The notes below the pieces were generated by a model, which was not told where the DNA came from, did not search any database, and worked only from the letters and a program-made list of their open reading frames with translations. This document shows, in pieces, positions 1 through 64,000 of a stretch of DNA of 64,000 bases. Source of the DNA: Lytechinus variegatus (Eukaryota; Echinodermata; Echinoidea; Temnopleuroida; Toxopneustidae); assembly GCF_018143015.1 (NCBI RefSeq), contig NC_054747.1:33447733-33511732 (forward strand), in the 5' to 3' direction. How positions within the stretch are numbered: the first letter of the stretch is position 1; every line of letters begins with the position of its first letter. Made by a program: the position numbers and the translations under genes.

Positions 1-700
1 TTTCCTCCACCAAGAAATTTATCAACTCTCTGCTTCATTCGACACAGGCATGACAGGGGAGGTGAATGGTTACCCAGCAGGTTTCATTCCTTGAACGCAC
101 GAACGACGAAAGGCAGCTCGAGCTAAGGCCGGGGTAATAATACGAATAATAATGATAATAACAATGGGCCTCGGAATGGATTGTTTTGGATAGGTGGCGC
201 TATACAAATGCCCACTAGTAGTATTATTATCGTAATTATACTTATTTGTTTATTATTATTATGATTGTTGTTATTATCATTCATTGTATTGGCTTACAAA
301 GAAAATGAAAACGTAAAAAAAAACATAGTAGTATTATTTTAAGTAGTCTTCATAAATATTTTTTCTAAACCATGGAATAAATAACTAAGATAATAAGTCC
401 ATGACCAAATTTTAAAAAAAATCGTGCCCTCTTACCACGAGAAAAAGGTCATCACAAATTAATCAGCCTATTCGCCCCGCTGGAGGGTATAGGCCATTAT
501 GCCTAATATATTTGGATTTGCTACTTAAACCTTACCAAAATTTCGTCACATGAGAATCATCAATTAATCGTTATACCAACACATTTTATCAAAATTGTTA
601 TTGGTTCACATGGTATAAATGATGCATTCATGCTCATGATGATGATGATAATCATCACGATTATGATGGCTGTGTAGGTGCTGGCTATAGTGGTAAATGT
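1..700. other. AT-rich upstream region with ATT/ATG microsatellites
   Basis: No gene seen. It holds short (AAT)n/(ATT)n runs at about 135-170 and 220-285 and a GATGAT/ATCATC stretch at about 635-665, just upstream of the first peptide-gene promoter. A similar GATGAT run lies in front of the second gene's promoter near 10090. Confidence 0.5.
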
Positions 701-712
701 CTCCTGAAATGG

Positions 713-721
713 TATATAAAG
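713..721 (+). promoter_or_regulatory. TATA box of secreted peptide gene, copy 1
   Basis: TATATAAAG preceded by CCTGAAATGG and followed by GGAGC. The same context (CCTGAAAAGG-TATATAAGG-GAG) recurs at 10126 on the plus strand and, inverted, at 6914-6922 and 8212-8220. This marks it as a conserved promoter of the family. Transcription probably starts near 740-745. Confidence 0.75.
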
Positions 722-739
722 GGAGCGGTATCAAGTTAT

Positions 740-816
740 GATCAGAGCAACCAGAACCAGAAGAGAACACCGGTCAGATTTCATCATTTCCTCTTCGACT
801 CGACAAACAACTCAAG
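740..816 (+). other. 5' UTR exon of peptide gene copy 1
   Basis: Non-coding leader between the TATA box and the donor CTCAAG|GTAAAA. Its start is estimated about 25-30 bases after the TATA box. It aligns with the copy 2 leader through shared CCAGAACCAGAAGA-like and ACAACTCAAG segments. Confidence 0.6.
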
Positions 817-3800
817 GTAAAAAAAAATATATAAGACCACATTTGGGTCCATGATAGGACCAAAGATAGCTAGGTTAGTCGAGGACTGGAAGCCGATTGT
901 TTTATCAAGCTTATATTGAGCTACGAGCAACTTTGAGATTTTTATTCGTCAATAGCGATAAAATATTCATTCATTCAAAATGAAATTATTCCTATAATAT
1001 TCATACGTGTATAGAATTTGTTCCCATAGTCTTAGCAATACTGTTGATAATTTAGGATCAAGACATTTTAAAATACTTTCAAAAGTGTCGACAAATCTTC
1101 AATAATTTAAAAGATATTGATCATAGATTTTTTTCATTTATCTTTTATACTAATTTCGATTTGCCATTTTACCTCTGCCATTATTATATCATTCTTACAT
1201 CGAACCGTTTTTTTCAATGTTTATCTTTAAACACCAAGAACCAATCATGAAGGTCCTTATCGCACTCATGGCCCTAGTTGTCCTTGCCTCAGCTTTCGAA
1301 GAAGAGGAGATGGAAGCTGATGTTGCTTTCATCAAGAGAGATCCAGTACTCCAAGATTACTTCATGGCTGAGAAGAGGGGAAAGGCCATGAGGAAATACA
1401 AAGGTAATATTTCTTCTATTTTATAGTCAAGTTATTAATTGGCATGGACGGATGAATGCCCTCATGGTATGGGAATCAGCTACAGAGAATGAATTGAAGT
1501 ATGAAGATAAAATATAAGAAAATATCACCCACTCTTCACGTAAAAACAATAAAACAAATAAACATGTATTTCACTGTTTTTCAAACTTCATTCCTGCATC
1601 GAAAATATCAGCTTGTATGTTTTTTGAGCCTTTTGGCATGTTTGGAACAAACAATTTTAATTATTTTTTTCTAAATATTAGGTTTCACTTATACAACAGG
1701 GCACTGAATTTTATTACATTTTAAAGTTCTTTTAGAGTATATTGTTTTCAATTAAAAGAAACGTATACAATATAGTTTTCATTTCTAATTTTCATTTCTT
1801 TGTATGGTCAGTTACTAAGTCAATCATAAGATGACATCTTCTGTGATATTTCAAAATACAAATCTAAGTAACTTTTCCTAGCTGAGGTTGATCGATTTTG
1901 TGCTTTATACCCGCAAATTGTCGCAAAGTTATTAATTATATTTTAACAAAAATTACAATTTATAAGAATAGTACGGTTATGAATGTTTATCCTATGAAAT
2001 TCCTTTATCATGTTTGTAAAATATTGTAAGGATTAGTTCACCCCGGCCTTCCTTAAGCTGATATACATGTACGGATGAAAGTAAGTATCTATGTTCGTAT
2101 ACGTACAAAGACCAAATTCTAAACCTTTTTTGTAATGAAACAGGGATTAATCTAGTTTTATCGAATCTGTTCCCAACGAAACTCTACGGTTGAAGTGTTA
2201 ATTTCAGTTCTTTAAATGGTTATCAGGGAGCTGTTAAGTGATTCTGTCGTATTTTCTTATCACGTTTACAGCCTGTGACGTTCAATTCAGTGCCGAACAA
2301 ACCTGCTATTGCGCTCGTCGTACCGGCAAGTTTGCTTTCTGCGGAGGTAAGGAACTAATATTAATAGGGAGTTTTCGATCCGGAACGCACGACGGATTTA
2401 ATAATCCAGAAAACGTGTTTAAAATACATCCAAACGACAAATAGCTGCTGGGAGGACATTGTCGAAAATTGAATGAAGGGAATATCAGTTTCGTCCATAT
2501 TTTTCGGAGCTGACGAAAAATTGCATTTGGGCGTCACAAGCCAAAATACAACAAGAAAGCAAAAATATTCCTTCAACCCATCCATTTTCTGCTTTATAGC
2601 AGATTGAAAAAGGGTTTATGAATATAATAGACCATCTTACCCTCATAGAGCAATGGCAACTACTGATCTTCCTTTTCACAAATTGGAAAGAAATATCAAA
2701 GACTTTCCTGACTTTGCAATTGTTTTGACAAGCGGAAAATAGGGCTATTTTACTGTTTTAGGTATTTGATCCCGTCAGTAGATGTCTCCATAAGTGTTGA
2801 TTTATCTCTAAAATGAGCCTATCGAGGTACCATTTTTGTCATATATGAAATGTTAGATATTTATCATATCCACTGGTAGTAAACATACATTCGACCCTCA
2901 AACTTCATCTTTGTTATGGTCTTTTTTTAAGAATATATATTTTGTACTGCAATTCTAACGCACGAGTCTACGGGAAATGTTTTACGCGCGTTGAAACCTT
3001 GGTCCAGAGTCCGAGTCGGTGTTTCATAAAGCTGTTCGTAAGTAAGAACAACTGTTGAGCATTTCTTGTGGTAAATGGTATATACCAAAATGTTCATTGG
3101 CGATGGTTCAGCTCGTAAGAAAGGATCCTCAGTCGTTCTTAAAGTTGCTCATAACTTACGAACAGCTTTATGAAACCGCTGTTTTGATTCACCAATTTTC
3201 GACAAAGACTTCTTGGTTGTTCTTTGTCATGAACGGAAATTGACTATGTTCTTGATTCATCCGTGCTACGTGGAGCCGAAATCCCTCTAAGGATTATGAT
3301 TATCGTCTAAAACGAGTTATACTCTCTTATCTATTATGAAATGAGATATCCATTTTTATTACATTTACCTTGCAGGTGGGTTTTTCACAAAGCTGTTCGT
3401 AAGTTAAGATCGACTGGTGATCCTTTCTTGTGGTAAACGGTATATTCGTTTTCGACGGTTTAGCGCGTAAGAAGAGATCACCAGTCGTTCTTAAAATTGC
3501 TCTTAACTTACGAACAGCTTTATGAACGGCCCCCAGGTTAAGGAGATTTCGCAGGACGAAGCATGACAGATTCAAGAACATAAAAAAGTGTATTGTCAGA
3601 TGCCCTCCATGACAATGAACATCCAAGAACATGAAGAAGTCTCTGTCGAAAAGTGATGATTTAAATCGTCAATGCCGAAACTTATGACGGAATTCTTTCT
3701 CCGGTTCACCAAATTTCTACAAAGCCATTCCAGTCTACATCGCCATTTAACAGAGCATTTCCAATACTGTGGTCTTAAATCTGTCGTGCCTCGCGAAGCG

Positions 3801-4400
3801 AGAACACTCCCCATTAGGCCTGCCCTTTTTTAGACGCATCTCTTAATAATTGATATTAAACGATTATGACACTTATTGCCGTATCCCTGCATCAGTTTGA
3901 CTTGGTAACCTGTCAGATTATAGTCTGAGTTTGAAGGCTATATATTTTGGTAAGGCAAATATTTAGAGCATTTATGTGCGATACAACATAATTCGCTGAC
4001 ACCATACTTGGTCGAGCACTCGGACTGTCATTTGAAGAACAATTACCTTTTCCAGATCAAGTGATTGGGCGATTACCTTTATTGGTTAACAACCAATTGT
4101 GTTTTCTCTTTTTGTAATAAAATCTTTTGAGGGGGGGGGGGGGGGCTGAAATGGACTAGTCGATAAATGCACGTGGGTCAATATTTCTGTCTAATTATTA
4201 ATCCTCAGTTAAATCTTTAATTTATTTGTTTTCAAAGGCGCTGCTGGTGGAGAGAACATGTAAATCTCACGACCTTTGACATCTGACCTCCGGCCCTCGA
4301 CACTTAATCAATCGATTAATGTCGTAACCAATGATAGCAGCTATCATCAATAGATTCATGAATTCGAATTATTTGTGAGTACAGATAGAATTAAATGGTA
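740..4400 (+). CDS. secreted four-cysteine peptide gene, copy 1 (spliced)
   Basis: Probable host-defence or signalling prepropeptide; the function is inferred, not recognised. Exons: non-coding about 740-816, coding 1239-1403 (ATG at 1247), 2272-2346 and 4238-4263 (TAA at 4261). All introns begin GT and end AG, and the coding phases fit (1 then 1), giving 85 residues. Layout: hydrophobic signal peptide (residues 1-16, ending LASA), acidic propeptide starting FEEEE, basic sites IKR (29-31) and EKR (42-44), then a cationic stretch GKAMRKYK and a core with four Cys spaced C-x9-C-Y-C-x9-C, ending GAAGGENM. The later of two in-frame ATGs (1247, not 1217) is chosen because it starts the signal peptide and 1217 lies upstream of the splice acceptor. 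A cysteine-rich antimicrobial peptide with an anionic propeptide is the closest idea; a peptide hormone is an alternative. Confidence 0.8.
1239..1403 (+). CDS. exon 2 of peptide gene copy 1: signal peptide and acidic propeptide
   Basis: Acceptor ACCAAG|AACCAATC-ATG and donor AAAG|GTAATA. The 157 coding bases differ from the copy 2 exon by a single base (GAA versus GAT, Glu versus Asp at residue 23), whereas the flanking introns do not align. Confidence 0.8.
2272..2346 (+). CDS. exon 3 of peptide gene copy 1: four-cysteine core
   Basis: Acceptor TTTACAG|CC and donor GGAG|GTAAGG. 75 bases, phase 1 to phase 1. It encodes all four cysteines in the order C-x9-C-Y-C-x9-C, with basic residues RR and K between the third and fourth. 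Confidence 0.8.
3019..3179. mobile_element. fold-back MITE, CATAAAGCTGTTCGTAAG family (copy a)
   Basis: Terminal inverted repeats read GTTTCATAAAGCTGTTCGTAAG and its complement at 3155-3177. No coding capacity. Related copies lie at about 3374-3537, 7343-7506 and 13438-13618. Confidence 0.7.
3241..3729. repeat. duplicated block A (copy inside intron 3 of peptide gene 1)
   Basis: This 489-base block reappears at 7210-7698 with constant offset. By eye I found only two mismatches (near 3259 and 3382). It contains a second CATAAAGCTGTTCGTAAG-type MITE at about 3374-3537. Confidence 0.85.
4127..4146. repeat. poly-G tract
   Basis: A run of about 16 G shortly before exon 4 of peptide gene 1. Similar G or C runs of 9-18 bases are scattered through the window. 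Confidence 0.8.
4238..4263 (+). CDS. exon 4 of peptide gene copy 1: C-terminal tail
   Basis: Acceptor TTTTCAAAG|GC, then codons for AAGGENM and TAA at 4261-4263. The same tail is encoded by copy 2 at 13137-13162. An ATTAAA at about 4390 may act as a weak polyadenylation signal. Confidence 0.75.
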
Positions 4401-5160
4401 TACCAGAACATAACTATATTCGTGTTTCACGTCTTTTTATACGCCGTTTGAAAATTCCGACGATGTTGGAAGTTTGAACACATTGTACGGTGAAGAGAGA
4501 AAAAGAGAGAAGGCGAGAAGGACGAGAGAGAGATTAAAAAGAGGGCAATACTTGTCAACGCTAGGTTTTTGGAAATACGTGTAACAAAATTGCAAAAGTC
4601 AATGTTTTAATTTGAGGAGCTAGAAAGCAATGACTAGTCTGTAGGCACAGACCCTTGATTTCAGCAATTTTTTTAGTGTATTATGCAGAGTCTGAATATG
4701 TGAAACTAGATTCACGACAACTGTGCTTTCAGACTAAGCAATGACCCAGGTTTTGTTTCTGCTTAGATTGCGGTGAGTGTGCTGTAAGAAGAATCTTGAT
4801 TGTCTGTATAGACAATAGTTTTTCTTTTAATGAAGAGAATGGCAGTTAGGAAATAAACATAGAATTCATATCGTAATCATGGTAATAGCATATTTTAAAC
4901 TCCACTTAAATGTCAATGACTCTAAAGGTGATAACAAACAGAGATGTTCGTCTTTTCACAATCATTTTGTTGTTACCGTTGGTAATTTTGTTAGGTTCTG
5001 CCTGCAGGTTTTGGTGGTTTCTGCAGATTTCCTTAGACTAGCGTTGATATGCCATAGATGGGATACAAGGAGACCATTAGTAAAAGATTTACGTTAAATG
5101 AAACCAATAGATACAGTTCCATTTTCAATCATTCATTCCATTTTCATCGCAATAAACTAT
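4400..5160. other. intergenic stretch, no gene seen
   Basis: Contains a GA-rich patch at about 4490-4545. Short open frames here have no recognisable domain and no splice context. Confidence 0.5.
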
Positions 5161-5230
5161 GGGCTTAACCCTAGCCCTACAGTAAATACAACCATGACTG
5201 CGCAGATCCATGGGGGCCAAATGGGCCTTC

Positions 5231-5655
5231 ATTGCCCCGTCCGCCCCCCCCCCTCCCCTTGCTCAACATAGAGAGAGGAAGAGGGGGAAGAAAGAGAAAA
5301 AAGTAGAGGGGGAAGAATGAGAAAAAAGTAGAGGGGGAAAGGGGGAAGTAGAGGAGAGAGAGAAAGAGGAGGAAAGGAAAACAAAAAGGAGAGAGCAAGA
5401 GGGGAAAGAGACAGGTAAAAAAACATAAAAATAACCGGGGGGGGGGGGGAAGAGAGGGAGAGGACGAAGGAAAAAGGAAAAAAGAGAGAGATGAAAAGGG
5501 AAAAGGAAGAGAATAAAAAAAGAAGAGTGGAAAATTGGGAAAGGAAGAGGGGATAGAAAGAGAAGAGGGGAAAAGGGGGGAAGGTGGAGAAGGAAGGGGA
5601 TTAGATAATGGGAAGTGGGAAAGTGAGAGGGGAAAGAGATAAATAGAGGTGGAAA
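5231..5655. repeat. long polypurine (GA-rich) tract
   Basis: About 425 bases almost purely purine on the plus strand (GAGAGAGGAAGAGGGGG patterns), interrupted by AACATAAAAATAACC and a G run near 5440. The open frames on the other strand (Pro/Ser/Phe/Leu only) are products of composition. Confidence 0.85.
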
Positions 5656-5701
5656 AAACTTATGAATGAGCGGAATCACCTATTTGATCATGGTGATGTC
5701 C

Positions 5702-5862
5702 AAAGTAGGGGACGCCGAATTGATGTCCGAACTAGGGGGCGCCAAATTTATGTTCAAACTAGGGGGCGCCAAATTGATGATCCAATTATAGGGGCCGCCA
5801 AATTGATGATCGAAATGGAGGCGCCGAATAGATGTACGAACGGGGGGGAGCCGAATTTATCG
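5702..5862. repeat. minisatellite, GGGGGCGCCAAATTGATG units
   Basis: Five to six imperfect units of about 25-30 bases sharing GGGGCGCC(A/G)AATTGATG and a following CGAACTA-like spacer. Confidence 0.75.
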
Positions 5863-6218
5863 TGTGAAAGGAGCTTACGTGACCTTTTAAGCACTTCCGT
5901 AGCTCCTCCCTGTAGAATCGTGTGACCTTCTTCCTCTAAGAATTTACCTTCTTTATCTTCTAATGAAATTAAATATTTTTGCACAATTCGACAGAGTAAG
6001 TGTTTATCTGTCATATTAATCATTTATTTCATTTAAAATATTTTGATAAATAAGTGAATTTCAGGCCTAAAAAAGTGCATCAATACTGAATTTTCTTCCT
6101 CTGTTCTATTTTGCAAATTGTTTTCATTTTTTAGATTTGAGCCTCGAAAATATATATGTTACCAAAAAGCTGAACTTCTGTATTTTCTTACAATGTCACT
6201 CTTTATATGCAGGACTTT

Positions 6219-6507
6219 TTAATCGGGTCAAGATCACACTTTTCCCACAAAGGTACAAGACGAGATTTCTAAAAACTTGGAGTAGCAATAAATCCAAAGT
6301 TCTGATTGACTGGATAAGGCTTCAGAACAACAGGCACTGGTAATTTGATGAGACTGCAACATGGGAAGTGTGACCTTGCCGTGAACCCAGCACTGGAACC
6401 GTTAGGTGTGCGGTCTGTTTGACCAATCAGAGAGCAGTATTCTTGTTTCCAAGCTGCTTTAAGTACTTGGCCAATGAAAAGTGTGATCTTGACCCGATTA
6501 AATCATT
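6219..6507. mobile_element. fold-back MITE with TTTAATCGGGTCAAGATCACAC ends
   Basis: Left end TTTTTAATCGGGTCAAGATCACACTTTTC is matched by an inverted copy ending near 6507. No transposase. The right part of the element is also present at about 7699-7806, because duplicated block B starts inside it. Confidence 0.75.
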
Positions 6508-7211
6508 GTTGGTTTTGAAACCTTTATCACTTTAAAGCATTGACACTCTGCTTTACGATTTTCAAATAATTTGGACTCATACAAAAAGTGTAAAATAACA
6601 ACTTTTGTCGCGTGAAAATCATTATTTTGTAGCATATTTTAGATCATAAGGTTCACTTACATTACAAAATCATAAAATAAATCCTAACACATGATTCAAT
6701 GAAGAATGATTCTTCTTCTTTACAATGGTACCACAATCATGAAATTTGATGTATATTTAGAGCAGCAATGACCAATTAAAAAAAGGTGTCCTGGTCCGCA
6801 TCAAGCTCAATAAATACGCAAAACCCCTCTAGTCACAAATATCACTTGGATGAAAGAAGCCACTTTTTGGGAGCATTCCTACTGACTGATGCTGACCATA
6901 GCGTGAACAACTGCCTTATATACCTTTTTCAGGTTTCTGGTACAATAATCATCACCATCATCATAATTACAACCGCATCATTACCATCATAGCGTAACAC
7001 ATGATCAAATAATGACGCCGCATAATGACTGTCCATCATCAAAAAGTAGTGAAAGGCATTTACAGATACTTTTACTAAAGTTCCATGTGCAGTGTTCATT
7101 GACCTTAAATTCATTTTTCTTTTAGAACTACATGATAAGCTTGATTGGATCAGGGGCCTGTTGCAGAAAGAGTTGCAATCAATTGCAACTCTAAAAATCA
7201 TGCACAACTTG
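6401..7211. repeat. duplicated block B
   Basis: About 810 bases repeated at 7699-8507 with scattered substitutions, clearly more than between blocks A and A'. On the minus strand it holds a copy of the peptide-gene promoter and leader. It ends in AACTTGA, where block A' begins. Confidence 0.8.
6914..6922 (-). promoter_or_regulatory. orphan inverted peptide-gene promoter 1 (TATA box)
   Basis: On the minus strand: AACCTGAAAAAGG-TATATAAGG-CAG, then GGTCAGCATCAGTCAG. This closely matches the copy 2 peptide-gene promoter and leader at 10114-10165. Farther upstream on the minus strand, CAATCAAGCTTATCATG, CACTGCACA and GGACAGTCATTAT also match the copy 2 upstream region. No signal-peptide or cysteine exon is seen downstream on this strand. 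Confidence 0.7.
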
Positions 7212-7698
7212 ACTATGTTCTTGATTCCTCCGTGCTACGTGGAGCCGAAATCCCTCTAAGGATTATGATTATCGTCTAAAACGAGTTATACTCTCTTATC
7301 TATTATGAAATGAGATATCCATTTTTATTACATTTACCTTGCAGGTGGGTGTTTCACAAAGCTGTTCGTAAGTTAAGATCGACTGGTGATCCTTTCTTGT
7401 GGTAAACGGTATATTCGTTTTCGACGGTTTAGCGCGTAAGAAGAGATCACCAGTCGTTCTTAAAATTGCTCTTAACTTACGAACAGCTTTATGAACGGCC
7501 CCCAGGTTAAGGAGATTTCGCAGGACGAAGCATGACAGATTCAAGAACATAAAAAAGTGTATTGTCAGATGCCCTCCATGACAATGAACATCCAAGAACA
7601 TGAAGAAGTCTCTGTCGAAAAGTGATGATTTAAATCGTCAATGCCGAAACTTATGACGGAATTCTTTCTCCGGTTCACCAAATTTCTACAAAGCCATT
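7210..7698. repeat. duplicated block A' (between B and B')
   Basis: Near-identical copy of 3241-3729, inserted precisely between the two B blocks. It includes a CATAAAGCTGTTCGTAAG-type MITE at about 7343-7506. Confidence 0.85.
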
Positions 7699-8507
7699 GT
7701 TAGGTGTGCGGTCTGTTTGACCAATCAGAGAGCAGTATTCTTGTTTCCAAGCTGCTTAAAGTACTTGGCCAATGAAAAGTGTGATCTTGACCCGATTAAA
7801 TCATTGTTGGTTTTGAAACCTTTATCACTTGAAAGCATTGACATTCTGCTTTACGATTTTCAAATAATTTGGACTCATACAAAAAGTGTAAAATAACAAC
7901 TTTTGTCGCGTGAAAATCATTATTTTGTACCATATTTTAGATCAACAGGTTTACCTACATTGCAAAATCATAAAATAAATCCTAACGCATGATTCAATGA
8001 AGAATGATTCTTTTTCTTTACAATGATACCACAATCATGAAATTTGATGCATATTTAAAGCAGCAATGGCCGAATTAAAAGAGGTGCTCTGGTCCGCATC
8101 AAGCTCAATAAATACGCAAAACCTCTCTAGTCACATTTATCACTTGGATGAAAGAAGCCACTTTTTGGGAGCCTTCCTACTGACTGATGCTGACCATAGC
8201 GTGTTCAACTCCCTTATATACCTTTTCAGGTTCCTGGTACCATAATTATTACCATCATCATAATTACAATGGCGTCATTACCATCATAGCGTAACACATG
8301 ATCAAATAATGACGCCGCATAATGACTGTCCATCATCAATAAAGTAGTGAAAGGCATTTACAGATACTTTTACTAAAGTTCCATGTGCAGTGTTCATTGA
8401 CCTTAATTCATTTTTCTTATAGCTACATGATAAGCTTGATTGGATCAGGGGCCCGCTGCAGAAAGAGTTGCAATCAATTGCAACTCTAAAAATCATGCTC
8501 AACTTGA
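7699..8507. repeat. duplicated block B'
   Basis: Second copy of block B (6401-7211), beginning GTTAGGTGTGCGG and ending CAACTTGA. It carries the second inverted orphan promoter. Confidence 0.8.
8212..8220 (-). promoter_or_regulatory. orphan inverted peptide-gene promoter 2 (TATA box)
   Basis: On the minus strand: GGAACCTGAAAAGG-TATATAAGG-GAG, followed by CACGCTATGGTCAGCATC. This core is even closer to the functional promoter at 10126 than the first orphan copy. No coding exon follows; the downstream DNA is block A'. Confidence 0.7.
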
Positions 8508-8600
8508 TTTTCAAACAATCAACAGCGCGCATTTGGGACTTTTTTGACTTGCGTTTAAACGCAAATCTTTTTGCAATGGACTCCTGGTATTTCAAGGATA
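8447..8600. mobile_element. MITE fragment, GGGGCCCGxTGCAGAAAGAGTTGCAA family
   Basis: Starts AGGGGCCCGCTGCAGAAAGAGTTGCAATCAATTGC and ends with a degraded inverted partner near 8565-8590. Related to 7152-7200 and to the intact element at 53934-54069. Confidence 0.55.
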
Positions 8601-10080
8601 TAATGATCATTCACCGTTAAATGTTAAAATCAAGACTTCATAATCAACTTAATTAGTTCTGATATTTGAAGTAACTTTGGCTCATTTAACATATTCGATA
8701 AAGGGGCCGGAATAGGAATGATCTTCATGATCTAGTCAAGTGTAGTTAATGATCTACTGATAATGACTTTGCTCATTATATCTTACTTATCTATGTTTTT
8801 CTTCTGTATTTGACTTTTATTGCTGTTTCGAAAGTTGTTCGAAAACCCTTTTCTATATCCTAGAGGTCATTCACTTTCGGGAATATCGCTTTATTTACTG
8901 ATATAATAGTCTTTAAAGAGACGCGGTCTATAAATGAACCAACCCATTTCCCATACATTGACCAACAGTTCACCACTGCAAGAAACAATCAAATCAGCAG
9001 ATGTAAAAAAAAATATGTTAAAACAATTTGCACAATAATAAAACATATATTTCTGTTAAAAATATTTTGAAATCCTTTTTTTCGAAAAAGTAAAAAAAAA
9101 AACACAGGAGAAAAAAAACTGTCAGAACACCGTAAAATGGTGCGTACATTTATTTTAAAATAATACACGGATTTGGGTAATCATAAAACAAATGGGACAT
9201 CGGAAATATAACATGAATACATTTTCAATAAAAATGTGCTTAGCAGAATAGGTCAATGGACAAAACAAAGATAATGTTAACTTTTGAAACCGCACTTTAT
9301 ACTTTTTGTTTCATTGATATAAAATCCTTCATAACTCTTAAAGGTTGAAAGGAACAAAGAATTTTCTTACACCTCATTTTTGAAGAATGAATAAAAAGCA
9401 AGTTCATAAGGATGCTCCCACTGATTTAAAATCAGAATTACATTTTAAGCTCTTTGTGCTCATGGAAGTTATTCACTGAGCGGTTATTGTATTGATGTAA
9501 ATAATAGTTTGATTACCTGCCACTGTGTATTATGGATAGATTTTTTTAATGACAGGAAATAACAAACAATATTTCAAAACAAAGTTAAACTCTCTAATAC
9601 AGAAGCAAAATGTTATAAGCACATTATCAGCCGAGTCTTCCTGTGTAAATCATCGTTTACTCTTGACCGGAACATAAAGGTCAGTTGGACCCAAGTTCAT
9701 CATCAAACATGATAAATGAACCAATTGGTTTTTTTTTTACTTCCATCGTTTAAGATATAAAGCACAATCAAGCTTATCATGGCGTTTTTATTACAAAATG
9801 AAGGGTCAATGATCACTGCACAAGAACCATGTTGAAACTGTCTTTTAAAACCTGTGAAGTGTTTAAAGCATTATAAAATCATCATATCCTTGAAACACCG
9901 GATTTTCGAGTCAACCTTATCATGAGGGGGTTTTTATTACAAAAAGTAATGGTCAATTAACACTGCACAGAGATCATTCTTGAAGGGTTTTATGTAAATT
10001 CCTGTCATCACTTTGAAGCTGGACAGTCATTATTTAATTATTACTTACTACTCTGTCATATTTGGACGGGCAGCGATGCA
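8510..10080. other. upstream region of peptide gene copy 2
   Basis: No coding exon. Two imperfect direct copies of a promoter-upstream module (AGCTTATCATG-GTTTTTATTACAAAA-GGTCAAT-CACTGCACA) lie at about 9770-9830 and 9915-9980. The same module is seen, inverted, upstream of both orphan promoters. These are candidate regulatory modules. Confidence 0.5.
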
Positions 10081-10125
10081 GTAATGCTGCTGATGATGAT
10101 GGGCGGCGAAGTTAACCTGAAAAGG

Positions 10126-10134
10126 TATATAAGG
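10126..10134 (+). promoter_or_regulatory. TATA box of secreted peptide gene, copy 2
   Basis: TATATAAGG in the context AACCTGAAAAGG-TATATAAGG-GAGCTG, shared with the other three family promoters. Confidence 0.75.
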
Positions 10135-10154
10135 GAGCTGTTTCATGCATTGGT

Positions 10155-10227
10155 CAGATCCATCCAGAACAGAAGAACATCATCAGCTAGATTGTCTCCT
10201 TTTTTCGGCTCAACCACCAACTCAAGA
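10155..10227 (+). other. 5' UTR exon of peptide gene copy 2
   Basis: Leader from about 25 bases after the TATA box to the donor ACTCAAGA|GTAAGT. The donor is one base later than in copy 1 (ACTCAAG|GTAAAA). Confidence 0.6.
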
Positions 10228-13200
10228 GTAAGTAAACCTGACTTCTTCTTTCATTATCTGAAAGTATATAGGCAGTTTTTGTTTTCCATATATTTCTTGT
10301 CTGGAGGTTGAATATTAGACAATCATCGAGTGCATTGGTATTGATGGGATGCACACGGTTCTCAAATGGCCAAGGTTTTGTCCGAATTAGTTTAACAAAT
10401 GTGTGTAACTATTCTTATGCCCAAGCAAAATTATGTGTATTATTTGTTTTATAAGATAGTAATGTGAATTATTGTTATTGGGCTAATGATCATTCTCATC
10501 TCAAAAGCATGTCCGTCCATACATTGAATGAGTCAAATCAATTTTTTATTGATTAAGGATTTAGCTACACGTACGTGCACATTACGTCACGTGTTCATTT
10601 TCAAATTTTACTCAATCTTTCAGCCGGGGATGCGACGCTGTAAATCTGGGACGCCATCTAAAATACATGTTCTTTCAAACAGCATTTTATAAGCATATCC
10701 ATTGGAGACTATGCTTTTGATGGCATAATGGAGAGCATGTGTCCTCTTCCCCTCTAATAGTGAACATCACGCTCGTCCAAAAAAGTGCGAGAAGTCTAAG
10801 CATTTCGTTGCGATCCAAACGTCAAAATAATCGTAGAAAACATTTGTATGGACATTTCAACCAACATAAATCTTAACCATGGTATATAACCATGAGAGTT
10901 CATAATAAGGGAAGGACTACTGAAATTCAGTCTAGTTTGACTCTCCTTGTAAAAAATAAAAGAAAATTCAAATCTAAAATCGTAATGACGTCATAAGATG
11001 CTACCTTAAGCCGATTTGGACCACAGGGTTTACCCGCAAAATAAAATTATGATTTTATTTTCCCAACATTATGCCAAACTGAATGAAATTATCTTTATTA
11101 TTGGGTCTTTCACATTAAATGAAAAAATGCAATTTATTAGAAAATGGCGTCCCATCGGATCGCATTGCGTGTGTTGGGTTAAAGGGGGGGGGGGGGGGTG
11201 GTGTTTTACACGACTCTGCTATATACGCACTTACCTTGAGAATGGGGTCACGAAAAATATTCTTTAGATTGGTTCGAATGTATGCGTTATGCATGTGTGT
11301 GTAAATAGTATTTATTTTATCTTATCTAAAAAAATGTTTCAAATAATCTAGGAAGTGAAAATTACTATACAGAATGTCGTTTAAGTCGACACACCTGGCC
11401 TTTCCTTAATGCGTTCCGATGTTGATTATTTCTTCTTCTTCTTCTTCTTGAGGGAGTTTGGATTAAGCAAATTTTCCACTGACTGTTTTTGTTTTGTGTT
11501 CATATTCTAAAACCAAGAACCAATTATGAAGGTCCTTATCGCACTCATGGCCCTAGTTGTCCTTGCCTCAGCTTTCGAAGAAGAGGAGATGGATGCTGAT
11601 GTTGCTTTCATCAAGAGAGATCCAGTACTCCAAGATTACTTCATGGCTGAGAAGAGGGGAAAGGCCATGAGGAAATACAAAGGTAAATTTTATTTTGTCG
11701 TCCAGTTGTTCATCGGCATGGTTTCACTTTGAGTATACATGATAATCAGTTGGACAGAATGTAAAGATGAAAGATATGAAAGTATTATTAAACATTGAGT
11801 TTGAAATATATTTCAAAAAGTATATATTTTTCTTAAGAATTCTTTTCCTGTAGCGAAAAGAAAAACTTACATGCGTCATGTGCCCTTATTTATCAAAGTA
11901 ACTATTTAAAAATCCATGAAATTTCGAAAATGATGTAGATCGTGCTGTTTCCAATTAAAAGATACATATGATATAAATTAATGTATCATTTCCGATATGA
12001 TTCTTTTTTTAGGGAGGGGGCTTTATTTATTACTTTGGTAATTTTTTTTTATCTAAATTTGAACAATAAGTCAATGGTCGAGTCAGACATGTCAGAGGGT
12101 CGTCTATATCACTAGCCTCATACTGTCATACAAGCGGAATTGAACGGAGGGGAAAATGTTTAAATCAGTTATCTATAATGTTGGAAAATGTTCTTACAAA
12201 TAAGGTAAAGACAAATGTTTTTTTTTTTACTTTTGTAATGATTAATTAGCCGTAGACGTCTCCAATGCTCATATACTTGGTTTGTCATGATTTGTTATAC
12301 ATTAACGAAAAGAATCTCAAATTCTTGACCGTGATTTTTCGTGAAACACAAACTAATATAGTTCTATATGATCTATTATTGATAACTCTAGAGTATACTA
12401 TTGTGATGAGATATTCATTCTTTTCATGTGCCCATAGACCTAGTTATTCATTGTATTTTAATTTCGTTTTGATTTTGTTTTCAGCTTGTGATAGGCAGTT
12501 CAGCGCAGAACAAACCTGCTATTGCAATCGCCGCAACGGAGCCTTTGCTTTCTGCAGTGGTAAGAAAATTTGCGATCGATGATCAATAATTTCTCTATTG
12601 AAATAAGAATGCACTCCAATCTGTCAGTCATTCACTATTTTTTTTTCACCCGTTTGTCTTATATGTATACTAATGTGTATTTTATTATGGAGATAGGCAT
12701 TGGTAGAAATCTTAAGAAAATTTCAAAAACATCCCTCTCTTTTTTAACTAAGTCATTTTATATCTCATTTGTTTATGCATTTCTATTGTCGTTTTGATCG
12801 ATGGCTTAATTGTTAATGTAATGTTTAAAACCAATGTGATAGTTTATGGTACCAAATGCTGAGTATTATTTTAAACGATATTGGCCGTTTTATTTTACCC
12901 GTTGCTTCTCTTGTTCCCTTTGTTATCTTGTATTTCAAATATAGTTATATCGTGATTTAGATAAAGAAAACCGTAATGGTCCAAAATCAATCAATATTTT
13001 AATGGTGGGAAAGTGGGAGCAAGGGAGAAAGTGATCCTTGGGTGATGAATTTTGCAATGTGGATAAATAATTTATTCACGAATTCCATTCATGCCCCACC
13101 CATCCTCACTGACTCTTGATATTTTTTTGTTCATAGGTGCTGCTGGTGGTGAAAACATGTAAATTCCAGAATTTGACCCTGCCCAATGACTCCGTCTTCC

Positions 13201-13343
13201 AATCGATCGATTGATATCGAAATCACATAATTATTGTAGGAAAGTTGATTTAAAAACAGTTTCCATCCAGTGAAGCCAGCGCTGGTGTCTGCCATTGAAA
13301 GAAATGGTGGAATTAACTACTGAATGTTAGTTAAACAAATAAA
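10155..13343 (+). CDS. secreted four-cysteine peptide gene, copy 2 (spliced)
   Basis: Paralogue of the gene at 740-4400 with the same exon layout. Exons: leader about 10155-10227 (donor CAAGA|GTAAGT), coding 11518-11682 (ATG at 11526), 12485-12559 and 13137-13162 (TAA at 13160), with AATAAA at 13338-13343. It encodes 85 residues: signal peptide ending LASA, acidic propeptide with IKR and EKR basic sites, and a cationic core with four Cys in the same C-x9-C-Y-C-x9-C spacing. The core differs from copy 1 at five of 25 residues (Val to Arg, Ala to Asn, Thr to Asn, Lys to Ala, Gly to Ser), while the propeptide differs at one. Secretion is well supported; antimicrobial activity is an inference. 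Confidence 0.8.
10986..10993. promoter_or_regulatory. CRE-like palindrome in intron 1 of peptide gene 2
   Basis: Perfect TGACGTCA. It could bind bZIP factors of the CREB/ATF type, but a single 8-base match may be chance. Confidence 0.25.
11518..11682 (+). CDS. exon 2 of peptide gene copy 2: signal peptide and acidic propeptide
   Basis: Acceptor ACCAAG|AACCAATT-ATG, donor AAAG|GTAAAT. One base differs from the copy 1 exon over 157 coding bases. Confidence 0.8.
12485..12559 (+). CDS. exon 3 of peptide gene copy 2: four-cysteine core
   Basis: Acceptor GTTTTCAG|CT, donor CAGTG|GTAAGA. 75 bases, phase 1 to 1. About 19 of 75 bases differ from copy 1, including silent changes. Confidence 0.8.
13137..13162 (+). 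CDS. exon 4 of peptide gene copy 2: C-terminal tail
   Basis: Acceptor TTCATAG|GT, codons for AAGGENM, then TAA at 13160-13162. Followed by AATAAA at 13338-13343. Confidence 0.75.
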
Positions 13344-13437
13344 TGATATATGAACAAATAATATTGAGTTCTGAATATCGATTTGTTTTGCTCTGTCACC
13401 TTCGCATGCTATTGCAACATACTGTACATATCATGAA

Positions 13438-13618
13438 TATGTCTCATAAAGCTGTTCGTTAGTTAGGAGGGGCTTAAGAACGACCAGTGTAACTATCTTA
13501 CGCGCTAAATATCCACCAACGAACATTTAAGAATGAATATCATTAATTGCAAACCAGAATCACCAGTCGTTTTTTTAAGTCACTCTTAACTTACGGACAG
13601 CGTAATGAAACTGCCCCT
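13438..13618. mobile_element. fold-back MITE, CATAAAGCTGTTCGTAAG family (diverged copy)
   Basis: Left arm CATAAAGCTGTTCGTTAGTTAGGA and right arm TTAACTTACGGACAGCGTAATGAAAC are imperfect inverted repeats. It lies just after the second peptide gene. Confidence 0.6.
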
Positions 13619-13710
13619 GGTTAAAAAACAACAAGGTGTATAATTTTATTTAGAATGAAAGGACAGTTGAGAAAGAGATTGGAAAGAGAACAGGAAGAGA
13701 GCTGGGGCCG

Positions 13711-13762
13711 CTGAAGCGGGGGGGGGGGGGGGGGCTGGGGTGGCTTCAGCCCCCCCCCCCCA
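13711..13762. repeat. G-run/C-run inverted pair
   Basis: GCTGAAGC followed by about 17 G, then GCTGGGGTGGCTTCAGC followed by about 12 C. It can fold on itself and may be a breakpoint or sequencing trouble spot. Confidence 0.7.
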
Positions 13763-13859
13763 TTTTGAAAACCGAAAGAGAGTGTGAGTCGTTGAAAGAC
13801 AAGGAGACTGTGAGAATAATTGAAATAAAACAATCAAGCGATTGAAGATAACGATTATT

Positions 13860-15880
13860 GCTCACTACGATGACATATAACATTTTAGAAGTCGATTGGG
13901 AGTGTTAGGAGGATTCACCATCTCGTCAAATAAATGACACTATTAAGCTTTCGAAGTGTTAAACAAAGAATGGCCAGATCGATGCAGTAATGAATCGATG
14001 TGAGAACTTTTATGTGGAACATTTTAGATCCGTTTGAAATTTGGTGATCAGATCATCATCATACAGTCAGTCGGCATGTCCACAAAAAAGCTTTTTTATT
14101 CAAGTAATATTCATTGCTAGAGTGTCTTTGCATCGCTGATGAGCTTGGTCCGGACGAACACACCTCTTTTCATTTGGCCATTGTAGTCTAGATGATCGGT
14201 GCAAAAGATAGCAGGATTTGTTCAGTATATGGTACAAGCATGAAATTTGGCCAACATGTAGAGTAGATAGTGCTGAACATTTTCAGCAGGGGATGCCAAC
14301 CTGATCCCTCCTTGTTTAGCAACAGTTACTAGGTAACATATTTACCCCTTGTTTAACAACCACCATTCTGGGAATGTTATCTGCAGTTTAAAAGCTATAT
14401 TTTGACTTCTAAGCGCCCATTTTACAATTACCTACATGTGTGATGCAACATTCCCACCATGTATACGTTGTAGCAACAGTTGCTAAGCAACACATTTTTT
14501 TTCATAGCAACTATAGAAAATATTCCTGAAAACGAAAAATGTTTAGAATAACTTGCTCTACCTTTGTGCCAATTTGCATGCTTGTACCTTTTTATGAACA
14601 TTTTTTTCACCACTCACCTAGAATATTGCTGCTCTAAATATCGACCGAATATCACGTTTGTGCTATCTTTATAAACAAGAAATTTTATTCTTTCAGGTCA
14701 TGCGTCAGTATTTTAAAGAAGATTTTGTGAATTTAGATATAGGTGAAACTTTTATCTGAAATATGATATAAAATATTTTTTTTAATGCAACAAAGGTTGT
14801 TCTTTTTACACTTAATATTTGTTTGGGCCCCAATGATTTTTAGATTATGATGCTTTAATATGATTAAAGGAAGATGTATTCAAGATGGGTCAGCAGCCAG
14901 CTTTTCATAGGCAAAGTACATCTAGCAGCTTAAAACAAGACTGCTTCGTTATGGTTGGTCATATAGACCACACATCCACTCAAATTCCAATATTTCATTG
15001 CTAGGGCCTGTCCAAGGTCGCACTCATCATGTAGTAATTTCTTCAAATTACCCTCTAATGTTCTGAAATCTTTTCAGCCATTCAGAACTCTGGATTTCTT
15101 GCTACTCAGAATTTTCAAAAATTTCGTCTTGTATTATTATGGGAAAAGCTGGCTGCTGACACATCAAAAAAGTATCATATAACGAGTGACACTTTAAGAA
15201 AGTATTTGAAAATCAGTATTATTTGTTTTCAATAAATGTTCATTGAACCGTGAAGCGATGAATACTGAAAAAAATTGAGCTTTCGGATCATATAACTGGC
15301 ATTCGTGCCCAAAACAAAAAAGGTTTTGCATAATTTGCAAGAAAAAAACATGAAAAGACATTTCGTTTGAGGCATCTTCTCAGGTCATTAATTACCTATA
15401 TAATAGAGCAATATTTACTCTTTCCTATTCTACAAATAAATCAATATACTTGAGAAGAAAATGGCTAAATTCTTAGAGAAAGTAAGTCTCACAATTCACG
15501 AGACTTTGCGGGAATATGAATTCGGCCATGAGAGGACTTGAATAAATGTTGCTCATTTGATCATTAAGCAAAGGGGCCTGCAGACTAAGTGCACCTTTGA
15601 TTGACATCTTAATGAGTGGGATCTCTTTGCCTATTTGATGATTTTAACACGCAGAGCTACATGAACGAAGCGCGCCTCAATTCATTATAAGCGTTTACTA
15701 ATGGGTAATTGATGCAGTTCATGAATAGTGAGACTACATCTTTACAATCCGAGCAGTATGGCGAGATTGCGCCAATAAAGATATTCTCTTTTTCCATTTC
15801 AGGCCGTACCTTTACCATGTTTACTGAGTGATTCGATCCTGCGGCATTAGGGAGTTAATTCCCTTCTCCAATCAGAATAT
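13860..15880. other. intergenic region upstream of GPCR
   Basis: Apart from the MITE at 14889-15160, no gene seen. A possible acceptor TTTTTCCATTTCAG at about 15790-15803 could end an intron in the GPCR leader. A TATA-like GGATATATAC lies at about 15888-15897. Confidence 0.4.
14889..15160. mobile_element. fold-back MITE with GTCAGCAGCCAGCTTTTC ends
   Basis: GTCAGCAGCCAGCTTTTC at 14889-14906 is exactly inverted at 15143-15160. No open frame of note between them. Confidence 0.65.
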
Positions 15881-15971
15881 TCCGAAAGGATATATACATG
15901 TTGCTAGCACCTTGTCAATTAATCAGTAGTCTGTATTGTTTAAGTCACCGTGTGGTGAAATATATACAGCG

Positions 15972-17054
15972 ATGGATACTGGTACGTCTACTTTCGCTGG
16001 ATCGTTACCTGGACCTGAAGCATATGGGACAGAGTTGACTGCTCTTCGGGTCGTTTTGGTGTGCTTGTTTATTCCTTCAACAGTTCTAATTATTCTTGGA
16101 AATGCGTATGTTTTGGCTGCTTACAAACGTGATGAGAGAATACGAAAGAGGAGGACTAACACGTTCATTCTTAATCTAGCCATCGCTGATCTCCTTGTTG
16201 GCATCACTATGATTATATACATCCCCCAGTTCATCACGGATAAGTGGTTATTTGGAAGGAAGTTCTGTATCATCGTATGGGCCATCAGTTACATCTCAAC
16301 CGACATGTCCGTTATCACCGTCATCGCCATCAGCGTGGACCGGTACCTCATGGTGAGGAATGCAATGAAATACCAGATTCATCAGTCTCGGAGACGTATC
16401 ATCCTCATCTTCATCGTTGTCTGGTTCTTCTGCAGTCTCGTACATAACAGCCTTGCCTTCATTTATTCCGCGTGGACGGAGCACAAGTACCTTGAATATC
16501 AAACGTGTAATTTGGAATACCGTCGTGAAAAGACTCTGGTTATTTCGATGTTCATCATTGAGTTTGTACTGCCCGTCCTGACTCTGTTTCTATTAAATTT
16601 GAAAGTTTTTATTAGAATACAGAAGCGGAAGGAAACCGGAATACAATTAAAAGGGCGCAGAGGTGAGGATCCAAATTCTAAAGTCGTCTCCGGACGGGAT
16701 AGCAAGAATGATCGAGAAAAAACCTCTGGATTACCCATAATGCGCGTCCATCGTACGCCAACACCGGGTGGGGGTCATCAAAAAGCCGCTAAACTCCTCA
16801 CAATCCTCCTCCTAGTCTTCATCTTATGTTGGCTCCCCTACTACATCAACGAATGCTATGTCCTCATACATGGTGGTGAAACGAACAACGTGGCGACGGA
16901 GGCGATGACTTTCATTCTATGGGCGAACTCCGCCATCAACCCCATATTGTATGCATACGCTAATGTTCATTACAGGGAGAATTTCCTTTACTTCTTGCAC
17001 ATCGGGAAGAAAAGGTCTGATGTTAAACAAAGGCTGATAAATGTACATGTATAA
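15972..17054 (+). CDS. class A (rhodopsin-family) GPCR, histamine H3/H4-like, single exon
   Basis: Seven-transmembrane receptor of 360 residues at the plasma membrane. Hallmarks: GN in TM1 (N44), LAIAD in TM2 (D73), disulfide Cys C99 (3.25) and C179, VDRY at 122-125, W151 in TM4, P201 in TM5, CWLPYY at 286-291 and NPILY at 323-327. The TM7 stretch FILWANSAINPILY with Trp at 7.43 resembles histamine H3/H4 and muscarinic receptors. Counting from C99 and the DRY Asp, position 3.32 is Ser106, so the Asp that binds amine ligands is absent and the ligand may not be a monoamine. The third intracellular loop (about 216-270) is rich in Lys/Arg and has a GGG turn. The frame is open upstream from a TTG, but the first ATG is at 15972. 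Intronless GPCRs are common in echinoderm expansions. Confidence 0.9.
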   Translation: MDTGTSTFAGSLPGPEAYGTELTALRVVLVCLFIPSTVLIILGNAYVLAAYKRDERIRKRRTNTFILNLAIADLLVGITMIIYIPQFITDKWLFGRKFCIIVWAISYISTDMSVITVIAISVDRYLMVRNAMKYQIHQSRRRIILIFIVVWFFCSLVHNSLAFIYSAWTEHKYLEYQTCNLEYRREKTLVISMFIIEFVLPVLTLFLLNLKVFIRIQKRKETGIQLKGRRGEDPNSKVVSGRDSKNDREKTSGLPIMRVHRTPTPGGGHQKAAKLLTILLLVFILCWLPYYINECYVLIHGGETNNVATEAMTFILWANSAINPILYAYANVHYRENFLYFLHIGKKRSDVKQRLINVHV

Positions 17055-17102
17055 TAAGTGGTAAGTGAAGGTGAAAGTGGTGTGCGGGTAATTGACGATT
17101 TG

Positions 17103-17322
17103 ATATAATAATAATATAGGGTATTTATATTGTGCACATATCCACCTTGTTAGGTGCTCAAGGCGCTCCTATATTACCCGGCTAAGCTATAGGCGTTCAT
17201 AGGCGTTCAGCACACTGTGGATCAGTATCTTGCTGAAGGAAATTACGCCATGGCTGGTATTTGAACCCCGACCCTCTGTTTCAAAGTCCGAAGACTAATC
17301 CACTGGGCCTCAACGCTCCACA
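17103..17322 (-). mobile_element. tRNA-derived SINE
   Basis: On the minus strand the head reads GTGGAGCGTTGAGGCCCAGT (A-box region), then GGTTCAAATACC (B box). A short unique body follows, with a tail ending AATATAAATAC and (ATT)n at 17103-17116. This is a Pol III SINE layout; it lies just after the GPCR stop. Confidence 0.75.
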
Positions 17323-17762
17323 CATGGCAACTTCACCTGACAGATCTTTTGCAGAATGCAAATGTGTTCTGATGAATTTTCCACCAATAAAGGAATATGA
17401 TTCAATGGACGATTAAATACAATGAAATATTCATAACAAAATTCAGCAGATCTCCAATAGAACTGACAATGTGTCCATTGTCAATTTGTCTTACCAATAT
17501 ATGCAAACCGAAGCCAATTGTGATTCATACTTTCTAACAAACTGAAGAAGAGTTGTGATTTTAATTATTTATACATTATTTCATCAAAAAGGTATTATTG
17601 ATTACCATTCCCATCAAGTGTCGATAATTCATAATACCAGTTTATGAAATTAATTTTAAAACGTTAATCTATAACACAGTTAGACCTATATTCCGGCTAC
17701 CCGTTTATTACAATTGTTCTATTGACATACAAGCCAACAATATAAACCTTATCATTCAATTA

Positions 17763-17860
17763 TCCAATTGTGGTTCAGATTGTGGATGTGTCAATGAGGC
17801 CTAGATCAGCGAGGCTTATCCATCGTCCTAAATTATCTAAAGTATGATATATTTTACAGA
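17763..17860. repeat. direct repeat unit, first copy
   Basis: Starts near CAGATTGTGGATGTGTCAAT and ends near TATATTTTAC. The partner is at about 18626-18710 with several substitutions. Function unknown. Confidence 0.65.
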
Positions 17861-17894
17861 TGTATATACAATGACCAGGGTACTAGTAATAATT

Positions 17895-17995
17895 TGCTAT
17901 AAAGCGCTTTGAGCCGTTCTGGGAAAAGTGTTTTATAGAAATTGGCTATTATTATTGTTATTATCATTATTATTATTATTAATATTACTATTGAT
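17895..17995 (+). mobile_element. SINE 3' tail fragment
   Basis: ATAAAGCGCTTTGAGCCGTTCTGGG followed by GTGTTTTATAGAAATTGGC and an (ATT)n tail, typical of invertebrate tRNA-SINE 3' ends. No tRNA-like head is seen nearby. Confidence 0.55.
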
Positions 17996-18417
17996 TATCA
18001 TGCATTCATTTTTTTGTAGTGTGATAACATTTGATGTGCGTTTCAATATGGCATCTCTCTCTCTCTCTCTTAGTTGATCCCTCCACTCTTCTGGAGATAA
18101 ATCATTATCGGATTAAATTATTTTAACTAAGAACAGTTTTTAGGAGCTGTTTTTTCGAATGTAAAATCCGTCATCAATTAAATATTCTATAACCAGAAAT
18201 AAGAATTGTTTTGAATATCATGAAAATTGATTTGTTCTTGCTGAATCAACTTCGCATGTTATTTTTCATTTACATGATATATTTTACTGATCAAGAAGAT
18301 ATTAATTTTGTTAAGGATGGAGATATAAAGGAATAGATAGGAGAGGGTTAGAGTGGCATTTGTAAAGAAGATGAGGCAGGACAAATAATTTGAGTCGAAT
18401 ACGTGCAATTGAGATGC

Positions 18418-18459
18418 TGACGTCACAGCGCATAGTGGTATATTCCATCAATGACGTCA
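18418..18459. promoter_or_regulatory. pair of CRE-type palindromes
   Basis: TGACGTCA at 18418-18425 and again at 18452-18459, both followed by CA. Two perfect sites 34 bases apart are less likely by chance than one, but no adjacent transcript is visible. Confidence 0.35.
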
Positions 18460-18625
18460 CAGATCATCTCTCGGACGTACCGGAAAGCGATCTGTCTCTA
18501 CCAGGCAAGTCCCGTAAAGCGACGGCACAGACGCTTTTCAGATACCTTTGATCGCACTACTGAATGAAAAGTAGATAAGTAAGCTCTTTTCAACCGCTCT
18601 CTCCAGCGCAGCGCGCTAATTTTTG

Positions 18626-18710
18626 TTCAGATTGTGGATGTGTCAATAAAGCCTAGACCATCGAGATTTATCAATCGTCCTAGCCTATTTAAAGTAAGAT
18701 ATATTTTCAA
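18626..18710. repeat. direct repeat unit, second copy
   Basis: CAGATTGTGGATGTGTCAAT and following bases repeat 17763-17860 in the same orientation. Confidence 0.65.
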
Positions 18711-19277
18711 AATATTTACTTTCGAAAGTGTCGATGAAATTATTGAAGTTTCTACATTTTTTGCCAAATGAATTGAATTGAAATGTCTTTGTGCCGCAAA
18801 ATTCTGTGTTCGACCGAATTCTTTATTGATATTTATAAATAATTTACCATATGTTCGTAATATCTAAAACTATACTTGTGGGCACATGTTACTTATTTGT
18901 GTTTGTAACGTAATAATTTAAATGATCTGATTTTGATATATAACTTCAATAAATCTGGAACTGAAAAACTATATAGGTGATTCCTTACCAATGAACCAAT
19001 TCTGAATGATGAAAAAACACGTTTCATGATAATTTACCTTAAACGTTAACATATTTTGTCTCATTACTTCGATACTTATATTCAAAATTATAAAATTCCT
19101 TCAGTTAAGTCTACGAGATTTTTTATAAACGAGCATAATCAAATACACAATCATTTTTTAATAAACTTTAATGTGCTCTCCATCATTAATCCAAACAAAT
19201 ATGAAATTGCATGGATTATATCACGCCTACATAAAATATGACGCGCTGCAACACACTTTGTGCAAAAGGGCCCACTT

Positions 19278-19287
19278 AGTTTTTTTA

Positions 19288-19335
<48 letters not shown>
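19278..19335. repeat. TA/ATAT microsatellite (left of MITE)
   Basis: Pure or nearly pure (TA)n. Its reading frames of Tyr/Ile repeats are not genes. Confidence 0.9.
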
Positions 19336-19339
<4 letters not shown>

Positions 19340-19507
19340 TCTAAAAAATGAACTGCTAATTCAGCTCTTAAAGAGCGTGTATAGTGACTGCATTTCGGAG
19401 TGCTGTTTTGTCTAGTTCAAATTTGAAAGAGGAAAATCAGCACTCCGAAGTGCAGTCACTATACACGCTCTTTAAGAGCTGAATTAGCACTTCATTTTTT
19501 AGAGTGT
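19336..19507. mobile_element. palindromic MITE inserted in a TA microsatellite
   Basis: Ends ACACTCTAAAAAATGAA and its complement. The arms pair over about 75 bases (AGCTCTTAAAGAGCGTGTATAGTGACTGCA on both sides), with a short central spacer. The element sits inside (TA)n, consistent with a TA target. Confidence 0.8.
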
Positions 19508-19695
<188 letters not shown>

Positions 19696-19699
19696 ATAA

Positions 19700-20140
19700 A
19701 TGTAATAACATAAATAATACATTACATTTTTATGGCGCATAATACATGTACATAAGGTCTCTATGCGCTTCACATAATTTTATACAAGAATTAAATATCT
19801 CAAGTTATACAATTAAGAAATACAATTAATCAATTGTTAAACAGGTACGTTTTAAGTCCAGTCTTAAACGTTTGGATGGTGGGTGCAGTCTCGATGGCAA
19901 GCGGGAGAGAGTTTCAGAGGATTGTGGCATTGAAGGTGAAGGAGCTACGGTCGTAGTACTGTGTCTTAAAACGAGGAACCTGAAGAAGATTCTTATTCTG
20001 TGACCTGAGAGCACGGGAAGGAGTGTAGGTGTTGATGAGTTCAGAAAGATATAAATGGCTTGAACCAGAAAGAGACGTATGGTTGATGAGGAGGATCTAG
20101 AAGCGGATCCGCTTGTCAATTGGAAGCCACTGGAGGTAAG
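19700..20140 (-). pseudogene. decayed LINE: reverse-transcriptase C-terminus
   Basis: Minus-strand translation gives the family signature QWLPIDKRIRF...ILL, then YLSEL, RALRSQNK, NSLPLAIE and FKTGLKTYLF. It has two in-frame stops (about 20099 and 19920) before the natural-looking stop near 19835. The 3' end AAGCGCATAGAGACC...CATAAAAATGT at about 19720-19790 is typical of LINE tails. Non-functional. Confidence 0.7.
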
Positions 20141-20404
20141 GAGGGATGAGTTAGAAGTCAGACCAGTAGCTGTCTTGTAATTCTAGCTGCTATGTACACA
20201 CATTTTGGCACCTAAGCTTGTATACACAGTTAACCTTATACAATTGTTCCGGGCTTAATTTCTTCAGAGATATAGGGTTGGGGTTAGGATTGCAAGGGGG
20301 TTTTATATTTTGATTTTAAGTCTCTTATTTTTCAGTATCAAAATGTACGCACACTGCAAATCATCAAATATTTTACATATTACACTATCTACAAAAAATC
20401 CCGG

Positions 20405-20700
20405 GGCGATCGAGCCTTTGCTCGTTATGCCTCACCAGCCCTGTGGAATTCACCACTACAGGAGCTTAAGACCTCTAACTCTGCAACATTCTTTATGGGA
20501 AACCTAATATTTGGACTTGTTCACCTGCAGGTACTAGATTAGGAGACAGACATTTTTCTCCTCATTTGTAATGTGCCTCTTCTTGTTCTTCTTATACCTT
20601 TACTTCTTTGTTTTCGCCCTTTTTTTGGAGCCTTGAGCATTTAATCAAATTCAAATAAATCCTATGTATTTATTAGTAGTATCATCATCATCCTCATTAC
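20405..20700 (+). pseudogene. decayed LINE 3' fragment
   Basis: Frame containing FARYASPALWNSP, then LKTSNSATF and NLIFGL, matches the same LINE C-terminal signature (APxLWNSLP...FK). It is followed by CAAATAAATCC and ATC repeats. Confidence 0.5.
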
Positions 20701-21890
20701 CATTGGGCTTTGATAGGCTAGGGTATAATGTTGAATCAAGGGTTGTGTTTGGTTATTCCATTAGTTTGCCGAATTTACTCCGGAGCAATTGTCGCCAGAG
20801 TATATTCCATGGAGCCCTAGAAAAACAATTCGCTGCACGCTCATAATCATATATACATACACGACTATACATAGTCATTTGTAATTATGTACAATATTAA
20901 TTATCGTGGCCGAACGCTGCGGGGGCCTCCCCCTCCCGAAATTTTGAAAACTTACATTTTTTTTTACTGAACGTCATCACGAACATCATCCAAAATATTC
21001 TTGAAATCAATTTTATTTTAAAAATGAAAAAGCGCCCCAAGAAAAGCCCCCAAAGCCCCGTTGCTTTGATTAAATGGTCGCGCATTTATTACGTATTTCA
21101 ATATGGTTGGGTTGAGAGGGAAATTGAGAAAAAAAAGACATTTCAGACACAAAACCTTTTCTTTAAAACAATAACAATAGATTGATTAGTGCTGACTAGT
21201 AAACGCAAGAACACCCTCTTCCTATGGCCATAAAGGAGTGCAGTAATACAACAGCAATATGTACTTGTGCTAGTTCTCTCTCCTGTAGGTCCACATGTTG
21301 AACAAAGTTCCAATCCGTGTTAGTCTCTGCATACTATATGACTGCTGTCTCTCAAATATTCATCATTGTTGGATTGTTGGGGACGAAGGAAACGAATTTC
21401 TATGAGTAGATAAAAAATATAAAAGTATCACCTGATATAATAAATACATGTTCACACCATCGTTTCACCATTAAAATAATAGTACGTTGCCTGGGAATGT
21501 TTATTTGATAGGATCGTGATGAGAATCGGGGTAATTATGACCAAGAAATGGATCACCTGAAAGGGTATACATGTGCCTCTGTATTTCATTTGCCCACATG
21601 GTACAATGTGTCTTGTTCGGTTTTTGTTTATGTTTTGGGGACGAAAAGACTATACCTTTGAAGTTTAATAATTAAGTTAACTGCATACATGTTACTACTT
21701 GTATTCTGGGGGGCGTAACCGGGGGTAGGGGGCATTAACCCCCCCCCCCCCTCCCCTCAGAAAATTATCGTAGAAGAAAATGTTTTTTAAATGAAATACC
21801 CTTTTTGAAATAAAACATAATCCATTTTAGGTTAGAAATCACATTTTTTGCGGTGAGTGGACAAGTTGGTAGTAGACGAATTGGCAATTT
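20700..21890. other. intergenic stretch, no gene seen
   Basis: Includes a G-run/C-run element at about 21707-21765 (GGGGCGTAACC...TTAACCCCCC) related to other GGCGTAAC-ended repeats at 60000, 62106 and 63470. Confidence 0.45.
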
Positions 21891-21908
21891 AAAATAATAA
21901 TATTCAAC

Positions 21909-21914
21909 TTTATT
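21909..21914 (-). terminator. polyadenylation signal of the Ig/P2X7-ballast receptor gene
   Basis: AATAAA on the minus strand, about 215 bases after the TAA of the last exon. This is the expected distance for a short 3' UTR. Confidence 0.5.
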
Positions 21915-22128
21915 GCCACAAGACAACGGAACAAACTATGAGGCATTTATCTATCCTTCCAATCGACCAGCAAAATTTTAATCAATTTATATTTGACCTA
22001 TGTATAATAGGTACAATGTGCTCAAGTTTTAATAGCCATGGCAGATGTGGTAGCTCATTGTACAACATTATTGCTGGGTGCCTCATCTGCCGGGAAAAAA
22101 ACAATGAGCATTATAACAGTTGAGACGT

Positions 22129-22312
22129 TTAGATTACCTTTCCAACTGTCCCTTGTTTCCCAAATTTGAAGCCATCGTAGACACCTGTCTTATTGGGGAA
22201 CTCTTGCCGAACTCGTGTCACCACGCACGCTGGAAGAGGCCATCGAACTCCTTTACCCATGTATCCGTGCAAGTAATCTGACCAAATCCTGAAAGCAGCA
22301 AACCGATATGAT
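22129..22312 (-). CDS. receptor exon 7: C-terminal half of ballast domain
   Basis: Acceptor GGCATTTCAG|A, entering in phase 2. It encodes SYRFAAFRIW, HGYMGKG, PLPACVV, RVRQEFPNK and GVYDGFK, which align in order with AYRxxxxWRFG, LPSC, RIRKEFP and GxYxGFK of vertebrate P2X7. The stop TAA is 22129-22131. A GGAAAG|GTAATC donor just before the stop could instead lead to another exon, but a polyA signal downstream favours a terminal exon. Confidence 0.75.
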
Positions 22313-25300
22313 CTGAAATGCCATGGAACATCAGAAAAAAAAGACAATAAGAACACAAATATAGAGATTGCACTGGGCACACCCAAATGAAGCAATGAGA
22401 AATGTGACAGTTAACGGGGAGGGCAAAGCTCAGATAGATTAATCCAAGTCCTGGACGATTTTTAATGATTGGGAAAATCCATCGATATCAAAAGGTAGAT
22501 AGAGCTACAACTCTCTTTTTGGTCCACAAAAGTACTCCAACAGGTCAAAGCAGGAACAAAGTCACACACCCTTTTTTTATTGCGCATGCGTGTGCAAACA
22601 TCGCGTGTGGAGTACTATAATGAGTTGTTATGGCCACTAAAGGCCTGGTCACACCGCCTGAGCGTTGTTGGAGCGCTCGTGGAGCGGTAGGGAGAGAGGG
22701 TCGAATTTCGCTCATAAATTGGGGAAAAACTCGAAAACAAATTAAAAACAATCGAAATCGAAAATGGTGAACGGTAGCGAGCGGCAATGATTTTTTTTTC
22801 TCTCCGCTCCACGACCGCTCCAACAACGCTTGGGCGGTGTGACCAGGCCTTTAGGTGTGCTATAGTACTTTTCCTTTGCCCATGGGTCGTGCTTGCGGCA
22901 GCGCACGTCGAGCTCAATCTAGCTTATGGGAATCGATGGGAAAACCCTTTGCATCTAGACCGGTACATATGACCAACACATAATGGTGCACCTACGTCCC
23001 GTGCATCTCGTACTCATTCACTTTCGCATGACTGTTCTCTGTATTATGTGTGAGGGTGCATGTCTGTCTGTGAGTCGTGTGATGATTCTATGTTTACGTA
23101 CAGTACATGTATGTACAAAATGAAAAATGATAAGAAAAACCATGCAACAGTTCAGGAGGTGGACTAGGGATTCCCCTCTGCAAAAACTCCGGTGTTGATA
23201 TAACACTGCCCGAAATCTATATACATGTATATCCACACCAGAGAAGAGTTATACAACACTAGGTAGTTTTAAAACAGCATTGGTTTGATTCCAAACTGGT
23301 GCCCTTTCAATATTTCTCTGGTGTGGACATATAAAGATTCTGGGCTGGTGTTACATCAACACCGGAGCTCCTAAAGAATAACATAAATAAATGTTGCGTT
23401 CAGAAACGTCCAAAAGCATAATCCGTTAGCATTTTAATAATCACCTTATCATGATAATCTCCTTTTTTATCTTATAATCATTACTATACTTATCTGTAAT
23501 ATTTTGTTGTTTGTTGTCTTTTGTTCATAATTTTGTTTTATGATATTTCCATCCCTCTATTGCTTGAAAATTGTAGCTTAAATTCTTCCTTCCTTTACAT
23601 TAATGATAAGCTCTTACTTGTTCTCCATATATCCGGGAATTTGATGGTCTTTGCTCCTCAAAGAGAGAAAGACATGCAGAGAAGGTGTGTCAAGACAAAG
23701 GACTTTGAATTCTTTAGAATCAATGATACATCCATTGGTCTGGATTCCCGACATCTCGTGAGTTCGCGGCAACAGAGGCTTTCTACATCAGTCTGCATCA
23801 CAGGACAGTTCCCACACGAACACCAACGATTGTTCTCCCTCCTATACTGGACAGGTTCATCGTCACCATTATACCTGACTGTCGTTAACATCCCATCCGC
23901 CTCCCTACTTTCATGACTCTTGGTATCTTGGTCAGGTTCATCATCATTATCATAATTTTCGACTGCCATGGATATCCCATTCGTCTTGCTTCTTTCGGTA
24001 TCTTTGTATTCTGAAAAAAAAACATCGATATAAAAAATATGAAAAATAGATAGAGCTCGTCTTATGATGTCGCACACGACCTTGGAGCAACAGGGAAAGT
24101 GTTCCATGGCTCAATTAACAGGAGGCCTGTATGGGGCGATATCAACACGTAAGAAACATCACTCGCACACAAGAGAAAAAACAAACTATGTGGAACTTTG
24201 TGTGCGCTTGGCCATGTTGACCTTTTGGAGTATTTTGGAGTGTTTTTAGTTGGCTGAAAGACCATTATGGTACACTACCCATTTTTTTTCTAAATCTAAT
24301 ATTGAAAAGTATAGGACGGAAGGAATTTTAATTACTGATTAACCCGTACCCCCTTGCATTACACGATTGCACGTCGACGACAATGATAATATAGGCTACA
24401 GACCATCGTCCAGTGATATCTCGACACAGTATTTTTTCATGGATATTCGATAGGGAATATTAAACCGAGCATTTCAGATAACAATCGACTCAAATTATTG
24501 GTTAGTCTTGTGTTGTAAATCCAGTGTTAACTTTTGTAAAAAAAAAAAAAAAAAGAGCGAGAGAGAGTTAGAAATAGATACCCATTTCCAACGACCAGTG
24601 GCATGGACTTGCATGAAAATAATTATAGATCTTGATCTCTTTCAGAGTAAACCAGTGATTAATTTCATTAAAACAATATATCGTTGGATGGAACTCTTGG
24701 AAGAAATTATCAAGTTACATGTTGATGTTAAAGATGTCCGATGGTTGATCGTAAATAACCATACTGTATGTATCATAATAAACAGTAAATTTTTCTTGGT
24801 TAGAAAAGATAAGAATATAGAAAATATGTGATGATCAAAGCAACGCAAACGTTACCTTTTGTAAACCAGGGCCACCTGCCATGTCTTCGGTAAAAACTCA
24901 GGCCTACCGACAGGACTACAATAACCATGATAACCACTAGTAAAATTATCGTGATTATCACGCTTATAATCATAGTGGTCACACGATCATTAGAAACTGT
25001 AGGAGATAGTGATGAAATACATCGATAAATTGTATTAATAAAATAAATTGTTAATATCATCTTTACGTGATCTTATCATATTAGATGTAAATACAGTTTA
25101 GTGTCATTCGATAACCCGAAAGCATAGCGCATACTTTCAGGTTAGGAAATGCGACTTATATTGTCTTACACCAGTTGAGATGAATCGTTAAGGGAATGGT
25201 CCAGGCTGGGCCATATCTCATTAAATAGAGTAAAATTCACAAAATTACGAAGTTATTGAATTTTAAAGATTTGCATTATTCCGGTTATACAGTTCTAGGC

Positions 25301-28300
25301 ATGTTGTAATGAATATTCATTAGGTGGGCTGATGATGTTATATCTCGACTTCTACTTTTGTATATTTGTCATATGAACTGAGGTTTACTCAAAAAATAAT
25401 CTACCAAGTACTAAAACAATAGGATTAACAACTGATTAAGTGCATTGTTTTTTACTGCAGCAACTTATTTCATCATAATAGAGACACATCATTTACACAT
25501 GTATGGAAAAATGAAATATTTATGATTTATTCTAATAACATAAGCATGACATCATCAGCCCACCGAATTAATATCCATGACGATGTGCATATAACTGTTT
25601 TCACAAAATGTTGATCAACTTTGAAATTCAATAACTTTGTTATTCATTATCCGATTTTCATGATTTTGATGAAAATTTTAGCATTTTATTTTGTGAATTT
25701 TACTCTATTTATTTAGTTATAAATATTGTCATCCCTGACAATCCCTTTAAATCTTATGAAGAGTTACCACTACGATGGGCGGAAATCCCAGAGTGACAGG
25801 GGTCGCGCCCCCTACCCAAAATAGTAGAGGAGACACAAGATCAAATTTCCCCTATTATCTTTAGTCTTTTAATGATGAAGATTCGAAATCGGATAAAAAG
25901 TTCGTTTGGACGAGATGACCTTGATTTTTGGGGTGATAACTTTTTTTGCTTGTCAAATTTTCCAGCATCTGGTCCCCTACCTTCACTTCCGCCCTTTATC
26001 ATTGCATGCAACTAAGACCTATAGCTTCACTTAGTAAGCATACGCACTAGAACAAAACACAATGACTGATAAAGGGAGGGGGTATAGCACACCTTTTTGG
26101 CGGGAAGGGGCTCTGTCACAATTTGGGCTGACAGTTTAGGCGCGTATCCAGCATCAGATCCTACAAAAAATTTCATGGGCCAGATTGTCTGGGGACAATG
26201 GAGGCTCTATCACGCTTGTGCTTGAGCCCATAAGTTTCTCTGTCACAAAGAGAGGCGATAGACAGGGGTGCTTTTTATCCCCGCCCCTCTTCAATTTAAT
26301 GGCGAGCTTTCATTAGAGAAGCTCGACTTGAGACAACAAATATAGGCAAGAAAGGTGACACAACTTTACTTCCAACAATGATTAGGACTTCTGGACATTA
26401 CTTTCAAAAGTAAAAGCAAAAGGTTGAAAAGTCAGGCTGAGCTAGATATGAAAAAAAAAGTCGAGTGGCAAACTCACTAACTTTTCATTAAGAAATGAAA
26501 CACTGAAAGGTGTAGATAGCTTTATATTACTTATATGGTGTCTGTGTTTTAGAAATAGGGCGGTGAATCGTTCTTGGGAAATAAATCCTCCATGGGGCAA
26601 TTCCTACTCAATTTGCTTTTTGTAATGAAGGATCGTTCGTGCCAAAAGCGGCCTGTAATTCATTCACAAAATCGAGTGAGTGAATGATTTGTAGTCATTT
26701 ATCATCACTCAGTCGAGTGAGTGAAAGATTTATAGGTACAAATTTTGTAAATACTTTACCATCACTCACTCGGAAAGTGAAGGATTGTGCAATTTTATCG
26801 TATCAAAGAGCGAGAATCGTTTTGGACACCTCCCTCGCTGAAGTGGATGTACATCCACCCGGGACCTTGGGTGAATGTACGACTATTCACCAGTGGATGA
26901 GAGAAAAAACACTGGTGAGTGGTTCTGGAACTTCTGGAAAAGGTCGAACGTAATGACGATACGAATTTATTTATTCCTATAGATAAAAAAATCATACCAT
27001 GTGTAGCAGAATCCTCAAAAGAAATGACCACTAATGAGGTTCCATTCACGGCTTCCCCTTTAGCTTGACAAGTATAGTTGTGATCAAGATGAGACTTGGG
27101 TACCTGTCAATAAGAATGTAACAATTGTTCCTTGAAAACATAGCAATGAAATATATAGCAATGCGGAAGCGTACTTTGCCATCTACTTGACGGTATGGCA
27201 ATTATGAATGTCAACTTTATTAACAATGTAAGTCGATCTGGCGACAGATGTTAGCATATTTAACATTATTCCTTTTTTAATATTATTACTCTCTTTTTTT
27301 CTATGAATTAGATCCAAAGTACGTACAAGAATAATACATGTATTTACTTTTACCGATACACGATGCAGACTGCATGTTGATCTGCGTTTTTAAGGCCATG
27401 GGCACAGCTTACTGTAATTTCGTCTCATGTAAATTCCTTACAAATTTGTAAAACTATGAAAGGGTCGCTATCCGCATGAAAGAAGATGCATCTAATACGA
27501 CAGCCGATCAATATGCGCAATTATAAAACGGATACTCATATACATTACATCCTCATTCCTGTCATTGAGATGTATCAAAGGAAAATGTATTCTGTTGTGA
27601 ATGATGTTTTATTTCATTGATTTCCTCATTATTCTTAGCGTAATAAGTATGTATAAAAGGCGGATTCATATTTTCCAAAGTTTTCTAAGAAATATACATT
27701 TTCAAAAGTATACACCCCAAATTTGTGCCCTTAAGGCCCTATCTCACCAACGGAGACGTCGCCGCGACAGTCTCCAACTTATCAGTCGCTGCAGTCGCGG
27801 AGACGTCTCGGAGACAAAAATGGCTTGCGCTCTCACCAAGGAGACGTCTCGATGGAACGTTTGAAAGATCATACACCTGACTTGGAGCAGGAGGAGGGAT
27901 ATCAGCACGCGTTCAGTCACGTGGTTTCTGAAGTGGGTCAAACAGTGTGAAGAAGTGTCGCGGAGACGTCTCCGCAATGTATTATAATTTTTTGGGGGGT
28001 CTCCAGCAGGTCTTCGCGATGTCTCTGAGACGTCTCTGAGACATCGCGGAGACATCGCGGCGACGTCTCAGCAGTCGCGGATATCATTAGTCTCCGAGAC
28101 GTCGCAGCAACTGATGGAGACTTCTCGGAGACGTCGCGGAGACTAGAAACAGTCTCCAAAAATATTAAACATGTTTAATCTTCTTGCGACTCCTCGGAGA
28201 CTCTGTAATTTTCATGAGACGTCTCAGAGATGTCGCGGAGACGTCTCTGCAACTAGCAAAATTTGTAGTCGCGAACTAGTTTCAAGCCCAGTGAGATACC

Positions 28301-31300
28301 CCCTTTAGACTCAACGTCTGGAAAGATATACATGTAGAGACCTGAACTTGTGATGAAATGCTGAACAGCCCATCTTTCTCCTGCGTCTGGTAAGTTGCAT
28401 TTTTATTTAATCCTCCATCGCTTTGAATCCAAGTAAGATTTGGTAGAGGTCGAACATTGAAAAGTTTAGAAACAAGTATTACATCATCCGACGTGTCCTT
28501 GCCAATGGTAGACCTGTTAACATGGTAGACGCATCCCCCTTGCGCTGTGAAAGTACAGGGCTCTATAATCTCGATGATTGGTTCAAGAGGCTCTGCTAAA
28601 GCTAAGGACATAATAAAAATTGACATGCGTAAAAATTACGTCAAGGTGAAATGAAATTAGTTTAATTAACATTCTGTCTAAATTGTCATAAAAATGAGGT
28701 AGTAATTGATTGGCATGAAATGCCCCCCCCCCCCCTCCAGGAAGCTGACAAAAGGATCCCTAAATATCAGTATACTTACACGTCAGTTATATTTCGATGC
28801 CAATAAATTGTTATATTTATAGACAATTTTGGTTGATGTAAGTAAATAACGATGTTTATGGTGACATATTTAATTGGCACGTTGATGGTTTTCAATCACC
28901 ATTAGCTGACTAAAAGCCTCTCCATTGCCTTAATACAAGAACTCTGATGAAACGCCCTTGAGCATGTGAAAAAGATGTGGAACGGCGCAATAAAATGTCA
29001 TTTCATTCGTTTATTTCCATTTTCAACAATTACAGTTTCTTCTGTACATGTTGACATATATACATAACAAAACATATTTCAATTATTCCTGTACAGAAAA
29101 TTATATTCAAGATTATTACAAATCAGGTTGAAAATGGAGGAGGCTGCTAAAAAGCGGAGCTTGTAGAGTGCAGCCTCCTAATAAATATTCTTGCAGTTGT
29201 TTAGCATATAAAAAAAAATAAGGTACCAACTTGAGCATGACCAGTTGAATTAAAAAGAAAAATTGGAAATAAAAATAGAAAAGGAAATAAGAAAAAGAGA
29301 GATTAAAGGTCTCCAGAATCCAGCCCCAGCACTCACAGACGGACCTCGCCGATCAACAGGAAAACGAAAGAGATGTATAAGTGTACGTGACATGATAAAC
29401 ATGTTTGATTAAAAAAATACAAGAGCTTGAGTGATGAAGAGTTAAATTCAATGGTTATCTTGAAGAAATTTTTTGAACTTATATTTGAAAGAATTAAGGC
29501 TTGGAGATTCTTTGATGTTACTATTGATAGTTCCCCAGAGTCTAGGGCCTTCAAAAGTAAAAATTGATTTTGAAAGGATGGTCCGGGGTAGTGGTAAATG
29601 AAATTCATCGATTGACGTGTGGGATATTTGTGAAGGGTTTTGTTTTTGTTAAATGAAAAATTAAATATGGGTGGTAACATATTATTGTTTAACTGATACA
29701 TGAATTGACCTAAATTATATTGGTACAGTGTTTTTATTTTTAGAATGTTATTGTTTAAAAACAACTCATCTGTGTGAGATCTCCAGGACAAGTTGAAAAT
29801 AACACGCAATGCCTTCTTTTGTAAAAGCAATATTCTATCTAGGTAGGTTGAGTGTGTGTTTCCCCAAACAATTGCTCCATAATTTAGATATGGTAAAATT
29901 AATGTTGAATAAAGCATTTTTAGGGAGGAAGTTGGAAGAAAAAACTTAACTTTGTTGATAACACCAATATTGCGTGAAATTGTGCGACATATAGAGTCAA
30001 TATGCGATTTCCAAGATAATTTGTTGTCTATTATGAGGCCTAAAAATTTAGTTGTAGTAACAACTTCAATGTCTACATTGTCTAATTTGATATTAAATGG
30101 CAATTGTTCTAAAGAATTGCTAAAAAGCATGCATTTCGTTTTTTGAATATTTATTGACAATTTGTTAGCCTTAATCCATTGTACCAATTTATCCAGTTCA
30201 GTGTTCAGTACATTAATTAAAATATTGGGGTTAGGATGAGAGTAGAGTACATTTGAATCATCTGCAAAAAGGACATAAGATAATATTTCAGAGGAGTTCT
30301 GGATGTCATTTATATAGATAATAAATAAAAGAGGGCCCAGGAGGCTACCTTGGGGAACACCCCAGTTAACATTTTGTAGAGAAGAATTTTGTTCATTTAT
30401 GCTTACGAATTGTTTGCGATTTACAAGGTAGTTTCTGAACCACTCCAAGGCCTTCCCACGAACTCCATAATTTTCAAGTTTGTAGAGCAGTATCTCATGA
30501 TTTATGGTGTCGAAGGCCTTGGAGAGGTCCAGAAAAACACCTATTGTATGTTCAAAGTTGTCAATAGCTTTTGTGATTTTGTCAATAAATGAGAGAGTGG
30601 CATGAGATGTACTATGTTTTTGGCGAAATCCAAATTGAAAATCGGAAATTATATCATATTTATTCAAAAATTTTAATAATCTTGTGTAGATTACCTTTTC
30701 CATAACTTTAGACAAAGTAGGTAATAAGGCTATTGGTCTATAGTTACATACGTTAATCTTTTCTCCTTTTTTGTGCACTGGTATTATATTTGATATTTTC
30801 ATACTGTCAGGCACTACGCCATTACTTAAAGAAAGGTTGAATATGTATACTAATGGGTCAACAATGTATTCTATAACATTTTTTAATAAAATATTGTCAA
30901 TACCATCGTGACCACAGCTTTTTTTGTTTTTTAAGTTGTTCACCATATCTATTATTTCATTTCTATGTACAGGTACTAAAAATAAAGAATTTGGATTTGG
31001 TTGGTGAATGAAATCCGTATATTTCTTTTGGGTTAAAGGTATATTATCTGCAAGACTTTTTCCAATTTGTGTGAAGTATTGATTGAATATATCAGCTATA
31101 CGAAAAGAATCGTGTATTTCAACATTATTGTGCTTTATTGTTTTTATGCGTTCTTTTGTGCTTTGTTTATTTATGGCAGTGTTTATTGTTTTCCATGTTT
31201 TATTGATGTCGTGTTTGAAACGAATTAATTGATTTGTGAAATATTTTCGTTTTTCACTCCGCAATAGTTTAGTGAGGGTATTTTTATATGTAGTATATTT

Positions 31301-34300
31301 ACGATGTGACTTTTCTGAGCGACTGATTTTATCAGCATAGTACAAGTTATTTTTGCGATTTATTGATCGTAGTATTGATTTCGATATCCATGGAAGTCTT
31401 GGACTCTTTTTATAATTATTACATTTACTAACCAATGGTACATGTCTATCTAAATGTGAAGTAAAATTTTCATAAATATATTATATGCTGCATTAGTATC
31501 TTGAGAACTGAACACCTCAGACCAATCCGCGTCTTCAAGACCATCTTTCAAGCTCTGTAAATTATTTGGTGTTAGTCGTCGGAATTTATGTTGCTGGGTA
31601 TCTTTTTTTGCTAACCTAAAGGGAGTTCTTGAAAATATCGGGAAATGGTCAGAGATATCAGATAAAATTATTCCAGACTCGGGTAAAGGAGAGACATTAC
31701 TAAAAATATTATCAATAAGGGTTGCAGATTGGTTAGTAACCCGAGTGGGTTTTGTTATCAATGGTAAAAATGATGATGTAAGCATGATATCCAAAAATTC
31801 ATGCGATCTATTGTGGTTAGATTTAGATATGTCTATATTAAAGTCACCTACCACATAACAGTCTTTATTATAAAAAAACGGATTTTGTAGAAAATCTTGC
31901 AAGTATTCAAAAAAATAATTTGTGTTGGAGTTAGGAGGTCTATAAAATACTGCGATCAGTATGTTTTTAGAGTTTGGTACCCGAATTTCAATGATAAGAG
32001 ACTCTACAATTTCATTCATACAACTAAGATCATTGTGAGTAAAATATTCTAGCTGTTCATTGATATAGATACCTACCCCTCCTCCCCGTCTATTACCCCT
32101 ATGGTTTTCTACAAACGTATAACCAGAAAGTGAATATAAACCATCAGATTCCTGAGATAACCATGTCTCAGTTAGCGCGATTATGGACATTTTATTATGT
32201 GAAGATGAATCGGATAAAAGGCGTAAATTGTCGAAATTAGAGCTCAAACTCCTTATATTCATGTGCATTATTGAAAGTGTATGTGTAGATTTATCAAGTG
32301 AATTAAATTGATTTATTGTAAAGTAATTTGAACTTGGATAATTATTGTCGTTAATTTCATTTAAATCAGTAGCTAAATTCATCTCCATTGATACGAGATT
32401 TTCAAACGAAGAATTGCAGTTAGTATCTTGGGTTTCGTTGTTCGGCCTAAACAAATTGAAAAACTCATCATCATTCAACGCTGAAAAGGGGAAATTTTCA
32501 ATCACTGGGAATTGAAAGAGAAAAACACGAAATGCAAAAAATTCGCTTCCTGTAGAGATCGACGAGACCGCGTGCTCGTGTCAGCAAGGCAAAGACCTGG
32601 AGAGAATAATAATTAGATAAAGAAAAACTGGTTATACACATTCCTATGAAGAAAAGGAACACAAACACATGAGAAGTCATCAGATAATCATTGGCAATTG
32701 TATTATACGATGTCAATTGCATTGTAAATATTTTGTACTAAATAAGCATAAAAGGGTTGGGTGAGCTCCCGTGAATAAAACAAGCTGGGAAGCCTCCCCT
32801 GTATAGAATAGGATAAGGGATAACACAAATTCAAATTATTCAGGGCATGCTTCCCCGAAAACTGAATGAAGGTGGAAAGGCATTCGAATGTAGTTATGGT
32901 GTTCGTACATTTAAATATAACTTGAACTCTTACACCTGGTATAACAATTTGTTTGCCTTGTTCGAAATACCGTTGAATTAATGAATAAAAAGAATAATCA
33001 TCTGAGATCCAGACTATGTTCACACTGATTTGTCAAAAACATTAATTTTACTAAAGCTATCTGTTTTTTTAGGTAGAATGGTTGCTGCTTTTACAAAAAA
33101 TATGTCTTCTATACGTCCTCAGTGAACAGAATAAACCTACATGACAATTACAAAGTTCTTTCCTCTTTTGACCTTACAGAGCAATGTACACTTATGATTA
33201 TGATTAATAATTATTTGTTTTCCTTCTTTTTTCTTATTCTCCAAAACAAAAAAAGTCTTTATAAATAATGGACAAGCATGGCGTGTACGCAAAGGTTAAA
33301 ACAAGATAGTCATTGAATCCAAAATTTCAAAATAAATCCAATATGAGCAGTTTACTGGATAATTTAGGATTCATCAAAATCACAGGGTTTTTTTTAATAT
33401 AAGACTTAGTATGATATATTCCTTTTTTTTTACTCCGAAACGAACCGAGAGATTTTATTTTAAGTCCACCGGCAAAATGTTAATCTTGTTTATGTGTATA
33501 CATTTCCGGAGAAATGAATAAAAGGAATATTTTACTGAGATCTAGGTCATGTTCACACTTAAGTAATCAAAAATAAGTCTAGAGTATTCAAGCACCAATA
33601 GATCACTGGATCAATTAATACTCCTCAAAGATTTCTGAAAATCTTCTCTTTTTTGAAATTCAGAGTTACAATCAATGTTTCTGTTTGAACTCTTAAAAAA
33701 AATGTACATTTATAAATATACCACAAAGTTAGGAACCAATTCTAAAATTTGACCGACACCTATAAAACACATCGTTATCATGTTTCAATTACCGGATAAA
33801 TTATTTGGACAAAAAGAATGTTCTGCTGGCTACAGGTCATGTTCATAATGTAGAATGAAAAAAATAAATCTAATTCAATTCATCATTGAACTAGCTTACA
33901 TCTTCTTTCCAATACTATTTACAACAAAAATGAAAAGAAAAAATCATCATAAATGATCATGTTCTTTCCTCCATTGGTTTGAAGTAAAAGTACCATGATT
34001 AACATGATTAAAATCTATATTTTTATCAAAAGAGCTTGTGTTAATCATGTGAATGACTATGTCAATACAAACTGTAATCAATTGTAATACAAGAGGTCGA
34101 ACATTTCTATGCACATGATGATATAAATGAATCAAGATTCAAATTCAAAGACATGTCTAGAATGCTCATGACCGACCGTTTATTGGATTGTGAACCCATC
34201 ATGCTCACAGAGCATTATTATGAGAAATTAAGGCCACGAAGGTGAAAAAACAATTCCAAGTTTCAACTTGCACTAAGCATGTCAACTTCCTACTCAGTTG

Positions 34301-37300
34301 AAGTTTTGAATCTTAATTCAGAGGAGTTTATAATAAAAGATCTAGATGAAAATGTTCTTCTACTATCTTTAAAAAAAAACTCATACAGGCATAGAACTAT
34401 ACTTTCTCTCCCATTGCTTTCATAAACAGTAAATAAGAAAATGTTGTTTTCTCTACGGCTTATGTTAAAATTCTAAGTTACAACTTACAAAATCATTTAC
34501 CACTTTCCAATGATTATTTTTACATAAATTTAAAGGAAAATGAGAATGTTATATGAATACTATGCATGTAGCACTGCCAGGAGTTAGACAAGTTAAAGAT
34601 ATTCAATACTTAACTTCCTGTAAATTTTAGCAAAAAGTCACTTTTTTTAAATGCACATATGTTCTGACATAATTTTTTTTGTAAATTAATAGGCCCTAGA
34701 GGAAAGAAATGAAAAAAATAAAATCATCTTAAATGATCATGTTCTTTCCTCAATTGGTCTAAAGTAAAAGCACCAAGTTTCAACCTGCACTAAGCATGTC
34801 CACTTCCTACTCAGTTGAAGTTTTAAAACTAATCCAGAGGAGTTTATAATAAAAGATCTAGATAAAAGTGTTCTTTTACTATCTTTGAAAAAAAAAGAAA
34901 TCACAGTCATAGAACTATACTTTCTCTCCCATTGCTTTCATAAAGAGTAAGATGAAGAAATGCTGTTTCCTCTATGGCTTACGTTAAAATTCTAAGTTAC
35001 ATGTAGATCTTACAAAATCATTTACCACTTTCTAATGATTATTTTTCTTAAATTTAAAGGAAACTGAGAATGTTATATGAATACTAAAACACCGCCAGGA
35101 GTTAGACAAGTTATAGATATTTTACAATGCTTATACTTCCTATAAATTGCAGCAAAAAAATATTCTCTCTCTCCTTTGGCCATCGAGGTAATTCTTGCAC
35201 ACGTGTGTCAACGAAGATATAGATGAGAACATTTGGGTTTATATTTTTTTCGAATCATTATTCCTCTTCAGCATCAACGGCATTGCTTATAAGAAGAAGC
35301 ATAATAAGAGTATGTAGGCTAACATATAGTATATATTTTTTTTTTCCGATGGACCTCTAAGTTGCTTGCTTATAAAAGATTAATGATTTTGATACATGTC
35401 GACAAAATATAAAGTTGTTAAGACCTCTCAATTTCCTCACTGCTCTCAGACATATCAATCAGTGTATACTTGCCACACCCTGGACTCCTTTTCCTTGCAG
35501 TAAAGTACGACGTTAATCCCCTCTACGACGATCTTTGTTGACAATTTCTTGTGTTTCCTCAAGTTGTACGCAGTTTTCGCGAGGATGTTACGACGATCTT
35601 TCAGGACTGGGGGCAAATCTGTACGTACAGAGATCCTTCTAGCTTCTTGTCCCTCTACTCTAGGGGGGCGTCTGGATTCGAAGGTTGACAGAATTCTGTT
35701 GCGTTGGTGCATGTATACCATCTTGGCAATTATTGGTTGGGGAATGCCCTCCGTCTGTCTCCTCTGGGGCAAGCGGTGGGCATTTACGAAAGCTACCGAA
35801 TCCGCCTCTTCTCTCGTTAATCCAATGTAGACAAGCGTTTCCTTTAAGACTTCGTACACGTTTTCTTCTCTTTTCTGTTTGACTCCGTAGAAAAGCAGAT
35901 TACTCTTTCGTTGGTAAATCTCTGCCAGCATCATTTTGTCCTTAATTTCCTTCATTTCTTTCTGCATCTTCTGTTCGAGTTCGGGAATTGTTTTCTTCTC
36001 TAGATTCAGTATGTGAGCGTTGCTGTCTTCTGCTGCTTTTTCTAAGTCGTTTACTTTTTTCGTAATTGAAGCAATATTAGTCTGAATATTGTCCAATTTC
36101 TGACACACTTTTGTTGAGAACTCGGTGAGAGTTTTGTGTAGGTCAACGAGAGTGAGGTTCGAAACCTCACCGGGCGGTTTCTCACCGCTGGGCACGGTCT
36201 GTTGCATTGTACTCCGGTCGTGCGAAGAACATGGGCGTTGGTTCGTTGAATCCATGCTTTCGGCAGACAAGCCTTTACTTCTCAAATTGTATATATTGGA
36301 CATGAAAAACGAGAAAATGCCAGAAAAGATTACCCAAAGATGAAAGTCAATGTCTATAGTAGATTGCCAAGGTGAAAAAGAATGATAATTCCGGATGAAA
36401 CAGCTACCAATCCATTAAAAAGTGTGGTTTTCTGCGGGAGCTCACTAAACGGACACCTCACGCTACGACGGCCATGCTTAATAAAGTAGTATGCATGTAG
36501 TCATGGTAGTTGTGGTTGTAAAAGAGAGTTAGCCATCTTCTGAATTCTTGAAAATAATCCCACACCATTTATATCTTAATTGTATCTTATTTGTAAAATT
36601 TGTTTTCGCTTATGTCAAATGTAATCATAATGTTGAATTTATGTTACAAGTAAGTCTGCAGAGTGTAATGGGGTGTGTGTGTGTGGGTTTGGGTGCTTCT
36701 GTGTGTTTGTGTGTTTCTGATGAGGTTTGGGACTTTTAAAGGTTTATTTCTTGTATATTTTGCATATTATGTATTTTATAATTTGTATGTAATTTGATTA
36801 ACAGGGCCCAATTGCAAACCAGCTTTTTATCTTTGTTAATGTTTTTTTATCGTGTATAGCTGAATTGGCCACCCTGTATAAAGATGTGAAATAAATAAAT
36901 AAATAAAAATAATGCTTCCTGTATGAACGGTCATCTTGTGAGCAATGCTTTTAAGCCCTTTTCACAATTGATGTACGACCTGTTTACGACCGCCTGCAAC
37001 AATTTTTTTCTTGTTGTTGCACGATCGATCCCTTGGTGTCTTGCGAGCACTCGCAGTCGTTGTAGACAATCGCACGAACTCGAGGTGGTCGGAGGTGGTC
37101 GTGACTGGTCGCATCTGAACTTTGAACATGTTCAAAATCCAAACGCGATCAAATACGATCGTTTCACTCGCATCAGGCCGTACCCGGGGTCGTACCATCG
37201 GTCGGGCGATCATCGTGCAAGTGTTGTTCAACGTTGTACGATTTGGTGCGAGAGGTGGCACAACTAAGTAATCGCATTTACTTGACTGGAGGCAATAATA

Positions 37301-40300
37301 TGGGCCATAAAATTGTAGCAAGACCGGTCGCAACGGCTTCCAACATTGCACTACCTTTTCATTATATGCGACCGTTCTACTAGAAATCCCTCGTGCATCA
37401 CTCGCATGTGATCGCACGAGCACAATAAAAGCATATGCGACTTACTCGTGCAATGGGATTTACTGGTTGTTTTTGTTGTGCGGCAGCTGTTGCAACTGTG
37501 AAAGCCTCTGTGCGATCTTATGAGATGACTGGCGATTGATGCCTGTTGCACGACCAAAAGGTCGCAAATGGTCGTACGTTAATTGTGAAAGGGGCTTGTT
37601 TATCATCTTGTTAAAATCGTGTCACTAGATTCCCGCATTGTTGTTATATAGTGATGTTTGTCTTCCGTTGGAAGCTCTGTGACCACGAAGACTGGTTTAT
37701 TGCCTTATTGTCAATATTTCACCTGTTCAAGGGTTGTAAGAATGATCTGTTTACACTAAGGTTATCTTTCTGTGTCCAATTTTAGTTTAAACTTTATTTT
37801 TTTTGAGGTTCTATGATATTCGTAGGCATGAGTAATATCTCCCCACATTAATCACTTACCTATAACTCTCAAGTCCGTATAGCCTCTTTCCGTATCAACA
37901 TCCATGGTATCAATCCCCACAACTTGGCATGAGTAGGTTGTCTCGTCCTGAACAGTTACATTTCTGATGATCAAACTGTAGTCCTTGGTGATGCTGAACC
38001 TCTCAAAGCCCGTTACAGGATCTGTAATGCCCCTATAATATCGGGCTACGAGCGATGCTCCGTCGTCTGGTGCTCCTGTAAACATGGTAAAGGTGTGTTT
38101 GTACCAGTAGACTGCAAGTGCAGGAACGGAGAAATTACAGGGTAGGGAGATATTTCTGCCTCGCACCGCTGTTAAACTCTCCTCTGTTTGAAGCCTGAAT
38201 GCTGCATGTAAATGAGGACAAAAGGGCAATCATATACCAGTATACGCCAACAAACTCACACCAGACGCATATATACATATAGTCCCACACACACACCCAA
38301 ACCCACCCTCATCCACACCCTTTATTTTCACCCTCGCACTCAAACGCACACCCTCACATACACACACATCCTCAAATCACAGATCCCCAATGTAAGGAAA
38401 ACATATGTCATGAACAAATAGTTATTATACTGGCCTGAAAGACTATGGTTGTCCAAAATGATTTGAAGCCATTTTTATATGGTTAGTGTTAACGCTTGGA
38501 TGATCAGAAAGTATTATTTTAGTGATGTAAATTTTGATTTGTGCCGAAGTAAGGTATGACAACAATGGAAGAACTCAGGGGCCGATTACACGAAAGGGTC
38601 TTTGCAAGGACCGTCTTTCGTGTCGCCCATCGTTTATGATAAGCTGTATGCGGGGTATTTCTGAAATGTATGATAAACAAATAAAATTCAATAGCTAGCA
38701 TTCAAATCAATTTTGATACGATTTCATGATATATCACATCATTTTACATACAAATATTTTGTTAACTTCAACGAATGAAGAAAATATATTTGCTGGTAGT
38801 TTATTTAAAATGCGTTTCACATGGAGCATCATAATAAATGGGCGACACGAAAGACGGTTCTTGCAAAGACCCTTTCGTGCAATCGGCCCCAGGTGTTGAT
38901 AATGTTACAATACCACAAGGGTTGCATTTAAAATCCATTTTAAAACATTTTCATTACGATTGTTTAATGATTATTATTCATGAGTGCAATAGTTCCGAAT
39001 ACTACATCAGCGTGCAAAATAAAAGAATCTTTTCAACGATGAGGCTTCCCGTCGCTGAATAGGAGACTAGTAGGAGTTTAGATCTACTCTGGTCTAACTT
39101 AAGCTTTTTTTTCTTTTGAAAACATTATCTTACCTGCGCATGGCGTGTGTACGTAGCGCAGTGATGGGGTATATGCTTATCCATTTATTGTGAAAGTCCG
39201 TATGAGGCACTAAGCAGGCCATTAATATGCCAACTATGGAACCATATATCTATTCGAGATTTGTCTAATACATGCATACTTTCAACCAATCAGAACACAG
39301 GAAACTATTCATCTAAACATCTGCCCCCATTGACCCAAGCCCGGGCCCAAGCCAAGCTCATTTAGTTGCATGGAGTAAGCGGACCAAGCTGCCATTATTC
39401 CATGAATTCATACCAATCTAGCCAATACATGTATAGTTTACTTTTAACCAATAAGATCACGAGAAACTATACATCTATACCACTATTCCGCTCAAATATG
39501 CATCCATTCCATGGCAGTCCAACCAATACATGTATCGTTTTAACAAATCAGAAAACGAAAAACTATACATCTATGCTGACGATGATTGTCGGTATAATAA
39601 AGTTCTTTTGGTAAACCTAGTCACCGAGTTCAGTGTGTGTGCTCGTTGGAAAAAAGGTCAATACTCGACCTCCAGACCTATGCCACTCGCAGGCAATGAA
39701 GTCATCCCGGGGGTGGGGGGCAGTCAACTATTTTACCGTACACATTCGTGACAAAAACACGCGTTTAAAGGGGTGTTTTTTCAGTTTTGGACGCGGTCCG
39801 CGCGTGGACTCGTTAAGGGTATCAAAAACATTGATTTTTAAGAAAAAAGGGCAGTCAACTATATTGCCGTACACACTCATGACCAATAAAACGCGTTTAA
39901 AGGGGTGTTTTTTTCAGTAAATTGGACGAGGTCCGCGCGTGGACTCTTTAAGGGTATCAAAAACACTGATTTTCAAGAAAAAGGGTGGTTTTGAAAGAGT
40001 AGTCAATGGTCAATCGCGAGGTCAAACGTATTAAGGGTATTTCCCCCCCAAAAAAAAATTTAAGACTAGCCAAAAGTGTTTAGGGTAGTTTTTTACCCCC
40101 AAGCTTTTTCCCCTGAGGTCATATTTTGGCGACAACTTATTTAGGGGCCAAAATGTGTAAATAATGCCCGCGAAAAACCTTTTTAGGGGGTTATTAATAG
40201 CACACAGAGAAAAACTCGTTTAGGGGGTCTTTGGAAATTCCTTGGTCACGCGAGTGTACAGCAATATATTTGGCTGCACCCACCCCCCCCCCCCGGGTCA

Positions 40301-43300
40301 TTGTCCTACTGAGGAAAAGTGATGGATTGATTTAATAATTATGTTGTCTTTGGCTAAACTGGAATGATTGCCTAGATGTTGAGCGGAATGATGCCATAGA
40401 TGCATAGTTTCTCGCAATCTGATTGGTTGAAACTATACATGTATTGACTGGATTTGCATGAACATGATGAATGCATGACTGTATAGTTGAGCGGAATAGT
40501 TGCATAGGTAGTTTCTCGTGATGTGATTGGCTAAAACTATACATATATTGGCTAGACTGGCATGATGCATAAATTATAGTGGAGTGGAATAGAGGCATAT
40601 ATGAAAAGTTTCTCGTGATCTGATTGGCTACAAATATTAGCGGGACTGGTGTGGATGTATCGATGTGTGATTGCGCGGAATAATGGCAGTTTGGCCTGCT
40701 TAATATTATCCATGCCGCTAAATGAACTTGGCTTGGGTCAGTGGGATAGATATTTAGTTTCCTGCATTCTGCTTGGTTAAAACTATGTATTGGACAAATC
40801 TGGAATGCATGTATGGTTTCATAGCTGTTACATTAATGGCCTGTTAAACCCCTCGTAGGCGCAGGCCATGGTGCGCAGACTGTGCACCTTTATTCAGTTT
40901 TGGGTCTGTTGCACTTCTCGAGCGTGCAGCAGGCGTCTGTTGCATGGCTGTCATGTGTCGGCGTGCTACAACTGATTCATCTGAATATCATGTGGCGTGA
41001 ATGAATCCAATCAGCTACACACAAGCACACACCCAAATACATTCAACTACCGGTATAAAAACGTGTTACACGGTATGTTCGTAACTCGGTATGGAATGAA
41101 ACATCCCCTTCTTTCCATGCCTTTTCATTCTAAGTTATTCAAAAGAGAAAAGACCAACGTCGAGGTAGATGTAAACAATTACGACAAAAGGTTTAGACCT
41201 CCATATCATCGGCATGATGGGTATTCATATTCCTTGGATGGGTATGGACTCAATATTGTTGATATAAAGCAACCCATTGATCATGTGACGCAGGTGTGCG
41301 TGAATAAATCCGAAAGGTCTTAGAGTCACGGCTTAACCCTAAGAAGACCCCCCCCCCACACGACTTTTTCCGCGATTAATCCGCCGCGCAAATTCTTTTG
41401 ACCGCGTCACTCTCTGACTTTTTACTTCCAAGTCTCGCGCAACTTTTGAGACCAAAATTGTGTCCACCAGGTACGCGATTTCAAAATTACACAACATTTC
41501 GTAAGTGCATACGGACCCAAAATTACTTAAAAACGTGGATTTGTGTATAAATCCAATGTAAATGGTGTTTTTAGCCAAAATTCATTAATGTATCATTATT
41601 TTTCCTTTAACGCTTAAAATCAATTAATTTTATCTTTTTTATGGTCAAAATAAAGTCCCTGACGATTTCCATGAAAAAAAAAATAAAAACAAAAAGTTAA
41701 AACACAAAGAAATACATAAGAAATTTATAAAAGAATAAAAAACATAAGAAAATAAATGTGATGTTGAAACTTTTGAAAAATAGATTTGATAAGATGCCTA
41801 TCGAGAGCATGTGAAAGAAAAAAAATCATTTTAGGGGCATTATTTTATTAATTAATCCTTCCTTATTTTCTCAGAGTGGCGTTATGCCTTCAATATTCAA
41901 ATCGCCTCCCCCATAAAAAAGAGTACTCCAGGCTTGACATAAAATTATATGACTTGCACAGATAAAGGAAAATCAGAAAAAAAAATGAAAAATTAGCACA
42001 ATCGAACTATTTATCACGAAGTTTTAACATTTTAAAGATTTGCATTATACCTCTAAAATAATTCTTTCGCCAGTCGTCAATGAGCAAGCTGATGATGTCA
42101 TATCATCACTTGTTCTTTTGTGTTTCATGACATGAATTATGTTTATTCACATTTTCTCCACGAAGAACTCAAAAGGAATGAATTGACAACTGATAAATGC
42201 ATTCAGATATTCATTGCTGCAACTTGTTTAAATAACTTGTTTAAATAAAAGAGAAATTGATCGTGCACGATGTAAGGAAATGTGAAACAATTATGAATTC
42301 ATTTAATAACGTAAAAAAAAGATTTGTGCAGATGTGACATCAACAGCCCACCTAATGAAGGGTTAAGACGTTTATGTTGAAGTTGAAGATTCAATAACTT
42401 AAATATTTGTAATCCGATTTTTATGGTGCTTTCATCATTTTTCTTTGTAAATTTTATTCTATTTATTTGGATGTGATCATTTTCAGAAACTCGTTTAAGA
42501 GGAAAGTTAAGTTTAAAAGTGAAGTTTTTTGTTTGTTTCAAACTCACAAGAAGAATCGAGTCCAGAATTACGTGCATGTATTTTTGTTGTTGATCTATAT
42601 TTTCTTTTGTTCTTACTATTGTATGTTTGTATTTTATGACAGGGCCGTTGTGGAAAGCAGTTTTAAAACTGTCAATGCCACCCTTTATAAATAAAACAAC
42701 AAATAAAAAAAAGAATAACCAAATAAACGTTTTCACTGGACCCTTCGGAAGAACAGCCTGAGGCTGATAAGGCCGATCTAGCACAAGAGTGGAGAATATA
42801 TTTTTCAAAAGTTATTTGCAATATTTGCAGCTTTTATTTACAACGGGCTTGTCTCTGGATTCGTTTTAGATTTCTGTCACAATATTCGCTTTTAAGAACA
42901 TTGTATGAGCAATTAACCTGGCATTCATAACTAGTGCTTGGCTTCACAGTAATTAGACTCTACTCCGATCATTTTCTATAATAACGGTAAAGAATTTTTT
43001 AAATGATGCAGATATACATCTCTTGAATGTTCAGGTCGAGACATATTTGGGGGGTACCTAGATTTGAAAGACTTAGACCTAAACTTTCAATTCGCAATGG
43101 TTTTAATTGGACCTTAAGTTTATTGACATACAAATAATTCCACATCTGCTCCTGAAAGGTATTTTTATTAGCAATCATGAACCACTGATTAAAAAAGTTT
43201 GAAGTAGACATTTTGGTGCATAAAATACGGGGTATTTACGAGTATATGACGTCACAGATCAAAAAACTCAAACTTCTAATACATTTCTTAATCTTTGATG

Positions 43301-46300
43301 GGTTTTCAGCAAACCTTCACCAATCTATCTTTTCTGCTATTTTCACAGTAAACCATTTTCAGGGTGAATTTCCCCTTCAAAACAGGTTGATAGGATGGTA
43401 CCTATAGAAACACCTACAAATTTAAATCCCTGATTCGCTACACATTTCAAAATTCATGCGGTAACCGTTACCATAGAAACTAGTTAAGGAACCTGATATC
43501 CACTGGGACTAGCTGCAATGAGGTATTACTCTGAAAAAATAACACTAGTTGCTGTTATTATATCATTTACATTAAATTATAAATGTATCATATCAATATC
43601 TTTTCTATCCATTATGATGTTGAAATATGAAAAAGTTACTTTTATTACAGAACGTTTCGTTATTTTTTCTGTTTTCCAAGTTATGCAAGTGGTTCAAAGA
43701 AATCCCGAACTCGTCTATTTCAGTATGTCAATGGTAGCTCATATTGGTGTTTACATTACAATTCGTTGATATACATGTATGTCATAAAGTGCTGTTCTAC
43801 TATACAAACTGGCCAAGATAAAACATTTCAGCACTTAGTAATTGAAATAATTTTGGCATGAAAATGTTTAATCATATAAAGGATAAAGTATAGACCTAAA
43901 ATGATTTATTTTAATCCAAATAATATCTCATCAGTTCCTAATACACTTTTTGTCGATAGGAGTCATTCGAGGTCAATAATTATGACTAATATAAACTGGA
44001 AAGGCTCTATCTTTTCCTTTGCTGATCTATAGGATGTCTGATCTTTACCTCTGTCATTTTTACCTCTGCCATTATTACCTCTGCCATTTTTACCTCTGCC
44101 ATATTTGCCTCTGCCATTATTACCTCTGCCATTTTAACCTCTGCCATTTTTACCTCTGCCATTTTTACCTCTGCCATTTTTTACCTCTGCCATTTTTACC
44201 TTTGCCATTATTACCTCTGCCATTTTTACCTGGCACCCTTATTACTATGATTCATCATTCTTCATGTTTTTAACCAGTTCTTCTTTCTCTGTTATATATA
44301 ATTTCTGTTTACTTAAATAAAATTAATGAAGTCAATTATCATTACAAAGCCTTAGAACGCTGTATCAATAATCTCCACGTGTACATTAACCTGAGTTGTG
44401 ATGAGAACTCAAGAAAATACGACATTCATAACAGCAACACGTGTGCGTCATAGTGCGTTGTCAACTGGGGTCAAACGTTACGTGGGTTTCCCCAAACCGA
44501 TCAGTAATCTATATTTAGGCTCTCAATGGTGGATATCCTTGCCAAGATTGTGGTGCAGCTGTACATGCATCCATGAATACAGTCTGATTATGCTATATCT
44601 CGTTCATTTCATTTTCCACGCTCGACACTATTGTGTTTTAGCACACACATTATCTACGAATTTCACATGCTTAAATATTGTACATTTATTTTCAAACATT
44701 TGGCTGATCTTTTAAAGTCAGGTTTAGAAAATTATTTAATAAACTGAACGACAGAAGTATTAGAGAGCTATGTCCACAGTCCCCTAATTTGCATACAGAC
44801 CAGGATGTGCATATAATTGTTTGATAAAAATAAGTTAAATTTATGTCATAAGCTGTTTCATCCCATTTTAATGAAATGTTGGTCGCTATGCTGTTTGGAT
44901 TTACATGAATTTTTCCAAATTTATTTTCCAAGTTTATTCAAATAAACTTTTGGATGGGGTTAGTTTGTCGCTAATATGATCCTGAGCCCTTTCTCATTAT
45001 ACTTTCTAAAACTATATCTTTGGAAACTGGTTCAAGAAACCAGTTTTGAAGATCACTTTGCTATAGTGTTCCCACCAGAAAGTGGTTTTCGTAATCACTT
45101 CGCGTATAGCGATCATGGAAAATACATCACCATTGTCATGATTGTTGTTTTCCGAACATGTTTGGAAGATCGCTTCAAAGACCGCTTCGAGCGTTTTCAT
45201 CACACGTTAACTAATTTCTACGAAACAAGTTTCATTTTCTCTAGTTTTAGGATGATAATGAGAACGTGGTTAATAGACCCCTTTCTCATTACCGTCCTAG
45301 AATTCCAGTCTACCATATATAACACCTTTTAAGATATTATTTCTACACCATGTCAAATGGACTACAACCATTCTTTAAAAAGAGGCCTATATAAACTTTT
45401 GAAGGCATTTTGGGGTAAAAGTTAGGAACCAGAATATTTCACATGATCCCAATATGCTCAATTCGATTAGATCGGTTTCCAGTCTGACTTCTCAGGGGGT
45501 TTTTTAACACCCAATTTGCATAAACAAATTACTAGCAAATTTAATATTTATAATCTTCTTTCTAGCAGATTTATAATATTTGATTACATTTTACATGTTG
45601 ATAATGCAAAGTCCTACATTCATAAAGTGTACCATTTGTGAAAGGTTGCTCTTCTCATTTAAAATTACTTGATTATCCAAATTTATGCATATTTTGCAGA
45701 ATCGTGCTATAACCTGATAAATTCAACTCTAATACTTTTTTATTTTTCATACAGATATGATTTACAGCTTTATGAATAGTTGTTCGAGCCCTAAAATCAT
45801 TTTGAAAAATTATGTGATATAGGCCTATTTTTCTATGAATTTCTTATTTATTCATTTCTATTTCTACCACTTGTTTTCTAGTAGGCTTACATAATTTCAT
45901 TATTGTCGTGATTCTATAACATTTGTCAACTTAATGCCTAGAATCTTAGAAGCAAAGATCCCGGTGATTATGAGTCATATTTTTCCAAATGTTTGATATA
46001 ATGGATACTTGTATGCAAGTATGCAATACTTAGTAGAAAAAACCTCTTCACAATTCAATGTTCAATTTGAAATAAAACTTTTTTAAAAAAAATATTTGAA
46101 GAACTATGGATGTAATTATACTTATATTGTAATAATTGCATATAAAACAAATGAAAACAATTTCATCTAGGTGAGCTTCATTCATCAGGCATCTTGCACC
46201 AGAAAAATTACAAGGTAAGAATTTATTTTCTGAAATTGTAAATAAGGTCACAGTAACAAGGATTTGTATATATGTGTAGATAATATTACAGTATTTTGTA

Positions 46301-47365
46301 GCTATATCCAACAGTATGTCCCATGTGTGGGACTGTACTAATTTCTGAAAGCATCATAAATGCCAGATATTACAGGAGCTTAAAGCCAAACAAGAAATAA
46401 TACATCTATTTTTTTCAATATTTTGCAGAGGAGGTAATGAATATCATGTTTACCGAGGTAACTCCAAATAATATGACACACTTGCAAAACTTGAAGGTCA
46501 AAGGTCATGGCATATTCAACTGCTCGTTTATCGACAAAAAATCAGAAATATATTTTTTTTTCTTCCGCTATATATAGGGGGAGAAAATAAATCTATTCCT
46601 GATTTTTTTGTCGATAAACGAGCAGTTGAAACTGCCATGACCTTTTGACTTTCAAGTTTTGCAAGTGCCGCGCAAGCGAGGCCATTAGAAAAGTGGCAGC
46701 AGCACCCATTTTGACTTAAAATACCAAAAAATGGCGCGTCATAGCCGCTGCGCGAGAACTGTAAGGCGCAGCGCGCTTAAAATTATTTTGGCTTTTACAT
46801 CGTCAATTACCTCATATGAAAAAAATTGAGAAAATTTGGAGTCGGTACAATTTAGATTTCCTTGCGGAGGGCGGGGTGATATGACACAGAATTACCCTAT
46901 ATTGCAAATATATAGGCCTATAAGGGAAATCTGCATAATTAACTGACATGGCTAACCTCAAATAGATTTTTTTCTGAAGGCATACATATTATGTATGCAA
47001 GATTTCACATTATCTATGTCTGTGAAAGCGAATATTTCAAAAATAATATTGTAGAAATAAGATTATCCATAGCCAATTTGGCAGCCATTTTGTTTATACA
47101 AATTATTTGGTCAAAACATGAGATGTCGGCTGGGAACTGGTCTTGCCAGATTGAGCACATTAAAATTGATATACATGTAAACTGGTTCTCAACGTTTACC
47201 CCCAAATGGATCTCGAAAATCTATTTTTCCCATATGGGTCTTGTCTAAGGGTAGATTATACACTGCACGATAAAAAAATATAGGCCTACTTACATTCTGA
47301 AATGCTACACATGACCATGAAAACGATAAAGATGAAGCATTTTGTGTTTGATGAGAGCATGGTGG
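22129..47365 (-). CDS. Ig-superfamily receptor with P2X7-type ballast cytoplasmic domain (seven coding exons)
   Basis: Type I membrane receptor assembled from exons 47294-47365, 37860-38201, 28342-28592, 26998-27103, 24856-24996, 23618-24010 and 22129-22312. Every intron is GT-AG and the phases join (1,1,0,1,1,2). Order: signal peptide (1-22), V-type Ig (about 23-136), second Ig (137-255), TM helix, then a tail carrying the Cys-rich ballast domain known from the P2X7 C-terminus. In rat P2X7 that domain binds zinc and guanine nucleotide. Seven cysteines correspond in position: WCxCGxC, LCC, GC and PAC. As sequenced, a one-base frameshift after CCRE leads to TGA at 23658-23660 (419 residues). 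With one base restored the frame would run to 22129, about 494 residues. Ligand and signalling are unknown; an immune-type receptor is the inference. Introns of 1-9 kb are full of transposons. Confidence 0.8.
22637..22853. mobile_element. MITE with TAAAGGCCTGGTCACACCGC ends
   Basis: CTAAAGGCCTGGTCACACCGC on the left and its inverted copy on the right; GAGCG(C/G)TC and CGTGGAGCGG are also mirrored. It lies in the last intron of the receptor gene. Confidence 0.75.
23186..23371. mobile_element. fold-back MITE with CTCCGGTGTTGAT ends
   Basis: CTCCGGTGTTGATATAACAC on the left versus GTGTTACATCAACACCGGAG on the right. Internal CTCTGGTGTGGA is mirrored too. In the last receptor intron. Confidence 0.65.
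23618..24010 (-). CDS. receptor exon 6: juxtamembrane tail and N-terminal half of ballast domain
   Basis: Acceptor TTTTTTTTCAG|AA, donor GAACAA|GTAAGA. Two acidic repeats, YDNDDEPDQ and YNGDDEPVQY, precede the zinc-type motif RWCSCGNC and SLCCRE. Downstream the homology moves to another frame: NGCIIDSKEFKVLCL, SLHVFLSLR and GYMENK, which then joins exon 7 in the correct phase 2. The frame change lies at about 23738-23768 and equals one missing base. Without it the frame ends at TGA 23658-23660. It could be a true lesion, an allele or a sequence error. Confidence 0.75.
24856..24996 (-). CDS. receptor exon 5: transmembrane segment
   Basis: Acceptor ATCTCCTACAG|TT, donor ACAAAAG|GTAACG, phase 1 to 1. 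It encodes SNDRVTT followed by about 27 hydrophobic residues (Ile/Val/Leu-rich) and a stop-transfer sequence FYRRHGRWPWF. Confidence 0.8.
25189..25750. mobile_element. fold-back element with TTAAGGGAATGGTC / GACAATCCCTTTAA ends
   Basis: Inverted halves share AGAGTAAAATTCACAAAAT, GAATTTTAAAG and GGTGGGCTGATGATGT. A relative occupies about 41940-42480. In a receptor intron; no coding capacity. Confidence 0.7.
26670..26790. repeat. TCACTCAGTCGAGTGAGTGAA short repeats
   Basis: Three degenerate palindromic units built on TCACTC(A)-CGAGTGAGTGAA within 120 bases. Confidence 0.55.
26998..27103 (-). CDS. receptor exon 4: C-terminal part of second Ig domain
   Basis: Acceptor TATTGACAG|GT, donor CACATG|GTATGA, phase 0 to 1. 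It encodes VPKSHLDHNYTCQAKGEAVN, carrying the F-strand Cys in the classic D-x-N-Y-x-C-x-A context, then TSLVVISFEDSATH. Confidence 0.8.
27731..28308. mobile_element. fold-back element packed with GAGACGTCTC / GTCGCGGAGAC motifs
   Basis: Ends TTAAGGCCCTATCTCAC and GTGAGATACCCCCTTTAG. The interior is unusually GC-rich, with many copies of GAGACGTCTC and CGCGGAGAC in both orientations. It ends about 33 bases from the splice donor of receptor exon 3. Confidence 0.75.
28342..28592 (-). CDS. receptor exon 3: N-terminal part of second Ig domain
   Basis: Acceptor GCTTTAGCAG|AG, donor GTTCAG|GTCTCT, phase 1 to 0. It encodes EPCTFTAQGGC, later RPLPNLTW (the C-strand Trp), and ends SISSQVQ. The B-strand Cys expected 13 residues before the Trp is Ser (LVSKLFNV). 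Two extra Cys sit near the start. N-glycosylation sites occur at NRS, NLT and NAT. Confidence 0.8.
29333..31435 (-). CDS. LINE reverse transcriptase region
   Basis: About 700 codons, the last part of ORF2. Motifs in order: NYRPIALLP, GFRQKHST, FLDLSKAFDTINH, GVPQGSLLGPLLF, YVLFADD (catalytic Asp pair), NKLSIN and KFLG. A C-terminal region follows, with YGAIVWG and LLLQKKALR. It starts in the middle of the polypeptide: there is no ATG at 31435 (TTG), and the frame extends upstream to the frameshift. It catalyses target-primed reverse transcription in this class of elements. Confidence 0.85.
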   Translation of the reverse strand: MVSKCNNYKKSPRLPWISKSILRSINRKNNLYYADKISRSEKSHRKYTTYKNTLTKLLRSEKRKYFTNQLIRFKHDINKTWKTINTAINKQSTKERIKTIKHNNVEIHDSFRIADIFNQYFTQIGKSLADNIPLTQKKYTDFIHQPNPNSLFLVPVHRNEIIDMVNNLKNKKSCGHDGIDNILLKNVIEYIVDPLVYIFNLSLSNGVVPDSMKISNIIPVHKKGEKINVCNYRPIALLPTLSKVMEKVIYTRLLKFLNKYDIISDFQFGFRQKHSTSHATLSFIDKITKAIDNFEHTIGVFLDLSKAFDTINHEILLYKLENYGVRGKALEWFRNYLVNRKQFVSINEQNSSLQNVNWGVPQGSLLGPLLFIIYINDIQNSSEILSYVLFADDSNVLYSHPNPNILINVLNTELDKLVQWIKANKLSINIQKTKCMLFSNSLEQLPFNIKLDNVDIEVVTTTKFLGLIIDNKLSWKSHIDSICRTISRNIGVINKVKFFLPTSSLKMLYSTLILPYLNYGAIVWGNTHSTYLDRILLLQKKALRVIFNLSWRSHTDELFLNNNILKIKTLYQYNLGQFMYQLNNNMLPPIFNFSFNKNKTLHKYPTRQSMNFIYHYPGPSFQNQFLLLKALDSGELSIVTSKNLQALILSNISSKNFFKITIEFNSSSLKLLYFFNQTCLSCHVHLYISFVFLLIGEVRL
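31450..32505 (-). CDS. LINE AP-type endonuclease region
   Basis: 351 codons from ATG at 32505. APE-type endonuclease motifs are visible: MNIRSL, LTETWL, GGGVGIYI, FYRPPN, GDFNID and SDHFPI. The frame closes 15 bases short of the reverse-transcriptase frame because of a one-base shift near 31470-31480. Confidence 0.85.
   Translation of the reverse strand: MIENFPFSALNDDEFFNLFRPNNETQDTNCNSSFENLVSMEMNLATDLNEINDNNYPSSNYFTINQFNSLDKSTHTLSIMHMNIRSLSSNFDNLRLLSDSSSHNKMSIIALTETWLSQESDGLYSLSGYTFVENHRGNRRGGGVGIYINEQLEYFTHNDLSCMNEIVESLIIEIRVPNSKNILIAVFYRPPNSNTNYFFEYLQDFLQNPFFYNKDCYVVGDFNIDISKSNHNRSHEFLDIMLTSSFLPLITKPTRVTNQSATLIDNIFSNVSPLPESGIILSDISDHFPIFSRTPFRLAKKDTQQHKFRRLTPNNLQSLKDGLEDADWSEVFSSQDTNAAYNIFMKILLHI
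32920..35160. repeat. degenerate long tandem repeats (0.4-0.8 kb units)
   Basis: GATCATGTTCTTTCCTCxATTGGT occurs at 33955 and 34735; TTTCAACxTGCACTAAGCATGTC at 34260 and 34777; ATGAATAAAA-GAAT followed by ATGTTCACACT at 32985 and 33515. The pieces are imperfect and unequally spaced, as expected for an old tandem array. No coding signal recognised. Confidence 0.6.
35455..36303 (-). CDS. L1-type ORF1-like RNA-binding protein of a retrotransposon
   Basis: 282 residues from ATG at 36303. A Lys/Glu-rich coiled coil occupies about residues 45-125. It is followed by an RRM-like segment (SNLLFYGV) and a basic C-terminal domain (IIAKMVY, RNILAKTAYNLRKHKK) as in L1 ORF1 proteins, which trimerise and chaperone LINE RNA. 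The frame is intact. It lies upstream of, and on the same strand as, the LINE at 29-32.7 kb, but 3 kb of repeats separate them, so it may belong to a different insertion. Confidence 0.65.
   Translation of the reverse strand: MSNIYNLRSKGLSAESMDSTNQRPCSSHDRSTMQQTVPSGEKPPGEVSNLTLVDLHKTLTEFSTKVCQKLDNIQTNIASITKKVNDLEKAAEDSNAHILNLEKKTIPELEQKMQKEMKEIKDKMMLAEIYQRKSNLLFYGVKQKREENVYEVLKETLVYIGLTREEADSVAFVNAHRLPQRRQTEGIPQPIIAKMVYMHQRNRILSTFESRRPPRVEGQEARRISVRTDLPPVLKDRRNILAKTAYNLRKHKKLSTKIVVEGINVVLYCKEKESRVWQVYTD
36800..36910 (+). mobile_element. LINE 3' tail with (AAAT)n end
   Basis: GAATTGGCCACCCTGTATAAAGATGTGAAATAAATAAATAAATAAA is typical of a LINE 3' terminus on the plus strand. A TG-rich stretch lies before it at 36668-36720. 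No coding remnant recognised. Confidence 0.45.
36953..37597. mobile_element. fold-back element with AAGCCCTTTTCACAATT ends
   Basis: AAGCCCTTTTCACAATTGATGTACGACC is mirrored by GGTCGTACGTTAATTGTGAAAGGGGCTT. The interior is rich in CGATCG, GTCGCA and GCACGA words. It sits about 260 bases from receptor exon 2, in the downstream intron. Confidence 0.75.
37860..38201 (-). CDS. receptor exon 2: V-type immunoglobulin domain
   Basis: Acceptor TTTACATGCAG|CA, donor TTATAG|GTAAGT, 342 bases, phase 1 to 1. It encodes one V-set domain: SLPCNFSV (B-strand Cys), VYWYKH (C-strand Trp), ITKDYSLIIRNVTVQDETTYSCQV (shown in pieces: DYSLIIRNV, then DETTYSC with the F-strand Cys) and a G strand ending YTDLRVIG. 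Potential N-glycans at NIS, NFS and NVT. Cysteine pair, Trp and D-x-x-x-Y-x-C are all present. Confidence 0.9.
38283..38385. repeat. CA/CCCACAC-rich simple repeat
   Basis: Low-complexity ACACACCC-type sequence immediately upstream (minus-strand sense) of receptor exon 2. Confidence 0.7.
38577..38891. mobile_element. fold-back MITE with GGGGCCGATTxCACGAAAGGGTC ends
   Basis: The left arm (38578-38630) pairs with the right arm (38839-38891) almost perfectly over about 52 bases. The spacer is AT-rich. In the first receptor intron. Confidence 0.8.
39210..40845. repeat. 1.6-kb inverted repeat with internally repeated arms
   Basis: The left arm (about 39210-39570) reads GGCCATTAAT...CCAAGCCAAGCTCATTTAG. 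The right arm (about 40370-40845) is its inverse, ending ATTAATGGCC. Each arm holds several 80-100 base units built on CTGATTGGTTxAAACTATACATGTATTG and GAGCGGAATxxTxGCAT. The centre (39717-39985) is a two-copy tandem of about 130 bases with ACGCGTTTAAAGGGGTG and GTCCGCGCGTGGACTC. Confidence 0.75.
44046..44231. repeat. 15-bp minisatellite TACCTCTGCCATTTT
   Basis: About 12 head-to-tail units with TTTTT/TTATT variation. One to two units of the same word occur at 1163-1190 in intron 1 of peptide gene 1. Confidence 0.9.
46477..46671. repeat. long imperfect palindrome (fold-back)
   Basis: CACACTTGCAAAACTTGAAGGTCAAAGGTCATGGCA, then AACTGCTCGTTTATCGACAAAAAATCAG, is mirrored on the other side of a short ATAT centre. 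Confidence 0.8.
47294..47365 (-). CDS. receptor exon 1: signal peptide
   Basis: Acceptor TTCTACAG|CCACC-ATG (start at 47360), donor CAGAAT|GTAAGT, phase 1. It encodes MLSSNTK followed by the hydrophobic core CFIFIVFMVMCSIS. Its last base T joins CA of exon 2 to make Ser. The exon matches 55560-55631 in length (72 bases), phase, start position and much of its sequence, which supports it as a real exon. That it belongs to this receptor gene, 9 kb away, is inferred from strand and phase. Confidence 0.65.
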
Positions 47366-47419
47366 CTGTAGAACAACTGAGCATGATTCATTTGGGATGA
47401 AATGCACAACTGTGATATG

Positions 47420-50090
47420 CAATCAATATGAATGATTAAAAATATCGATGATTATTATTCAGTTATCTATTTGCTGTCAACCGTCTTCGATTGTTTCTTA
47501 TAAACTGAAAACTGCAGTATTTTTCCTCATTAAGCTGTTTCTCGCTCTCGATACATTAAGACAAATAGCAAGCTTGAAACAACAAATTTTGATACACAGC
47601 ATCACGAGGCTATTAAAATCCGGCTATCGCGATTCGTACGGGGATTAAGACGTGTTCAAATTAATAAATGCGGCATATGTAGCTTTTGGTAGACCCAGAT
47701 TTCTTTGGTTTAGGCTCCAGGTAGACTAAAACTACTCTTCAACTGGGGTTCATGCTCCAAGTGCGTTCTCCTGCACAAACACGGCTGAAATCAGGTTCTA
47801 TGACATTGCACAATAGCAAAGACCAACGTAGAGGTAATCGTAGTGGGTTCATTTCATTTGCATAAGAATGTGCGCATGAACTCAATGCTGTTGATATTAT
47901 CATAAATAGCAATCCCCTGTTGTTATGGCTATTGAAAGCGGGTACAGTGTGTATAAAAATTCCAAATAACTTAGAGACACAGTTTTAACTTCATGTATTT
48001 TTGTTTCGACTTTACTTTTATCTAATATGATGCATTACATTACGCTGCCATTTGTTTTCAATCATTCATCGATTAAAATTAATTCATGCATTACCCCCCC
48101 CCCCCACACACACACACACACACAAAAAAAAAAGGATGGGCGGGTGGTAAATTAAAAAAATGATTTTCGTAAATGAATTTGCACAAGATAATTATATAAT
48201 TTTGAATGCTTGAGGAGAACATCAAAATAAACTGCCCGCAATAGGGCAATATTGGCCTTAGTTCTTAGACGAGGGCAGTATGGTTGTTTCGAGGGCAATT
48301 ATTTCCTGTTCCGCGAATGAACAGTCAGTCAATATTTATTGCCTTTATCTAAATCGTAAATCCAGAGCAAAAATCATTAAGATGTAGATATCTTCTTTTT
48401 AAGATAAGCTAAGATATCTTATCTTTTTAAGAATATGGTTATATTGTGTCAAGCTTATATCAGGCGCAAGGATCTGCTCTTTACTATGTTGATGTACATG
48501 TAATTATCGCATCCCTAGAGGCGCATATCTCCAGTCCCCAGATCAAGCGTTGTCTTTGTTGTGACGGAGCGCATCATCAAATGCGCAGATGTGAGAGAGC
48601 GTTCCAATAAAGGATGTTTGTCTTTTCAGCCAATCGGAATCAAGGAAACTTTTCAGATCTGTCAACTTCCCTGATAAAAATGTTGATGAAACGCCCTCAG
48701 GGAGTATACATAGGTATAATTTGCGTCGTTTCTGCATGCAAAGTGAGTACGCGCATAGAGACCAAACAAAAATACAAATAATAAACCTATCCCTTTTCGA
48801 TATTCAGAAAATCCAAACCAATACTGTATTGCCAATTACCCGCTCAGATGTTGACTACGCGTAATAATTACAATGCGTAATAATTACAATGAGAAACAAT
48901 TGGTGGTAATGTTTCCAATGAGAACAGATAAATGAAATATAATCCTGTCAAAACCTTTTCCGTATATATTAAGACGAAATAAACATGAGACATGCGCGTG
49001 ATTTATTCCAACGTCACTGAACTTATTTCTACAGTTTTTTTTTCTACACTTTAATTTTCTTATAACAGTTTTTCAATACTTTCTTTTCTTCTACACGTTT
49101 ACAATACGTGTCGATTAGAAACAGTGGGCGGGAAAAATCAAGGGATCCTACAGTTTTTTTTTCATATTTGAATGGGTGTGGTTTACCCCGAGTGTTTTTT
49201 TTTTACTCACACTATAGTCATGGTGGGAATATTAACGTTCGCGTTGTCACCTATATAGTTAGGTTGAATGTCGTCTGGTTTCCCCGCTCATACTTTCCAT
49301 GATTTCCCTGTAGTGCAGCACCACTGCATTCAGTGATGACTCCAATTAGGAACAAAAGTCTCGCACTGCACATTTAGCTCTCGTCTGTTTGAGATGTGCA
49401 GATATATGACGATTCTATTATTGTACGCAATCTCGTGTCCAATCAGACATTCAAACATGGAAATAATACAGCCTTGTATAGTAATGTACATGTACATGTA
49501 TGTAGGCTCTGATAGTTGATCATGGCAATTTGTTCAGAATTTTTTTTTTGAGGTTGTTCTTTGGGCCTGATAAGGCAATCATAAAATCTTGAAAAATGGC
49601 CCGTAACTGCCACGTATAATAGATCATAACTAAATTAAATATCGTAGATTTTACATCAAATACTCGTTGGTGATGATACATGCAGGGATGAAAGAAGATG
49701 CATAAGATTGAGAGAAATAATAGAAAATTCAAATTGTGATAGGAGAAAAGGAGAAGAGACCTTAATGTACTATGCTAAACCATAAGTGCGATTATGGATA
49801 TTTACTTCTAAAGATTTACAAATAGACAACTAGTTCCCTCATTTGCATTTGTAATGTTTGTCGTGTTAAAAAAATGAATTGAACATAGGTAGGGTTTTAG
49901 AATATTTGTTTTCTCGATTTCTCTCCCAGGTGAAAATTTCTGCCATGAATATTTTATTCAAACGGACTAAAAGTTTTCTCGTAGTGGAAGCGGAGGAAAT
50001 AGAATGATATAGAATGATAACACCCCCTCAAAAAAATAAAAACAACGTCGTTTGGCGTGCCCCTGCGAATCATGCAGACTTGTACTCTCT
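47420..50090. other. intergenic region between the two divergent receptor-type first exons (left part)
   Basis: No gene seen beyond simple repeats. An AAGATATC/AAGATAAG palindromic patch lies at about 48385-48430. Promoters and 5' UTR exons for the divergent pair may lie here but are not identifiable by eye. Confidence 0.35.
48089..48135. repeat. C-run, CA repeat and A-run
   Basis: CCCCCCCCCCCCC, then (AC)n and poly-A; simple sequence. Confidence 0.85.
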
Positions 50091-50130
50091 TATTCATGTG
50101 TGACCCTCCCCCCCAAAAAAAAAAAAAAAA

Positions 50131-50203
<73 letters not shown>
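50131..50203. repeat. CT / TA / TG microsatellite
   Basis: (CT)n, then (TA)n, then (GT)n in direct succession. Confidence 0.9.
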
Positions 50204-50205
<2 letters not shown>

Positions 50206-50210
50206 GTTAA

Positions 50211-50247
50211 TCGGGAATCGAACCCGAGCCCCCAGGTTTGAATGCCG
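50211..50247 (-). mobile_element. inverted tRNA-SINE fragment
   Basis: Minus strand contains GGGTTCGATTCCCGA, a Pol III B box, preceded by GGGGGCTC. This is opposite in orientation to the SINE at 50308. Confidence 0.5.
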
Positions 50248-50500
50248 GTGTCGAAAATCTGTCTATCTGACGGTCAATCGGATTGGGTTCGCCCTAGCCA
50301 TTAACCCGTCTCTGTGGTGTAGTGGTTAAGGCACCGGCGTCAAAGCTGGGGCCCTGGTTCGATTCCCGGCAGAGACATTTTTCGGCATCACCAATTTTTC
50401 AAAAGGGTAGATAGCTCTGGGGAACCTTGATTTAAGGCCTACCATTGTTCTCTTCAACCATTTCTTTTAAAAATATATATATATATCATATATACATATA
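50248..50500 (+). mobile_element. tRNA-derived SINE, tandem copy 1
   Basis: A tRNA-like core lies at 50308-50376 with 7-bp end complementarity (GTCTCTG/CAGAGAC), A box TGGTGTAGTGGTTAAGG and B box GGTTCGATTCC. It is followed by a unique body (GGGTAGATAGCTCTGGGGAACC) and a TA-rich tail. The anticodon arm is imperfect. The block recurs 463 bases later. Confidence 0.7.
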
Positions 50501-50710
50501 TATATATATTTATTGTTCTCTTCAACCATTTCTTAACAATATTTAAATAAAAAAGAGTTGCTAGAAGCTGTTGTTCATGTATAACTTTACACATTTGTAT
50601 CTCCCATACATGTACTGTATCGAAGCAATAGCTTTGATTTAGCTGAGGCATGGCCGCTTGTCATTGTTCTAAACCCACCTTCACGCGACAAAGAAAATTA
50701 TAATTGTATA

Positions 50711-50941
50711 GTGTCGAAAATCTGTCTATCTGACGGTCAATCGGATTGGGTTCGCCCTAGCCATTAACCCGTCTTTGTGGTGTAGTGGTTAAGGCACCGG
50801 CGTTCAAAGATGGGGGCCCGGGTTCGATTCCCGGCAGAGACATTTTTTCGGCATCACCAATTTTTCCAAAGGGTAGATAGCTCTGGGGAACCTTGATTTA
50901 AGCTAGGCTTACCATTGTTCTCTTCATCAATTTCTTTTAAA

Positions 50942-50960
<19 letters not shown>
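50711..50960 (+). mobile_element. tRNA-derived SINE, tandem copy 2
   Basis: Second copy of 50248-50500, with its tRNA-like core at 50771-50841. It has a better T-arm (CCGGG/CCCGG) and a 7-base loop GTTCAAA, whose anticodon position would read TCA. It includes the same 60-base 5' flank (GTGTCGAAAATCTGTC...), so the flank was duplicated with it. Confidence 0.7.
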
Positions 50961-51165
<205 letters not shown>

Positions 51166-51229
51166 AAAATGATTATTTTTCCGCCTCACCTTCCCTGTGA
51201 GTTTGCTGGTTTTTGTTGATGCTGTGTGT

Positions 51230-51410
51230 GCATTGTTCATTCAATGTTTTATTGAATTTAATGTACAGGGAAGTCAACTTACAAGTTGTAGTTTCCATTT
51301 TCTCTGACTTTATTAGTCATTCCTGTACATATGGCATATATATACATTGTAAATATCATTTTTATGATGACAAAATTAATAAATTTAACTGAACTGAAAT
51401 GAACATTTGC
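51230..51410 (+). mobile_element. probable LINE 3' tail
   Basis: Ends AATAAATTTAACTGAACTGAAATGAAC, a repeat type typical of L2/CR1-group 3' termini; no coding remnant is present. Confidence 0.4.
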
Positions 51411-53340
51411 ATCCTTTAAAACATATTATTGTACAATTAATATATGATGCAAAATGATTGGAGTAAAATAAATTCTTGTACAACCATTTAAATTGGTTAC
51501 GAATAACATTTTAGTTGCTTATAAAATAATGAAAAAAACATGACTTGCTGAATAATATGAACACCAAAATCAAGGCAGAGAGATCATACAAAGAGATCAT
51601 GCAAGAAGAGCTCAAAATAAATTTTGAAATAAGAATGAAATAAAAGTAGGGGTAGATAAAAACACGCCCGTGGTAAATACAAAGGAATGTATGTAAATGC
51701 ATTAAATTCCTCACCTTACAAGCTTAAAACAACCCAAAAAGAAGGTTTACTAACTTTACGTTCTACTAAAATGAGTAAATTGAGGAGGTAAATTGATTAT
51801 TGAAGACACAACGCCTTTTTGAGACACTGGAGAAGCATGACCCCCCCCCCCTCCACTCGATTCTGCATCTTTGTTTACGGTAAATTATTATTGGATACTG
51901 TTGAAATGAATTGCATTATTGGATACTGTTGAATTGAATGAAATTCGAAGAAAACAATACAAAAGACATTGCCCAAAATGTTCAATTTTCAGGACAAAAT
52001 ACACACCAATTAAAACAGATAGCTTGTGCTTTGCGCTCACACTATCTAAATAGGGCTTATGAGGTTATTACACATTACGTTGTTTACAAGAATAAAGCTA
52101 AGAAACGATTGCTAAGACATGGGCGTTTTGCTCCCCCCCCCAAGAAAAAATAAATAAATAAAAAAATCACGACAAAGAAAAAAAATAGAGAAAGGGAAAG
52201 GGAAAAGGGTAAAATATAATATTATTTTTCAAATATTATGTCCAATTCTATCACAAACTTAGATTTTTGTAATAAAAATGTAAAAAAATCACTTGCTCGC
52301 ACTTCTCATTAATTTTACACGATACGCCACATCGAGCCCGCTCAATATTGCCGGCTCAATAGGCCACTTGGACAACCCCTTCAAAGAAACAAACAAAAAT
52401 CAAGTTTGAGCGGCCGATCGGGGAAAATATGGGTGCAAAAAAAATCAGCCCTCCCCCTTTGGCGGAAGCTGGATCCACCCCTGATTATTAATATTTGATA
52501 TTTATTTAGTAAGTGCGAGCCATATCCATCTCACAAGATCCCTACACAGTGCTTGAAATATTGCTTAAATTGATCCTTCTTCAGATCAGAATACCAGAAC
52601 AGATAAGAAAATATTTTATTTCAGAGAGTATTTCCTCCTGCAACACAATTATACAGTAGGCCTATACATTTTATAGCCAATCTGCTGGCAATTTTATGAT
52701 TTAATTGGGTAATTTGCATATTTAGCGGCCATATTGGATTTTGCCAATTTGAGGAAAATGTTTAAGGTTACACAAGTGGCATCACTCAGATTCGTAATTA
52801 GCACCATCGAATTGAAAAGAAACCTTTAAGAAATATTGTATATAAAAAAATTATGAAAAAAACAAGGTTATGCCTCTTCTATCCTGGACTAGTTGTGTTT
52901 ATTTCAGTTTGTTCTTTATTAAAATTTCAATACACAGGCCTACCTGATTCGTCCATGCAAACGCATGCAATGAGAAATGATCTGCATCAAAGATTAAATA
53001 TTCTGTAGGAAATAAATATCCCTAAAAACATTTCTTAGTACTGTTTACATTAGTCACTTAACATTCCATTTAAGATCTCATAAGTCGTATGCTTATAATC
53101 ATATATCGCACGGAAATTATCTGAGTTGTAAAGACCAACTAACACAGCCTTTACAGGTAAGTCTACAACAAGGGTCTATTATTTCCAGGTCTGAATATTT
53201 GATTGAACATGAGATTGAATAAAGCATTAAATATTATACATATTCTAAACATACAGATTAATGTGCAGAGTGAAAATATGTATTTTTCGGAGTTGGATTT
53301 ATCGCTTCCTTGCTCATGCATTTCGAAATCGAGTCAAACC
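51410..53340. other. intergenic, repeats only
   Basis: Two GGATACTGTTGAA(A/T)TGAAT units lie at 51894-51940. A module at 51960-52110 (CAAAATGTTCAATTTTCAGGACAAA, AGCTTGTGCTTTGCGCTC, AATAAAGCTAAGAA) is related to 59390-59515. No gene seen. Confidence 0.45.
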
Positions 53341-53346
53341 TGAAAC

Positions 53347-54286
53347 CTCTATGCAAGGGGTTCTCAAACTTTTTCTTTGAAGGGCCAAATGAGACTCAAA
53401 ATAAACTTGAAAGGGCCAGTGTGTATGGATACTTAGAAAAAGAAAATGTGCGCGAAGACCCTTGCGGCCGGGGTCCTAGATGCTGTCTGGTGCAATTGTA
53501 GTTCTTTGTTAAAAGGAATGTATATTGTACCTATGTCAATTTTAAGACATACCTAGAACTGAAACAGATGTTTTGGACATGTTGGAGTAGGCCTATTAAT
53601 TGTTTGTAGTCAAATTAGATTGGCCAACACATTGGCCTTGTGCTCGATTGCGGTAAAATGCATACTTGTCTGTCCATTCTTCATGGAAAACACGATTTTC
53701 AGCATCCACCTTTCTTTTCTTTGCAGAAGTTGATGCCATCTTGACCTGGCTAAATTATGACTAATGTACCCCTGAGAAGATTTGTAAAACTGAACCGGCA
53801 ATTAAGTTTATGTTTTAACCAAATTGATCGCGTGTTAGAATGTGTGCGCATGTGCTTTCATATCCAACGTGATGTCCGACGTTTGACGTGAAACTATTTT
53901 TTTCAATGCGCCGCGCTCATCTAAGGGGCCCGTTGCAGAAAGAGTTGCAATCAATCGCAACTCTAAAATCATGCATAGCTTAATTTGCAACCAATCAACA
54001 GCGTGTATTTGGGACTTGGGATTGGTTTTTGGCTAGCGATTAAACGAAACTCTTTCTGCAACGGGCCTCAGACCCGAGAACAGACAGAAAAATCTCCACT
54101 AAACTTTGTTTAAAGTCAAATTGATTTGACTGCTGTCACTTTTATTACGGTTTCATGGATACACAATGTAATCATAATTATTGAGCTATGTTTCATATTG
54201 TGACTTTAGTGAGTCTCGCGGGCCGGATAGAGAAGCTCCACGGGCCGGATCCGGCCCGCGAGCCGTAGAGAACCCCTGCTCTATGC
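53347..54286. mobile_element. non-autonomous hAT element with 8-bp target-site duplication
   Basis: Element at 53355-54278, flanked by CTCTATGC at 53347-53354 and 54279-54286. Ends AAGGGGTTCTCAAACTTTTT and GAGAACCCCTG, with GGCC-rich subterminal regions, match the hAT (Charlie-like) end pattern. No transposase frame. Confidence 0.8.
53934..54069. mobile_element. MITE nested in the hAT element
   Basis: GGGGCCCGTTGCAGAAAGAGTT at the left and AACTCTTTCTGCAACGGGCC at the right. Same family as 7152-7200 and 8447-8600. It inserted after the hAT. Confidence 0.75.
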
Positions 54287-54289
54287 CAT

Positions 54290-55555
54290 TGTGCTGCACT
54301 ACATAAAGATCACAGAGAGACTGAATCGGGAAAACCAGACATGTGACAACGCCATAGTCATGACGTAAGCCTTTTGTCATGTTTGTGTGGATAAATGTTT
54401 ACCACCATTACTACAGTGTGATTAAAAAAAGGAAGTTATGTTTAGGGAATGGCAACCATTCAACTATCCAATAAATTGAATAAGCTTTATGAACTATTGC
54501 CTGTACCGGCCACAGATTCTGATCCACCCCTATGTAGTGAAAAGGGAATTACTGCAGATATCTAATTAAAAAAATAATGAATGTATAGAGAAATATATAT
54601 AAATTCTAGATAATTCTAGATAATTCCCGACCTTGCACTATCCTGCACTCTGAAGTGAGAGTTGAATATCCTGTGATCCGATTTGGACCAATCAGATTAC
54701 AGAACATTCTTGGGAGTTGCATAATACATTTTGGATCAATGGTACGTTGTGTGTGCACCGGTACGAATGTTTGACATTCAGTCTCCCATTTGCTCGCGTA
54801 CAACAAGCTAAGTAGGGGTTGTATAATAGTGATTATCTTTTACACATTCCTGCAGAAGATTCACTTTTTTCTTTTTTTTTTAACCATCCGCCTTCATCCT
54901 TTTTTAAGATGAATGAATTCTTATAAATAAATGAGTAGAAACAGTGAGACTGATTTTTTATAAGCTATAGCAAAATAAAATAAACCGTGGCTCAATGTTC
55001 TTTTGGGATTTTTTTTTATCCACACTATACAGACACAAACGTCGTGAAAACCAGGAGTGTCTATGCGTGAGAACAATATTGAGTACCTCCACATTACGGT
55101 ATTCAGTATTCCGTTGACGCCTCTCCATTGGTCTGCGCTTTTGTGCAGTATCTCTCAGCCGACTGTGTTTCTGTAGGAGAGCTCACTCGGAGCATGGATT
55201 TAGAAATTGCTTGAAAGTTTCTACCCAACGAGAAATCAAGACAAAATCAACTCGGATCTAAAATTCATCTTGCAACCTGTCGTTCGAGGTTCTAACACTT
55301 TGAGCTCGGCTCGGATTGCCATTAATTTTTATTTGGATTGATTTTTTGCTCTTTGTCCGAGTCTGTGGTCTGAGTTTTTGCCATTCTGAGTGTATCCTCA
55401 TCAAAAACGATACCATCACTTACCAATTTTGTAAAGACTGCAGCCTTGTGATAAGAAACGGCTACAGCAAACGGAATATCATCAATGTTATTTCAATAGT
55501 CACCATCTACCATTGTTGTACCATTCATTTCATATCAGCAAAAGTATATTACTTT
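54290..55555. other. region upstream of the divergent signal-peptide exon
   Basis: No confident exon. Likely to contain leader exon and promoter for the plus-strand gene, since the coding exon at 55560 begins with a splice acceptor. Confidence 0.3.
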
Positions 55556-55559
55556 GCAG

Positions 55560-55631
55560 TCATCATGCTCACACCAAACAGAATATATGTCATCTTCATC
55601 GTTTTCATGGTCATGTGTTGCGTATCACAAT
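55560..55631 (+). CDS. signal-peptide exon of a divergent paralogous receptor gene (partial)
   Basis: Acceptor ACTTTGCAG|TCATC-ATG (start at 55565), donor CACAAT|GTGAGT, phase 1. It encodes MLTPNRIY followed by VIFIVFMVMCCVSQ. Compared with the minus-strand exon 47294-47365 it has the same 72-base length, the same 5-base leader before ATG, the same phase and the shared core FIVFMVMC. The remaining exons would lie beyond 64000: the equivalent intron of the minus-strand gene is 9.1 kb, and only 8.4 kb remains here. That this gene also encodes Ig and ballast domains is inference. Confidence 0.6.
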
Positions 55632-56269
55632 GTGAGTAAATGTTCTAATTTTTAAGGGTTCAATCTATGCCAATTTACCTATGAATATGCAATATTGCAC
55701 CCATGTTCTCGGATTTATTTTTTTTATTCTGTACACATGAAATTTCACAAGGGCCAAGCAAAAAACCCAAAAAATATATAATGCAAACGGCCCGGCGGTT
55801 CTCGCTCAACGGCCCGCTCTTTTCTCTTTACTTTGACAAAAATGGACGTTACCAACTTTCAAAGGGCCATTGCGTCGTTTAAAATCCAGATGGAATGATC
55901 CTTGATAGTCTTCGTATTACAGTGTAGAAACCATTCTCTTTAATCATGTTTTTTTTTTTCATTTTTTGTATTACATTCAAGAAGTGATATATCCTTGATT
56001 GATGAGACAAACCATTATTCAAAGGCACGTGTAAAATGTACAATAATGCAGATAAGGACAAAGAGTGCACTGTCGAAACAATAATTGATTAGAAACTTGC
56101 TTATACGAAGTAAGAATATTCGTCTGTAAAATTGTATTTGATTTGTATTAATTCATATTACTTTGTATTATGTTTTGAATGGAAATGAAATAACGAATTA
56201 AATTTAATTGAAGAATGGATACGGGTAGGTGGGCAGTATGTTGCCCCGTGTTGGTTGATTTTTTTTTCA

Positions 56270-57400
56270 TTTCATTTATTAGTTTTTGCAACATTTTTCA
56301 TAACAAATTTCTGGACAAGAAAATACATATCTCAAATTTGACATCAAGATAATGAACAATAATTTGTATATAAATCATCAAGTATATCTTACATAAATGA
56401 AAAATATTAAGTGGTATTTTCTGTTACACAGTGAATAGGATAGTTGCAAGGGTCGTCACAAAAGCAAAGCTTGAAAACGTAACAGCCCTGAAAAATAATG
56501 AATATCTGTTGTCATTAAACGTGCAAGTGCATGAGGGACTGAGAGGGGGGGGGGGGTCAAGGGAGATGCTTGGTCCTTAGCAACGAAATTTCAGCTTGAG
56601 TGAATTTGGCAATACATTCCAAATATGAGGTCAATGATGTCCTAATGGTTTATGTGCAAATAGTGTCCTGGGATTCTTTAAGTAAATATTTATTGCATGT
56701 TTTTGTTGGATAAGAGTGTAAATTGTTATTATATGAAAACAAGTCCGTGAATACTGGAGGAAGCATGTCATAATTATATCTATACATAAACAGCGCTATT
56801 TGTAAAGTATTTTAATATCATTTATCTTAAATATTTTCAAACGATATAAAAGAGGGTATGTGAAAAGATATGTGGATTTTGAACAAATTCTAACCGCTTT
56901 CTTTTGCAATAAAAATATATGATCAAGTCTTGTCTTGCAGCTTTTTCCCCAAATGAGATTACAGTAGTGAATATATGGTAACATCAATGTATTATATATC
57001 ATAAAAAGAGATTTCTCTGGTAAGATTTTTTTAGTTTACATATTCCTTTCGCTACAGAGGAAGACACGTTGATTATGTGCGGGGTCCATGATAAATACTT
57101 GGCTATTGTGATACCAAGGAATTTTACTTATTCTTTTTTATCTAAAAGCACATTATCAATTTTTATATCTTGTGTAAAATTTAAATTTTTATGAGATGAT
57201 TGAAAATGCATAATATGAGTTTTATTTTTGTTAAGAGAAAACTTATTACATTTAAACCATGATGAAACTTTATTTAATTCTAAATTCTTTATATTTATTA
57301 ATTCTGGTAAGTTCTTGTGAGATAACAAAAAAATAGTATCATCGGCGAATAAGATGAAAGAAAGAATGGAAGATAAATTTACTATCATTAATGTATACTA
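56270..57400 (-). pseudogene. 5'-truncated CR1-group LINE
   Basis: Minus-strand reverse-transcriptase remnants: ILFADDTIFLLSH and KFSLNKNKTHIMHF (57128-57388), then MIYNTLMLPYIHY and HIFLLQKKAVRI (56796-57002). They are in different frames with gaps, so the copy is dead. The 3' end AAATGAAATGAAA lies near 56270. The 5' end is cut at about 57400. Confidence 0.75.
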
Positions 57401-58930
57401 TACTTATTGTATAGTAAGGCTCGACATTAGCGGTGGCCCGGGGCCACCAGAAATTCATCTCGGGCAACCATTATTGAAAAAAATGTTAAGTTTTGGTGGC
57501 CCGAATCGGGCAACCAATGATTTTCAAAGTAGCGCAATTTTTCTCCCGATTTTGCATGCATTTATCAACTTTCTACAATTCAAAATGCAAGCCAATTCGT
57601 CATGCGCCTTTTTGGTTAATATATACACAAATACACACACACAAAGATTGCATAGTCATGACAGTATGTAGGCCTACCGCTATAGCACACAGTAACTATT
57701 AGCCGCGCCGGCTGTCTGGCTGAGCTTTGCATGCATGAAGCCACTGCAACTAGCTGTGCGTTAGCAGACTATTCAGACTCATGGACCCGCGATATAAAAT
57801 GTCACTGCTAAGAAATCTTCCCAGAACTTTGAAATTCTACGTCAAAGTCACATTTTACACCAATGAATTGCCCTTCTACAGTCCATATTACTGAAACCTG
57901 ATAATTTGCAAGCAGTAAAAGGAGGAATTATGACCTCTCTTTCGACTCAAAAAGACCGATTTCCAAATGCCTTAATACACATAAAACACATAGGTGAGTA
58001 CATCACAGTCCCACGTGTGCATTTGTATGTATGTTGATATTTGGTTTCTTTCGAAGCTGTGTCTCTTCTAGCCAAAAATAAATAGACAGCTTATTTCTTT
58101 CTAGTTTATAAATGACTTCTTAAACCACTCTTAAGGAAGTAAATACTTTGGGAAGGCATTTCATTGATATGAAATGTGAATTTTCCATCATTTTGTCAAA
58201 TATCAGGAAGGAATTTTCTCACTGTTTTTTCCAGATATAACTTTTGCCATTTTCTTATTTTTTTCTTTCGTTTTTTATACCCCTTCCCATTGAATATGCC
58301 TGATTAAAAAATAAAATATGTTTCTACTGAATATCAATAATTTTCCCCATTTTTTAATAATTTTCTCTTATTCATTTTACTTCCATTTTCTTTTGTTTTT
58401 CTCTATTTTTTTCCTGTTTGTTTTTCCTTCATTTTTTATTTCACTTATATAATTTTTTTCAATATACCATTTTCAAAATTATTTTTTTATTTCCCCCTTT
58501 TATACATTGTTATAATTTTGCAGCATATTTTTCTGTGATTTTTCTGTGGAAAAGAAAATAAACTGGAATTGGGGCCTGCATAATCTAGGTTTTAGGTTCA
58601 AAAATGAAGAAAGGAAAAATCATTGTTTTGTAAATCTATCGGAGTTTGCTATATGCACTATTTATTTACTTTGCCATTATGAGTGTGTGTCTATACGGAG
58701 ATAAGTTTACACAACCTGGGAACAATACAATCCTTTTATTCTCTTTCAATCATTGCAATGATAGAACAATTTATATACTGTATTACCACAAAATAAGCAA
58801 AGTAAAATAACAGCAAGCACGATTTACATACAAGATGTACAAAGAATAGTGGTAGTGGCTTCAGAATATTTCAGAAGTTTGTTTTATTCATTTTTAATGA
58901 ATGTTTTTCTTTATATTTTTCGGGCCAATT
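57400..58930. other. no gene seen
   Basis: An inverted GTGGCCCG...CGGGCAACC motif pair lies at 57433-57520. Pyrimidine-rich low-complexity DNA fills about 58190-58520. Confidence 0.4.
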
Positions 58931-59250
58931 TATATACCTATCCTGTTCATGATTAGAAAAGTGCTTAAGATGTTCCGTTTTTAGGTCTGAAATTTCATTT
59001 TTATTTCTGCTCGCGCTTCGCGCTCTCATCAATATATACATATCCTCTTCATTATTAGAAAAATGCTTAAAATGTCTCGTTTTTGGTCTGAAATCTCAAT
59101 TTTGTTTTCGCGCTCGCATCAATTGTATAGTTATATACTTATCCTGTTCATGCAAAAAGTGCTTAAAATGTCCAGTATTTAGGTCGGAATGTCATTTTTT
59201 CTGCTCGCGCTTCGTGCTTGCATTATTTGATTGTTCATATAGATGTATGT
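58930..59250. repeat. tandem ~110-base repeats with GCTCGCGCTTCGCGCT core
   Basis: Three units of TATCCTxTTCATxATTAGAAAAxTGCTTAAAATGT-(C)GT-TTTxGGTCTGAAAT-CTCGCGCTTCGCGCTCxCAT. Related single units lie at 51960-52110 and 59390-59515. Confidence 0.7.
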
Positions 59251-59995
59251 ATCGTCTTAATGGGTAAATTCAAACAGTCCTCATAATACTTCCCTTTCGA
59301 TCAGACCAGAGCGCATGAAAAAATATCTGCTCGCACTGATCACGTTCGCAGTTATTATTTGTTACATACGCATCTTGTTCAGGATCAGAAACATTGCTCA
59401 AAATGTTCAATTTTTCAGGACAAATTACATGAATTCCCCCCCCCCCCCAATAAAAATAGCTCGCACTTCGCGCTTGACATATCTAATTATAAGAAGAAAG
59501 CTAAGAAGTGACTGTCATACATACATACATATATAAATATAGTGTGTGGGTGTGTGGGGGAGTGTGTGTGTGTAATTATGGAAAATTCAATTGTGTCCCC
59601 CCCCCCCGCTACCCTTGAGGAGAGATTTCAGCATTAAAATGCTGATATGTAGACAATAAACCGGACATTTTACAGAGCACTTACATTTGTAAATGAAAAA
59701 ATAGTGAAAGGTCGATGTTCCAGCTAAAATATGTTTCGTATATTGACTTTAAAACTTGCTCCATATCAGCCAATTGAGCAAGATATAAATCTCATCGAAC
59801 AGGCAATTGTGGTGCGAAGCGCCAGCAAAAAAAAAATTAGTAACATGAAAGATATTTTTTGCAAGTCTTTTCCTCACATTATTTCATTCACTCGTTTTCC
59901 TCCTCTTATTTTCCTTTTTTTTATTTTCTTCTCTCTTTCTTCTTCTTTTCCTTTTTTCTTTTCTTCTTTCTCCTTTTTTTGCTCTGCCAATTTTT

Positions 59996-60066
59996 TAAGG
60001 GGGGCACCTGGGGGCACACCAAATCTCAGGGGGGCACGTGCCCCTCCCCCCGTAGTTACGCCACTG
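59996..60066. repeat. GGGGGGCAC-rich repeat ending GTAGTTACGCCACTG
   Basis: GGGGGGCACCTGGGGGCACACC...CACGTGCCCC, then GTAGTTACGCCACTG. Repeats with the same GGCGTAAC/GCCACTG terminus occur near 21710, 62106 and 63470-63530. Confidence 0.5.
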
Positions 60067-60570
60067 CTCTCTCTCTCTCTTCCTATCTCTCTCCCTTTCA
60101 TACACCCTTTTTCTCTATAGATCCGTCCTTATGAGTCAGCGTGCATGTATGTCTGTCTTTCCCTACATGTCTTTGCCTTCTCTCTCCAGTTTATTCTTCA
60201 TCATGGCTTTGTTCTCTTTGGTGTAAAGTGTCGTCCTGTATTTCCGTCAGCTTACTTTTATTCCTCAGCATTACTCATCTACTTTATTTGTTTATTCCTA
60301 TACTTCCATATCAACATATTTTATTTTCAAATTCTTAAGACGTCGTATCGATACATGCGAATGAGTCCTCCATTTTTAATTGTTCAATATGTTATGATAG
60401 GGGATCCAGGCTCTACAATAAGTTTTTCTTAGTGGATCCCTTCATTTCAATACAAGCTTTTGCTATCATTATGGTGCAATTTGTGAACTTTGATAACATT
60501 TGATTTGTATTTGTATTTTTTTATGTATTCGATGAAAAGTTTAAAGAAAATAAAATAAACTTGAACTAAA

Positions 60571-61160
60571 TGGGGAATGGAACCTTTGGAACAAGTAGGC
60601 ATGTGTCGAAACAGAAAAATCAAAGAATAAGAACAAAGAAAGTTGGAAAAAAATCGGACAAATAATGAGAAAATTATGAGCATTTGAATATTGCAATCAC
60701 AAATGCTATGGAGATCCTCCCATTGGCAATGCGACAAGGATGCATGATGTCACATATGAACAACTTTCCCTTTGATGGACTATAAAATACCCTCAAAATG
60801 TCTCTTTTTGTTCTTACTTATAGTGATACAATTCTTTATCCATGATGTATCCTTTAAAAATCTGTAATACATGCCCTCAACTAGAAAGAACACATGATCT
60901 ACTGATAGATTGAATAAAAGAGGCAATTTAAGAGAAATATATACTAAAGTAATGGGGAGAGTTGTTCACAAGTGACATCACACATCTTTGTCGCACTGTC
61001 AATTTGAGGATCTCCATAGCATTAGTGATTGCAATATTCAAATGCTCATAACTTTCTCATTATTTGTCCGATTTTCTCAAACTTTCCTCCATCTGATTCT
61101 TTGATTTTTCTGTTTTCACGCAAGCTATCTTGTTTCAAAGGTTTCATTCTCCTTTAAACT
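60571..61160. mobile_element. fold-back element with GGGAATGGAACCTTTGGAACAAG ends
   Basis: Mirrored segments: GGAATGGAACCTTTG / CAAAGGTTTCATTC, AAATCGGACAAATAATGAGAAA / TTTCTCATTATTTGTCCGATTTT, and GAATATTGCAATCACAAATGCTATGGAGATCCTC with its inverse at about 61005-61040. Confidence 0.75.
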
Positions 61161-61620
61161 TGTACACATATCATTCTCACATAATCATACCAAAAAGAAT
61201 GTTTACCGTTTGGGTAATTTTTGCCACTTGATCAATTTAGCATAGTAACACGGTAATATATTTATGAATAATCCGACGAACTGGCGTCTAAATTTATTGA
61301 GAAATATATGAACGGAAAATTTAATGGAATATATCTACCTTGATTCCGAAGTTCGGTTTAATTGCTCTTTCTGTTTATTATAATTTTACTGGTTTGCTCA
61401 TAAAAAAAACTGTTTAATTATACTTGGGATCGGTAACAGGCTGGAAAATAACACCAGTAAGCAATACATGGTATTATCTTGTTTGGATCCATCATCAAAT
61501 TCCAAGCAGTGTTTCTATAATAATGTGTTTCAATATAAAATATTATATCAATAACTTCCCATATACATTTATTTGAAAGCATTCTACTTTTTTAGAACAT
61601 CGAAATTGTACAAAGTGCAC

Positions 61621-61672
61621 ATACAACGGCAAGAAATATTTGCTTATAAGCAAATATTTCTTGCCGTTGTAT
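61621..61672. repeat. perfect 52-bp palindrome
   Basis: Two 26-base arms, ATACAACGGCAAGAAATATT plus TGCTTA, are mirrored with no spacer. No flanking repeat or gene explains it. Confidence 0.9.
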
Positions 61673-61674
61673 AT

Positions 61675-64000
61675 ACGCATGTCTGGAAGACCTGACGAAA
61701 ATTCATAATCTGTCCTGTATTTTTAATTTTTAAGAATTTTTAAGAATTTTTTCCCCGAGATTTCAACAATTGATTGTTTAAGTCCAAAAATTATTAACTG
61801 ATAATCTCATATAACACTCTTCACGGCGAAATAATTGATTTTTTTTTAGATATGCTCCCTTTTCGGTGTGGTAATTGATTTGTTGTGTACTAGTAATTTT
61901 CTATTGACTTGGAGTTTTATATTTTATTTGGATGTTTTTCAGCAACAATGTAGTTCTTTTAATTTAACAAACACATTATCTCAATGTAAAAATAATAATA
62001 ATTATCAGAATTAACATTTCTATAACTAAATTTTGCCAGCTAAGATTATGTGTCTAGCATGCTGAACCCACCATCATATCTTAAACACAAAGGCCCGCAT
62101 TTTGAACCAGAGGCGTAACTGGGGTCGGTAGCCATGCCTGGAAAGGGGAGGGGGCAAGACCCAAAGAATGTCCCGATCATATCATGATGGGAAAAGCAGT
62201 GGCATTATGAGCCAAAAATCTCGAGGGGGATTATTGTGTATTGTATTATGTAATTTGGGGAAGAACTGCGACCGAACAAAAATGTTGATATTTTAATTAT
62301 GAAAATAATATAACATTCAGAAAATTATACGATATTTGATTTTCTAACTTTTCCTTCTTTTTTTTAATTTTTTATATATTTTTTTTTGGGGGGCTTGGTC
62401 GTAATTGTTTTGAGCCCCCCCCCCCCTCATGTGCATGCCCCTGGTGAACATGATTTTTCGTAAGCGTTGGTGCGAAGCTCTATTCAAGATAAGCGTGGTT
62501 TAATGAGGGGGTACAGCAGGAGCGTGTGGCAAAAGGTTCTTAAAAGTCCCGAGCGTGCGAAGCATGCAAGAATTTTTGTTTGAACTCTTACTTAGAAAAA
62601 GATTTAGACATTACATTCAGAAAATATCTTTATATCTTGCACTTTTCCGGTCCTTTTTCTTTTCTTTCTTCTTTTTTTTTGTGGTTCTTGGTTGTAGAAC
62701 TTTTCGGGGCCACGCCCCCAAATGCCTTCAATTTGTACATCAGTGCCATGTATGTGGGGTATGGGGCGGAGCCCCAAAACCTTGGAAAATTCAAGATAGC
62801 CACTTTTATTGAACCACGGATTTTTTTTTTCAAAAAAACATTACTTCAATGTATTGGCATTATATCAACTAAACATAATAAAGATGGGACATTTCCAAAA
62901 TGTCCCGAGCGAGCAAAGCGAGCGCGAAGGTTTTGGGCCTTATGAAAATGAAATTTTAATTATGTAACTAAAAGGGCATGTCTATCTGTTGGGTTGAGTG
63001 GGACATCTGGAACCTCTCTAAATTCATTATTTTTGTCCTGATTCGACCGTTTTCATTTCATGAAATTTAGCAAAATAGACATACGCAATGTTATATGCCA
63101 TCCATCTTTCTTCCAATTCTTTTTTTTTCAATCGGCTGCCCGGTCATGCTCTTAATCCCCCCCCCCCTTTTTTTTATTCAGATTTTATGTTAGCATTATT
63201 GCTCATTCCTTATTTCTCGTTTATTTTGCCCTCTTTGTTTTCCCTTTGCCGCCATAAATTCCCGTTCCATTTAGCCATCTTTTAATTCTTTAACCCTTTC
63301 TCACTTGTTTATAGTATAGGCCCTATTTCAAGATGATCAAATTTATAACATCTTATCCCTTTTCTTTTTCTTGTTTTCTCTTTCCTATATCTTTTTTCCC
63401 TCCTTCCTCTTTTTCTCCCTTTTCTTTCCCTTTCCGTTTATTTCTTCCTTTTCCTCTATTTCCGTTCCCCCCCTCAGCTTCGCCAGGGAGGGGGGGGGGG
63501 CAGACTGCCCCCTGCCTGTTATGCCACTGTTTTGAACTCTGGTTTTATTTAAACTCTGGTCTACAGTTGTGGGTTAACTATGGGTAGTCGATTGTGCAAG
63601 GAATATTTTACAGTACTCATACGAAATAGCTGTATTTGGAATTAATGCTGAAAATTCCATTATTCGTCATTAAAACATAAGAAAAGAGCCGGGTAAAGAT
63701 AGCAAACATGAATTCTTTTTTTATTTTTGGCATTGACTTCCCATTATTTTAACGGAGAGCATTGCATTCTGAGCAATCGTCAATCTTAGAGCAGTTACGG
63801 AAGCCTCCATTTTAAGACCAAAGCTAAGGTCCAAAGCCCTCTATTCTCGTTCTTGGTGGGGCTCATATGTATCATTTGTAGTTCGAGGGGTTATACCGTG
63901 TCCTAAGGTTAACCTGCCTGCAGAATACAGCCAAATTTATAGTGCAAAATATGATAAACAAGTTTATTTTACAACTTGAAATTTGTAACAATACAATCCA
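61675..64000. other. right end: repeats and low-complexity DNA only
   Basis: Includes TE-like ends near 62106 (GAGGCGTAACTGGGG) and 63470-63530 (GGGGGGCAGACTGCCCCC...GCCACTG), CT-rich runs at 63360-63480, and GAGCGAGCAAAGCGAGCGCG at 62908. No exon seen. If the plus-strand receptor-like gene is real, this is part of its first intron. Confidence 0.4.

Follow-up and report, generated by a model that had tools for sequence, protein, structure and literature searches.

An immunoglobulin-superfamily receptor gene of Lytechinus with a predicted P2X7-type ballast domain as its cytosolic tail

The window, a stretch of 64,000 nucleotides of the Lytechinus variegatus genome (C8:33447733-33511732), holds on its minus strand seven exons of a predicted immunoglobulin (Ig) receptor gene, all of which have AG/GT borders. 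This is the set given in a preliminary description of the locus, and the borders proposed there for the transmembrane (TM) exon (24856-24996) and for the first tail exon (23618-24010) proved exact. Exon 1 (47294..47360) carries the start codon (CCACCATG) and a signal peptide, which was judged by eye without a dedicated predictor, and has a phase 1 donor; the NCBI model P0001 starts eight codons further upstream (to 47384). Exon 2 (37860..38201, phase 1-1) encodes a V-set Ig domain, as had been claimed, on the strength of its splice borders and a Pfam V-set match (E 7.5e-14). The first part of a C2-type Ig domain lies in exon 3 (28342..28601), where the B-strand cysteine is replaced by serine (LVSKL), and the second part (YTCQA) in exon 4 (26998..27103). 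The TM helix is encoded by exon 5 (24856..24996), recognized by its hydropathy (mean peak of 3.64 over 19 residues) and splice border, with a donor in phase 1. The tail occupies two exons. Exon 6 (tail exon 1, 23618..24010) contains a linker and the first half of the ballast domain (WCSCGNC, LCC, GC; Pfam P2RX7_C E 9.8e-8), and exon 7 (tail exon 2, 22129..22312) contains the second half (SYRFAAFR, LPAC, RQEFP, GVYDGFK; P2RX7_C E 2e-5) and the stop codon; every P2X7-type tail motif that had been named is present in the sequence. A possible exon 8 (21352..21399, minus strand, phase 0), recognized by homology to the end of the L. pictus protein P0002, could follow a donor at 22138 and would provide the alternative C-terminus KFVSFVPNNPTMMNI. 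The best protein match is LOC121419662, an uncharacterized L. variegatus entry of NCBI, with 100% identity over 71% of the read-through of the exons.

Several other features were observed in the window. The intron between the V-set and C2 exons harbors a LINE retrotransposon (29333-32580, minus strand; RVT_1 3.6e-37 together with endonuclease open reading frames). A 319-residue open reading frame at 35455-36414 (minus strand) resembles LINE ORF1 by eye and has no Pfam match at 0.001. Repeated GTCTCCGCGACGTCTC-like units, also recognized by eye, lie at 27750-28260 (minus strand) in the intron following the exon for the first C2 part, and a tandem repeat with the in-frame reading LCHFY/LCHYY is found at 43995-44273 (plus strand). 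An uninterrupted frame of 374 residues for a rhodopsin-type GPCR (7tm_1 6.5e-49) spans 15930-17051 (plus strand).

The second Ig domain of the preliminary description is weak when taken alone (C2-set_2 17.9 bits, cut-off 21), but passes this cut-off in the proteins P0001 (22.0 bits) and P0002 (21.9 bits), although not in P0003 (17.9 bits). Alignment A2, from which P0013 and P0017 were left out, contains 17 ectodomains; five of them (P0001-P0004 and P0011) have a serine in place of the B-strand cysteine of this domain, and the other 12 have a cysteine. The canonical C2 B-strand cysteine, one partner of the B-F disulfide, appears to be lost in the ballast clade. In the AlphaFold model of P0002 the two Ig domains are mostly good (ten-residue blocks at 76-96), with a dip to 44-62 at about residues 141-180, and helices are formed by residues 12-27 and 268-302, in keeping with a signal peptide and a single TM helix. 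When the ectodomain of this model was submitted to Foldseek, Roughest D1-D2 ranked first and the top matches included nectin-4, butyrophilins, and PD-L1 (TM-score of 0.75 when scaled by target length); numerous chains of antibodies and TCRs (V-C pairs) were matched as well.

The P2RX7_C score of the tail, on which the preliminary description had made its domain assignment depend, is significant for the two tail exons (32.6 and 25.0 bits, above the curated cut-off of 23.5) and for the L. pictus gene models described below, and the tail also matches four distinct P2X7 sequences in the PDB (best E 6.7e-11). A published account of the ballast domain gives the number of its conserved cysteines as seven, around two zinc ions (PMC9587614). 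In our own mapping of their positions, MAFFT aligns the seven tail cysteines (WCSCGNC, LCC, GC, LPAC) with those of a P2X7 chain; in the alignment made by phmmer the CC pair falls elsewhere. Of the two binding functions originally suggested for the tail, that of zinc is plausible from the alignment of these seven cysteines, but that of nucleotides is doubtful. Guanine nucleotide is contacted in rat P2X7 by R546, H547, R574, R578, and K583 (Rump 2020, PMC7016195), and two of these five residues, R546 and R578, are kept in the urchin tail, where H547 is replaced by F, R574 by V, and K583 by N. The same source describes the contacts as only partly kept outside mammals, so they are not defining for the ballast domain. 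In the AlphaFold model, which was built with 19 alignment rows, five of them with ballast sequence and one of these partial, the ballast region has pLDDT values mostly under 50. The P2X channel family gave no Pfam match in P0001-P0003 (E up to 0.1) or in six exon translations (E up to 1).

The 497-residue read-through was searched against 5.8 billion proteins, and nine of 4621 candidates had E values up to 10. The whole architecture is found in one protein in the L. pictus gene models P0002 and P0003, and in both the TM exon is joined to the tail exon, as the preliminary description had supposed for the window. P0002 aligns with the read-through over 100% at 81% identity, a likeness far above chance, and P0003 over 96% at 82% identity. 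Their Pfam matches are V-set 4.7e-14 and P2RX7_C 8.3e-17 (62.2 bits) for P0002, and V-set 1.1e-11 and P2RX7_C 2.3e-19 (70.5 bits) for P0003, which by eye is modelled without a clear signal peptide. The two are 81% identical to each other and may be paralogues or alternative models of a single place; since they have one LOC name in common (LOC129267461), they are possibly not two genes. Two more of the four L. pictus models with a tail, P0020 (LOC135154986) and P0021, were found by profile search. Modelled without an Ig part, they consist of a TM-like stretch and then a ballast tail (P2RX7_C E 3.9e-18 and 7.3e-22, respectively) that begins with (R)EYKDTKRSK, as exon 6 does. The Ig-only L. pictus model P0011 (LOC135154985), whose LOC number is adjacent to that of P0020, is perhaps its other half, to go by the numbering.

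The domain order that the preliminary description proposed to look for in other echinoderms is found in L. pictus gene models. No Ig-ballast fusion was seen outside Lytechinus at the sensitivity of a search with P0002 residues 345-475, in which three of 16 candidates had E values up to 0.01, every one of them a Lytechinus protein. Proteins shorter than 0.55 of the query are invisible to this search, which is why P0020 and P0021 were missed. On the evidence of the gene models, the Ig-ballast fusion exists as a real gene structure.

The exon phases had been described as consistent throughout. They are so from the signal peptide up to the start of tail exon 1, but not inside that exon, where the frame shifts, and a single-frame reading of all seven exons was rejected because it fails there. 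The break lies within the ballast domain at 23745..23746 (minus strand), where the window is one base short relative to the L. pictus proteins. The main frame of tail exon 1 reads LCCRELTRCRESRPMD and soon reaches TGA; the +1 frame, followed from IQTNGCIIDSK on, reads IQTNGCIIDSKEFKVLCLD and continues to MENK, and it is the only frame that meets the last exon in phase 2. An uninterrupted ballast reading frame, absent at the window locus, is present in all four L. pictus tail models, and their unbroken reading of (E or K)IQTNGCI locates the loss of a single base to about 23745-23746. A mini-intron absorbing the break was rejected by eye because it would remove a conserved motif. Past the break, identity to P0002 is 34/39 and 54/60 residues, as against 96/110 for the V and 112/122 for the C2 domain. 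The path of P0001 runs in frame from the TM exon into tail exon 1, leaves it at an internal phase 2 donor (CAG/GTATAA, last base 23875, minus strand), and proceeds to the last exon, skipping the cysteine half of the ballast; the ballast piece that remains scores 21.6 bits with P2RX7_C, below the cut-off of 23.5. Either this splice form is RNA-backed or it is a gene predictor's way of dodging the break. The break itself may be an assembly error, an allele, or a lesion, and the L. variegatus tail, one base out of frame in the assembly, could be either intact or broken in the animal itself.

The receptor is not alone. The profile search gave 23 hits, comprising 19 Lytechinus proteins (16 from L. 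pictus and 3 from L. variegatus), 2 from Diadema setosum, and 2 fish Ig proteins. Eight of the L. pictus hits are on contigs of 42376555 nt and all three of the L. variegatus hits on contigs of 43542320 nt, the other eight L. pictus hits carrying no such value. C8 carries the stronger V-exon matches of the L. variegatus genome, from 30.49 to 34.72 Mb, and weaker Ig matches are found on C1, C9, C11, and elsewhere on C8. Relatives that share the V-C2-TM half end in different tails. P0009 has a P-loop GTPase-like tail (MMR_HSR1 3.4e-7). The tail of Diadema P0018 is 33% identical to that of P0009 over 230 columns (1.2e-32); for P0018 itself no Pfam match to a GTPase was found at 0.05, and a PDB search gave Ig matches and no GTPase. 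The tail of P0006 has a coiled coil, seen by eye, and a ubiquitin-like end (ubiquitin 22.8 bits, below the cut-off of 25.4). That of P0014 is Death-like (Pfam 0.04, below its cut-off), and a PDB search with P0014 gave the death domains of THOC1 (0.0008) and RIPK1 (0.002).

All three L. variegatus loci that were inspected, those with the ballast tail, the GTPase-like tail (L036), and the coiled-coil tail (L028, assigned without its ubiquitin-like end located), have a TM exon ending in phase 1, and three tail types stand behind the same kind of junction. The L028 gene is arranged head-to-head with the window receptor. Its signal-peptide exon is in the window (55565..55631, plus strand; 87% identity to P0006 over 23 residues), and its V, C2, TM, and coiled-coil exons follow on the same strand beyond it; the genome search flagged one stop inside the V match and one inside the C2 match. 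Phase 1 borders are common in Ig genes, and the common phase therefore permits an exchange of tails without proving it. We consider it likely that these genes form a family that extends across about 4 Mb of a single chromosome and whose members have the V-C2-TM half in common and differ in the cytosolic module.

Ballast sequences are numerous in L. variegatus. At least 34 exon-level P2RX7_C matches were counted on 16 contigs of the genome, a lower bound since the second tail exon of the window was itself missed. L022 and L025 are two-exon, apparently free-standing ballast loci whose phase 2 intron is that of the window tail, and L023 is an intronless locus; C4 and C3 have places that score similarly. 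Of the other genomic copies among the best candidates, L021 (C11:27534000-27543900) is the closest, with 54% identity over 70 residues. It is intronless and broken, with its cysteines kept, and adjoins, on the same strand, remnants of a PF13843 transposase (5.3e-27), which we take to be of the piggyBac type. A ballast tree of 12 rows, the genomic ones being the six loci L021-L026, gives no source for the tail since none of its nine inner branches is well supported. The phase 2 intron common to the window tail, L022, and L025 indicates that the receptor probably gained its tail as two exons of a free-standing ballast gene.

In our judgment the window locus probably encodes a Lytechinus single-pass receptor composed of a signal peptide, V-set domain, C2-type Ig domain, TM helix, linker, and P2X7-type ballast domain. 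The tail could also be foreign to the receptor in one of two ways. We think it unlikely that two genes have been merged, an Ig receptor ending soon after the TM helix and a separate ballast gene starting inside tail exon 1, possibly at a methionine (ISMAVEN) early in that exon. Such an arrangement would agree with the abundance of ballast sequences and the free-standing look of L022 and L025, with the modelling of P0020 and P0021 without Ig, and with the fact that a retained post-TM intron would end the Ig protein after a short hydrophobic stretch, but the acceptor of tail exon 1 lies in the right phase 845 bases past the TM exon, a TM-like stretch directly precedes the tail in 4/4 L. pictus models, and in the paralogues a TM exon with this same phase leads into other modules. 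That the tail is a KolX or piggyBac-accessory ballast which landed in the gene and was only picked up by gene models seems to us about as unlikely. The ballast fold has been derived from KolX of Kolobok transposons; KolX of Kol0 Kolobok has it, and a related piece, from which most cysteines are missing, occurs in a small number of piggyBac families (PMC9587614). The closest copy, L021, does keep its cysteines beside transposase remnants. However, L021 and L023 are intronless and the window tail shares its phase 2 intron with L022 and L025, its cysteines are kept in both Lytechinus species, and no transposase was noticed beside it by eye.

With somewhat less than an even chance, the ballast tail of L. 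variegatus is decaying or spliced around, and the real product is the P0001 form, which has the TM helix and the linker but just the C-terminal half of the ballast and so lacks most zinc-type cysteines. The one-base break in tail exon 1 and the internal phase 2 donor that joins the last exon in frame speak for this, as does the finding, among the best candidates scored, of just one such tail on C8, where the other ballast match is L023-type. Yet no second lesion was seen, conservation past the break resembles that of the ectodomain, the internal donor GTATAA fits the consensus worse, by eye, than the normal donor GTAAGA, and the missing base falls within a short GGGAA run, a plausible site for an assembly error. 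Decay would be compatible with a receptor carrying a ballast tail, an explanation that would then apply to L. pictus. For the family as a whole, we lean toward the view that clustered V-C2 receptors of Lytechinus exchange whole cytosolic modules of the ballast, P-loop GTPase-like, ubiquitin-like, and Death-like kinds at one phase 1 post-TM junction, which would connect similar recognition heads to different intracellular outputs, and that in the ballast form a zinc domain related to transposons was captured as a receptor tail independently of P2X7.

Vertebrate P2X7 (P2RX7_C, PF20478) is likewise a membrane protein with a cytosolic ballast end, and its seven cysteines align with those of the tail. 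The urchin protein differs in being a single-pass Ig receptor with no P2X channel and two of the five GDP contacts, and its ballast is divided between two exons, whereas that of P2X7 is assigned to exon 13 (Rump 2020, PMC7016195). Free-standing ZCD/ballast proteins, nanor-like proteins, and KolX of Kolobok have the domain in common with the urchin tail, and L022 and L025 the phase 2 intron as well. Ballast domains are, however, described as "typically" in short proteins without a TM segment, with two Ixodes exceptions, in a study whose main text does not contain the word "immunoglobulin" (Rump 2020, PMC7016195), and the urchin ballast is a receptor tail. Searched at the level of titles and abstracts, with most subscription journals outside the scope, the literature yielded no description of an Ig-ballast fusion; the combination is apparently undescribed, though present in NCBI gene models.

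The two-Ig ectodomain followed by a TM helix is like that of nectin, PD-L1/CD80, and butyrophilin-type V-C2 receptors, from which the urchin protein differs in its cytosolic module and in the loss of the C2 B-strand cysteine in the ballast clade. Clustered paralogues with differing cytosolic ends are also known from the Alr genes of Hydractinia and the KIR/LILR genes of mammals, but the urchin members differ by whole enzyme-like or scaffold domains.

How such a receptor might work can be outlined from these likenesses. If it is expressed, its V-C2 part would recognize a ligand, either microbial or on a cell surface, in the manner of nectin, PD-L1, and butyrophilin-type pairs. Clustering of the receptor would then gather ballast domains, presumably stabilized by zinc, under the membrane to form a docking scaffold, and sister receptors with other tails might feed comparable recognition into other pathways. 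In P2X7 itself, the function of the ballast with its Zn2+-binding sites is unsettled (PMC9859053). If the proposed receptor is confirmed, a second lineage, in which the ballast is the tail of a channel-less receptor, would suggest that this domain is a portable membrane-proximal module rather than a channel-specific one, and the family with differing tails would be an invertebrate case of one recognition fold coupled to several outputs.
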